Shown one piece after another: positions 1-49,390 of a stretch of DNA of 49,390 bases. The notes under the pieces are model-generated. The model did no database searches. It saw nothing but the letters and a program-made list of their open reading frames with translations, and was not told the DNA's origin. How positions within the stretch are numbered: position 1 is the stretch's first letter; the number at the start of each line of letters is the position of its first letter. Origin of the DNA: Gammaproteobacteria bacterium (GTDB lineage: Bacteria > Pseudomonadota > Gammaproteobacteria > Xanthomonadales > Xanthomonadaceae); contig JANXUD010000079.1 of the NCBI GenBank assembly GCA_025352045.1, positions 1 to 49,390 on the forward strand, given 5' to 3'. Both the position numbers and the translations under genes were made by a program.

Positions 1-92
1 AAGGCGCCGGGTGCGACCTCCAGGGCGAAGCGCGCGAAGGTGCCGCCGATGTCGGCGATCAGGCGGGGATGGGCGTAGGCGGTCTCGGGCAT
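1..92 (-). CDS. glk: Glucokinase, N-terminal part only (runs off the left edge)
   Basis: About 30 codons are visible. They read MPETAYAHPRLIADIGG followed by TFARFALE, which is the phosphate-binding first strand-loop of the glucokinase/ASKHA fold (LxADIGGTxxRFAL). The family phosphorylates glucose with ATP in the cytoplasm. The ATG at 92-90 is preceded by AGAGGAA at a normal Shine-Dalgarno distance, so the start is well supported. It lies 58 bp downstream of the alpha-amylase gene on the same strand and is probably co-transcribed with it, linking starch cleavage to glucose phosphorylation. A second, complete glucokinase lies in the Entner-Doudoroff operon at 41702-42736. The C-terminal nine tenths are outside the window, so integrity cannot be judged. 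Confidence 0.85.
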   Translation of the reverse strand, partial: MPETAYAHPRLIADIGGTFARFALEVAPGA

Positions 93-150
93 CGCGGTTC
101 CTCTTGCCCGCGAGTCTACGCGAATGGGTTGGTCGGTCATGTCGGCCGGC

Positions 151-2826
151 TCATGGCAAGGTGATCACGGGGATGTCGTCCATCACCAGGGGATCGCGCG
201 CGCCGTCGCCACCGCCAAAGCGCGACCCGGCCGGCGCAGCCAGCAGCGGCCGGTAGCCCGCGTCGTAGTCCCAGGTCGCGGCGTAAAGCCTGGCGCCGGA
301 CAACGATGCCGCGCCCAGGGCGCCGGGCGAGAAGGTGAAGCTGATGGTGCGTGCGGCCTTGTCCACCGCGATCGCCGGCGCCGGCGACGCCGCGGCGCCG
401 TCGGCATCGGCGGACGCGCCGGCCGCACTGAACAGCGCATTGGTCCAGCCATGGGCCCGCAGGCGCAGGTTCCAGCGCATGCCGGCCGGCACGTCGGCAT
501 GCTGCATCGGCATTGCGCTGGCCGCCGCCGCGATGGGTCCGCGCAGCTGCAGGAAGACGTTGAAGGCGACATGGTCGAAGCCGTTTGGCGGATTCCAGGT
601 GGTGCTGATCGCGGCCATGGTGAAGGTCAGGCGCAGGGCCGCACCCGCGCCCTCGACGCGGACGTGGCGGATGTCGAGCGTGCGCGTGGGCCAGTCCGTG
701 GGGTAGCGATAACGGCCGGCGGGACCGGTATCGTCGCCGGCCGGATCGTCCAGGTCGGCCAAGGTGACCCAGGCGCGCTCGACGCGGAAGACTTGCGGCG
801 CCGAAACGACGACGCCCGCCGCGTCGGACAAGGCCACCAGGCGGTGCGCTACGGACGGATCCACCATCGCGCCGGTGTCCACGCGCGCTCGCCAGCGGCC
901 ATCGCGGCCGACGGCGACGCGTTGCGCATGGGCGAGGTTGCCATCGGCCACCAGCCAGACGTCGCGCAGCCCGCGCGCACGGCCGCCCACATCGAAATCG
1001 CCGCGCGCCACGCCAGCGGCGATCGGATCGAGCGTGATCGAAGACGGAGCGATCGCTGCCTGCGCCCTGGCGTCAGGCGGGGCAATCAACCACACCTGTC
1101 CGCTGCGCGCCGGAACCCGCAGCGACACGCGTCCGTCGCGACCCGCGCGCAAGGCCACCGCTGCGCCGTCGAGGGCAAGCGCCGGTTGCAGCACGGCATC
1201 CGGTACGCCGGTGTCGAGATTGTCGGCCAGGGCCTCGGACTTGGCCGAGTTGAACAGCACCAGCGCCGATGCGCCTTCCCCGTCCATGCGGTAGGCCAGC
1301 ACCCCCGGCCCGGCGGCGGAATCGGCCAGCACCGTCGGCTTGCCGCGCGAGAACAGGCGATGCCCGCGCCGCAGCCCGGACAGCGCGGCGATGTACTTGT
1401 ATAGGGGAGCACCGGTGTCGAAATGGTCCACGCCGCCCGAGTCGCTGCCGCGCGCGAACATCGCCGCGCGCTGCTTGCTGAAACCCTGCTCGGTGCCGTA
1501 GTAGACGACCGGGATGCCCGGCAGGGTGAACATCAGCAGCAGGCTTTGCTCCAGGCCGACCTGGTCGCCACCGGCGAGGAAACGATCCACGTCGTGGTTG
1601 TCCAGGAAACTCACCATAAGTTCCGGGTGCGCATACACGCGCGCCGCATCCGCGATCCGGTAGCCGAGCTGTGCCGTCGGCGCGCCGCGCGCGAACACCG
1701 CATTGATTTCGCCGTACAGGGGGAAGTCCAGCATGCCCGGCATCAGTACCGAGCCATCCGCGCGGCGCATCAGCGCATCGATGCGGTGCGCCTGGGTGTC
1801 GTCGTAAGGCTTGTCGATCGCAAAGCCTTCGCCGAACACATGGAAGGCATCGCGCCCCGTGGCCTTGGCCACCGCCATCACGCCGGGCGCGGCCGGGTCG
1901 CTGGCGTAGAGGAAATCCTCGAGCGCGGCGTTGGGGACGTAGAGCGCGGTGTCCACGCGGAATCCGTCCACGCCGACGTTGCGGATCCAGTCGCCATAGC
2001 TGCGGCGCAAGGCGGCGCGCACGACCGGGTTTTCGCTGTTGAGGTCGTCCAGGCCCGCCATCTGCCAGTTCAGCAGTTGCGTCGGGTCCTGGAAGTCCGC
2101 CACGCGCGGCGTCCAGTGGTAGATGGCGGCCGCGCGGTCGCCGGCCTTGCGCGGATCATTGCGGTTGAAGGGTGCCTGGGTCGGGCCGGTGTCGCCCTGG
2201 TCGTCGCGCGCCAGCACGGCGTGGGCGCCGGGGTGGGCCGGATCCCAGCCACCCGCGTAGTCCAGGTAGTCGGCGGTGTGGTTGAGCACGATGTCCTGCA
2301 CCAGGACCAGACCGGCCCCGTGCAACTGGCGCGACAGGGCCTGGTAGTCGGCCAGGGAACCGACATGGGGGTCCATGCGCGAGAAGTCCTTGGCCCAGTA
2401 GCCGTGGTAGCCGCCGTGATGGGCGGCCGGATCCCACCACCGATTGAGAACAGGGGGCGAAATCCACACCCCGGTGGCGCCCAGGCCCCGGATGTAGTCG
2501 AGATGCCGGGCGATGCCGAGCAGGTCGCCACCGTTGTACCGGGCGGTGTCTTTCGGGTCGAACTCGCCGGTGTGCTGGTCGTTGTTGGAGGGGTCGCCGT
2601 CGTCGAATCGGTCGGTGACCACGAAGTACAGGACCTGGTCCCGCCAGTCCGGGGATGGCACGTGCAGGACGGGCTGGCCCAGGGTGCCGTGGTCGGCGGG
2701 AGAGGGCGGGGCCGGGCCGGGACCAGCGGCGGCGGCCTCGAGCACGGCGGCAGGGCCCAGGGCCAGGACCAGTCCCAGCGCCAGGCTCCGCAGGGGGTGG
2801 CGTGCGCGGCCCGACGGGCGGTTCAC
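151..2826 (-). CDS. Secreted GH13 alpha-amylase with C-terminal glucodextranase-like domain
   Basis: 891 aa. The GTG start at 2826 is followed by a signal peptide (R-rich n-region, hydrophobic residues 14-34). The catalytic TIM barrel spans roughly residues 60-500. GH13 motifs are visible: region I DIVLNH at 178-183, nucleophile D292 in GFRVDTA, acid/base E333 in FGEGFA, and D412 in FLDNHDVDRF. From about residue 690 the sequence resembles the C-terminal module of glucodextranases (DDPAGDDTGP then YRYPTDW). Predicted role: hydrolysis of starch or maltodextrin outside the cytoplasm, feeding the divergent TonB receptor at 3136. A glucokinase start follows 58 bp downstream on the same strand. 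A palindromic operator 87 bp upstream (2913-2925) points to maltose-type control. Exact product specificity cannot be read from sequence. Confidence 0.93.
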   Translation of the reverse strand: MNRPSGRARHPLRSLALGLVLALGPAAVLEAAAAGPGPAPPSPADHGTLGQPVLHVPSPDWRDQVLYFVVTDRFDDGDPSNNDQHTGEFDPKDTARYNGGDLLGIARHLDYIRGLGATGVWISPPVLNRWWDPAAHHGGYHGYWAKDFSRMDPHVGSLADYQALSRQLHGAGLVLVQDIVLNHTADYLDYAGGWDPAHPGAHAVLARDDQGDTGPTQAPFNRNDPRKAGDRAAAIYHWTPRVADFQDPTQLLNWQMAGLDDLNSENPVVRAALRRSYGDWIRNVGVDGFRVDTALYVPNAALEDFLYASDPAAPGVMAVAKATGRDAFHVFGEGFAIDKPYDDTQAHRIDALMRRADGSVLMPGMLDFPLYGEINAVFARGAPTAQLGYRIADAARVYAHPELMVSFLDNHDVDRFLAGGDQVGLEQSLLLMFTLPGIPVVYYGTEQGFSKQRAAMFARGSDSGGVDHFDTGAPLYKYIAALSGLRRGHRLFSRGKPTVLADSAAGPGVLAYRMDGEGASALVLFNSAKSEALADNLDTGVPDAVLQPALALDGAAVALRAGRDGRVSLRVPARSGQVWLIAPPDARAQAAIAPSSITLDPIAAGVARGDFDVGGRARGLRDVWLVADGNLAHAQRVAVGRDGRWRARVDTGAMVDPSVAHRLVALSDAAGVVVSAPQVFRVERAWVTLADLDDPAGDDTGPAGRYRYPTDWPTRTLDIRHVRVEGAGAALRLTFTMAAISTTWNPPNGFDHVAFNVFLQLRGPIAAAASAMPMQHADVPAGMRWNLRLRAHGWTNALFSAAGASADADGAAASPAPAIAVDKAARTISFTFSPGALGAASLSGARLYAATWDYDAGYRPLLAAPAGSRFGGGDGARDPLVMDDIPVITLP

Positions 2827-2912
2827 GGCGCCGGCGCCCCAGGCGCCCTACCTGTCATACCGCTGCTGCCGCATCGGGCCTGCCCCGGCCAGACCCCGGG
2901 GGGTCGGAACCC

Positions 2913-2925
2913 GTAGTTTAACTAC
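2913..2925. promoter_or_regulatory. Palindromic operator GTAGTTTAACTAC (site 1, amylase side)
   Basis: The 13-bp sequence is a perfect palindrome around a single central T/A base. It is the best example of a motif that recurs at 3033, 23523, 23620, 37280 and 37365, always upstream of glucan-utilisation genes. Odd-length palindromes of this kind are typical of LacI-family regulators; assignment to a MalR-like repressor is inference. It overlaps a candidate -10 hexamer of the leftward amylase promoter, which fits repression. Confidence 0.75.
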
Positions 2926-2942
2926 ATAACACCCTGCGACAA
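2915..2942 (-). promoter_or_regulatory. Candidate promoter of the amylase-glucokinase unit
   Basis: Read leftward there is a TTGTCG -35-like hexamer (2942-2937), a 16-bp spacer and TAAACT (2920-2915) as -10. The -10 lies inside operator site 1. Match to consensus is only moderate and no start-site data are available. Confidence 0.3.
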
Positions 2943-3020
2943 GGGTCCAGGCCCCGAAACGCCGGCATCGGCATGCGACTTAAGGGCGTCAGGCCAGCCC
3001 CGGAGCCGAAAAAAAACGGT

Positions 3021-3048
3021 TTGACAACATATCTAGTTTTAATACAAC
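3021..3048 (+). promoter_or_regulatory. Promoter of the TonB-dependent receptor gene
   Basis: A perfect -35 TTGACA (3021-3026) is followed by a 16-bp spacer and TACAAC (3043-3048) as -10, with an A/T-rich tract just upstream (3010-3016). The expected start is near 3055, giving a leader of about 80 nt before the GTG at 3136. Operator site 2 sits within the spacer and touches the -10, the classic position for repression. Confidence 0.55.
3033..3045. promoter_or_regulatory. Degenerate palindromic operator CTAGTTTTAATAC (site 2, receptor side)
   Basis: It matches GTAGTTTAACTAC at 10 of 13 positions and lies between the -35 and -10 of the receptor promoter. Its centre is 120 bp from that of site 1. 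The position makes it credible despite three mismatches; binding is inferred. Confidence 0.5.
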
Positions 3049-3135
3049 ATCCGCCCGAGCGTTCGCTCTAAAACGCCCGACTCCCGGCCCTGCAGCGCCG
3101 GCGCGGACACAAGAATCCAACGGGGAGAGTCATTC

Positions 3136-5955
3136 GTGGGCAATACCAGCAAGACTGCGGCCGGGGCCAAGCGGCCCGCTCTGAAGCACAACCCACTGGC
3201 GCTTGCTTGCGCCGCCGCCTTCCTGCTCGCCGGCAACGCCGCGTACGCACAGGCGACCGCGGCACCGGCCACGCCGAGCACCACGGCCGCCGACGACGCC
3301 AAGCTGACGCCGGAACAGCGCGCAGCCAAGGCGCACGCCGAGCAAGTCAAGAAGCTCGAGAACGTCAAGGTCGTCGGTATCCGTACCGGCATCGAGAACG
3401 CGATCAATACCAAGCAGGAAGCGACTTCGATCGTCGAGTCCGTGTCCGCCGAGGACATCGGCAAGCTGCCCGACTCGTCCATCGCCGAGTCGATCGCCCG
3501 CCTGCCCGGCCTGACCGCCCAGCGTGAGCGCGGCCGCGCCACCCAGATCCAGATCCGCGGCTTTGCCGGCGACTTCGCGGGCACCACGCTCAACGGTCGC
3601 GAGCAGGTCACGATGGCCGAGAACCGCGGCGTCGAGTTCGACCAGTACCCGTCCGAGCTGCTGAGCCAGGTGGTGGTCTACAAGACCCCCGACGCCTCGC
3701 TGGTCGGCCAGGGCCTGTCCGGCACCGTGGACCTGAAGACCGTGCGCCCGCTGGACTTCGCCAAGCGCGTGGCCTCGGTCAACTTCCGCGGCGACCAGAA
3801 CGAGAACAACGGCGACAAGGTGTTCGGCAACCGCTACAGCTTCGCCTACATCGACCAGTTCAGCGACCATCGCTTCGGCATCGCGATCGGCTACGCGCAC
3901 CTGGACAGCCCGAACCCGGGCTTCCAGAACGAGAGCTGGGGCTACGCGGACGGTCCGGCCGGCACCAAGGTCTCCGGCGGCGGCAAGGTCTACCACTTCG
4001 ACGGCAACAACAAGCGTGACGGCTGGCTGAGCACGATCCAGTTCAAGCCGAACGACTTCTACGAAGGCACGGTCGACATCTTCTATTCGAAGTACAAGAA
4101 GACCGAAGTCAAGTCGGGCATCGAGTTCGGCACGCAGTGGGGCCAGGGCATCCTGCAGCCCGGCTACACCGTCGCCGGCAACCACACCATCACCAACAGC
4201 GACTGGACCAACGTGCTGCCGGTCGTGCGCATGGACAGCAACCCGATCAGCGACGAGCTGGGTTCCTTCGGCTTCAACAACATGTTCCATTTCAGCGAGA
4301 ACTGGGACGCGTCGTTCGACTACAGCTATTCGTTCGCCAACCGGAAGCAGCGCTTCCTCGAGACCTACGCCCAGCTCAAGAACAACAACGGCACCACCAC
4401 CCTGGGCTACGACCTGGATCCGAGCGGCCAGTTCTACAACATGACCTTCGGCGCGGATTTCAACGATCCGTCGCAGCTGGTGCTGCATGACACCTGGGGC
4501 CAGTCCGGCTACCTGAAGGACTTCAGCTTCAAGGACAAGATGCACAGCTTCCGCGGCGACGCCACGCGCCATTTCGACTCGAACGTGTTCAGCAGCCTCG
4601 AGTTCGGCCTGAACTTCACCAAGCGCGACAAGTCCAAGGGCTCCGACGAACACAAGCTGTGCATCGCCACCTGCAGCCCGAACGACAACGCGCCGTTCCC
4701 GGGCAGCCCGGGCGCCTTCGGCGTCGGCGGCATCGACGGCCTGGCCGTGTTCGACGCGAACGCGCTGTACCAGTCCGGCTTCTACCACGCGATCGGAAAC
4801 CCGAACAAGGACATCGCCAACAAGAACTACGCGGTCCACGAGAAGATCACGACCTTCTACACGCAGCTCAACATCGACACCGATGTCGGCACCATGCCGC
4901 TGCGCGGCAACGTGGGTTTCCAGTACGTGGCTGCGGACCAGAAGTCGGAAGGCTTCGCGACCTATTCGGGCAATCCGGATGGCACCCTGCGCGAGGATGG
5001 CGCCAAGTACCACAACTTCCTGCCCAGCCTGAACCTCAGCCTGGGCCTGCCGTGGGACAGCTATGTCCGCTTCGCCGCGGCGCGCCAGATGGCCCGTCCG
5101 CGCCTGGACGACATGCGCGCCAACTTCGACGTCGGCATCAGCAACAGCTCCGGCTGCGGCGGCCTGACTGGCGTGCGCTGGTGCGGTGGCGGCGGCAACC
5201 CGCTGCTGCGGCCGTGGGTGGCCAACGCCTATGACCTCAGCTTCGAGAAGTACTTCACCACCGAAGCCGGCAACAAGGGCTACGTGGCGGCGGCCTACTT
5301 CTACAAGGACCTGCTGAGCTACATCTACCGTACCGACGTCGCGTTCGACTACGCCAATTCGCCGCTGCCCCCGATCGCATCGGGACAGGTCGTCGGCGTG
5401 TCCTACCCGGCCACCACCTTTGGCTCGATCAACCAACCCTTCAATGGCCAGGGTGGCTCGATCAAGGGCACGGAGTTCACCATCTCGGTGCCCCTGGACG
5501 TGATCTGGGGCGGCTTGAACGGCTTTGGTATCCAGGGCAGCTACTCAGATACCAAGAGCCAGATCCATCCGAATGGTCCCGGCACGACCGACCAGTTGCC
5601 CGGCTTGTCCAAGTACGTGTCCAACGTGACGGCGTACTACGAGAAGTACGGCTTCTCGGTGCGCTACAGCCGCCGCACCCGTTCGGCCTTCCGCGGCGAG
5701 ACCCGCGGTGGCGCGACGCCGGGCGCGGACCTGCAGTTCATCGACATCCAGCCGGAAGTCGTGCAGGACGCCCAGGTCAACTACAGCTTCCAGCCAGGCA
5801 CCTTCCTCGAAGGCCTGTCGCTGTACCTGCAGATGAGCAACCTCGGCGACCAGCCCTTCCGCACCGCCGACAACGCGGACGCTGCGAACCGGCCGATCCA
5901 GTACTTCGAGTACGGCAAGACCACGCTGCTCGGATTCAGCTACAAGTTCCAGTAA
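3136..5955 (+). CDS. TonB-dependent outer-membrane receptor, maltodextrin-type (MalA-like)
   Basis: 939 aa and complete. The GTG start at 3136 is chosen because GGGGAGAG lies at 3122-3129. A signal peptide ends near residue 38 (AAYA-QA). A Gln/Lys-rich linker and a TonB-box-like VKVVGIR near residue 78 follow. The plug domain (about 95-220) holds SIAESIARLPGL, IQIRGF and LNGREQ. The rest is the beta-barrel, ending in a C-terminal aromatic-rich strand (LGFSYKFQ). Family members import oligosaccharides or siderophores through the outer membrane using TonB energy. Maltodextrin as substrate is inferred from the divergent amylase, the MalEFGK operon and the shared operators. It is followed by an intrinsic terminator, so it is monocistronic. 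A truncated relative lies at 47744-49147. Confidence 0.93.
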   Translation: MGNTSKTAAGAKRPALKHNPLALACAAAFLLAGNAAYAQATAAPATPSTTAADDAKLTPEQRAAKAHAEQVKKLENVKVVGIRTGIENAINTKQEATSIVESVSAEDIGKLPDSSIAESIARLPGLTAQRERGRATQIQIRGFAGDFAGTTLNGREQVTMAENRGVEFDQYPSELLSQVVVYKTPDASLVGQGLSGTVDLKTVRPLDFAKRVASVNFRGDQNENNGDKVFGNRYSFAYIDQFSDHRFGIAIGYAHLDSPNPGFQNESWGYADGPAGTKVSGGGKVYHFDGNNKRDGWLSTIQFKPNDFYEGTVDIFYSKYKKTEVKSGIEFGTQWGQGILQPGYTVAGNHTITNSDWTNVLPVVRMDSNPISDELGSFGFNNMFHFSENWDASFDYSYSFANRKQRFLETYAQLKNNNGTTTLGYDLDPSGQFYNMTFGADFNDPSQLVLHDTWGQSGYLKDFSFKDKMHSFRGDATRHFDSNVFSSLEFGLNFTKRDKSKGSDEHKLCIATCSPNDNAPFPGSPGAFGVGGIDGLAVFDANALYQSGFYHAIGNPNKDIANKNYAVHEKITTFYTQLNIDTDVGTMPLRGNVGFQYVAADQKSEGFATYSGNPDGTLREDGAKYHNFLPSLNLSLGLPWDSYVRFAAARQMARPRLDDMRANFDVGISNSSGCGGLTGVRWCGGGGNPLLRPWVANAYDLSFEKYFTTEAGNKGYVAAAYFYKDLLSYIYRTDVAFDYANSPLPPIASGQVVGVSYPATTFGSINQPFNGQGGSIKGTEFTISVPLDVIWGGLNGFGIQGSYSDTKSQIHPNGPGTTDQLPGLSKYVSNVTAYYEKYGFSVRYSRRTRSAFRGETRGGATPGADLQFIDIQPEVVQDAQVNYSFQPGTFLEGLSLYLQMSNLGDQPFRTADNADAANRPIQYFEYGKTTLLGFSYKFQ

Positions 5956-5991
5956 GACCGCGGCCGGCGGCAACGCCGGCCCGCTTCCGAA

Positions 5992-6026
5992 CCCCTGGCG
6001 CCCTCCCCGGTCGCCAGGGGTTTTTC
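5992..6026 (+). terminator. Intrinsic terminator of the TonB receptor gene
   Basis: A 9-bp perfect stem CCCCTGGCG (5992-6000) / CGCCAGGGG (6012-6020), an 11-nt loop and a TTTTTCTTT tract follow the receptor stop codon by 37 bp. Confidence 0.92.
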
Positions 6027-6034
6027 TTTGCCAT

Positions 6035-6100
6035 GTGGGAGTGGGAGTGGAAGCGGCTCCAGCCGCGACTGGACCCGATCGCGGCTGCAGCCGCTCCCAC
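6035..6100. repeat. REP-like dispersed palindromic element (GCGGCT-type)
   Basis: Two facing copies of a GC-rich palindrome occur: AGCGGCTCCAGCCGCGA (6052-6068) and TCGCGGCTGCAGCCGCT (6079-6095), matching at 16 of 17 positions as inverted repeats, with GTGGGAG at the left and CTCCCAC at the right end. This resembles the short interspersed GCGGCT...AGCCGC elements common between convergent genes in pseudomonads and xanthomonads. It sits between the ends of the receptor and halogenase genes. Only one copy is present in the window, so dispersal is from family knowledge. Confidence 0.75.
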
Positions 6101-6101
6101 G

Positions 6102-7619
6102 CTACATCGCGATGGCCGGGGCCTTGCAGTGCTGGGCGATGAACGCCTCGTGGGTCGGCATCTTGTCCACGACCCCGTGCATGACGCGGTACACGTCCTG
6201 CAGCATGTTCATGACCAGCGCCTCGTCCTTGGCGTCGGCCAAGGCGTGGTAGCTGCGCGGGACGATGTGCTGGCCAAGCATCACCTGGAACCAGCTCACC
6301 TCGGCGAACAGTTCGTTGTTGTCCCGGTAGATGCGGCCATTGCTGCGGAACAGCTCGATCTTTCGCTCCAGCGACTCCGGGATCGGCATGTTCCGGCAAT
6401 GGTTCCAGAACGGCGAGTCGTCGCGCTCCATGGCCTTGTAGTGCAGGATGATGAAATCGCGGATCTGCTCGTATTCGACGATGGACTGGCGGTTGAATTC
6501 GTCGATGTCGGCCTGGTCGAAGCCCTGGTTGGGGAAGAACGAGACCAGCCGGGTGATGCCCTTCTGGATCAGGTGGATCGCGGTGGATTCCAGCGGCTCC
6601 ATGAAACCGCCGGCCAGGCCCAGGCCGACCACGTTCTTGTTCCAGAACTGCTTGCGCCGCCCGGCCTGGAAGCGCAACGGCCGCGGCTCGGCCAGGCGCT
6701 TGCCATCGAGGTTGCCGAGCAGCACGGCGGCCGCCTCGTCATCGCTGATGTACTGGCTGCAATAGACATGGCCGTTGCCGATGCGGTGCTGCAGCGGGAT
6801 GCGCCACTGCCAGCCGGCCTGGCGCGCGGTCGAGCGCGTGTACGGCGTCAGCGGTGTCACCGACTCGCAGGGCACGGCCAGGGCCCGGTCGCAGGGCAGC
6901 CAATGGCTCCAGTCCTCCCAGCCGGTGTGCAGGGTCTGTTCGATGAGCAGGCCGCGGAAGCCGGAGCAGTCGATGAACAGCCCGGCCTCGTGCACGGCGC
7001 CGCCTTCCAGGGTCACCGAGGTGACGAAACCGGTCTCCGGATGTTGCTGGACGCTGGTGACCTTGCCCTCGGTGCGGCGCACGCCGAGCTTTTCGGAATA
7101 GGCGCGCAGGTACAGTGCATACAGGCCGGCGTCGAAGTGGAAGGCGTGGCCGATGTCCTTGAGCGGCGAGTTGGGGATGTCCAACGTCGCGCGCATGAAC
7201 TTGTTCTTTTCGCAGGCCAGCAGGTTCAGCGAGTAGTCCTCCACCCGCGACACCTTGCCGGCCAGGAAGGCCTTCAGCCAGTAGTGGTGGAAATCCACGA
7301 TGCCCGTGCTGTGGCCCATGCTCCCGAAGCCGTGGATGTAGCGGTGCCCGAGCGAGCCCCAGTTGACGAACTCGATGCCCAGCTTGAAGGTCGCCTGGGT
7401 CTGGCGGATGAACTCGTCCTCGTCGATCGCCAGCGCGGCGTTGAAGTTCTGGATCGGCGGGATCGTCGCCTCGCCAACCCCGACGATGCCGATCTCGTCG
7501 GACTCGATCAGCTCGATCTCGATCGAGCGGCCGACGGCCTGCGCGAGGAAGCTCGCGCACATCCATCCGGCGGTGCCGCCGCCGACGATCAGGACCTTCT
7601 TCAGGGGTGCGCCAGCCAT
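6102..7619 (-). CDS. Flavin-dependent tryptophan-halogenase family protein
   Basis: 505 aa. The ATG at 7619 is preferred over longer in-frame options because AAGG lies 8 nt upstream and the FAD-binding strand starts right after it. Motifs: GGGTAGWM at 13-20 (Rossmann FAD loop), K79 in [10 protein letters not shown] at the position of the catalytic lysine of PrnA/RebH, WQWRIP at 270-275 (the halogenase WxWxIP motif), and [10 protein letters not shown] around E344, matching the halogenase glutamate/serine region. No signal peptide is seen, so it is probably cytoplasmic and needs a flavin reductase from elsewhere. In xanthomonads and caulobacters such genes accompany TonB receptors of sugar loci; their substrate is unknown. 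It is convergent with the receptor and divergent from the aldo/keto reductase by 65 bp. A paralogue lies at 46130-47641. Confidence 0.9.
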
Positions 7620-7684
7620 CGTTTCTGCCTTGTTTTCGTGTCTCCGAAGTCTAGCATCGGCCCTGCTCTGGTATCGTTGCGCGC

Positions 7685-8566
7685 ATGATCGAAACACGTG
7701 CATACGGCGCCACGGGACTGCGGGTTTCCGCGCTCGGACTGGGCGCGGGGCAGCTCGGCCACGACGCCTTGTCGGAGCCCGATGCGGCCGCCCTGCTCGC
7801 GGGCGCGCTGGACGCCGGCGTCACCCTCATCGACACGGCGCCGAGCTACGGGCTGTCCGAACAACGCATCGGCCGGCACCTGGGCGCGCGCCGCGACCAG
7901 GCGGTGCTCTCGACCAAGCTCGGCTACGGCGTGGACGGGGTGGAGGACTGGACCGGTCCCTGCATCACGGGCGGCGTGGAACAGGCGTTGCGCATCCTGC
8001 GCACCGACCGCATCGACATCGCCCACCTGCACAGTTGCCCGCGCGCGGTGCTGGAGCGCGGCGAGGTGATCGATGCACTCGACCGGGCGAAGGCGGCAGG
8101 CAAGCTGCGCGCCATCGCCTACTCGGGCGAGAACGCCGACCTGGACTACGCCCTGGCCTGCGGCCGCTTCGACGGGCTGATGGCCTCGCTCAATCCCTTC
8201 GAGCAGCGCACGGCCGACCACGTGCTGCCCGCGCTGGGCGGCGCCGGATTCATCGCCAAGCGGCCGGTCGCCAACCATCCCTGGCGCTTCGTGGATCGGC
8301 CCGTGGGCGACTATTGCGAACCGTACTGGGAACGCTTGCAGGCGATGGGGTTGGCGCCGCCCGCCGGCATGGCCTGGGGCGAGTTCGCCCTGCGCTTCAC
8401 CCTCTCGATCGCCGGCGTGGCCAGCGCCATCGTCGGCACCGGCCGGCTGGCCCACCTGCTGGAAAACGTCACCTGGGCCGAAAAAGGTCCGCTCGACGCC
8501 GGCGTCGTGGCGGTCTGGCGGCAGCGGTTTCGAGCAGCGGACGAGGGCTGGATCGGCCAGGTCTAG
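7685..8566 (+). CDS. Aldo/keto reductase family oxidoreductase
   Basis: 293 aa, ATG at 7685. The NADPH-dependent aldo/keto reductase tetrad can be placed: D50 and Y55 in [10 protein letters not shown]78 in STKLGYG and H116 in IAHLHS. The C-terminal [16 protein letters not shown] is the cofactor phosphate-binding region. The length is normal for the family. The closest described types act on sugars, sugar lactones or small aldehydes (the L-fucose/D-threo-aldose dehydrogenase subgroup looks similar at the N-terminus, LGLGAGQLG). Actual substrate is not deducible. It is divergent from the halogenase-family gene and followed 89 bp later by the alpha-2-macroglobulin gene. No operator motif was found upstream. 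Confidence 0.85.
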
Positions 8567-8655
8567 AAAGTTAAAAAATCGTTGTCCGGTCTGGATCGCG
8601 ATTGGCGTAAGGGTTGGATGCCAACCACTGCGCGCCGCGCGCCCCGGGACCCCAG

Positions 8656-11600
8656 ATGACCACGCCCTCGCTGCCGGACGCCCCGGCCTCGCCTGAGACC
8701 AGCACTCGGGAGGCCGCGACGGGGCCAGCGTGGTCGAGTGGATGGCGGCGCGTGCTGGGCGACTGGCACTGGCAGCCGCCGCCGTGGATCGACACGGCGC
8801 GCGGCCGGATCTCGGCCCAGCCGCCCCAGCGCCTGGGCGCGATCGCCGCCCTGCTCCTGCTCACGCTGCTGGCCGGATGGCTGGTCCTCCGGCCGCGGCC
8901 GGTGCCGCCCGGCGCGCTCACCGTCCGCGTCTACGCGCCCAAGCTCACCGACTACAGCAAGACCCCCATCGTCGTGGACAGCCTGACGCTGGCCTTCAGC
9001 GGTTCGGCCGCGCCGATCAAGGATGTGGGTGCGGTGCCGCGCGGCGTGGTGATGACGCCTGCGCTGGCCGGCACCTGGCGCTGGAGCGACGACCGCACCC
9101 TGGTGTTCAAGCCGGCCAGCGACTGGCCGGTGGGACAGCATTACACGGTCGCGCTGGATGCGCAGGACAGCGTTGCACCGGGCGTCCACCTGGCAAAGAC
9201 ATCGGAGGAGTTCGACAGCGCGCCGTTCACCGCCACGCTCGCCAGCAGCGAGTTCTACCAGGATCCGCTCGACGCGAACCTGAAGAAGGGCGTCTACGAA
9301 ATCAGCTTCTCGCATCCGGTGGACGCCGCCACGCTCGAAAAGCGCATCGCGCTGCAACTGCAGGACGGCGCCGGCACGAAGATGGCCGCGCCGCAACACA
9401 CGGTCAGCTACGACGAGCGGCGCCTGAAGGCCTTCGTGCACTCGGCGCCGCTGGTACTGCCGGAGAACGGCGGCAAGCTGCAGGTCGCGATCGAGGCCGG
9501 CATTGCATCGAGCTTCGGCGGTCCCGGTAGCGCGCATGCGCTCGCCGGCACCGTGGTGCTCCCCTCGCTGTACAGCGTCAACGTGGCTTCCGCGGACGCC
9601 GCCCTGGTGGAGAACGAGCGCTTCGAGCCCGAACAGGTGCTGGTGCTGGGTTTCAACAACGCCATGCGCGACACCGAGGTGGCCGCCGCCACGCGGATGT
9701 GGCTGCTGCCCGAACGCAACCCGAAGCAGCCGCAGTACCGCGGCCCCGATCCCTATCCCTGGAACGCCAGCGAGATCGACGAGGGCGTGCTGGCCATGTC
9801 GCAGCCGGTGGCGACGACCGCGATGCCGACCGAGCGCGAATACATCGAGACCCACAGCCTGCGTTTCCAGGCGCCGCCCAAGCACTACCTGTACGTGCGG
9901 GTGTCCAAGGGCCTGAAGGCCTTCGGCGGCTTCCTGCTCGGCGCGCCCTATTCCACCATCAAGCGCGTGCCCGACTATCCGCAGTTGCTGCGCTTCGTCG
10001 GCGATGGCGCGCTGTTGTCGCTGCAGGGCGAGCGGCGGGTCAGCGTGGTGTCGCGCAACGTTCCGCTGGCGCGGCTGGAAATCGGCCGCCTGCTGCCGCA
10101 GCAGTTGCAGCACCTGGTGTTCGGCAACCGCGGCTCGTACGCGGGCCCGGAATTCAGCGGCATCGACCAGGACGACCTGGTCGAGCGCGAGGAATTGCGG
10201 ATGGACCTGCCGGCCAGCGATCCCGCCAAGGCGCACTACGAAGGCGTGGACCTGGGCAAGTTCCTGCTGCCCGGGCGGCGCGGCATCTTCCTGCTCAGCC
10301 TGCGCACCATGCGCGCGGACGAGGCCGAACTGACGCCGGAGCAGCGGCTGATGCGCAATGCCGGCGCGCAGACCGACAGCCGGCTGATCGTGCTGACCGA
10401 CCTCGGCATCCTGGCCAAGCGCGCGCTGGATGGCAGCCGCGACGTGTTCGTGCAATCACTGTCGGCGGGCAAGCCGGTCGCCGGCGCCGAGGTGCGCGCG
10501 ATCGCGCGCAATGGCGAGACCCTGGCGCAGGCCAACACCGATTCCGATGGACGCGCGCATTTGCCGAGCCTGTCCGGTTTCCAGCGCGAGAAGCAGCCGG
10601 TGATGCTCACTGTCACCCGAGGCGAGGACCTGAGCTTCCTGCCGCTGGACGACCATGGCCGCGCCCTCGACTATTCGCGCTTCGACATCGGCGGCGAACC
10701 GAACGAACTCGAGGCGGGCGCGCTCAAGGCCTTCCTGTTCTCCGACCGCGGCCTGTACCGCCCCGGCGACACCATCCACCTGGGTTACATCGTGCGCGCG
10801 GCGGACTGGACAAAGGCACTCGCCGGACTTCCGCTGGAAATGGTGCTGACCGACCCGACCGGACGCATCGCCCGGCGCGAGCGCATCGCCCTGGACGCGG
10901 CAGGCTTCCAGGCCTTCGAGTTCACCCCGCAGGACAGCGCGCCCAGCGGGAACTGGCAGGCAACCCTGTCGCTGGTCGGCCGCAACGACTCCCGCACCAC
11001 CATCGGCGAGACCACCGTGCAGGTGCGCGAGTTCGCGCCCGACACGATGCGCGTGCGCGCCACCCTGTCCTCGCTCGCGCCGAACGGCTGGGTCACGCCC
11101 GACAAGTTGTCGGTGACCGTCGCCGCCGAAAACCTGTTCGGCACGCCGGCGCAACAGCGCAAGGTCGAGGGGACGCTGGTGCTGCGCCCGGCCTTTCCCG
11201 CCTTCCCTGCGTACCCGGACTACCGCTTCTACGATCCGCAGCGGGCCAAGGAAGGCTACGACGAGTCGCTGAGCGACAAGACCACCGATGCTGCCGGCAA
11301 GGCCGTGTTCGCGCTGGATCTGTCGAAGTATGCGAAGGCGACCTACCAGTTGAACTTCCTGGCCCGCGCCTTCGAACCCGGCAGCGGGCGCAATGTCGCC
11401 GCGCAGGCCAGCACGCTGGTGTCCGCCAACGCCTTCCTGGTCGGCATCAAGTCGGTGGACGACCTGGGCTACGTCAAGCGCAATGCCAAGCGCAGCGTGT
11501 CGCTGCTGGCGATCGGACCGGACGGCAAGCCTCGTGCCGTGGCCGGGCTGCAGGCGGTGGTCGTCGAGAAACGCTTTGTCTCCGTGCTGACCCGGCAGGA

Positions 11601-14600
11601 CTCGGGCGTCTACAAATATGTCTCGCGCGAGCGGCGCTACGACGGCGCCGCCACGGCCCTGCAACTGGCCGCGGCGCCGCAGGCCTTCGCCTTGCCGACC
11701 GACAAGCCGGGCAGCTTCGTGCTGGAGTTGCGCGACGCGACCGGCACGGTGCTGAACCAGGTGGACTTCTCGATCGCCGGCGCAGCCAACCTGTCGCGCT
11801 CGCTGGAGCGCAATGCCGAACTGTCGCTGACGCTGTCCAAGCCGCGCTACAAGCCCGGGGAGACGATCGAGGTCAGCATCCGCGCGCCCTATGCCGGCAG
11901 CGGCCTGATCACCATCGAGCGCGAGCGCGTCTATGCGCAGGCCTGGTTCCACGCCGACACCACCAGCTCGGTGCAGGTGATCAAGGTGCCGGCCGATTTC
12001 GAGGGAAATGGCTACGTGAACGTGCAGTTCCTGCGCGATCCGACTTCGGACGAGGTCTTCATGAGCCCGCTGAGCTTCGGCGTGGCGCCGTTCCAGGTGG
12101 ACCGCAGCGCGCGCACGCAGGACCTGTCGCTGACGGTGCCGAAGGTCGTGCGGCCCGGCGCGCTCATCCCGGTGGACATCAAGACGACCGGCAAGGCACG
12201 GGTGCTGGTCTTTGCCGTCGACGAAGGCATCCTGCAGGTGGCCCGTTATAAATTGGCTGATCCGCTCGACCATTTCTTCGCCCGCAAGATGCTGCAGGTG
12301 GACACCGCGCAGATCCTGGACCTCGTGCTTCCGGAGTTCAGCCGCTTGAGCGCCCTGGCCGCGCCCGGCGGCGACGGCAGCGGCGACCTGGCCAAGAACC
12401 TCAATCCCTTCAAGCGCAAATCGGAAAAACCGGCGGTGTGGTGGTCCGGGATCGTGGACGTGGATGGCAGCAAGCGCCTGACATTCCGCCTGCCCGATTA
12501 CTTCAACGGACGGGTGCGAATCAGCGCGGTCGCGGTGACGGCCGGGCGCATGGGCATTGCCGAAACGGGCGCCACGGTGCGCGGCGATTTCGTCCTCACG
12601 CCAACGCTGCCGACCCATCTCGCGCCCGGCGACGAATTCGAGTTGCCGGTCGGCATCGCCAATACCATCGAGGGCGCGAAATCGCCGGTCGATGTCAGCG
12701 CGACACTGGTGCTTCCGGCTTCGCTGGCCCTGGTCGGCGCGGCCCCCGCGGCCGTGCGCATCGCCCCGGGCGACGAGGCGACGGTGCGCTTCCGCCTGCG
12801 TGCGGGCGCGGCGCTGGGCGCTGTGCCGGTGACCATCAACGTGCTGTCGGGCGCCTGGCACGCGCAGCGGCGGATCGAGCTGTCGCTGCGGCCCGCGGTC
12901 CCCGCGCGCGAGGAACTGCGCGCGGGACGCGCCGACCAGCGCGTGGTGCTGGAGGCGTTGCGGGACATGTACGAACCCCTGGCCACGCGGCGCGTGGCGG
13001 CCTCGGTGTCGCCCCTGGTGGCGATCGACGGATTGTCGGCCTACCTGCGCGACTATCCGCACCTGTGCACCGAGCAGCTGGTGAGCCAGGCGATGCCGGC
13101 GCTGGTGTATGCCTCGCACCCCGAGCTCGGGGCGACGGTCGAGGGCAAGGTGGACCCGTCGCGGCTGGTGGACCTGCTGCGCTCGCGGCAGAACAGCGCC
13201 GGCGGCCTCGGTCTGTGGGCGGCAACGCCAGATGCCGATGCCTTCGTCACCGGTTACGCTGCGCTGTACCTGCTGGAAGCCCGCGACCGCGGCGTGGCTG
13301 TGCCGGCCGACCTGCTCGAATCGCTCGATGGCTACCTGGAAACCCTGGCCGCGGACCGCTCGAAGCACGACCTCGCCTCGCTGCGCCAGCGCGCCTTCGC
13401 CGTCTACATCCTGGTGCGCCAGGGCCGCAATGTCGGCAACCTGCTGGGTGCCGTGCAGGAGCAGCTCGATCGCGACGTGCCGACCACCTGGCGCGACGAC
13501 GCCACCGGCCTGTTGCTGGCGGCCAGCTATGCGCGCCTGCAGCAGGACAAACCGGCGCGCACGCTGGCGATCCGCGGCCTGGCGCGGGTCAACGCGGCCA
13601 AGTCGCCGGTGTTCGACTACGCCGACTACTACGACCCCGGCATCGAGCAGGCACTGTCGGTCTACCTGCTGCAGAAGCACTTCCCGGCACTCGCCCGGCA
13701 GGTTGCGCCGGTCGCGGTCGAGCGCCTGTTCGAGCCCCTGCGCGGCAATCGCTACAACACGCTGTCATCGGCCCTGACCGTGCTTGCGCTGGATGCGCAG
13801 GCCGGCGCACTGGCGCACCCGCCCATGCCGACCTTGCAGGCAGCGCCGGCGACCGGCGCTGCGCGGCAGATCGGCCTGCCCACGGGCATCGTCACCGCGG
13901 GCGTGTTCCGCGGCAGCGATGCGCGGGTCTGGATCACGCCTGGCGACGCGACCCCGGTCTGGTACGTACTGGCGCAGTCTGGCTTCGATCGTCGGATCCT
14001 GCCTGCGGCGCAGTCGCAGGGACTGGAAGTGCTGCGCGACGTGCTTGATGACGCCGGCAAGCCGGTGACGACGCTCAAGCTCGGCCAGGAAGTGACGGTG
14101 CGCCTGCGGCTGCGCGCACTCGGCAACCATGCCATGGGCGATATCGCGGTGACCGACCTGCTGCCGGGCGGCTTCGAGGCCGTGCTGCAGCCGCCGCCCC
14201 CGCCGCCGGTCGCGACGGCGAAGGCTGCCGCGGCCACTGCAGGCCACAGCGACGCATCCGATGGCGAGGGCGATGCGGAGAGCGATTCGGAAAGCGACGG
14301 CGCGGATGGCGGCGATGGCGACCAGGGCCATGGCGAGGCAACGCCGTCCGCGGGCTCGAGCATGCCGCCGCTGGCGCTGCCGGGTGCGACCTTCCGTCCG
14401 TCCCATGTGGAAGTTCGCGAGGACCGCATCGTCCTGTATGGCTGGGTCGGCCCGCAGGTCACGGAAATCCGCTACAAGGTCCGCGCCAACAACCTCGGTC
14501 GCTTCAGCCTGCCGCCGATCGTCGCCGAGTCCATGTACGACCGCCGCGTGTTCGCGCGCGGCGCCGGGGGCGTGCTGCTGCAGGTAGTCGCGCCCACGCC

Positions 14601-14604
14601 GTGA
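8656..14604 (+). CDS. Bacterial alpha-2-macroglobulin family protein, membrane-anchored, thioester type
   Basis: 1982 aa from the ATG at 8656; a TTG at 8614 would add 14 residues and is less likely. The N-terminus has no lipobox; one hydrophobic segment (about 60-78) is a membrane anchor placing the rest in the periplasm. Macroglobulin repeats fill most of the protein. A CTEQ thioester motif (C1471-Q1474) starts the alpha-helical complement-like domain. The family traps attacking proteases and is thought to guard the envelope, typically encoded with PBP1C, whose gene here overlaps by a GTGA. Odd point: residues about 1846-1903 form a proline tract followed by a Asp/Glu/Ser/Gly-rich low-complexity insert within the C-terminal domain. 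Functional link to the surrounding glucan genes is not evident. Confidence 0.93.
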   Translation: MTTPSLPDAPASPETSTREAATGPAWSSGWRRVLGDWHWQPPPWIDTARGRISAQPPQRLGAIAALLLLTLLAGWLVLRPRPVPPGALTVRVYAPKLTDYSKTPIVVDSLTLAFSGSAAPIKDVGAVPRGVVMTPALAGTWRWSDDRTLVFKPASDWPVGQHYTVALDAQDSVAPGVHLAKTSEEFDSAPFTATLASSEFYQDPLDANLKKGVYEISFSHPVDAATLEKRIALQLQDGAGTKMAAPQHTVSYDERRLKAFVHSAPLVLPENGGKLQVAIEAGIASSFGGPGSAHALAGTVVLPSLYSVNVASADAALVENERFEPEQVLVLGFNNAMRDTEVAAATRMWLLPERNPKQPQYRGPDPYPWNASEIDEGVLAMSQPVATTAMPTEREYIETHSLRFQAPPKHYLYVRVSKGLKAFGGFLLGAPYSTIKRVPDYPQLLRFVGDGALLSLQGERRVSVVSRNVPLARLEIGRLLPQQLQHLVFGNRGSYAGPEFSGIDQDDLVEREELRMDLPASDPAKAHYEGVDLGKFLLPGRRGIFLLSLRTMRADEAELTPEQRLMRNAGAQTDSRLIVLTDLGILAKRALDGSRDVFVQSLSAGKPVAGAEVRAIARNGETLAQANTDSDGRAHLPSLSGFQREKQPVMLTVTRGEDLSFLPLDDHGRALDYSRFDIGGEPNELEAGALKAFLFSDRGLYRPGDTIHLGYIVRAADWTKALAGLPLEMVLTDPTGRIARRERIALDAAGFQAFEFTPQDSAPSGNWQATLSLVGRNDSRTTIGETTVQVREFAPDTMRVRATLSSLAPNGWVTPDKLSVTVAAENLFGTPAQQRKVEGTLVLRPAFPAFPAYPDYRFYDPQRAKEGYDESLSDKTTDAAGKAVFALDLSKYAKATYQLNFLARAFEPGSGRNVAAQASTLVSANAFLVGIKSVDDLGYVKRNAKRSVSLLAIGPDGKPRAVAGLQAVVVEKRFVSVLTRQDSGVYKYVSRERRYDGAATALQLAAAPQAFALPTDKPGSFVLELRDATGTVLNQVDFSIAGAANLSRSLERNAELSLTLSKPRYKPGETIEVSIRAPYAGSGLITIERERVYAQAWFHADTTSSVQVIKVPADFEGNGYVNVQFLRDPTSDEVFMSPLSFGVAPFQVDRSARTQDLSLTVPKVVRPGALIPVDIKTTGKARVLVFAVDEGILQVARYKLADPLDHFFARKMLQVDTAQILDLVLPEFSRLSALAAPGGDGSGDLAKNLNPFKRKSEKPAVWWSGIVDVDGSKRLTFRLPDYFNGRVRISAVAVTAGRMGIAETGATVRGDFVLTPTLPTHLAPGDEFELPVGIANTIEGAKSPVDVSATLVLPASLALVGAAPAAVRIAPGDEATVRFRLRAGAALGAVPVTINVLSGAWHAQRRIELSLRPAVPAREELRAGRADQRVVLEALRDMYEPLATRRVAASVSPLVAIDGLSAYLRDYPHLCTEQLVSQAMPALVYASHPELGATVEGKVDPSRLVDLLRSRQNSAGGLGLWAATPDADAFVTGYAALYLLEARDRGVAVPADLLESLDGYLETLAADRSKHDLASLRQRAFAVYILVRQGRNVGNLLGAVQEQLDRDVPTTWRDDATGLLLAASYARLQQDKPARTLAIRGLARVNAAKSPVFDYADYYDPGIEQALSVYLLQKHFPALARQVAPVAVERLFEPLRGNRYNTLSSALTVLALDAQAGALAHPPMPTLQAAPATGAARQIGLPTGIVTAGVFRGSDARVWITPGDATPVWYVLAQSGFDRRILPAAQSQGLEVLRDVLDDAGKPVTTLKLGQEVTVRLRLRALGNHAMGDIAVTDLLPGGFEAVLQPPPPPPVATAKAAAATAGHSDASDGEGDAESDSESDGADGGDGDQGHGEATPSAGSSMPPLALPGATFRPSHVEVREDRIVLYGWVGPQVTEIRYKVRANNLGRFSLPPIVAESMYDRRVFARGAGGVLLQVVAPTP

Positions 14605-17024
14605 ACGCAGTCGGCGAGTCGAGGCGCGCGCCGCGCGACGGGCGGTGGCGCGGCCGCGCGGCACGCCTCATGCGCGGCGTGCTCGTCGCGGCGGCGTTCG
14701 CCTTCTTCGCGCTGGTGGTCGTGCGGCTGTGGCCGCGCCCGCCGCTGTCGGCCGCGTCGCTGCAGTCGGTGGCGGTGGTGGACCGGCACGGCCGCCTGCT
14801 GCGGCTCACCCTGGCCGCGGACCAGCGCTATCGCCTGTGGACGCCGCTCGACGGGATTCCATCGACGCTGGTGGATGCGGTGCTGCTGCACGAGGACGCC
14901 TGGTTCCGCTGGCATCCGGGCGTGAATCCGCTGAGCGCGGCGCGCGGCGCGTGGTCAACCTACGGCAGTGGCCAGGCGCGCATCGGCGGCTCGACCCTCA
15001 CCATGCAATTGGCACGCCTGCGCTGGCGACTGGAAACGCGGACGCCGCGCGGCAAGCTGGAGCAGATGGCCCGGGCGCTGCAGCTGGAGGCCTGCTACTC
15101 CAAGCGCGACATCCTCGAGGCCTATCTCAACGTGGCGCCCTACGGCGGCAACATCGAGGGCGTGGGCGCGGCCAGCCAGGTGTATTTCCGCAAGCCGCCC
15201 CGGGCGCTGACCCTGCCCGAGGCCTTGACGCTGGCGGTGTTGCCGCAGGCGCCATCGCGACGCGGGCGCCTGCGGCAGGACGATGCCGGCGCAGCCTATC
15301 TGGGGGCGGGCCTCGAGGCGGCGCGCGCGCGGCTGTATGCGCGCTGGCGCGAACGCCACCCGCGCGACCCGGCGCAGGACGCGCTGATGCGCCTGCCGCT
15401 GCGCCTGCATCCCGCGCGCGAGCTGCCGTTCCGCGCACCGCACTACGTCGAGCGCCTGCTCGCCGATCGCGCCCTGCGTCCCGATATCGAAACGGGGCGA
15501 ACGGGCCCGCGCCTGCGCGGCACCCTGGACCTGCGCCTGCAGGCGATCGCCGAGGAACGCATTCGCAGCTACCTGCGCCGCGGCCACGCGCGCGGGCTGG
15601 ACAATGCGGCCGTGCTGGTCGTGGACACGCGCGACATGGGCGTGCGCGCCCTGGTCGGCTCGGCCAACTACTTCGACGGCCGCATCCACGGGCAGGTCAA
15701 TGCCAGCGCGGCCAAGCGCTCGCCGGGTTCGACGCTCAAGCCCTTCATCTACGCGCTGGCGCTGGACCAGGGCATCCTGCATCCGGCCACGGTGCTGCGC
15801 GACGTACCGACGGCGTACGGCCCGTATACGCCGGAGAATTTCGACGGCCGCTTCCTGGGCCCGGTGACCGCGCAGGATGCACTGGTGCGCAGCCGCAACA
15901 TCCCGGCGGTGACGGTGGCGGCGCAACTCACGCAGCCGAGCTTCTATGAATTCCTCAAGCGCGCCGGCGTCTCGCGCATGGCCAGCGAACGCCACTACGG
16001 CCTGGCCCTGGTGCTGGGCGGTGGCGAGGCCAGCATAGAGGAACTCGCGCGCCTGTATGCGATGCTCGGCAACGACGGCCGCCTGCGCTCGCTGCGCTGG
16101 CGCAGCGACGACCCGCGCGAACTCGGCGCGGCCTTGATCAGCCCCGAAGCCGCCTTCATCACCCGCGACATGCTGCAACACCATCCGCGTCCCGGCGCCG
16201 AGTTTTCCGGGGCGGGCGACGGCCTGCCGATCGCGTGGAAGACCGGCACGTCCTGGGGTTTCCGCGACGCCTGGACGGCGGGACTTGTTGGACCCTACGT
16301 AATCATCGTGTGGCTGGGCAATTTCGACGGCACGGGCAATCCGGCCCTGGTCGGTGCGGATGCGGCCGCGCCGCTGTTCTTCGAACTGGTGGATGGGCTG
16401 CGCGCCGGCGGCGTCGCGCTGCCCGAACCGCCGCGGCAGTGGCCGCTCAACCTCAAGCGCGTCGAAGTCTGCCGCGCCAGCGGCGACCTGCCCAATGCCT
16501 GGTGCCCGGAACGCGGGGAGACCTGGTTCATCCCGGGCAAGTCACCGATCCGGATCAGCCGCGTGCACCGCGCCCTCGCGGTGTTGAAGGACAGCGGCCG
16601 CGTCGCCTGCGGCGCCTTCGACCCGGCGACGATGCGCATGCAGGTGTTCGAGTACTGGCCCTCGGACCTGGCACGGGTGTTCGCGCAGGCGGGGATCCCG
16701 CGCCTGCGGCCGCCACCCGATGGCGCCTGCGCCGAAGGACAGGCCTGGATGGGCAGCGCGCCGGCGATCACATCGCCCTACCGCGCCACCAGCTATGCCC
16801 TGCGCCTCTCGCACCCCGAACAGACCCAGCTCGCGCTGTCGGCTACCGTCGATGCCGACGTGCGTCGCGTGTACTGGTTTGCCGGCGACGCATTCCTCGG
16901 CAGCGCGCCGGCCGGCGACGCCCTGGCCTGGCAGCCAACGCGGCCAGGTCTCTACCGACTGTCGGTGGTGGATGACCACGGGCGGCAGGACGCGCGCGAG
17001 GTCGAAGTGGGCGTCGAACGCTGA
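14601..17024 (+). CDS. pbpC: Penicillin-binding protein 1C (bifunctional peptidoglycan synthase)
   Basis: 807 aa. The GTG start overlaps the macroglobulin stop (GTGA), so translation is probably coupled. One membrane anchor is at 26-43. The GT51 transglycosylase domain shows E98 in LHEDAWFRWHPG, GGSTLTMQLARL at 129-140 and YLNVAPYGGNIEGVG. The transpeptidase domain has S377-TLK, S431-RN433 and K547-TG, so all three penicillin-binding motifs are intact. The C-terminal roughly 110 residues match the PBP1C-specific C-terminal domain. It polymerises glycan strands and cross-links peptides at the outer face of the inner membrane. The A2M-PBP1C pairing is widespread in proteobacteria and is thought to couple wall repair to protease trapping. 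Confidence 0.95.
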   Translation: MNAVGESRRAPRDGRWRGRAARLMRGVLVAAAFAFFALVVVRLWPRPPLSAASLQSVAVVDRHGRLLRLTLAADQRYRLWTPLDGIPSTLVDAVLLHEDAWFRWHPGVNPLSAARGAWSTYGSGQARIGGSTLTMQLARLRWRLETRTPRGKLEQMARALQLEACYSKRDILEAYLNVAPYGGNIEGVGAASQVYFRKPPRALTLPEALTLAVLPQAPSRRGRLRQDDAGAAYLGAGLEAARARLYARWRERHPRDPAQDALMRLPLRLHPARELPFRAPHYVERLLADRALRPDIETGRTGPRLRGTLDLRLQAIAEERIRSYLRRGHARGLDNAAVLVVDTRDMGVRALVGSANYFDGRIHGQVNASAAKRSPGSTLKPFIYALALDQGILHPATVLRDVPTAYGPYTPENFDGRFLGPVTAQDALVRSRNIPAVTVAAQLTQPSFYEFLKRAGVSRMASERHYGLALVLGGGEASIEELARLYAMLGNDGRLRSLRWRSDDPRELGAALISPEAAFITRDMLQHHPRPGAEFSGAGDGLPIAWKTGTSWGFRDAWTAGLVGPYVIIVWLGNFDGTGNPALVGADAAAPLFFELVDGLRAGGVALPEPPRQWPLNLKRVEVCRASGDLPNAWCPERGETWFIPGKSPIRISRVHRALAVLKDSGRVACGAFDPATMRMQVFEYWPSDLARVFAQAGIPRLRPPPDGACAEGQAWMGSAPAITSPYRATSYALRLSHPEQTQLALSATVDADVRRVYWFAGDAFLGSAPAGDALAWQPTRPGLYRLSVVDDHGRQDAREVEVGVER

Positions 17025-17040
17025 CGCTGCGCCACCCTGC

Positions 17041-18636
17041 TTATTGCACGCGCTTGTAGGGCGTGTACCCGGCCTTGGCCGCGACGTCCGGACCCAGCAC
17101 GCGCACGCCGCCCGGCGGGAGCGTGACGGTGAGCAGCGCCGAGTGGATCGGCACTGGCGGCGCATCCGGATCGAGCAGGTCGATCATGTCGACATCGTTC
17201 ATCAGCTTCGAATCCGGCACCAGGACGGTCTCGGTGATGGTGTCGCGGGTCGGGTTGGCGATCACGACGACGGCGTCGGCGATGCGGTCGGTATAGCGCT
17301 CGTAGGCCAGCAGGCGGGTCGCTTCGAGGCTGCGGTAGTCGCCGATCTTCAGGGCACGGTGCGATTGATGGAGCGAAATCAGCTTGCGCACCCAGCGCAG
17401 GGTCGCGTTAGCGTCCGTAGCCTGGTCCCAGCGCATCGGCGCGCGCATCTCCGGGTCGCCGCCGCCGGTCATGCCCAGTTCGCTGCCGTAGTAGACATTG
17501 GGCGACCCCGGCAGGGTGAACTGCAGCACCTGCGCCAGGCGCCGTTGCTCCTGGTCGGGCAGGACGGTGCCGATCCGCTCGGTGTCGTGGTTGTCGAGCA
17601 TCATCCAGGACTTCAGCATCGGCTCGATGCCGCCCTCGCCGATGATCCGGGCGATCATGCGGCCGCCGGTCGGGGCGTCGATTTCGCCCTTGGCGATCCG
17701 GATGACCACCTGGCGCAGGGTGAAGTCCATGACGCCGTCCACCGACGGAAACCATTCGCGCGGGAAATTGGCGATCTCGCCGACCACCAGCGATCCCGGC
17801 TTGCGCGCATGCGCGGCCGCGGTCAGTTCACCCAGCCAGCGGAAGCCGATGTCGTAGGCCACGTCCAGGCGCCAGCCGTCGATGCCTTCGCCGAGATAGC
17901 CCTGCACCACCGAGTCCGGCGCGCCATAGACGTACTCGCGCACCGCGGGATTCTCGAGGTCGAGCTCGACCAGGTTGGCTGCGTCGCGCCAGATCCGCGC
18001 GCCGCCGGGGTATTGCGGGCCCCAGACGAACCAGCCACGGTGCGCGTCGCGCGGGTCCTTGGCGGCGGCCTGGAAGATGGGCGCGTTGCGTCCCATGTGG
18101 TTGAACACGCCATCGAGTACGACCTTCATGCCCCGCGCGTGGGTGTCGGCGACCAGCGCGTCGAGGTCCGCCCGCGTGCCGAACTCCGGCGACAGCGCCT
18201 TGTAGTCCAGCGCGTCGTACTTGTGGTTGGTATAGGCCAGGTGGATCGGGTTGAGGTAGAGCACGTCGGCGTGCAGGCCGTGGATGTAGTCGAGCTTGCC
18301 GCGCACGCTTTGCAAATCGCCGCCCCAGAAGTCGATCTCGTGGCTCCAGACCTTCACGCCGGGCAGGTAGGTGCCGCGCGTGGGGACCTCGTCCCAGCGC
18401 CTGAGGACCTTGGGCGCGGGATACAGAGCACGCTTGGCGTCGAGGTGGCTGGACGGTGCGAAGCGATCCACCAGCACCTGGTAGACCACCGCGCCATTGC
18501 GCCAGTCCGCCTCGCGCGCGGCATAGACGCCGGCCACCGCCTGGTCCGTCGCGTTGGCAAAGTCCCGGGGCGCGGACGCCGCCGCGGACGCATCCCCGGC
18601 GACGAGGATGGAAAGTGCGGCGAGGAGGTCTTTCAT
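17041..18636 (-). CDS. Exported GH13 alpha-amylase / cyclomaltodextrinase-like glycosidase
   Basis: 531 aa. A short signal-peptide-like N-terminus (MKDLLAALSILVAGDASAAA) suggests export to the periplasm. GH13 motifs: DGVFNH at 175-180, nucleophile D258 in GIDGWRLDVA, acid/base E287 in VVGEIAN, D351 in MLDNHDTER. There is no N-terminal CBM of neopullulanase type, so it is closer to periplasmic or lipid-associated amylases found in maltose operons. It follows malG by 20 bp and is the last gene of the malK-E-F-G unit, so it probably trims maltodextrins before or during ABC uptake. It converges with pbpC, with only 16 bp between the stop codons and no clear terminator visible. Confidence 0.9.
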   Translation of the reverse strand: MKDLLAALSILVAGDASAAASAPRDFANATDQAVAGVYAAREADWRNGAVVYQVLVDRFAPSSHLDAKRALYPAPKVLRRWDEVPTRGTYLPGVKVWSHEIDFWGGDLQSVRGKLDYIHGLHADVLYLNPIHLAYTNHKYDALDYKALSPEFGTRADLDALVADTHARGMKVVLDGVFNHMGRNAPIFQAAAKDPRDAHRGWFVWGPQYPGGARIWRDAANLVELDLENPAVREYVYGAPDSVVQGYLGEGIDGWRLDVAYDIGFRWLGELTAAAHARKPGSLVVGEIANFPREWFPSVDGVMDFTLRQVVIRIAKGEIDAPTGGRMIARIIGEGGIEPMLKSWMMLDNHDTERIGTVLPDQEQRRLAQVLQFTLPGSPNVYYGSELGMTGGGDPEMRAPMRWDQATDANATLRWVRKLISLHQSHRALKIGDYRSLEATRLLAYERYTDRIADAVVVIANPTRDTITETVLVPDSKLMNDVDMIDLLDPDAPPVPIHSALLTVTLPPGGVRVLGPDVAAKAGYTPYKRVQ

Positions 18637-18656
18637 CGATGCTCCATGCGGTCCCG

Positions 18657-19547
18657 CTAGCCCTTGACGCCGCCCGAGGTCAGTCCCGACACGATCCAGC
18701 GCTGTGCGGCCAGGAACACCGCGGTGATCGGCAGGCCCGACAGCACCGCCGCGGCGGCGAAATCACCCCAGAGGTATTTCTGGTCGTACAGGTAGTACTT
18801 GGATCCGACGGCCAGCGTGAGGTTGTTTTCCTCGCGCAGCAGCACGGAGGCCACCGGGTATTCGATGATCGTGCCGATGAAGGCGAGCAGGAACACCACC
18901 ATCAGGATCGGCACCGCCATCGGCAACAGGACGTGGCGGAAGGCCTGCCAGTGCGTGGCGCCATCGACCTTCGCGCATTCCTCCATCTCCGCGGGGATGG
19001 TTTCGAAATAGCCGCGGATGGTCCAGATGTGCATGGCCACGCCACCGAGGTAGGCCATCACCAGGCCGGCGTGCGTCTCGATGCCCAGCCAGGGCACGTA
19101 GGCGCCGATGGTGTCGAAGATCGCGTAGATCGCCACCAGGGCGAGCACCGGTGGGAACATCTGCAGCAGCAGCATGGAATTGAGGATAGGCCCCTTGAAG
19201 CGGAAGCGCAGGCGCGCAAAGGCATACGCCGCGGTGGTCGAGAAGATCACGATCAGGCTGGCGGCGATGGTCGCCACCTTGATCGAGTTGAACAGCCAGC
19301 GCAGCACCGGGAAGGGCGGCAGCACCAGGCTGCCATCCTCGGCCTGGTAGCTCATGCCCAGCGCCAGCTTCCAGTGCTCCAGGCTGATGTGCTCGGGGAT
19401 CAGCGAACCGGTGGAGAAATTGCCGGGTCGCAGCGAGATGGACACGATCGCCAGCAGCGGGAAGCAAGTAATGGCGATGAGCAAGACAATCCCGGCATGC
19501 GCCGCGAGCACGCGCCAGCGCTGGCTGGCTCCGGTGACGATGGCCAT
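18657..19547 (-). CDS. malG: Maltose/maltodextrin ABC transporter permease MalG
   Basis: 296 aa, about six membrane segments starting with residues 13-37. The cytoplasmic EAA loop that docks on MalK is clear ([21 protein letters not shown] near 190-210). The C-terminal [11 protein letters not shown] matches the MalG tail, which in E. coli reaches toward the maltose-binding site. It pairs with MalF, encoded 14 bp upstream. The ATG at 19547 gives the usual MalG length. It is the fourth gene of the leftward mal operon. Confidence 0.96.
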
Positions 19548-19561
19548 GGCTTAGCTGCCCC

Positions 19562-21130
19562 TCACTTGAGGTCCTTGTTGACCCGCGCGATCTTCAGGTT
19601 GGCCAGCGACAGCAGGGCCACCATGAAGAAGATCATGGTCGAGATCGCCGCCGCGAGACCAAAGTTCTGGCCCGAGTCCTTGAACGCGATGCGATAGGTA
19701 TAGCTGACCAGGATGTCGGTCGTGCCGGCCGGGATCTTGGTGTTGAGGAAGTCCGGCCGGCCGTCGGTGAGCAGCGCCACCAGCACGAAGTTGTTGAAGT
19801 TGAAGGCGAAGGCCGAGATCAGCAGCGGCATCAGCGGCCTGACGATCAGCGGCGCGGTGATCTTGAAGAAATTGGTCAGCGGCCGCGCGCCGGCGATCGC
19901 CGAGGCCTCGTACAGGTCGGCCGGGATGGCTTTGATCAGGCCGCTGCACAACACCATGATGTAGGGATAGCCGAGCCAGGTATTGACGATCAGCAGCATG
20001 CTGCGGGCCAGCGCCGGGTCGGAGAACCATGCCGGCTTCACACCGAACAGTGCATTGAGGATGCCGTTGATCTCGCCGAAGTTCTGGTTGAACAGGCCCT
20101 TGAACACCAGGATCGAGATGAAGCCAGGGACGGCGTATGGCAAGAACAGCAAGGTGCGGTACAAGGTGCGAAAGCGTAAGGCTTCCCAGTTGAGCACCAC
20201 GGCCAACGTCATCCCGATCACCAGCGAGAACGCGACCGTCAGCGTCGCGAATGCCAGGGTCCAGCCGAAGATGGACAGGAAGGGGCCGCGGAAATTCGCA
20301 TCGGAGAACATGCGCACGTAGTTGCCCAGCCCGATGTTCACCTTGAAGCCGGGCTGCAGCTGTGCGTGTGACTTCGTTCCCGTGAAGAATCCCGCCTTCA
20401 TGTCCGGCACGAACAGCTCGCCGGTTTCCACCTGCGTCAGCGATCCGTCCGCGTTCGCGCGCCAGAGCGGACTCACTGGGCCGAACTCGCGCACGCCCGC
20501 ATAGCTGAGCACGCGGCCGTCCGGCAGCTTGAGCTTGAGGCGCATCAGCACGTCGCGATGGACCAGCAGCTCCTTCAGCGACAGCGGCGCGTTGACGTGG
20601 AAGCTGGCCTGCACCGGCGGCAGCATCTGCGTCTCCTCCGGCGGCTGCGCGCTGCGCAGGGCCAGCGGCGGCGACACCAGGGTGGCCGCATCGAGCGCCG
20701 CGCGTTTGGCGGGGTCGGCCTCGTCCTCCGGCTCGTGCAGGGGCGCCAGCACCAGGCGGAACTCGTCACCGTCGGCGTGCAGGGTGTAGCCGAGCGTGCG
20801 GCCGTCCTCGGGCTGGGTCTGCTCGAGCAGGTAGGCGCGCGCGCGCTCCAGGGTCAGCAGGTTGTTGGACGAATAATTGGTGAAACCAATCTGCATCGTG
20901 TAGAGCAGCGGGAAGGCCACGAACACCAGCATCCCGGCCACGCCGGGGAACAGGTAGCGCCAGGCCAGGCCCTGTTTGGACAGGTAGACGATGAAGCCGG
21001 CCGCCGACAGCGCAAGCAGTCCCATCGCCCAGGCCACCTGGCCGGTCGAATAGACATTGAAGACCAGGAACAGCAATGCAATGCCCAGGCCCGCGGCCAG
21101 CGCCCAGCGCAACAGGTCGCGGGGCTTCAC
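19562..21130 (-). CDS. malF: Maltose/maltodextrin ABC transporter permease MalF
   Basis: 522 aa, close to the E. coli length of 514. Three N-terminal membrane segments are followed by a large periplasmic loop (about residues 85-285), the P2-type domain that contacts the binding protein. The C-terminal half carries the core permease helices and an EAA loop (ADLYEASAIAGARPLTNFFK). The GTG start overlaps the malE stop (GTGA), indicating translational coupling. The loop contains an Asp/Glu/Pro-rich stretch (HEPEDEADPAK). With MalG it forms the inner-membrane channel. Confidence 0.96.
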   Translation of the reverse strand: MKPRDLLRWALAAGLGIALLFLVFNVYSTGQVAWAMGLLALSAAGFIVYLSKQGLAWRYLFPGVAGMLVFVAFPLLYTMQIGFTNYSSNNLLTLERARAYLLEQTQPEDGRTLGYTLHADGDEFRLVLAPLHEPEDEADPAKRAALDAATLVSPPLALRSAQPPEETQMLPPVQASFHVNAPLSLKELLVHRDVLMRLKLKLPDGRVLSYAGVREFGPVSPLWRANADGSLTQVETGELFVPDMKAGFFTGTKSHAQLQPGFKVNIGLGNYVRMFSDANFRGPFLSIFGWTLAFATLTVAFSLVIGMTLAVVLNWEALRFRTLYRTLLFLPYAVPGFISILVFKGLFNQNFGEINGILNALFGVKPAWFSDPALARSMLLIVNTWLGYPYIMVLCSGLIKAIPADLYEASAIAGARPLTNFFKITAPLIVRPLMPLLISAFAFNFNNFVLVALLTDGRPDFLNTKIPAGTTDILVSYTYRIAFKDSGQNFGLAAAISTMIFFMVALLSLANLKIARVNKDLK

Positions 21131-22373
21131 TTGACGCGCATCCGCGCGGCGGCGCCGTCGAGCGCGGCCTTGGGCGACTGGCGGCCATTGGTGATCGCCT
21201 CGAGCGCGGCGTCCACGGCGGTGAAGAACTTGCCGGTGTCGGGGATGTTCGGGATCGGTTCACCCATGCGCGCGTTTTCCATCGTCGCGCGGATGTTCGG
21301 GTCGGCCGCCAGCTCGGCATAGAAGGCCTTGTTCGCCGGCGTGCCCAGCGGGACGTCGGCGTTGATCGTCTTCAGGCTGTCGACGCGCAGCAGGTAGTGC
21401 TCGATGAATTCGCGGGCGATGTCCTTGACCTGGCTGGGGGCGGCGATCATGCAGCCGAGCACGCCGACGAAGGGCTTGGACGGGTGGCCATCCACGCTCG
21501 GGATCGGTGCGACGCCTAAGTCGATGTGCGCGCGTTTGGCGTTGTCCCAGGCCCAGGGCCCGGAGATCATCATCGCGATCTGGCCGCGGCTGAAGGCGCC
21601 CTCCATCTCCGCGTAGCCAGCGCCCTTGGTGATCTGGCCGTTGCGCACGAGGTTGCCGAGCACTTCGGCGCCACGCACCGCGCCTGGCGTGTTGACGCCG
21701 ATGTCCGCCACGTCATAGTTGCCCTTGGCGTCCTTGCCGAAGATGTAGCCACCGCCGGCGGCAAGCATCGGGAAGCTGAAGAAGCTCTTGTTGTAGTCCC
21801 AGAGGATGGCCTTCTTGCCTTGCCTTGCCAGCTTGGCGTCGAGCGCGATGACTTCGTCGAAGCTGGCCGGCGGGACCGGCACCAGGGCCTTGTTGTAGAT
21901 CAGGCCAATGGATTCAATGGCAAGCGGATAGCCCCAGGTCTTGCCATTGTATTGAAACGCCTTCCAGGCCGACGCGTCGATGTCGTCGATGATCTTCTTC
22001 CCCGGATGCACGGGAACCACCAGCCCCGAGCGCGCCCACTCGCCGACGCGGTCGTGCGGCCAGCAGAAGATGTCGGGGCCCTTGCCGGCGCCGCTGGAGC
22101 TCTGGAACTTGTCGGGCGCGCCTTCGGGATGCTGCACCGTCACCTGCACGCCGGATTCGGCGGCGAACGTGTCGCCGACCTTCTGCAGGCCGTTGTAGCC
22201 CTTGTCGCCATTGATCCAGACCAGCAGCTTGAGCGGCCCCTTGGCCTGGGCCGGCGCCGGCGCCGCCAGGGCGGCAACGCAGGCCATCGCCACCGTGGCC
22301 AGCGCGTGGCGCAAGCCCGTGCACGCGCCCGCGCCCGCGCGCCCAGTCGCGCCGACCGCGGACACCGCGGGGC

Positions 22374-22377
<4 letters not shown>
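21127..22377 (-). CDS. malE: Periplasmic maltose/maltodextrin-binding protein
   Basis: 416 aa. A long signal peptide ends near residue 45 (APAQA-K). The mature protein closely follows E. coli MalE landmarks: LLVWINGDKGYNGL, GPDIFCWPHDRVGEWA, SIGLIYNKAL, ISGPWAWDN, PSKPFVGVLGCMIAA and ATMENARMGEPIPNIP, so orthology is secure rather than just family-level. It delivers maltose and maltodextrins to MalFGK. The GTG start overlaps the malK stop and the stop overlaps the malF start, so the three genes are tightly coupled. Confidence 0.97.
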
Positions 22378-23498
<1,121 letters not shown>

Positions 23499-23522
23499 GT
23501 CCGACCCTCCCGTCGACGCCAT

Positions 23523-23535
23523 GTAGTTTAACGAC
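23523..23535. promoter_or_regulatory. Palindromic operator GTAGTTTAACGAC (site 3, malK side)
   Basis: It matches site 1 at 12 of 13 positions and lies only 25 bp before the malK ATG, so it probably overlaps or follows the transcription start. It is 97 bp centre-to-centre from site 4 on the glgP side. Confidence 0.75.
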
Positions 23536-23610
23536 AAGCCCGCCCCGCGATCTGCTGCGGACGCACAATTGCCGGGGCCGTTGGCGAGCGGCTACCATTC
23601 GTTTCATGAA

Positions 23611-23641
23611 CCGGGGCACGTAATTAAACTACATGCCCCGG
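23611..23641. promoter_or_regulatory. Extended 31-bp palindrome containing operator GTAATTAAACTAC (site 4, glgP side)
   Basis: The core at 23620-23632 matches the motif at 12 of 13 positions. It is flanked by CCGGGGCA (23611-23618) and TGCCCCGG (23634-23641), so 13 of 15 base pairs around the centre at 23626 are complementary. The flanks are unique to this copy. It lies where the -35 of the glgP promoter would be expected, which allows either repression or a second protein binding the outer arms. Confidence 0.7.
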
Positions 23642-23651
23642 CCGCTTGGGC

Positions 23652-23657
23652 GATAAT
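23652..23657 (+). promoter_or_regulatory. Candidate -10 element of the glgP operon
   Basis: GATAAT matches the -10 consensus at five of six positions. No good -35 lies 17 bp upstream; that position is occupied by operator site 4. If used, transcription begins near 23664, which rules out the upstream TTG at 23646 as the glgP start. Confidence 0.35.
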
Positions 23658-23723
23658 CGCCGGACCCGGCCCACAGGCCGGAGCCGCGACATCGGCCCAT
23701 CCCCCAGAGTAATTGGCTACGCC

Positions 23724-26216
23724 GTGAACACCAAGACAATCCCTGATTCCAATTTGGCCGCGTCCGATCCGGTGCCCTCCGGCGGCACCGGCACGCCAGC
23801 CCAGGCCGACCTCGCGCGCGCCTTCGCCGATGCCCTGGCCCAGGAACTGGCCCAGTCCAGCCTCGGCCCGACCCGCGATGCCTGCCTGCGCGCCGCCGAG
23901 GTGGCCTGCCGCCAGTTGCTGGAACGCCGCTGGGTCGCGACCCAGGCCCGCGACCGCCGCCTACTGGACGCCGGCCAGGCGCGCCGAGTGCACTACCTGT
24001 CCATGGAATTCCTGATGGGCCGGGCCCTGGGCAATGCCCTGGCGGCCCTCGGCCTGGATGCGACCCTGCGCGATGCGCTGGTTGCCCTGGGCCGTGATCC
24101 GGCCTCCGTGCTCGACCTCGAACACGACGCCGCGCTGGGCAATGGCGGCCTGGGCCGGCTCGCCGCCTGCTTCCTGGATTCCTTCGCCGAGCTCGGACTG
24201 CCCAGCTTCGGCTACGGCCTGCGCTATCGCTACGGCATGTTCGCGCAGGGCGTGCAGGACGGCCGCCAGGTCGAATCGCCCGACGACTGGATGCGCGGCG
24301 GCAATCCCTGGGACGTGCCGCGGCCGGACATCGCCTTCAAGGTCGGCTTTGGCGGCCGCGTGGTGGACGAAGCCGGCAGCCGGCGCTGGATCCCGGCCGA
24401 GCGGCTGCGTGCGGCGGCGTTCGATTTCATCGTGCCGGCGCACCATGGCGAGTCGGTGTCCACGCTGCGGCAATGGGAAGCCAGCGCCGAGCAGCCGCTG
24501 GATTTCGCGGCTTTCAGCCACGGCGACCTGCAGCTGGCCGCCAAACACCAGGTCGCCGCGGATTCGCTGAACTGGGTGCTCTACCCCGACGACAGCACCG
24601 ATGCCGGCCGCGAATTGCGGCTCAAGCAGGAAGCCTTCCTGGTCAGCGCCTCGCTGCAGGACCAGATCGCTCGCCACCGACGTGAACATGGCAACGTTCA
24701 CGACTTCGGTAGGCGCAATGCAATTCACTTGAACGACACCCACCCCGCCCTCGCGCCCGCAGAGTTGATGCGCCTGCTCGTGGACGAGCAGGGCGTGGCC
24801 TGGGACGAGGCCTGGACGATCACCCGACAGGCGGTGAGCTACACCAACCACACCCTGATGCCCGAGGCGCTCGAGACCTGGCCGCTGCGCCTGTTCGAAC
24901 AGCTGCTGCCGCGGCACCTGGAGATCATCTTCGAGATCAACGCCCGCCTGCTGGCCGACGTGCGCGCGCGTTTCCCCGGCGACGAGGGCCTGGCCTCGCG
25001 CGCCTCGCTGATCGACGAATCCGGCGAGCGCCGCGTGCGCATGGCCGCGCTGGCGATCGTCGCCTCGCACAAGGTCAATGGCGTGTCGGCCCTGCACTCG
25101 GACCTGATGGTGAAGACCATCTTCGCAGACTACGCGCGCTTGTTCCCCGACCGCTTCTGCAATGTCACCAACGGCGTCACGCCGCGACGCTGGCTGCAGC
25201 AGGCCAATCCGGCGCTGTCGTCGTTGCTGGACGCGCGCATCGGCACGGGCTGGCGGCGCAACCTCGATGAACTCGAGAAGCTGCACCCGTTTGCCGACGA
25301 TGCCGGCTTCGGCGTTGCGCTGATGGCCGCCAAGCGCCAGAACAAGCAGCGCCTCGCGGCTCTGGTGCGGCGCGAACTCGGCCTGTCCATCGACCCGGAC
25401 AGCCTGTTCGACGTGCAGGCCAAGCGCATCCACGAATACAAGCGCCAGTTGCTCAACCTGCTGCACGTGGTGGCGCGCTACCAGGCGATCGTGGCCGATC
25501 CGTCGCGCCCGGTGGTGCCGCGCACGGTGATCCTGGCCGGCAAGGCCGCCTCGGCCTATTTCTCCGCGAAGCTCATCATCCGCCTCGCCCACGACATCGC
25601 GCGCGTGGTCAATGCCGACCCGCGCGCGGCCGGCAAGCTGAAGCTGGTCTTCCTGCCCAACTACGGCGTCAGCCTGGCCGAGACCATCGTGCCCGCGGCC
25701 GACCTGAGCGAGCAGATCTCCACCGCCGGCACCGAGGCCTCGGGCACCGGCAACATGAAGTTCGCCATGAACGGCGCGCTGACCATCGGCACCTGGGACG
25801 GCGCCAACATCGAGATGGCCGAAGCGATGGGCCCGGAGAACATGTTCGTGTTCGGCCTGCGCACCGAGGCGGTGCGCGAGGTGAAGGCCCTGGGTTACGA
25901 CCCGCGCCTGCACGTGGAGGAAAACCGGGTGCTGCGCGATGTCATCGGGGCCATCGCCGGCGGCGCCTTCTCGCCCCAGGACGAGGACCGTTACCAGCCG
26001 CTGACCGACAGCCTGCTGCAGCAGGACAATTACCTGCTGCTGGCCGACTTCGACGCCTACATGCAGGCGCAGGCGCAAGTGGACGCGCTGTATGCCGATC
26101 CGGCGGCCTGGGCGCGCTGCGCCACGCTGAACATCGCCGGCATGGGCCGCTTCTCGGCCGACCGCACCGTGGCCGAGTACCGCGACACCATCTGGGCGCC
26201 GCCCGCGGGCCGCTGA
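23724..26216 (+). CDS. glgP: Glycogen/maltodextrin phosphorylase
   Basis: 830 aa from GTG 23724 (MNTKTIPDSN); an upstream TTG would start before the likely transcription start. GT35 landmarks: ALGNGGLGRLAACFLDS, GYGLRYRYGMF, the PLP lysine K679 in SGTGNMKFAMNG, and GTWDGANIEM. It releases glucose 1-phosphate from alpha-1,4-glucan chains. It heads the cluster glgP-glgB-glgX-malQ-oxidoreductase-MATE, and glgB begins 22 bp after its stop. Because it lies opposite malK across a shared operator pair, its in vivo substrate is probably imported maltodextrin as well as glycogen; sequence alone does not separate GlgP from MalP. Confidence 0.95.
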   Translation: MNTKTIPDSNLAASDPVPSGGTGTPAQADLARAFADALAQELAQSSLGPTRDACLRAAEVACRQLLERRWVATQARDRRLLDAGQARRVHYLSMEFLMGRALGNALAALGLDATLRDALVALGRDPASVLDLEHDAALGNGGLGRLAACFLDSFAELGLPSFGYGLRYRYGMFAQGVQDGRQVESPDDWMRGGNPWDVPRPDIAFKVGFGGRVVDEAGSRRWIPAERLRAAAFDFIVPAHHGESVSTLRQWEASAEQPLDFAAFSHGDLQLAAKHQVAADSLNWVLYPDDSTDAGRELRLKQEAFLVSASLQDQIARHRREHGNVHDFGRRNAIHLNDTHPALAPAELMRLLVDEQGVAWDEAWTITRQAVSYTNHTLMPEALETWPLRLFEQLLPRHLEIIFEINARLLADVRARFPGDEGLASRASLIDESGERRVRMAALAIVASHKVNGVSALHSDLMVKTIFADYARLFPDRFCNVTNGVTPRRWLQQANPALSSLLDARIGTGWRRNLDELEKLHPFADDAGFGVALMAAKRQNKQRLAALVRRELGLSIDPDSLFDVQAKRIHEYKRQLLNLLHVVARYQAIVADPSRPVVPRTVILAGKAASAYFSAKLIIRLAHDIARVVNADPRAAGKLKLVFLPNYGVSLAETIVPAADLSEQISTAGTEASGTGNMKFAMNGALTIGTWDGANIEMAEAMGPENMFVFGLRTEAVREVKALGYDPRLHVEENRVLRDVIGAIAGGAFSPQDEDRYQPLTDSLLQQDNYLLLADFDAYMQAQAQVDALYADPAAWARCATLNIAGMGRFSADRTVAEYRDTIWAPPAGR

Positions 26217-26238
26217 TGGAACGCACGGCGGCAGCGAC

Positions 26239-28443
26239 GTGGCTGCGCGCCATCCGGTGCAGGTCGTGATCGCCCCGCGCGTGGTGGCGGCCCTGGTGGG
26301 CGGCCGCCACGCCGATCCCTTCGCCGTGCTCGGCCTGCACCCCGATGCCGACGGCCGGCTGTGGGCCCGCGCACTGTTGCCGCAGGCCGAGTCGGTCATC
26401 CTGCTCGACGCAGGCAGTGGCGCCGAACTGGTCGCGCTGGAAAGCCGCCACGCAGACGGACTGTTCGAGGCGCGGGTGCCGCGCCGGCGCAAGCCCTTCG
26501 ACTACCGCCTGCGCGTGCGCTGGAGTGATGGCGGCACGCAGGATCTGGCGGATGCCTATTCGTTCTGGCCACAGCTCGACGACGACGCACTGGCCGCCCT
26601 TCGCGATGGCCGCCATCCGCGGCCCTACACCGTGCTCGGCGCGCACCTGCGCACGGTCGCCGGCGTGGCTGGCGTGCGCTTCGCGGTCTGGGCACCGAAT
26701 GCGCGGCGGGTGAGCGTGGTCGGCGAGTTCAATGCCTGGGATGGCCGCCGCCACGCGATGCGCCTGCGCCATGTCGCCGGCGTCTGGGAAATCTTCGTGC
26801 CCCACGCCGGTGTAGGCGACCGCTACAAGTACGAACTGGTCGGCGCGGATGGCGCGCTGCTGCCGCTCAAGTCCGACCCCTATGCCTTCGCCAGCGAACT
26901 GCGCCCGGCGACCGCCAGCCGCGTCGCCGCGCTGCCGCCTGCGCGCCCGTTGCCGGAAGGGCGCGCAGGCGCCAATGCGCGCGCCGCGCCGATCGCCATC
27001 TACGAAGTGCACGCTGCGTCGTGGCGGCGCGGCGCAGACGGCGGCTTCCCCGACTGGGCGCAGCTGGCGGCGACCCTGCCGGACTACGCCGCGTCGCTGG
27101 GATTCACCCATGTGCAGTTGATGCCGGTGAGCGAGCATCCCTTCGATGGCTCCTGGGGCTACCAGGCCCTGGGCCTGTACGCGCTCAGCGCGCGCTTTGG
27201 CGATGCCGCCGGCTTCGACGGCTTCGTCGCGGCCTGCCACGCGCGCGGACTTGGTGTGCTGCTCGACTGGGTGCCCGCGCATTTTCCCTCCGACGCGCAC
27301 GGGCTGGCCCGGTTCGACGGCAGCGCCCTGTACGAATACGCCGACCCGCGCGAGGGCTACCACCAGGATTGGGACACGCTGATCTTCAACTTCGCCCGCA
27401 GCGAGGTGCGCGACTACCTCGCCGGCAATGCCCTGTACTGGCCCGAACGCCACGGCGTGGACGGCCTGCGCGTGGATGCGGTGGCATCGATGCTCTACCG
27501 CGACTACTCGCGCAAGGCTGGCGAGTGGATCCCGAATGCGCAGGGCGGACGGGAAAACCTGGAGGCCATCTCGCTGCTCCGGCGCGTCAACGAAACGCTT
27601 GGCGCCGACGCGCCCGGCGTGATTACGCTGGCGGAGGAATCCACCGCCTTCCCGGGCGTTTCCGCGCCAACCAGCGCCGGCGGCCTGGGCTTCCACTACA
27701 AATGGAACATGGGCTGGATGAACGACACCCTGGCCTACATGCACGAGGACCCGGTGCATCGCCGCTGGCACCACGAGCGCATGTCGTTCGGCCTGGTCTA
27801 TGCGTTCTCGGAGAATTTCGTGCTGCCGCTGTCGCACGACGAAGTGGTGCACGGCAAGGGCTCGCTGCTGGGCAAGATGCCGGGCGACGACTGGCAGCGC
27901 TTCGCCAACCTGCGCGCCTACTACGGTTTCATGTGGGGGCACCCAGGCAAGAAGTTGCTGTTCATGGGCCAGGAATTCGCCCAACTCGGCGAGTGGAACC
28001 ACGATGCCGCCCTGCCCTGGTCGCTGCTGGGCGATGCGCGCCACGCGGGCGTGCAACGCCTGGTCGGCGACCTCAATCGCCTGTACGCGGCCACGCCTGC
28101 CCTGCACGCGCTCGATTGCGAGCCGGCGGGCTTCGAGTGGCTGGTCGCCGACGATGCCGCGCAGTCGGTATTCGCCTGGCTGCGCCGCGATGGCGCGGGC
28201 GGCGTCGCGCTGGTTGCGAGCAATTTCACTCCGGAGCCCCGCCCCGCCTACCGGATCGGCGTCCCCGACCGTCCGGCGCGCTGGTGCGTGGGGCTGGATA
28301 CCGATTCCGGAAGCTATGGCGGAAGTAGCTACGCCGCGTCGGTAGCGGACATCACCGTGCAGGCCGTTCCGGCCCATGGCCATGCGCAGTCGATCACCCT
28401 CGACCTGCCGCCGCTGGCAACCGTTTTCCTCCTGCCCGCCTGA
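26239..28443 (+). CDS. glgB: 1,4-alpha-glucan branching enzyme
   Basis: 734 aa, GTG start. Two N-terminal CBM48-like domains (about 20-110 and 125-230) precede the GH13 barrel, the layout of E. coli-type GlgB. Catalytic residues: D413 in GLRVDAVASM, E466 in LAEEST, D534 in LSHDEVVHG. The stretch YSRKAGEWIPNAQGGREN is also typical of branching enzymes. It cuts an alpha-1,4 chain and rejoins it by an alpha-1,6 bond to make branches. It is second in the glgP operon. No in-frame ATG lies upstream; the ATG overlapping the glgP stop is in another frame and closes after 17 codons. Confidence 0.95.
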   Translation: MAARHPVQVVIAPRVVAALVGGRHADPFAVLGLHPDADGRLWARALLPQAESVILLDAGSGAELVALESRHADGLFEARVPRRRKPFDYRLRVRWSDGGTQDLADAYSFWPQLDDDALAALRDGRHPRPYTVLGAHLRTVAGVAGVRFAVWAPNARRVSVVGEFNAWDGRRHAMRLRHVAGVWEIFVPHAGVGDRYKYELVGADGALLPLKSDPYAFASELRPATASRVAALPPARPLPEGRAGANARAAPIAIYEVHAASWRRGADGGFPDWAQLAATLPDYAASLGFTHVQLMPVSEHPFDGSWGYQALGLYALSARFGDAAGFDGFVAACHARGLGVLLDWVPAHFPSDAHGLARFDGSALYEYADPREGYHQDWDTLIFNFARSEVRDYLAGNALYWPERHGVDGLRVDAVASMLYRDYSRKAGEWIPNAQGGRENLEAISLLRRVNETLGADAPGVITLAEESTAFPGVSAPTSAGGLGFHYKWNMGWMNDTLAYMHEDPVHRRWHHERMSFGLVYAFSENFVLPLSHDEVVHGKGSLLGKMPGDDWQRFANLRAYYGFMWGHPGKKLLFMGQEFAQLGEWNHDAALPWSLLGDARHAGVQRLVGDLNRLYAATPALHALDCEPAGFEWLVADDAAQSVFAWLRRDGAGGVALVASNFTPEPRPAYRIGVPDRPARWCVGLDTDSGSYGGSSYAASVADITVQAVPAHGHAQSITLDLPPLATVFLLPA

Positions 28444-28471
28444 ACCCCGCTTCGGGTACCTTGCCTTCCTC

Positions 28472-30712
28472 ATGAACCCAGCCCCGGCCAACGCCCTCCC
28501 GCCCGTCCTCCTGCTCGCTCCCGGGCGACCGCATCCGATGGGCGCGCAGGCGCGGGATGGCGGCGTCAACATCGCGGTGTTCTCCGAGCATGCCGAGCAT
28601 CTCGAGCTGTGCCTGTTCGATGCGCGGGGCCAGGTCGAACTGGGACGCTACCGCCTGGACGGACCGCACGACGGCATCTTCTGCGGCTTCCTCCCGGGCG
28701 CCGGCCCGGGCCTGGTGTATGGCTTGCGCGCCTACGGCCCGCATCGCCCCGAAGCCGGGTTGCTGTTCAATCCGGACAAGCTGCTGCTCGATCCCTGCGC
28801 ACGCCAGATCGTCGGCCACTTCCGCTGGGATGCCTTGCAGCATGGCTATCCGCTCGACGATCCGCAGGGACTGCGCGTGCTCGATCCGCGCGACAACGCG
28901 GCGATCGCACTGAAGGCACGCGTCCCGGTGCCGGCGGCGCCCGCCGACGAGGCGGCGACGGCGGCCGCGCCGCCGCGCATCGCCGACGCCGACGTGGTGC
29001 TGTACGAGATGCACGTGAAGGGCTTCACGATGCGCCTCCCCGGCATCCCCGACGCGCTGCGCGGCACCTACGCCGCGCTGGCGCATCCGGCCGCGATCGC
29101 GCATTTCAAGGCACTCGGCATCACCACCCTGTCCCTGCTGCCGGTGCAGTACGCGGTGGACGAAGAGCACCTGGTCGAGCGCGGCCTGGTCAACTACTGG
29201 GGTTACAACACGCTGGGTTTCTTCTGCCCCGATCCGCGCCTGTCGCTGACGCCGCATGATCCCGACGCCACCGCTGCCGAGTTCCGCGCCATGGTGGACG
29301 CCCTGCACGCCGCCGGCCTGGAGGTGGTGCTGGACGTGGTCTACAACCACACGCCCGAAGGCAGCGAGCTGGGGCCGACCATGAGCTTCCGCGGCCTCGA
29401 CAACTCCAGCTGGTACCGGCTGATGCGCGACGACCGCAGCCGCTGCGAAAACCTCAGCGGCTGCGGCAATACGCTGAACGTCGCGCATCCCAAGGTCACG
29501 CAATTCGTGCTCGACTCCCTGCGCTACTGGGTCGGCACGATGGGCGTGGACGGCTTCCGCTTCGACCTGGCGCCGGTACTGGGGCGCAACCAGTACGGCT
29601 TCGATCCGAACGCCCCCTTCTTCACCGCGCTGCGCCAGGACCCGGTGCTGGCGCGCGCCCGCATGATCGCCGAGCCCTGGGATGCCGGCCCGAACGGCTA
29701 CCAGGTCGGGCGCTTCCCGGGCCGGTTCCTGGAATGGAACGACAAGTTCCGCGATGCGATGCGCGGCTACTGGCTGCGCCGCGGCGTGGACCGCGGCGAG
29801 TTCGCGCGCCGCTTCATCGCCTCCGACGACCTGTTCCACCATGACCAAAGGCGCCCGACCGCCTCCGTCAACTTCATCGCCGTGCACGACGGCTTCACGC
29901 TGGCCGATGTCGTCTCGTACGCGCGAAAGCACAATCTCGCCAACGGCGAGGACAACCGCGATGGCCGCGACGAGGAACTCAGCGCCAACTTCGGCGTCGA
30001 GGGACCCGCTTCCGATGCATCGATCACTGCCCTGCGCCTGCGCGTGCGCCGCGCGATGCTGGCAAGCCTGCTGCTGGCCCAGGGCACCCCGATGCTGTGC
30101 GCGGGCGACGAGTTCGGCAACAGCCAGCAGGGCAACAACAACGCCTATTGCCAGGACAACGCCACCGGCTGGCTCGACTGGCCGGCCGCGGAAGCCGACA
30201 CGCAGCGCTTCGTATCCGAGGTGCTGGCGCTGCGGCATGGCGAAGTATTGCTGCGCCATGACCGCTGGTTCGTCCCCGAGGCGCGCGCGGCGGGCGCCGC
30301 GAGCATCGCCTGGCGCGCCCCGGGCGGCGGTGCGCTCGGCGTCCACGACTGGCATGACGCGACCGAGCACGCGCTGGCCTGCGTGCTCTCGCCGGCGTCG
30401 GCGGTCGCCAGTGTCGCGGCGGCACCCGCCGTATCGCGCTTCGACGACGCCGCCGACACCGATGCGGGCGATGCCGGCGACGACGCCGACGACGACCCGA
30501 CCGACGACGCGCGCGGTGCAAGCCGCCTGATGCTGCTGTTCAACCCCGAAGCCGCGCCGCGCGAATTCCTCCTGCCGCCGGGTCGTTGGCAACTCGCGCT
30601 CGACAGCAGCGCCACCCTGGCACCCAGCTTCATGGCCACGGGCGGCAGCGTGGATGCACCCGCGCATGCCCTCGTCGTGCTGCGCCAATCCGCCTTTTCC
30701 ATTCCGGACTGA
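28472..30712 (+). CDS. glgX: Glycogen debranching enzyme
   Basis: 746 aa from ATG 28472, 28 bp after glgB. A CBM48 domain is at about 25-120 and a GH13_11 isoamylase-type barrel follows: VVYNHTPEGSELGP, D365 in GVDGFRFDLAPVLGR, E401 in MIAEPWDAG, and VHDGFTLADVVSY. It hydrolyses alpha-1,6 branches of phosphorylase-limit dextrin to release short maltodextrins for MalQ. Odd: between about residues 655 and 683 the C-terminal beta domain contains an Ala/Asp-rich low-complexity insert (runs such as DAGDAGDDADDDPTDD) not expected in GlgX. The reading frame stays open across it and the downstream strand LMLLFNPEA is normal. Confidence 0.95.
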   Translation: MNPAPANALPPVLLLAPGRPHPMGAQARDGGVNIAVFSEHAEHLELCLFDARGQVELGRYRLDGPHDGIFCGFLPGAGPGLVYGLRAYGPHRPEAGLLFNPDKLLLDPCARQIVGHFRWDALQHGYPLDDPQGLRVLDPRDNAAIALKARVPVPAAPADEAATAAAPPRIADADVVLYEMHVKGFTMRLPGIPDALRGTYAALAHPAAIAHFKALGITTLSLLPVQYAVDEEHLVERGLVNYWGYNTLGFFCPDPRLSLTPHDPDATAAEFRAMVDALHAAGLEVVLDVVYNHTPEGSELGPTMSFRGLDNSSWYRLMRDDRSRCENLSGCGNTLNVAHPKVTQFVLDSLRYWVGTMGVDGFRFDLAPVLGRNQYGFDPNAPFFTALRQDPVLARARMIAEPWDAGPNGYQVGRFPGRFLEWNDKFRDAMRGYWLRRGVDRGEFARRFIASDDLFHHDQRRPTASVNFIAVHDGFTLADVVSYARKHNLANGEDNRDGRDEELSANFGVEGPASDASITALRLRVRRAMLASLLLAQGTPMLCAGDEFGNSQQGNNNAYCQDNATGWLDWPAAEADTQRFVSEVLALRHGEVLLRHDRWFVPEARAAGAASIAWRAPGGGALGVHDWHDATEHALACVLSPASAVASVAAAPAVSRFDDAADTDAGDAGDDADDDPTDDARGASRLMLLFNPEAAPREFLLPPGRWQLALDSSATLAPSFMATGGSVDAPAHALVVLRQSAFSIPD

Positions 30713-30716
30713 TCCC

Positions 30717-32225
30717 ATGGACCTCGACCGCCGCAGCGCCGGCGTGCTCCTGCACGTCACCTCCCTCCCCGGCCCGAATGGCCTGGGCGATTTCGGCCCC
30801 GCGGCCTACGGTTTCATCGACTGGCTGGCCTCGGCGGGGCAACGCCTGTGGCAATGGCTGCCGAGCACGCCGATCGGCCCCGGCGATTCGCCCTACCAGG
30901 GCGTGTCGGCGTTCGCCGGCAGCCAGTGGATGGTTGCGTTCGAGCCGCTGGTGGAGCGCGGCTGGCTGGCAGCTCCGACGCAGCCGGACGGCGGCTTCGA
31001 TGCTCGCCGCGTGGACTACGGCCGCGTGCTGCCCTGGCGCGAAATCCAGTTGCGCGCCGCGGCGCAGGGCTTCAGCAGCCACGCCACCGCGGGCGAACGC
31101 GCAGCCTACGCGGACTGGTGCGCGCAGCAGGCGCACTGGTTGCCCGACTACGCCTTGTTCATGGCGATCCGCTCGCCGCGCGGCGGCCAACCCTGGTGGG
31201 ACTGGCCGGCCGAACTCAAGCGCCGCGAGCCGGCGGCCATCGCGCGCGTACGCGCGGACTGCGCGGCGGAAATCGAATTCTGGCAGTTCGTGCAGTGGTG
31301 CTTCGCCTGGCAGTGCGAGGCCCTGCGCGCCCATGCCCGGGCCAGCGACGTCGCCATCGTCGGCGACCTGCCGATCTTCGTCGCGCACGACAGCGCCGAC
31401 TGCTGGGCGCGGCCGGACCTGTACTTCCTCGACGACGACTTCCTGTGCACGGTCGTGGCCGGCGTGCCGCCCGACGAACTCGGCCCCGACGGCCAGCGCT
31501 GGGGCAATCCGCTATACCGCTGGGACCGCATGGCCGACGAGGGCTTCGCCTGGTGGACGGCGCGGGTCAAGCGCGCGCTCGACTCGGCCGACATCGTGCG
31601 CATCGACCATTTCCGCGGCTTCGCCGGCTATTACGAGATCCCCGCCAGTTCGCCCACCGCCAAGGAAGGGCGCTGGGTGCCGGCCCCGGGCATGGCGCTG
31701 TTCGCGGCGATCGCGCGCGAGCTCGGTCCGCTGCCGATCATCGCCGAGGACCTGGGACTGATCACGCCCGACGTGATCGAGCTGCGCGAGGCCTATGACT
31801 ACCCGGGCATGAAGATCCTGCAGTTCGCCTTCAATGGCGACGGCAACCACGAGTTCCTGCCGCACGCCTATCCGCGGCGCACCATCGTCTATACCGGCAC
31901 GCACGACAACGAGACCGTGCGTGGCTGGTGGGCCGGCGCGTCCGGGCGCGAGCGACGGTTCGCGGGGCTGTACCTGGATGCGGACGAATCGAACGTGCAC
32001 TGGAAGATGATGCAGGCGGCCTGCAACTCGGTCGCGGCGATGGCGCTGTACCCGATGCAGGACGTGCTTGGCCTGGATGGCAGCCACCGCATGAACCGCC
32101 CGGGCCATGGCGAGGGCAACTGGGCCTGGCGCTTCGACTGGACCATGGTGGACGCCGGCCTGGCATCGCGCCTGGGTGCGCTGGCCGCGACCAGCGGACG
32201 CGGTCCCTTCGTGTTGCCGCAGTGA
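30717..32225 (+). CDS. malQ: 4-alpha-glucanotransferase (amylomaltase)
   Basis: 502 aa from ATG 30717, only 4 bp after glgX. It is a GH77 enzyme of the shorter amylomaltase type, without the N-terminal extension of E. coli MalQ. Motifs: RSAGVLLHVTSLPGP, GDSPYQ, nucleophile D297 in VRIDHFRGF, acid/base E344 in IAEDLG, and D397 in THDNETVRGW. It disproportionates maltodextrins, releasing glucose and longer chains that GlgP can use. Released glucose would need the glucokinases encoded at the left edge and at 41702. Confidence 0.96.
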   Translation: MDLDRRSAGVLLHVTSLPGPNGLGDFGPAAYGFIDWLASAGQRLWQWLPSTPIGPGDSPYQGVSAFAGSQWMVAFEPLVERGWLAAPTQPDGGFDARRVDYGRVLPWREIQLRAAAQGFSSHATAGERAAYADWCAQQAHWLPDYALFMAIRSPRGGQPWWDWPAELKRREPAAIARVRADCAAEIEFWQFVQWCFAWQCEALRAHARASDVAIVGDLPIFVAHDSADCWARPDLYFLDDDFLCTVVAGVPPDELGPDGQRWGNPLYRWDRMADEGFAWWTARVKRALDSADIVRIDHFRGFAGYYEIPASSPTAKEGRWVPAPGMALFAAIARELGPLPIIAEDLGLITPDVIELREAYDYPGMKILQFAFNGDGNHEFLPHAYPRRTIVYTGTHDNETVRGWWAGASGRERRFAGLYLDADESNVHWKMMQAACNSVAAMALYPMQDVLGLDGSHRMNRPGHGEGNWAWRFDWTMVDAGLASRLGALAATSGRGPFVLPQ

Positions 32226-32235
32226 GTCCCGCCCC

Positions 32236-33300
32236 GTGAGTCCTGCCGCAACCAGCGCTGCCGCAACGAGCGCAGCCGCATCGAGCACAGCTCGCGGGTT
32301 TGGCTGGGGTATCGTCGGACCCGGCAAGATCGCGCACCGCTTCGCCGACGCGGTCACGCGCTTGCCTGGCGCTTACCTGGCCGCCGCACAGGGGCGTGAC
32401 CTGGCGCGGGTGACGGCGTTCGCGACGGAATGGGCGCGGCCGGATCCGCCTGCTATCCACACCAGCCTGGATGCGCTCCTGCGCGATCCGGCAGTGGATG
32501 CGATCTATGTCGCCACCCCGCATGCCTTCCACGCCGAGGCCGTGCGCGCGGCGCTGGATGCCGGCAAGCCGGTGCTCTGCGAAAAGTCCCTGGCGCCCAC
32601 CGCGGCGCTGGCGCGCGAGCTGGCTGGCATGGCGCAGGCGCGCGGCGTGTTCCTGATGGAAGCGCTGTGGACGCGGTTCCTGCCGGTGTATGCGGACGTC
32701 GGCGAGTGGCTGGCATCGGGCGCGATCGGCGCGGTGCGCGGCATCCAGTCGAGCTTCTGTTTCGCGCCGCCCTATGATCCGGCCTCGCGCCTGTTCGATC
32801 CGGCGCAGGCCGGCGGCGCACTGCTCGACCTGGGCGTGTACAACCTCAGCATGACGCAGTGGGTACTGCGCCAGGCGCTCGGCAGCTGCCCGCCCCTGCT
32901 CGACCTCGCCGTGCAGGGCGCACTCGCTCCGAGCGGCGTGGATTCGCATGTCGCCGCGACCCTGGTGTTCGACGGCGGCATCGCGGCGCAGTTCCAGTGC
33001 GGCTTCGACGGCCACTCCGACGACAGCCTGCGCATCCTCGGCTCGCGCGGCCACATCGTGGTGCCGACCCGCTTCCACGAAGCCACGCGCGCCAGCCTGC
33101 ATGTCTTCGGCGACGATGCCGTGCATGTCGAACGTCCCTGGGCGATCAATGGGTTCGAAGGCGAGATCATCGAGTCGATGCGCTGCATCGCCGACGCCCG
33201 CGTCGACAGCCCGGTGATGCCGCTGGCCGACACTGTCGCCGTCGCCGGCTGGATGGACGCGATCCGCGCCCGGCTCGGCGTGCACTATCCCTTCGACTGA
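32236..33300 (+). CDS. Gfo/Idh/MocA-family NAD(P)-dependent oxidoreductase
   Basis: 354 aa from GTG 32236, 11 bp after malQ; the first 17 residues are an Ala/Ser/Thr-rich extension. The Rossmann motif GWGIVGPGKIAHRF is at about 20-33, and CEKSLAPT carries the family's conserved lysine. The C-terminal domain (GGALLDLGVYNLS) is typical. Best resemblance is to the dihydrodiol dehydrogenase/sugar dehydrogenase branch. There is no signal peptide, unlike glucose-fructose oxidoreductase. Position in the glucan operon suggests a sugar or sugar-acid substrate, but none can be named. The next gene starts 4 bp later. Confidence 0.85.
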   Translation: MSPAATSAAATSAAASSTARGFGWGIVGPGKIAHRFADAVTRLPGAYLAAAQGRDLARVTAFATEWARPDPPAIHTSLDALLRDPAVDAIYVATPHAFHAEAVRAALDAGKPVLCEKSLAPTAALARELAGMAQARGVFLMEALWTRFLPVYADVGEWLASGAIGAVRGIQSSFCFAPPYDPASRLFDPAQAGGALLDLGVYNLSMTQWVLRQALGSCPPLLDLAVQGALAPSGVDSHVAATLVFDGGIAAQFQCGFDGHSDDSLRILGSRGHIVVPTRFHEATRASLHVFGDDAVHVERPWAINGFEGEIIESMRCIADARVDSPVMPLADTVAVAGWMDAIRARLGVHYPFD

Positions 33301-33304
33301 GCCG

Positions 33305-34705
33305 ATGCAGGCCCCGCCCCGTCCCCGCCTGGTGGCCGTCGCCTGGCCCCTGATGGCCGAGCTGGTGCTCGGCTTCGGCGTCGGCCTGCTCGGCCTGTGG
33401 CTGGCGTCGCGCGAATCCGACGTCGCCTCCGCGGCGTTCGCCATGTCCAACAACGTGCTCGGCGCCTTCTTCCTGCTGTTCCGCATCGTCAGCATGGGCG
33501 TGAGCGTGGTGATCACGCAGAACCTTGGCGCCGGGCACCGTGATGGCGCCGACCGCCTGGCGCGCGCCTCGCTCGGCGCCAGCACCTGGCTGGGCCTGCT
33601 CGCGGCGATCGTCGTCTTCAGCGGCGCCGGTCCGCTGCTGTCCCTGCTGCACGCCCCGGGCCCGGTGCGCGCGCTCGGCCAGCCCTACTTGCAGGTGCTG
33701 GCCCTGGCCCTGCTGCTCGACGCCTACAACGCGAGCATGTCGGCGGTGATGCGCGCCCACCTGCGCACCCGCGACGCGATGTTCAACATCCTGGCCATGC
33801 ATTCGGTGCACTTGCTGCTCTGCCTGCCGCTGATGGGCGGCGTAGGCCGCTGGCCCGGCCTGGGCCTGCCCGGCTTCGCGGTGGCGATGGCGATCAGCCG
33901 GCTGGTCGGCGTGTCGGCGCACCTGTGGTTGTGGAAGCGCCGGCTGGCGCTGGTTCCAATCGCGCATGACTGGTGGCGCCTGCATCGCGGCGTGCTCGGG
34001 CCGGCAGTGCACATCGGCCTGCCCGGTGCCGCGGAGTCGATCGCCTACCGGCTGGCGATGCTGGCCTCGCTGACCGTGGTCGCCGGCATGGGCACCGCGT
34101 CCCTGGCCACGCATACCTATGCCTCGCAGTTGATGACGGTCATCGTCCTGTTCACGGTGTCCATCGCCTTTGCCGGTGAGATCCTGGTCGGCCACCTGGT
34201 CGGCGCCGGCAAGCTGCACCAGGCCAACCGCATGGTGCGCCGCAGCCTGTACATCGGCTGGGGCGTGAGCTTCCTCATCGCCGTCACGGCCGCGTCCACC
34301 GCGCACTGGACGCTGCGCCTGTTCACCCACGACCCGGCCATCATCGCCAGCGCCACCACCCTGTTGTGGATCACGGTCGCGCTCGAGCCGGGGCGCACCT
34401 GCAATGTAGTGCTGGTGAACGCGCTGCGCGCCACCGGCGATGCGCGCTTTCCGGTCATGGTCGGCGCGGTGTCGATGCTGGTCGTGATGGCCGGCGGCTC
34501 GTGGCTGCTCGGCCGGCATTTCGGACTGGGCCTTGTCGGCGTGTGGATCGCCTACGCCGCCGATGAATGGGTGCGCGGCCTGCTGATGGTCTGGCGCTGG
34601 TTCGGGCTTGGCTGGGTCGGCACGGCCCGCGCCGCCCGCCGACGCGTCGTCCAGCAGCGCCGCTCCCTGAACGGGGCCGGTTCCGTCACATCGGCGTCCC
34701 CGTAA
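33305..34705 (+). CDS. MATE-family multidrug/solute efflux transporter
   Basis: 466 aa with about 12 hydrophobic segments in two related halves. The N-terminus (AWPLMAELVLGFGVGLLGLWL) and GLPGAAESIAYRL in the second half match the MATE repeat, and the polar residues around FAMSNNVLGAFFLLFRIVSMG fit helix 2. MATE proteins export cationic drugs or metabolites using Na+ or H+ gradients. It is the last gene of the glgP operon, 4 bp after the oxidoreductase. Whether it exports a product of that enzyme is speculation; the substrate is unknown. Confidence 0.88.
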   Translation: MQAPPRPRLVAVAWPLMAELVLGFGVGLLGLWLASRESDVASAAFAMSNNVLGAFFLLFRIVSMGVSVVITQNLGAGHRDGADRLARASLGASTWLGLLAAIVVFSGAGPLLSLLHAPGPVRALGQPYLQVLALALLLDAYNASMSAVMRAHLRTRDAMFNILAMHSVHLLLCLPLMGGVGRWPGLGLPGFAVAMAISRLVGVSAHLWLWKRRLALVPIAHDWWRLHRGVLGPAVHIGLPGAAESIAYRLAMLASLTVVAGMGTASLATHTYASQLMTVIVLFTVSIAFAGEILVGHLVGAGKLHQANRMVRRSLYIGWGVSFLIAVTAASTAHWTLRLFTHDPAIIASATTLLWITVALEPGRTCNVVLVNALRATGDARFPVMVGAVSMLVVMAGGSWLLGRHFGLGLVGVWIAYAADEWVRGLLMVWRWFGLGWVGTARAARRRVVQQRRSLNGAGSVTSASP

Positions 34706-34767
34706 ACTGCAGCCCCGGTCGCGCCCCGACGTGCCGGCCAGCGATTGACCTACCCTGGAGTATCCCA

Positions 34768-35607
34768 ATGTCCCCGCTCCGCACCATCCTGGCTTTCGCC
34801 CTGTTGGCCATCACCGTCGTCGCGCAGGCGGATGAACCCCGCGCGCACAGCGCCGGACCCGGCGTGCAGGTATTGCCGACACCCATGGCCATGCCCGGGC
34901 TTGATCGCACGCGCACCATCCGCGTCTACCTGCCCCCCGGCTACGCCACCAGCCACAAGCGCTACCGGGTGCTGTACATGCACGACGGGCAGAACCTGTT
35001 CGACGACGCGACCTCCTACGTCGGCGAATGGGGCGTGGACGAGGCAATGGACGCGCTGGCGAAATCCGATGGCATCGAGCTGATCGTGGTCGGGATCGAC
35101 CACGGCAACGAGCAGCGCATGCACGAACTGGCGCCCTGGCCGAATCCCAAGTACGGCGCGGCGGAAGGCGCCCAGTACATGGACTTCGTGGTCCACACCG
35201 TCAAGCCCTGGATCGACGCGCACTTCCGCACCCGGCCCGGCCGCGGGGACACTGGCATCATGGGCAGTTCGATGGGCGGACTGACCTCGCATTACGCATT
35301 GTTCCAGTACCCGGACGTGTTCTCGAAGGGCGGGGTGATCTCGCCCTCGTTCTGGTTCAGCGACCAGGCCTACGCCACCGTCACGCCCGGGAAGCTGCGC
35401 AAGGGCACCCGGATCTGGATGTCCATCGGCGACAAGGAAGGCGACGAATCCGTGCCGGACGTCCTGCGCATGGAGAAGGCCTTGCGCGCCTTGCCGCCGC
35501 GCACGCTCGACCTGCATGTGCACGTCATCCCCGGTGCCGAGCACAACGAGCGCGCCTGGCGCGCCGAGTTCCCCGACGCGATCCGCTTCCTCTACGGACG
35601 GCGCTGA
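34768..35607 (+). CDS. Exported alpha/beta-hydrolase (esterase D / feruloyl-esterase-like)
   Basis: 279 aa from ATG 34768, with GGAG 9 nt upstream. A Sec signal peptide (MSPLRTILAFALLAITVVAQA) precedes a putative-esterase fold: RVYLPPGYATSHKRYRVLYMHDGQNLFDD, nucleophile S168 in MGSSMGG, and a late His in IPGAEHNERAW. Relatives in carbohydrate loci remove acyl groups from glycans or act on siderophores. In this context deacylation of polysaccharide is possible but unproven. It converges with the lipoprotein amylase, with 33 bp between stops. The 62 bp before it contain no convincing promoter. Confidence 0.88.
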   Translation: MSPLRTILAFALLAITVVAQADEPRAHSAGPGVQVLPTPMAMPGLDRTRTIRVYLPPGYATSHKRYRVLYMHDGQNLFDDATSYVGEWGVDEAMDALAKSDGIELIVVGIDHGNEQRMHELAPWPNPKYGAAEGAQYMDFVVHTVKPWIDAHFRTRPGRGDTGIMGSSMGGLTSHYALFQYPDVFSKGGVISPSFWFSDQAYATVTPGKLRKGTRIWMSIGDKEGDESVPDVLRMEKALRALPPRTLDLHVHVIPGAEHNERAWRAEFPDAIRFLYGRR

Positions 35608-35640
35608 GCGCGCACCGCCGACAACCATCCCGCCTGCGCC

Positions 35641-37263
35641 TCAGCGCGCGCCGGCGGGCACGACCGCGACGAAGACCTGCACCGTTTGCCCCGCCAGGCG
35701 GCGGGTTGCGCGGCCGTCGCGCGAGGCATCGAAGCCACCGGACGCCGTACCGGGAAACACCTGGCGGAAGTGCGCGCCTGGCGGCAGTGCGGCCACCTCG
35801 ATCCCCGCCTCGGCGAGGCCGTCATTGACGATCACCAGGCTGCGTTCGCGGCCTTCGCTTCGCTGGAACGCCGACACCTGCCCGGCGACCTGCGGTGACA
35901 GGTAGCTGCCGACCGACAGCGACGGATGGGCGTTGCGCACGCGCAGCAGGTCGCGGTACCAGGCGAGCAGGCCATCGGGACGCTGCGTTTCCGCAGCAAC
36001 ATTCTGCGTCGCGGCGTTCGCCGGCAGCGCGCGGAACGGCAGGGCGGTGCTGAAGGCGGCAGTGCGCGGATCGGCCGTCCAGGGCATGGGTGCGCGGACG
36101 CGGCTGTCGCCGTCCAGGTTCGCCGCCGCCATGCCTATCTCCTCGCCATACAGGATGAAGGGCGTGCCGGGCCGCAGCAGGTAACTCGCCGCGGCCAGCT
36201 TGTACTGGGCGATGTTGCCATCGAGCTGGTTCCAGGCGCGGTCACCGGCGAACAGGTCATGGTTGGACAGCATCGATGCCATGCCGGTCGGCGCGTCCAC
36301 GAAATAGTCGGCGACGCTGCGGATCGCCGCCGGGTCGCCGCGTGCCGCGTCGAACAGGGGCTTGCTCAGGTCCATCGCGAAGGCATTGCCGCACACCGCC
36401 GGCGACGCGTACTCGCGCTGCTGGTGCGTGGCCTCGCAGACGACATAGCGGTTGGGGTAGCTGTCCACCAGCGCACGCATTCGGCCCATCAGCGCCATGC
36501 TCTCGGGCTGGTCGCGCCAGTCCTTCGCGTCCTTTTCAAAAAGATGGGTCACCGCGTCGAAGCGGAAACCATCCACGCCGCGGTCGAGCCAGAAGCGCAG
36601 GTTCGCCGCATGGAAGGCCTCGACCGCGGGCTCGCGGAAATTGAAGTCCGGCATCGTTGGCGAGAACACATGGAAGTAGGCGCCGGTCGGCGTCATCGTC
36701 CAGGGATCGTGGCCCCAGATCGACCAGCCCGCGGGCGCGGCCTCGCTCCAGACATACCAGTTGCGGTACGGGCTGGTGCGATCGTGCAGGGCCTGCTGGA
36801 AATACGGATGCTCGGCCGCGCTGTGGTTGATGACGTAATCCATCACCACGCCCATGCCGCGCGCATGCGCCTGGCGCAGCAGCTCGTCGAAATCCGCCAT
36901 CGAACCGTAAGCAGGTTCGATGCCGCGGTAGTCGCTGGTCGCGTAGCCATGGTTGTGGTCCTGGCTGGCGGTAACGGGCATCAGCCACAGGCCGCGCACG
37001 CCCAGTGCCGCCAGGTAGTCCAGCGACTGGATGAGTCCGCGCAGGTCGCCAATGCCGTCGCCATCGCTATCCCGGTACGCGCGCACATAGATCTCGGCGA
37101 AGGCACCGCGCTGCCATCCCGCCGGGAGTGGTTGCAGCGACGACGCGGCGGCGGCTGCCCTGCCTGTCCGCATGGGCGCCTCCGCGCAGCCGGCAATCGC
37201 GAGCGCCGCGAGGAACAGTCCGGCCAGGAAGGGCCGCGGGGACACGAAAGGGCGACGCGACAT
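35641..37263 (-). CDS. GH13 alpha-amylase lipoprotein
   Basis: 540 aa from ATG 37263. The signal peptide ends in a lipobox LAIAGC (C26), so the enzyme is a membrane-anchored lipoprotein, unlike the other amylases here. GH13 residues: YVINHS at 143-148, D236 in GVDGFRFDAVTH, E277 in VVCEATH, D336 in MLSNHDLFAGDR. IYVRAYRDSDGDGIGDLRGL at 58-77 is typical of oligo-1,6-glucosidase/alpha-amylase types that act on maltodextrins. A longer in-frame reading extends upstream through operator DNA and is rejected. Operator site 5 lies 17 bp before the start codon. It is divergent from the pullulanase gene. Confidence 0.92.
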   Translation of the reverse strand: MSRRPFVSPRPFLAGLFLAALAIAGCAEAPMRTGRAAAAASSLQPLPAGWQRGAFAEIYVRAYRDSDGDGIGDLRGLIQSLDYLAALGVRGLWLMPVTASQDHNHGYATSDYRGIEPAYGSMADFDELLRQAHARGMGVVMDYVINHSAAEHPYFQQALHDRTSPYRNWYVWSEAAPAGWSIWGHDPWTMTPTGAYFHVFSPTMPDFNFREPAVEAFHAANLRFWLDRGVDGFRFDAVTHLFEKDAKDWRDQPESMALMGRMRALVDSYPNRYVVCEATHQQREYASPAVCGNAFAMDLSKPLFDAARGDPAAIRSVADYFVDAPTGMASMLSNHDLFAGDRAWNQLDGNIAQYKLAAASYLLRPGTPFILYGEEIGMAAANLDGDSRVRAPMPWTADPRTAAFSTALPFRALPANAATQNVAAETQRPDGLLAWYRDLLRVRNAHPSLSVGSYLSPQVAGQVSAFQRSEGRERSLVIVNDGLAEAGIEVAALPPGAHFRQVFPGTASGGFDASRDGRATRRLAGQTVQVFVAVVPAGAR

Positions 37264-37279
37264 GGGCTGTGGTCCCGCT

Positions 37280-37292
37280 GTAGATAAACTAC
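37280..37292. promoter_or_regulatory. Palindromic operator GTAGATAAACTAC (site 5, lipoprotein amylase side)
   Basis: It matches the inverse of site 1 (GTAGTTAAACTAC) at 12 of 13 positions and lies 17 bp before the leftward amylase ATG, so it probably covers the start of transcription. Its centre is 85 bp from that of site 6. Confidence 0.72.
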
Positions 37293-37364
37293 GGTAGAGC
37301 AGGCGGCGACGGGACGCAAAACCCGGCATTTGCAGGGCCAGAGCCGCTGCGCCACCGCAGTGAT

Positions 37365-37377
37365 GTAGTAAAGTTAC
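37365..37377. promoter_or_regulatory. Degenerate operator GTAGTAAAGTTAC (site 6, pullulanase side)
   Basis: It matches GTAGTTAAACTAC at 10 of 13 positions with intact outer GTA/TAC arms and ends 4 bp before the pullulanase ATG. A TAAAGT hexamer inside it (37369-37374) could be the -10 of a leaderless transcript. Confidence 0.5.
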
Positions 37378-37381
37378 GGCA

Positions 37382-40219
37382 ATGCGACCTGCATCCGCCG
37401 AACCTGTCGACGCCTCGCCACCCGCCGGTCGCGCGACACCGCGCGGGCCGTCGGTCGCCCTCGGCCTGGCCTTGCTTGCAGCGGCGGTGTTTCCCGCCTT
37501 CGCGGCGGCTCGCACCGCCCCGCCGGCACCGGCTGCGCTGGCCGACTGCAACGCCACTGGTTTCGCCCGCACCCTGGTCGCCGTCACCCGCGACAGCGGC
37601 CTGCCGCAGGATGCGCGCGGCTACTGGTTGTCGCGCGACCTGCTGGCCTGGCCCGGCGAGCCAGCCGGCGGCCGCTTCCGGCTGCATGCTTCCCGCGATG
37701 GTCGCCTGCAACTGCGCGATGGCCGCGTTGCCGGTGCGGACGCCAGCCTGCTACTCGACCTGCGCGACCCCGCCACGATCCCGGCCGCGCACCGTGAACG
37801 GTTCCGCTTCGTGCCGGCGGGCGCGCGCCTGGCCGTGCCCGCCAACGCGCTGCCGCAGGTGGCCGACCTGCTGCAGGGCCAGCTCCTGCTCGCGCACGAA
37901 GACGATCGCGGCAATGTCCTCGCGGCGACGCTGCTGCAGTCCCCCGGCGCGCTCGATGACCTGTTTGCAGGCGCGGCGGCCGACACAGCGCTGGGCGCAA
38001 AGCCGCGCGCCACCGGCCTGGACCTTGCCGTGTGGGCGCCGACCGCGCGCGCCGTGGCGACGTGCCTCTACCCGGACGATGCCGCCCCCGCCTCTGCGCT
38101 GCAGCCGATGGCCCGCGACGCCGCCAGTGGCGTGTGGCGCGGCAGCGCGACGCCCGCGCAGGGCGGCCCCTACTACCTTTACCTGGTGGACGTGTTCGTC
38201 CCGGGCATCGGCCTGGTCCGCAACCGCGTGACCGATCCCTACTCGACCAGCCTGGGTGCGGACTCGCACCGCAGCCTGGCGCTCGACCTCGACGATCCCG
38301 CGCTCGCACCCGCCGGCTGGGCTGCGGACACGACCCCTGCGACGGTCACGGCCACGCCCGACATGGCGATCTACGAACTGCATGTCCGCGATTTCTCCAT
38401 CGCCGACGCGACGGTTCCCGCGGCGCACCGTGGCAAGTACCTCGCCTTCACCGATGCGGGCTCGGCCGGCATGCGCCACCTGCGCGCGCTGGCGGAGGCG
38501 GGACTGACCGACATCCATTTGTTGCCGGTGTTCGATTTCCCGACCGTGCCCGAAACCGGCTGCGTGACACCGGTGCTGGATGGCACGCCGTCCGGCGAAT
38601 CGCAACAGGCGGCGGCGATGGCCGTCGCGGCGCGTGATTGCTACAACTGGGGTTACGACCCGGTGCACTATTCGGCGCCCGAGGGCAGCTATGCCAGCGA
38701 CCCGCACGACGGCCGCGTCCGCGTTCGCGAATTCCGCGCGATGGTGCAGGCCCTGCACGCCGCCGGCCTGCGCGTGGGCATGGACGTGGTCTATAACCAC
38801 ATGACCGCCTCCGGCCAGCGCGAAGTCGCGGTACTCGACCGGATCGTGCCCGGTTACTACCACCGCCTGGACGACAAGGGCGTGGTCGCGCGCTCGACCT
38901 GCTGCGACAACACCGCCACCGAGCACGCGATGATGGCCAGGCTGATGCTGGACTCGGTCTCGCAGTGGGCGCGCGCCTACCACGTCGACAGCTTCCGCTT
39001 CGACCTGATGGGCCACCAGCCTCGCGCGGCGATGGTGGCGTTGCGCGATCGCCTGCGTCGCGAAACGGGGCGCGAGCCGGCGCTGATCGGCGAAGGCTGG
39101 AATTTTGGCGAAGTGGCGGACGGAGCGCGCTTCGTGCAGGCCTCGCAGCTGTCGCTCAACGGCACCGGCATCGGCACCTTCAGCGACCGCGGCCGCGATG
39201 CCGCGCGCGGAGGCAGCGCTGGCGACAAGGGCGCCGGCCTGGTCGCCAACCAGGGCTGGCTCAACGGCCTGGTGTACGCGCCCAATGCCAGCGGCGCGAC
39301 CCACGCGCCCGCCGAGCTCTGCGCCGCGGCGGACATGCTGCGTGTCGGTTTGGCCGGCTCCCTGCGTGGCTTTGCGCTGACCACCTGCGACGGCTCGCGC
39401 AAGGCCCTCGCGCAGATCCCCTACGGCGGCACGCAACCGGCGGGCTATGCCAGCCAGCCCTCCGAAGTCGTCAACTACGTCGAGAACCACGACAACCAGG
39501 CCCTGTTCGACATCGGCGTGCTGCGCCTGCCCCGCGACACTTCGGGCATGGACCGCGCACGCGTTCAGGTGCTGGGCATGGCCCTGGTCGCCTTCAGCCA
39601 GGGCGTGGCCTATTTCCACGCCGGCGTGGACCTGCTGCGCTCCAAGTCGCTGGACCGCAACAGCTTCGATTCCGGCGACGGCTTCAACCGGCTCGACTGG
39701 AGCGGCCAGGACAATGGCTTCGGCCACGGCCTGCCGCCGAAACAGGACAACGGCGGCGACTGGGACCTGCTGCGTCCCCTGCTGGCCGATCCGGCGATCA
39801 AGCCGACGCCGGCCGACATCGCCTTCGCGCGCGACGCTTTCCGCGACCTGCTGCGGATCCGCGCCAGCACGCCGCTGTTCCATCTGCGTGATGCTGGCGA
39901 AGTCGCGCGCCGCCTGAGTTTCCCCAACAGCGGGCCGGGCCAGAACCCGGTGGTGCTTGCCGGCCTGCTGGACGGCGCCGGGCGCGGCGATGCGGTGTTC
40001 GACAAGCTGCTCTACCTCGCCAACGCCTCGCCCCGGGCGCAATCGCTGCTGCTTCCCGAACTCGCGGGCCAGGCCTTCGTCCTGCATCCCGTGCTCGCCG
40101 CGCCTGGCGCCGCCGACCACGCCCGCCTCGCCCTCGCCCACTTCGACCGCGCCAGCGGTCGCGTCGACCTGCCGCCGCGCGCGGTACTGGTCTACGTCCT
40201 GCCACGCAGCGGACAATGA
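37382..40219 (+). CDS. pulA: Secreted pullulanase-type alpha-1,6-glucosidase
   Basis: 945 aa. ATG 37382 is the only reasonable start before the signal peptide hydrophobic core (about 26-42); no Shine-Dalgarno is seen. An N-terminal pullulanase N2-like domain ([12 protein letters not shown] onward) and a CBM48 ([12 protein letters not shown]) precede the GH13 barrel with [10 protein letters not shown]541 in [12 protein letters not shown]571 in IGEGWNFG and D704 in [11 protein letters not shown]; a C-terminal pullulanase domain follows. It hydrolyses alpha-1,6 bonds in pullulan, starch or branched maltodextrin outside the cytoplasm. There is no lipobox, so it is probably periplasmic or secreted. 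The divergent partner is the lipoprotein amylase; zwf starts about 20 bp downstream. Confidence 0.94.
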
Positions 40220-40238
40220 ACCCGTGAACACTCCCGCC

Positions 40239-41705
40239 ATGAAATCCTCCGCCGTGACATCCGCCGCCGTGACCACGCTCGACACCCTGTTCCTGTTCGG
40301 CGCCACCGGCGACCTGTCGCGGCGCTACCTGATCCCCTCGATCGCCCACCTGGTGCGCGACCGGCTGCTGCCGCCGGGCTTCCGGCTGGTGGCGATCGGC
40401 CGCCAGGACATGGACGACGACGGCTTCCGCAGCTGGCTGCGCAAGGAATTGCCCGACCAGCGCGCGCGCAACAACGCGGCCTTCGAACAGCTGCTGGCGG
40501 TGACCCACTACGTCGCGGTGGACCTGTCGGACCGCGCCGCGATGGCGGCCGCGCTCTCGCCCTACGCCGATCGTCCGGCCGCCAGCTACCTGGCCATCCC
40601 GCCGGACCTGTTCGTGCCCACCTGCGAGGGCCTGCAAGCCGCCGGCCTGCTCGATGCGCCGTCGCGCGTCGTGCTGGAAAAGCCGATCGGCCACGACCTG
40701 GCCTCGGCGCGCGAGATCAATGCGCGCCTGCGCGGGTTCGCCGACGAGGACCGGATCTTCCGCATCGACCATTACCTGGGCAAGGCGCCGGTGCAGAACC
40801 TGCTGGCCCTGCGTTTCGGCAACACCCTGCTCGAGGCCGTGTGGCACCACCGCTGGATCGAATCGGTGGACATCCTGGTCGCCGAGACCGCGGGCGTGGA
40901 CGGGCGCGAAGGCTACTACGCGCGCTATGGCGCGCTGCGCGACATGGTGCAGAACCACATGCTGCAATTGCTGGCCCTGATCGCGATGGAGCCGCCGTCC
41001 TCGCTCGACGCCGGCAGCCTGCGCGAGGAAAAGCGCAAGGTGCTGCGCGCCCTGCGCCCGATGACCGCCGAGGATGTCTGCGCCGACAGCGTGCGCGGAC
41101 GCTACGCCGAAGGCGTGGTGGATGGCCGCGCGGTACCGGGCTTCACCCACGACAGCGAGACCGAGACTTTCGTCGCCCTGCGCGCGCGGATCGACAACTG
41201 GCGCTGGGCCGGCGTGCCATTCCGACTGGTGACCGGCAAGCGCCTGGCGCACCGGACCACGGAAGTGCTGGTCACGTTCAAGCCGGTGTCGCACTGGATC
41301 TTCGACAAGCCGCCATACTCGAGCGCCATGCCGAACCGCCTGCTCATGCGCCTGCAACCCGAGGAAACCATCGAGCTGGGGCTGATGGGCAGCCTGGCCG
41401 CGCCGGAATGGGGCGGGACCGAACTGCAGCCGCTGTCGCTGGACCTGTCCATGCCGGCGACCACGCAGCGGCGCATCGCCTACGAACGCCTGATCCTGGA
41501 TGCCCTGCACGGCAACCAGGCCCTGTTCGTCACCGGCGAGGAAGTCGAGGCCGCCTGGGCCTGGATCGACAGCATCAGCGCCGCCTGGGATGGCTGCGGC
41601 GAAACCGCCAAGCCCTATCCCGCCGGGTCCTGGGGTCCCGCCGAAGCGGCCGATTTCCTGCCGATCACGGTGCCTGCGTCCAGCCGTCCGGTGGCCGGGT
41701 CATGA
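40239..41705 (+). CDS. zwf: Glucose-6-phosphate 1-dehydrogenase
   Basis: 488 aa from ATG 40239; a GTG at 40224 is a possible earlier start. The NADP loop FGATGDLS is at 20-27. The active site shows D177-H178 in RIDHYLGK and H240 in VQNH, the same numbering as the Leuconostoc enzyme. Two deviations: the signature DHYLGK is followed by A183 where most have E, and the lysine of GDLxKRK is Y30. These may be lineage features, since the catalytic Asp/His pairs are intact. It oxidises glucose 6-phosphate to 6-phosphogluconolactone and heads a tightly packed Entner-Doudoroff operon; its TGA overlaps the glk ATG. Confidence 0.95.
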   Translation: MKSSAVTSAAVTTLDTLFLFGATGDLSRRYLIPSIAHLVRDRLLPPGFRLVAIGRQDMDDDGFRSWLRKELPDQRARNNAAFEQLLAVTHYVAVDLSDRAAMAAALSPYADRPAASYLAIPPDLFVPTCEGLQAAGLLDAPSRVVLEKPIGHDLASAREINARLRGFADEDRIFRIDHYLGKAPVQNLLALRFGNTLLEAVWHHRWIESVDILVAETAGVDGREGYYARYGALRDMVQNHMLQLLALIAMEPPSSLDAGSLREEKRKVLRALRPMTAEDVCADSVRGRYAEGVVDGRAVPGFTHDSETETFVALRARIDNWRWAGVPFRLVTGKRLAHRTTEVLVTFKPVSHWIFDKPPYSSAMPNRLLMRLQPEETIELGLMGSLAAPEWGGTELQPLSLDLSMPATTQRRIAYERLILDALHGNQALFVTGEEVEAAWAWIDSISAAWDGCGETAKPYPAGSWGPAEAADFLPITVPASSRPVAGS

Positions 41706-42736
41706 GCAGGATGCACGGGCACGCCGCGCTTGCCCTGCTCGCCGACATCGGCGGGACCAACGTGCGCTTCGCACTGGCCGAGCCGGCGTCGGCCGCGCCG
41801 CTGCAAGGCGACAGCGTGCGCCAGTACGAAGTGGCCGACTTCCCGAACCTGCACGACGCCGCATTGCATTACCTGGCCGAAATGCACGCGCCGCAGCCTG
41901 TCTCCGGCGTGTTCGCCGTGGCCGGGCGGATCGACGGCGACGCAGCGCGCATCACCAACCATCCCTGGCTGATCTCCTGCCGCGACACCGCCGCCGCGCT
42001 CGGCCTGGCGCACCTGCACCTGGTGAACGATTTCGCCGCCCAGGCGATGGCGGTCGAACTGCTCGCCGGCGACGACCTGGTGCGGCTGGGCGGCCCGGAC
42101 TGGCGCCACCCGCCCGCGCCGCACGCGAACTTCGCGGTGATCGGCCCGGGCACCGGCCTTGGCGTCAGCGCGCTGATCGTCCGCGATGGCCGCGGCATCG
42201 CCCTGGAAACCGAAGGCGGCCACGTCGCCTTCGCCCCGCATGGCGACGAGGAAACGGCGGTGCTCAAGCGGCTGGCGGCGCGCTTCGAACGGGTGTCCAA
42301 CGAGCGCCTGATCAGCGGCGGCGGACTGGTCAACATCCACCGCGCGCTGTGCGAACTGGACGGAACCCCCGTGCAGGAATTGCGCCCGCGCGACATCACC
42401 GCCGCCGGCGCGACCGGCGATGCCCGCGCTCGGCGCGCGCTGGACATGTTCTGCGCGGTGTTCGGCGCGGTGACCGGCGACCTGGTGCTGACGCTGGGTG
42501 CCTGGAATGGCGCCTTCCTCACCGGTGGCCTGGTGCCGCGCCTGTTGCCGCAGTTGCAGGCGTCGTCGTTCCGCGCGCGCTTCGAGGCGAAGGGCCGCTT
42601 CGCCGACGCGATGGCGCGCGTACCGACCATGGCCGTCGTGCATCCGCAGGCTGGCCTGCTCGGCGCCGCCGCGTTCGCGGCCCACGATGCCGGCGCGAAT
42701 GCGGGCAGGCACCTCACCCACCACCTGGCGCCGTGA
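41702..42736 (+). CDS. glk: Glucokinase
   Basis: 344 aa. ATG 41702 overlaps the zwf stop (ATGA); ATG 41711 is an alternative. Motifs: LLADIGGTNVRFALAE (phosphate 1), HLVNDFAAQAMAV (catalytic Asp in LVNDF), IGPGTGLGVSAL (phosphate 2), ETEGGHVAF, and RLISGGGLVNIHRAL. It is the E. coli-type group A glucokinase with ATP as donor. It supplies glucose 6-phosphate to zwf from free glucose made by amylases and MalQ. It is the second glucokinase in the window. Confidence 0.95.
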   Translation: MSRMHGHAALALLADIGGTNVRFALAEPASAAPLQGDSVRQYEVADFPNLHDAALHYLAEMHAPQPVSGVFAVAGRIDGDAARITNHPWLISCRDTAAALGLAHLHLVNDFAAQAMAVELLAGDDLVRLGGPDWRHPPAPHANFAVIGPGTGLGVSALIVRDGRGIALETEGGHVAFAPHGDEETAVLKRLAARFERVSNERLISGGGLVNIHRALCELDGTPVQELRPRDITAAGATGDARARRALDMFCAVFGAVTGDLVLTLGAWNGAFLTGGLVPRLLPQLQASSFRARFEAKGRFADAMARVPTMAVVHPQAGLLGAAAFAAHDAGANAGRHLTHHLAP

Positions 42737-42767
42737 GCCAGCCGCGTCGCCCATGCCCGGGGCTCCC

Positions 42768-43502
42768 ATGCACGTGATCCTGCCGCCGCGATTCCACGCC
42801 CACGCCGACGCCGGCGCCTGGGCGGAGGCTGCCTGCAGCGACATCACCGGACTCCTGCGCAACGCGCTGCGTGGGGCATCGCCCGATGCGTCGGGCAATG
42901 CGGGGGGCGCGCGCCTGCTGCTTTCCGGCGGCAGCACGCCCGGGCCGGTGTACGTCGCGCTCGCCCGCCAGGCGCTCGACTGGTCGAAGATCTGCGTGGG
43001 CCTGGTGGACGAGCGCTGGGTGCCGGTGGGCGATGCCGACAGCAATGGACGCCTGGCCTCGGAGACATTGCTGCAAGGCGCCGCGGCCGCCGCGCGATTC
43101 GAACCGCTGTTGCACGCGGGCCGCACGCTCGAGGACTGCGTCGCGCTGGCCAATGCGACGGCCGCCGGCGCGCCCGCGGCCATCGCCCTGCTGGGCATGG
43201 GGCCGGACGGACACACGGCGTCGATCTTTCCCGGCATGCGCGACATCGATGCCGCGCTCGCAGCGCACGATGACTACCTTGCCGTGGACGCCGATGGCTG
43301 CCCCGGCGCCGGCGCGTGGCGCCAGCGCATCACGCTGGGCGCCGCCGGCCTGGCACGCGCCGCGCAGCGCGTGCTGCTGATCCGGGGCCAGGCAAAGCGC
43401 GCGCTGTTCCAGCAGGCGCTGGACGGTGACGACGTCTGCGCACTGCCGATCCGGCTCGCCTTCCACGGCGCCACCCCCCTGCGCGTCCACTGGTGCCCCT
43501 GA
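42768..43502 (+). CDS. pgl: 6-phosphogluconolactonase
   Basis: 244 aa from ATG 42768 (GGGG just upstream); ATG 42753 is an alternative start. DevB/SOL-type features: [36 protein letters not shown] and the signature [16 protein letters not shown]. It hydrolyses 6-phosphogluconolactone from Zwf to 6-phosphogluconate. It lies third in the Entner-Doudoroff operon; its TGA shares an A with the edd ATG (TGATG). Confidence 0.95.
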
Positions 43503-45418
43503 TGCCACTCCATCCCGTCCTGCACGATGTCACCGAGCGCATCCGCGCGCGCAGCCGCCGCACGCGCGAAGCCTACCTCGCCGGCATCGAGGCGATGCGC
43601 GCCGCGGGCCCGACGCGGCATCGGCTGAGTTGCGCCAACCTGGCGCATGGCTTCGCGGCGTCCGAGAGCGACAAGCCGCGGCTGCGCGGCGACGCCACGC
43701 CCAACCTCGGCATCGTCACGGCCTACAACGACATGCTGTCGGCGCACCAGCCGTTCGAGGACTATCCGGCGCGCATCCGCGCAGTGGCGCGCGCGCTGGG
43801 TGCGACTGCGCAGGTCGCGGGCGGCGTACCGGCGATGTGCGACGGTGTCACCCAGGGCCGCGCGGGCATGGACCTTTCCCTGTTCTCGCGCGACGTGATC
43901 GCGCAGTCCACGGCGATCGCGCTCAGCCACGACATGTTCGACGCGGCGCTCTGCCTGGGCGTCTGCGACAAGATCGTGCCCGGCATGCTGATCGGCAGCC
44001 TGGCCTTCGGCCACCTGCCCGTGGTGTTCGCGCCCGCGGGCCCGATGACGCCCGGCCTGTCGAACAAGGAAAAGGCCGCCGTGCGCGAGCGCTTCGCCGC
44101 GGGCCTTGCCACGCGCGAGGAACTGCTCGAAGCCGAAGCCGCGTCCTACCACTCGCCCGGCACCTGCACCTTCTACGGCACCGCCAACTCCAACCAGGTG
44201 CTGCTGGAGGCGATGGGCCTGCAGTTGCCGGGGACGTCCTTCGTCAACCCGGGCACGCCGTTGCGCGATGCGCTCACCGACGCGGCGACGGCGCGCGCGC
44301 TGGCGATCACCGCGCTCGGCGACGACTACCGTCCGATCGGCCGGCTGGTGGACGAGCGCGCCATCGTCAACGCGATCGTGGCCTTGGCCAGCACCGGTGG
44401 TTCGACCAACCACACCATCCACTGGGTCGCCGTGGCCCGCGCCGCGGGCATCGTGCTGACCTGGGACGACATCGACGCGATCGCGCAGGGCGTGCCCCTG
44501 CTGGCGCGCGTGTATCCCAACGGCGCGGCCGACGTGAACCGCTTTGCCGCGGCCGGGGGCATCGGCTTCGTGTTCCGCGAGCTGCTCGACGCGGGCTGGC
44601 TGCATGGCGACATCGCCACCATCGACGCCGGCGGGATGCGCTCGTATTCGCGCGAGCCGCGCCTGCCCGATGGCCGCCTGCAATGGGTCGACGGGCCCGC
44701 TTCGAGCGGAGACGAGGATGTCGTGCGTCCCGCAGCGCGGCCCTTCGACGCCAACAGCGGCCTGCGCTTGCTCGACGGCAAGCTGGGCCGCGCGATGATC
44801 AAGTTGTCGGCGGTGCTGCCCGAACATCGCCGCATCGAGGCGCCCGCGGTGGTCGTGGACAATCCGCAGGCGCTCAACCGCCTGCACGCGGCCAATGCCC
44901 TGCCGCGTGACTTCGTCGCCGTGGTGCGCTTCCAGGGACCGCGCGCCAACGGCATGCCGGAAATGCACAGCCTCATGCCCCTGCTCGGCATGATGCAGAA
45001 CCAGGGCCGCCACGTCGCCCTGGTCACCGACGGCCGCCTGTCCGGCGCCTCGGGCAAGATCGCCGCCGCCATCCACGTCACCCCCGAGGCCGCGGCCGGT
45101 GGCCCACTCGCGCGCCTGCGCGAGGGCGACCTGATCCGCATCGACGGCGAGGCCGGCGTGCTCGAGGTGCTGGTGGATGCGGCCGAGTTCGCCGCGCGCC
45201 GCCCCGACGCCGACAGCACGCCGCCGGCCCAGGACCTGGGCCGCAACCTGTTCGCCTTCAACCGCGCCATGGCCTCGCCCGCCGACCAGGGTGCGCTGTC
45301 GATCAGCTGCGGCCCGCTGCTGCCCGAGCGGCACGGCGAGCGCGACCTCGACACCGAATACGCACTCGGCGGCGGACGCGACGCCGCTGCGGCCCCGCAC
45401 GATGAAAAGGACGCCTGA
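43502..45418 (+). CDS. edd: Phosphogluconate dehydratase
   Basis: 638 aa from ATG 43502; a GTG at 43493 inside pgl is less likely because of the TGATG coupling. It belongs to the IlvD/Edd family and has the conserved cysteines for the iron-sulfur cluster: C113 in [11 protein letters not shown]155 in [11 protein letters not shown] and C222 in [37 protein letters not shown] is the C-terminal family signature. It dehydrates 6-phosphogluconate to KDPG. The stop overlaps the eda start (TGATG). The cluster is expected to be oxygen-sensitive, as in other Edd. Confidence 0.96.
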
Positions 45419-46083
45419 TGGACACCCATGACGCGCTGCTGGCCCGGCAACCTCGCGCGCTGGAGCTGCTGCGCTCCGCCGGCATCCTGCCGATCCTCAC
45501 CGTGGACAGCGTCGCGCAGTCGCAGGCCATCGCCGATGCACTGTTGCAGGGTGGCCTGCACAGCATCGAACTGACCCTGCGCACCCCTGCCGCGCTCGAT
45601 GCAATCACCGCGCTCAAGCGCGCCTTCCCGACCCTGCGCATCGGCGCCGGCACCGTGTTGACGCCGGGCCAGGTGCGCGCGGCGGAAGACGCGGGCGCGG
45701 ATTTCCTGGTCACGCCGGGCACGACACCGGTCTTGCGCGACGCGCTTGCCACGAGCGCGCTCCCCGCCATTCCCGGCGCAGGAACGCCCAGCGAAATGCT
45801 GGTGCTCGCCGAGCTGGGCTTCCGCGTCGCGAAATTCTTCCCGGCCGCCGCTCTCGGCGGCACGACCATGCTCAAGGCCCTGCACGGTCCGCTGGCCGAA
45901 CTGCGCCTGTGCCCCACCGGCGGCATCTCGGAAGCCGATGCCGCCAGCTACCTCGCGCTGCCCAACGTCGCCTGCATCGGTGGATCATGGATGCTGGCGC
46001 CAGCCTGGCTGGCGGCCGGCGACTACGCCAAGGTGCGCGACAGCGCCGCAAGGGCCCGGGCGATCGTCGATGCCCGCAACTGA
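45418..46083 (+). CDS. eda: KDPG aldolase (2-keto-3-deoxy-6-phosphogluconate aldolase)
   Basis: 221 aa. The Schiff-base lysine is K139 in FRVAKFFPA and the acid/base glutamate E51 in [20 protein letters not shown] and [10 protein letters not shown] (phosphate site) are present. It splits KDPG into pyruvate and glyceraldehyde 3-phosphate, closing the Entner-Doudoroff route. It is the last gene of zwf-glk-pgl-edd-eda and converges with the halogenase-family gene at 46130; the 46-bp gap has no clear terminator. Confidence 0.96.
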
Positions 46084-46129
46084 CCCGGCCAACGCCACGG
46101 CCTGATCGGCCATGGGCCGCCGCCCGGCG

Positions 46130-47641
46130 TCAGCTCGCCGGCGCCGCGCAATTGGCTGCGATGAAATCGGCCTGCGTGGGCATGACGCGGACGCACTTCG
46201 CGATCACCTCGGCGACATGCCGCACATAGCCCTCGACCTCGGCCTCGGGGCGGAGGTCGGCGAACGGATGGTAGCTGCGCGGCACCATGCGCTGCCCGAT
46301 CATCACCTGCAGCCAGCTCGGGTCGGCGAAAAGTTCCAGTCCCTCGCGCTGCAGGCGGCCATTGCCGAGGAACAGGTCCATCTTGTGCTGCAGGCTGTCC
46401 GGAACCGGCATCGTCCGGCAGTAGTTCCAGAATTGCGAGTCGTCGCGGGTGGTGGCCTTGTAGTGCAGGACGATGAAGTCGCGGATGCGCTCGTATTCCC
46501 ACTGCGTCTGCCGGTTGTATTCGGCGATATCGGCCGCATCGAAGCCGGCGTGCGGGAAGAAGCTGACGACGCGCGAAATCGCTGTGTTGATCAGGTGGAT
46601 GCTGGTGGATTCCAGGGGCTCGAGGAAACCGCTCGACAGACCGATCGCAACGCAGTTGCGGTCCCAGGACGTCCGCCGCCGACCCGTGGTGAAGGACAGC
46701 GGGCGCGGGTCCGCCAGGGGCTTCCCGTCCAGGTTGCGCAGCAGGATGTCGGTGGCCTCGTCCTGCGCCATGAAGCTGCTGCAGTAGATGTGCCCGTTGC
46801 CGGTCCGGTGCTGCAGCGGGATGCGCCACTGCCATCCGGCGGAATGCGCCGTCGAGCGGGTCAGCGGCAGCAGCGGCCCCGCGGACTCGCAAGGCACGGC
46901 CAATGCGCGATCCACCGGCAGCCAGTGCGACCAGTCGTCGAAGCCCGCGTGCAGCGTCTGCTCGATCAGCAGGCCGCGCATCCCCGAGCAATCGATGAAG
47001 AAGTCACCGGCGATGCGCTCGCCGCTCTCGAGCACGACCGCCTCGATGAAGCCATCGGGGTCGCGCTGGATGACTTGCGCGATCTTTCCCTCGGTGCGCA
47101 CGACGCCCCGTTCTTCCGAAAACCGGCGCAGGAAGCGTGCATAGAGGCCAGCATCGAAATGGAATGCGTGCGAAATGTCGGCAACCGGCGAGCCGACCAT
47201 GTCCTTGCGCGCACGCATGAACCTGGCCTGCGGCGCGGCGACGGTGTTGATCGAATACGCCTCCAGCGGCAGCGCCCTGCCCAGCGCCGCCATGCGCAAC
47301 CAGAAGTGGTGGAAGGGGAGCGCCTGGGTGGCCTGGCCGACGAGGCCGAAGCCATGGATGTAGCGGTCGCCGATCGCGCCCCAGTTGACGAACTCGATGC
47401 CGAGCTTGAACGTGCCCTGGGTGGCGCGCATGAACTCGTTTTCATCGATGCCCAGCGCCATGTTGAACTCGGCGATATGGGGAATGGTGGCTTCGCCCAC
47501 GCCGATCGTGCCGATGTCGTCGGACTCGACCAGGCGGATGCTGCACTTGCCCTCGAGCACCTTGGCGAGCGCCGCCGCGCTCATCCAGCCAGCGGTGCCT
47601 CCGCCGACGATGACGATGTTGCGCACCGGTTCGACCTGCAT
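46130..47641 (-). CDS. Flavin-dependent tryptophan-halogenase family protein (second copy)
   Basis: 503 aa. The ATG at 47641 is chosen for the GAGG just upstream and for placing the FAD loop GGGTAGWM at 13-20, exactly as in the paralogue at 6102-7619. K79 ([10 protein letters not shown]), GWQWRIP and EPLESTSIHL are kept, so both the catalytic lysine and the glutamate/serine region are intact. The two proteins are clearly paralogous along their whole length. It lies downstream of the truncated TonB receptor but is separated from it by a strong terminator at 47697-47726, so it must have its own promoter, which I could not identify. Substrate unknown; no signal peptide. Confidence 0.9.
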   Translation of the reverse strand: MQVEPVRNIVIVGGGTAGWMSAAALAKVLEGKCSIRLVESDDIGTIGVGEATIPHIAEFNMALGIDENEFMRATQGTFKLGIEFVNWGAIGDRYIHGFGLVGQATQALPFHHFWLRMAALGRALPLEAYSINTVAAPQARFMRARKDMVGSPVADISHAFHFDAGLYARFLRRFSEERGVVRTEGKIAQVIQRDPDGFIEAVVLESGERIAGDFFIDCSGMRGLLIEQTLHAGFDDWSHWLPVDRALAVPCESAGPLLPLTRSTAHSAGWQWRIPLQHRTGNGHIYCSSFMAQDEATDILLRNLDGKPLADPRPLSFTTGRRRTSWDRNCVAIGLSSGFLEPLESTSIHLINTAISRVVSFFPHAGFDAADIAEYNRQTQWEYERIRDFIVLHYKATTRDDSQFWNYCRTMPVPDSLQHKMDLFLGNGRLQREGLELFADPSWLQVMIGQRMVPRSYHPFADLRPEAEVEGYVRHVAEVIAKCVRVMPTQADFIAANCAAPAS

Positions 47642-47696
47642 TGTCCAGGACCTCGGGCGGAAGTTGGAGACATGGCCAGCATAGGCGCAGTGGCCC

Positions 47697-47726
47697 AAAA
47701 AAACGCCCCCGCCCTGCGGCGGGGGC
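47697..47726 (-). terminator. Intrinsic terminator after the truncated TonB receptor
   Basis: Read leftward, GCCCCCGCC (47726-47718) and GGCGGGGGC (47713-47705) form a perfect 9-bp stem with a 4-nt loop, followed by a T7 tract starting after one intervening base. It lies 18 bp past the receptor stop codon. Confidence 0.93.
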
Positions 47727-47743
47727 TGTCGCGGGGAAACAGG

Positions 47744-49147
47744 TCAGAAGTTGTAGTTGGCGCCGAACAGGATCACGCGACCGAAGTCGTAGGTGAAATT
47801 CGGGATGACCTGGCCCGGATCCGGCACCGAGCCGGTCGCACTCTTGTAGTTCCGGGTGGAAGTGTGGGTCAGGTTGTAACCCTGCAACAGCAGTGATAGC
47901 CCCTTCAGCGAGCTGTCGTCGCTGAATGCGTATTCCAGCTGCGCGTCGACCACCTTGTCCGAACCCTGCTGCTTCGTGGTCGGCCGGAAGAAGATGTCAC
48001 GCGTGGTTGCCGTGAAGGGCGACCGGTAGCGCTGGCTGACCCGCGCGGAGAACCCGTGCTTCTCGTAGTAGAAGGTCACGTTGTTGGAAATGCCCGACAA
48101 GCCATTGATCGACGTCTTCGAACCGGCGATCACGCGGTTGCTGTTCTGGTCGATCTGCTGGTCCTGGATGGTGCTGTTGATCTTGGTGGCGCTCACGACC
48201 ATGCCGAAGCCATCGAGGGTGTCGCTGAGCAGGCCGGCGTCGAGCGACAGCGCCCCTTCGTAGCCCACCACCTTGCCGCCGTGGCCATTGAGCGGCTCGA
48301 ACGACGGCCCGAACTGCTCCACGGGACCGGTATACCCGGCAGGAACCGGGACGTCGGAGTTGTCGACCGAACTCACGCCATAGGTGATGTAGCTGAGCAG
48401 GTTCTTGCGGAACGCGGCGAACGACAGGTAGCTGCGCTTTCCGAAATACTTCTCGATCGACAAGTCGAAGGCCACGGCCTTCCACGGCTTGAGTTCGGGG
48501 TTGCCGGCATACACCTGCGACCAATGACCCAGGTCCGGATTGGTCTGGCCCGGGGCAGGCACGGTGATGTTCAGCGTGGGCGTGCTGGTGCCGGCACGCA
48601 TGTCGTTGATCTGCGGCCGCGCCGTGGCGACGCCGGCGCCGAGGCGCAGGATGAGGTCGGGCTTCAGTTCGGCCACCAGGTTCAGGCTGGGCAGGAAGTC
48701 GTTGTAGGTCGCGCCACCCTCCTTGCGGAACAGCAGGCTGAAGTCCACGTTGTCTTCGTTGCCCCGGTACTGCCAACCCTCGGCGTGCTGCTTGGTATGC
48801 ACGCCCTGCACACCGAAGTTGCCCCGGATCGGGATGCCGTGCACTTCAGTGTTGATGTCCGCCATCACGAAGGCGGTGGTGACCTGCTCGTTGATGAAGG
48901 AATCATTGGCCTTCAGGCCGAGGACGGCGGGCTTCAGCGTCAGCGCGCCGGAACTGATCAGGTAGGGAATGTCCAGCCGGATCAGGCTGTCGACGCCCAT
49001 CCAGGACATGTCGAAGGGTGCCAGGACCCCCGCTGCTGGAATCGTGCCATTGGGCTGGCCGTTGGTGCCCAGCGGGTAGATGAGCCGGGTCTCGTTGCTC
49101 TCGACGCTCTTGTCGCGCTTGGTGACATTCACAAACGCCGGGTACAG
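47744..49147 (-). pseudogene. 5'-truncated TonB-dependent receptor (barrel only)
   Basis: About 467 codons remain. The frame begins abruptly after a TAG at 49150-49148 with LYPAFVNVTKRDKS. VNVTKRDKS aligns with GLNFTKRDKSK in the middle (about residue 495) of the intact receptor at 3136. Signal peptide, TonB box and plug are absent, and the upstream 170 bp show no receptor sequence in any frame. The barrel part is well kept (NDFLPSLNL, ARPQINDMRAG, LKPWKAVAFDLSIEKYF, final strand VILFGANYNF) with no internal stop, so the loss may be recent. A barrel without plug and signal sequence is not expected to work. No inverted repeats or transposase explain the break; an assembly join is an alternative. 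Confidence 0.82.
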
Positions 49148-49166
49148 CTAAGGGAAGTCCTTGAAG

Positions 49167-49233
49167 AAAAAATCCGCAGCAGCTCGCCCGGCTTTGCTGC
49201 GTCCACCTTGGGTTTGTAGCCAATTTGTTGGCT
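49167..49233 (-). ncRNA. Candidate small RNA 3' end: hairpin followed by intrinsic terminator
   Basis: Read leftward, AGCCAA-CAAA-TTGGCT (49233-49218) forms a 6-bp stem with a 4-nt loop. About 16 nt later CGCAGCA (49201-49195) and TGCTGCG (49181-49175) form a 7-bp stem followed by GATTTTTT (49174-49167). This is the layout of a small RNA or a leader with an attenuator. No protein gene lies upstream in this direction, since the next gene reads rightward from 49318. The 5' end is not determined; a promoter could lie within 49250-49310. It could instead be the relic terminator of a deleted gene. Confidence 0.35.
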
Positions 49234-49303
49234 TGGCGCATGCGGGATTCATCCAACACGCTTGAAGCCTGTAATTGCATACAGTTATTTCTTGCTTGCA
49301 GAC

Positions 49304-49309
49304 TACAAT
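49304..49309 (+). promoter_or_regulatory. -10 element of the topoisomerase gene, probably leaderless
   Basis: TACAAT ends 8 nt before the ATG at 49318. Transcription would start at or within a few bases of the start codon. No Shine-Dalgarno sequence is present, consistent with a leaderless mRNA. No good -35 was found. Confidence 0.4.
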
Positions 49310-49317
49310 CCGCCCTT

Positions 49318-49390
49318 ATGGCAGTCAAACCAACCCCTGAATACTCCGAAGGTTCCATCCGCGTGCTCAAGGGCCTGGAGCCGGTCAAGC
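49318..49390 (+). CDS. parE: Type IIA DNA topoisomerase subunit B, N-terminal part (probably ParE)
   Basis: Only 24 codons are visible: MAVKPTPEYSEG followed by SIRVLKGLEPVK, at the right edge. This matches the start of the ATPase domain in topoisomerase IV subunit B and gyrase subunit B (IxVLxGLEPVRxRPGMY). GLEPVK favours ParE over GyrB, whose equivalent is usually GLEAVRKRPGMYIG. The enzyme subunit binds ATP to drive DNA strand passage in chromosome decatenation. It marks the boundary of the glucan island. The gene continues outside the window. Confidence 0.7.
   Translation, partial: MAVKPTPEYSEGSIRVLKGLEPVK

What the first reader, a model, noticed from the sequence alone, without database searches (positions are those of the whole stretch)
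2913..37377. Six copies of a 13-bp palindrome define a glucan regulon, two per divergent promoter
GTAGTTWAACTAC-type sites occur at 2913, 3033, 23523, 23620, 37280 and 37365 (13, 10, 12, 12, 12 and 10 matches of 13). They lie only in the three divergent gaps amylase/TonB receptor, malK/glgP and lipoprotein amylase/pulA, one near each gene start. None was seen before the ED operon, the A2M-pbpC pair, the AKR or the halogenase genes. This fits a LacI-family MalR-like regulator acting at both starts of each pair. The regulator is not encoded in the window.
Basis: partly seen in the sequence, partly recalled or inferred. Interest (0 to 1): 0.72.

Follow-up and report, generated by a model that had tools for sequence, protein, structure and literature searches.

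The report
Glucokinase-fused repressor's starch regulon operators
Six short DNA palindromes in this bacterial genome are very probably switches for its starch- and glycogen-eating genes, run not by the expected maltose repressor but by a protein that fuses a glucose kinase to a DNA-binding sensor.

Summary
All six sites are as described; in the same-genus genome G325 they keep 76 of 78 bases, the rest of the gaps 270 of 633. The LacI/MalR interpretation is not supported: the one LacI gene found lies in a beta-glucan-type locus. TGTAGT-N3-ACTACA is the 15-bp operator of the RpiR-family regulator RccR (PMC5489143). A matching regulator exists: a 641-aa glucokinase-HTH-SIS fusion whose first ~30 codons are window 92-1 (minus) and whose remainder is on a contig sharing 141 bp with the window's left end. 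Close relatives of this regulator and of MalF occur in the same two genomes in draws of 395. Of 79 Glk-HexR loci, nearly all betaproteobacterial, 58 carry the motif (<=2 mismatches) within 300 bp upstream, against 0-1 for scrambled palindromes. In four betaproteobacterial genomes 17 of 22 sites fall at Glk-HexR or alpha-glucan genes, including the same gaps. ED genes follow pulA tightly and probably share its operators. Ligand unproven: RccR's KDPG pocket is partly kept; glucose-6-phosphate is a bold alternative.

The parts
1..92 (-). First ~30 codons of the Glk-HexR fusion gene; it runs off the left edge into contig C52 (L089:8484-10409:-, 641 aa)
   Evidence: Exact 141-bp identity of the C52 end and the window start; translation; Glucokinase + HTH_6 + SIS domains; 81% identical to the G325 copy, which lies beside the same amylase gene
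151..2826 (-). amyA: GH13 amylase with glucodextranase C-terminal module; probably transcribed with glk-hexR
   Evidence: PF00128, PF09985
2913..2925 (.). operator O1, GTAGTTTAACTAC (13/13)
   Evidence: identical in G325
3033..3045 (.). operator O2, CTAGTTTTAATAC (10/13), directly behind a conserved TTGACA
   Evidence: 12/13 identical in G325, in a conserved TTGACAACATAT context
3136..5955 (+). TonB-dependent receptor (TonB-Xanth-Caul), probable maltodextrin receptor
   Evidence: PF07715; TIGR01782 564.5 bits, cut-off 310
17041..23498 (-). malK-malE-malF-malG-aglA (read right to left): maltose ABC transporter and GH13
23523..23535 (.). operator O3, GTAGTTTAACGAC (12/13), 24 bp before malK
   Evidence: identical in G325
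23620..23632 (.). operator O4, GTAATTAAACTAC (12/13), 91 bp before glgP
   Evidence: one central change in G325
23724..32225 (+). glgP, glgB, glgX-type GH13 and malQ in a row
37280..37292 (.). operator O5, GTAGATAAACTAC (12/13), 16 bp before the amyL start
   Evidence: identical in G325
37365..37377 (.). operator O6, GTAGTAAAGTTAC (10/13), 4 bp before the pulA start given by the ORF list
   Evidence: identical in G325
37382..40219 (+). pulA: pullulanase; start codon uncertain
   Evidence: PF17967, PF11852; TIGR02103 905.9 bits, cut-off 697.6; the G325 start appears further downstream of the site
40239..46083 (+). zwf-glk-pgl-edd-eda, beginning 19 bp behind pulA: probably one transcript with pulA
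   Evidence: pgl and edd starts are mechanical ORF starts

Best explanation
The six palindromes are operators (TGTAGT-N3-ACTACA) of a glucokinase-fused RpiR-family regulator (Glk-HexR, HexR/RccR-like). It binds two sites in each divergent promoter and controls uptake and breakdown of alpha-glucan (TonB receptor, amylases, pullulanase, MalEFGK, GlgP/GlgB/GlgX/MalQ), its own gene (amyA-glk-hexR) and, through the pulA transcript, the Entner-Doudoroff genes. Most likely it represses in its free form and lets go when its SIS domain binds a sugar phosphate made from the imported glucan; the circuit would then sense flux through glucose phosphorylation or the ED path, not maltose itself. Shown by computation: sites, conservation, co-occurrence, co-location, operator type. 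Inferred: binding by this protein, sign of regulation, ligand, shared transcripts, looping between paired sites.
For: (1) Sites far above chance and conserved, 76/78 bases against 270/633 elsewhere in the aligned spans. (2) Sequence and half-site spacing equal the RccR 15-bp operator shown by SPR and DNase I footprinting, which also comes as two copies before aceE (PMC5489143). (3) The regulator gene begins in the window beside amyA and has RpiR HTH and SIS domains; its best solved sequence relatives in that part are 8ju9 and 8k3b, 8k3b being RccR with KDPG (PMC10810197). (4) MalF at E<=1e-60 and close Glk-HexR relatives each occur in 2 of 395 family genomes drawn, the same two, and both carry the sites. 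(5) 60 of 80 Glk-HexR loci (G325 among them) hold a <=1-mismatch site against 7, 1, 5, 0, 0, 2 for six scrambled palindromes; within 300 bp upstream of the fusion gene, <=2 mismatches in 58 of 79 against 0-1, <=1 mismatch in 23 of 79 against 0; close pairs in 48 of 80 against 0-6. (6) In four betaproteobacterial genomes 17 of 22 genome-wide <=1-mismatch sites lie at alpha-glucan or Glk-HexR genes, incl. glgP/malK and pulA/amyL; outside the Glk-HexR loci already used, 10 of 15. (7) Pieces around the glgP start of G007 and G014 and the pulA start of G002 and G010, same-genus genomes without an HTH_6 match, hold no 13-mer at <=3 mismatches.
Against: No binding or expression data. The G325 copy is below the curated cut-offs of NCBIfam NF010701 (793.9 of 920) and HexR PRK11302 (224 of 296). 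Four of seven checkable KDPG contacts of RccR are changed, and in RccR alanine at three of those positions (S139, H148, H164) abolished DNA binding, so ligand and allostery are not simply transferable. O2 and O6 are weak matches. The 80 loci are related by descent, the best 80 of 174, not independent. G325 also has a LacI gene next to Glk-HexR. At <=2 mismatches the motif is not enriched genome-wide in G000 (12 against 26) or G325 (7 against 73) over the reversed pattern, and at <=1 mismatch the 15-mer is rarer than the reversed pattern in all six genomes. None of the sites assigned in the betaproteobacterial genomes lies before zwf or edd, and zwf, edd and eda were each found in only 2 of 80 Glk-HexR loci.
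Confidence: 0.87

Rival explanations
1. A LacI-family MalR-like repressor binds the sites and is released by maltose or maltodextrin.
For: LacI-family regulators commonly control maltose genes (recalled; MalR, MdxR, MalI named in PMC4052901). G325 has a LacI gene directly beside Glk-HexR.
Against: G000 has one LacI match, in a GH3/GH30/MFS locus without a 13-mer site. The G325 LacI gene is not detected in G000, yet all six sites are there. Its vicinity holds a different, CG-centred palindrome (TGTAACCGTTTTCA before lacI, TGAAATCGGTTACA before the next TonB receptor, TGTAAACGCTTACA before the 5424-6800 ORF); the one loose match in the window is at 13245, outside the three gaps. The lacI_G325 query matched 2 of 80 Glk-HexR loci, one being G325 itself.
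Confidence: 0.05
2. A separate RpiR or other regulator encoded elsewhere uses these sites, and Glk-HexR is only linked.
For: RccR and HexR, two similar regulators in Pseudomonas, use different sites (PMC5489143), so paralogue specificity matters.
Against: The fusion is the only HTH_6 match in G000. Sites lie within 300 bp upstream of the fusion gene in 58 of 79 loci at <=2 mismatches. Regulator and MalF are found in the same two genomes.
Confidence: 0.06
3. Chance palindromes or a non-regulatory repeat.
For: At <=2 mismatches genome-wide counts do not exceed the reversed control.
Against: Shuffles, footprint (Fisher p 1.5e-23), recurrence in the same gaps in other genomes.
Confidence: 0.01

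Closest known systems
RccR of Pseudomonas (RpiR family; PMC5489143, PMC10810197)
   Same: 15-bp operator TGTAGT-N3-ACTACA, also in two copies before one promoter; HTH_6 + SIS type; 8k3b (RccR/KDPG) is among the two closest solved chains by sequence for the HTH-SIS part
   Different: RccR is not reported as a fusion and acts on aceEF, glyoxylate shunt and gluconeogenesis; here the regulator is fused to glucokinase and the sites are at alpha-glucan genes; S139, H148, H164 and S188 of the KDPG pocket are replaced
HexR (E. coli YebK, Pseudomonas, Shewanella)
   Same: 36% identity to E. coli YebK over 280 aligned positions; ED genes are classic HexR targets (PMC5343134 passages) and follow pulA here
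   Different: Pseudomonas HexR site is given as TTGT-N7-8-ACAA; no kinase in YebK; NCBIfam HexR cut-off not reached
Bifunctional transcriptional regulator/glucokinase (NCBIfam NF010701, PRK14101)
   Same: Same domain order, residues 8-589 aligned, 793.9 bits (G325 copy)
   Different: Below the curated cut-off of 920; a maltodextrin regulon for such a fusion was not seen in the listings (some capped at 20 rows)
LacI-family MalR and the Xanthomonas maltose CUT locus (XCC2469 region; PMC1790865 passages)
   Same: Same pathway type: TonB receptor with alpha-glucan enzymes and a repressor gene described as a maltose transport gene repressor
   Different: Regulator family and operator differ from those found here; this locus has MalEFGK ABC uptake and GlgP

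Membership tests
RpiR family of regulators | HTH_6 followed by a SIS domain | tested here: met
   PF01418 and PF01380 over their cut-offs in the fusion of G000 and G325
RccR/HexR-type operator class | TGTAGT-N3-ACTACA inverted repeat in target promoters | tested here: met
   Six window sites with 1, 2, 1, 2, 2, 3 mismatches of 12; enriched at Glk-HexR loci
HexR (NCBIfam PRK11302 subfamily) | Score at or above the curated cut-off | tested here: not met
   224 bits against 296 (G325 copy)
Bifunctional glucokinase/regulator (NF010701) | Glucokinase-HTH-SIS in one chain | tested here: met
Bifunctional glucokinase/regulator (NF010701) | Score at or above the curated cut-off | tested here: not met
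   793.9 bits against 920 (G325 copy); so not filed as a member of this equivalog
HexR/RccR as KDPG sensor | KDPG contact residues of RccR | tested here: inconclusive
   R152, S183, S185 kept; S139, H148, H164, S188 changed in G000 and G325; K270 and R277 lie outside the alignment
LacI-family MalR | LacI HTH protein linked to the sites | tested here: not met
   One LacI match, in another locus without 13-mer sites
LacI-family MalR | Binds the sites and is released by maltose | not testable with these tools
   needs gel shift
Glk-HexR regulon | Direct binding and derepression | not testable with these tools
   needs purified protein and a mutant

The most novel reading that the evidence does not exclude
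A clade of glucokinase-RpiR fusions, spread by horizontal transfer between betaproteobacteria and this gammaproteobacterial genus, runs the whole starch/glycogen regulon and senses the product of its own kinase domain (glucose-6-phosphate) instead of KDPG: an enzyme wired in one chain to its transcriptional sensor. The uniform swap of RccR positions S139 to Tyr/Phe, H148 to Phe/Leu/Tyr and H164 to Arg/Gln in the 82 Glk-HexR rows aligned (G325 counted twice) would be the mark of the new ligand.
Probability: 0.3. Interest if true: 0.75.

Novelty: new variant of a known kind. Interest (0 to 1): 0.58.

Why it matters
It replaces the expected maltose repressor with a kinase-fused central-carbon regulator, so that polymer capture outside the cell and the ED pathway inside would answer to one intracellular signal. 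It gives a testable function to a fusion protein that databases name but that the paper listings seen here do not link to maltodextrin genes. And because enzyme and sensor share one chain it poses a ready question: does the SIS domain read what the kinase makes?

Tried and rejected
LacI hypothesis: tested by a LacI HMM in the genome and the genus and rejected. The exact palindrome occurs in 2 of 297 family genomes drawn, G000 and G193; the G193 locus (L037) was not examined, and this count says only that the exact 13-mer is rare. Same-genus genomes with glgP or pulA showed no site in the pieces held; the G001 piece lacks the gene start and is not counted. Larger stretches from G014, G028, G024, G002 and G020 were fetched but not analysed. 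Of the seven extra <=2-mismatch places in G000 one is taken, from recall, for a LexA box (C53:7156), some look coding by eye, and C28:80745 was not resolved. The Pseudomonas HexR consensus was compared by eye only. The JBC 2011 HexR paper is not held, so whether RegPrecise already lists a betaproteobacterial Glk-HexR maltose regulon could not be checked; this limits the novelty claim. Paper searches: of which I saw listings; papers opened: PMC4052901, PMC1790865, PMC5343134, PMC3223726, PMC5507952, PMC3840689 (passages only), PMC5489143 (passages and section 10), PMC10810197 (abstract, passages, section 23). The plasmid search with the HTH-SIS part found 630 records, none at 60% identity or more, and was not followed.

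Limits of the controls. The betaproteobacterial set comes from one scan with two short peptide patterns, best 80 of 174 kept. The six control palindromes were hand-chosen rearrangements of the same half-site letters. In one search gene starts for loci with two tblastn pieces were set by hand. The aligned spans were set by hand and that of amyL/pulA runs to 37440, i.e. 59 bases past the pulA start. Site-to-gene assignment in the four betaproteobacterial genomes rests on tblastn with window proteins; of 22 sites 17 were assigned, one (G409:C11:766192) lies before a GH13 gene only 31-34% identical to the window glgX and was not counted, four had no window-protein match near them.
Full report
What was claimed. 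Six copies of a 13-bp palindrome, two in each of three divergent gaps, were read as a LacI/MalR regulon.

Observation. The six sites are where stated with the stated scores; 100 shuffles averaged 0.46 matches and never reached 8. The two other <=3-mismatch hits (4311, 14951) lie inside coding frames. In the 3.0-Mb assembly there are 5 places at <=1 mismatch: four of the six, plus C85:3684, which has a partner at 3791 and precedes an Oar-like TonB receptor. At <=2 mismatches 12 places stand against 26 for the reversed control: a small regulon and no genome-wide enrichment.

Conservation. MalF at E<=1e-60 occurs in 2 of 395 family genomes drawn, G000 and the same-genus G325 (78% identity; the contig matches record MGYJ01000067.1, Gammaproteobacteria bacterium RIFCSPHIGHO2_12_FULL_63_22). 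The window is largely collinear with contig C67 of G325, most aligned pieces at 72-81% DNA identity; G325 has about 4 kb more between pbpC and aglA, and its contig ends within edd. At <=2 mismatches four of the six sites are found in G325 directly, with three places elsewhere and 73 for the reversed control; the alignment shows the other two. 76 of 78 site positions are identical against 270 of 633 other aligned positions (Fisher p 1.5e-23; spans set by hand). O2 lies just behind a conserved TTGACA, so it probably sits inside the receptor promoter (inference).

Which regulator. LacI: one match in G000, among GH3, GH30, weakly matching GH2 and MFS genes, with no 13-mer at <=3 mismatches in 16 kb and three loose 15-mers. 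G325 has three LacI matches, one beside the locus; around that one lie CG-centred palindromes before lacI, before the next TonB receptor and before a further gene, a different operator, and the gene is not detected in G000. RpiR: the HTH_6 model gives strong matches (E about 2e-21) in G000 and G325 of 27 genus genomes; five weaker ones (E 5e-9 to 1.5e-7) lie in G017, G012, G003, G005 and once more in G325. In both strong cases the protein is a glucokinase-HTH_6-SIS fusion, 81% identical between the two. In G325 it follows amyA. In G000 contig C52 ends in the same 141 bases with which the window begins, so the gene starts at window 92 (minus) and leaves the window. A search with the HTH-SIS part over 395 family genomes found close relatives in G000 and G325 (E<1e-160); the other 11 matching genomes, all in one other genus, are at E 5e-32 to 6e-40.

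Operator type. RccR, an RpiR-family regulator of Pseudomonas, binds TGTAGT-N3-ACTACA, shown by SPR and DNase I footprint, with two copies 68 bp apart before aceE (PMC5489143; passages and section 10 read). The window sites match this with 1, 2, 1, 2, 2 and 3 mismatches of 12.

Independent genomes. A scan of genome contigs with the two fusion proteins kept 80 loci of 174. One is G325; the others are titled as betaproteobacteria or members of Burkholderiales, except two 'Pseudomonadota' MAGs. 60 of 80 carry a <=1-mismatch 15-mer; six scrambled palindromes gave 7, 1, 5, 0, 0 and 2 of 80. Within 300 bp upstream of the fusion gene, 58 of 79 loci have a site at <=2 mismatches and 23 of 79 at <=1; the scrambled controls gave 0-1 and 0 (one locus lacks upstream DNA). 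Close pairs (40-200 bp) occur in 48 of 80 against 0-6. Neighbours by tblastn: TonB receptor in 57 of 80, halogenase (hal2) 28, amyA 22, aglA 16, malG 14, malK 13, malF 11, malE 8, amyL 6, pulA 5, zwf, edd and eda 2 each; several loci are short contigs. These loci are related by descent and not independent. Four whole genomes scanned at <=1 mismatch gave 22 sites: Roseateles violae 5, Roseateles toxinivorans 6, Rubrivivax rivuli 9, Rubrivivax gelatinosus 2 (the reversed pattern gave 11, 18, 12 and 7). Assigned to alpha-glucan or Glk-HexR genes: 4, 5, 6 and 2, i.e. 17 of 22. They include pairs in glgP/malK (87 bp apart in both Roseateles) and pulA/amyL (99 bp in R. rivuli), and single sites at glgX/malK, glgP, pulA/amyL and amyA/TBDR. 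Leaving out the seven inside the Glk-HexR loci already used, 10 of 15. None of the assigned sites was before zwf or edd.

ED operon. PulA stops at 40219, zwf has an ATG at 40239, glk (41702-42736, PF02685) overlaps the end of zwf, and by mechanical ORF starts edd overlaps pgl and eda begins at the end of edd. Most likely pulA-zwf-glk-pgl-edd-eda is one transcript under O5/O6 (inference). The genome would then have two glucokinase domains in this regulon, one free and one in the regulator.

Mechanism. Glucan is cut outside, taken up through the TonB receptor and MalEFGK, and degraded by GlgP, GlgX and MalQ to G1P and glucose; glucose is phosphorylated by Glk; G6P enters zwf-pgl-edd-eda (pathway knowledge, recalled). 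An RpiR repressor that leaves DNA on binding a sugar phosphate would make this a self-reinforcing switch (inference). For HexR and RccR the ligand is KDPG (PMC5489143, PMC10810197). Here the pocket is only partly kept: of seven checkable contacts R152, S183 and S185 are kept, while S139, H148, H164 and S188 become F, F, R and I. The swaps at S139, H148 and H164 run through the 82 Glk-HexR rows aligned, G325 being present twice. In RccR, alanine at S139, H148 or H164 abolished DNA binding, and R152, K270 and R277 were essential for KDPG binding (PMC10810197 section 23); K270 and R277 lie outside the alignment. So KDPG is possible but not favoured by the residues; G6P, product of the fused kinase, is an attractive alternative (inference).

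Origin. In a tree of the HTH-SIS part rooted on E. coli HexR, G000 and G325 sit inside a betaproteobacterial group (support 0.83 for 10 rows, 0.99 for 19; the nearest branches are weak, 0.60 and 0.08). With the near absence in the family this suggests transfer from betaproteobacteria. Contamination of both assemblies cannot be fully excluded, but two separate assemblies carry the locus with 78% identical MalF.

Verdict. Observation confirmed; regulator reassigned from LacI/MalR to a glucokinase-fused RpiR (HexR/RccR-like) protein. New variant of a known kind. In the listings of the ten paper searches I saw no title or abstract that links such a fusion to maltodextrin genes, but some listings were capped and the main HexR comparative paper is not held here.

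Noticed in passing
L008:3684-3803 (G000:C85): A further pair of sites (GTAGTTTGACTAC, CTAGTTTGAGTAC, 107 bp apart) before an Oar-like TonB receptor lying next to cell-wall genes (SLT_2, DPBB_1/SPOR, Peptidase_S11); the receptor is 65% identical to the one beside the LacI gene in G325. Possibly a distal regulon member.
   Followed up: partly
L077:5389, 17520, 18627 (G325:C67): CG-centred palindromes (TGTAAACGCTTACA, TGAAATCGGTTACA, TGTAACCGTTTTCA) before a gene whose G000 counterpart is GH1, a TonB receptor and lacI: looks like a separate local LacI regulon.
   Followed up: partly
window 6102-7703 (-) and 46130-47698 (-): Two tryptophan-halogenase-family genes, each near a TonB receptor gene; a relative of the second lies in 28 of 80 Glk-HexR loci. 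Their role beside glucan uptake is unexplained.
   Followed up: partly
window 37365-37382: Operator O6 ends 4 bp before the pulA start given by the ORF list, while the G325 gene seems to start further downstream: start codon or leader is unclear.
   Followed up: partly
window 41702-42736 (+): A free-standing glucokinase in the ED operon besides the glucokinase domain of the regulator; many betaproteobacterial loci shown also have a second glk-like gene beside glk-hexR.
   Followed up: partly
window 1-141: The window's left end and contig C52's right end share exactly 141 bases, as expected of a k=141 assembly graph break (recalled).
   Followed up: yes
L037 (G193:C11:277996): The only other exact palindrome among 297 family genomes drawn; context not read.
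   Followed up: no
L012:1501 (G000:C53:7156): TTAGTAGTATTACTACTAA, a probable LexA box (recalled motif); the same 13-base core is at C78:16305 in G325.
   Followed up: no
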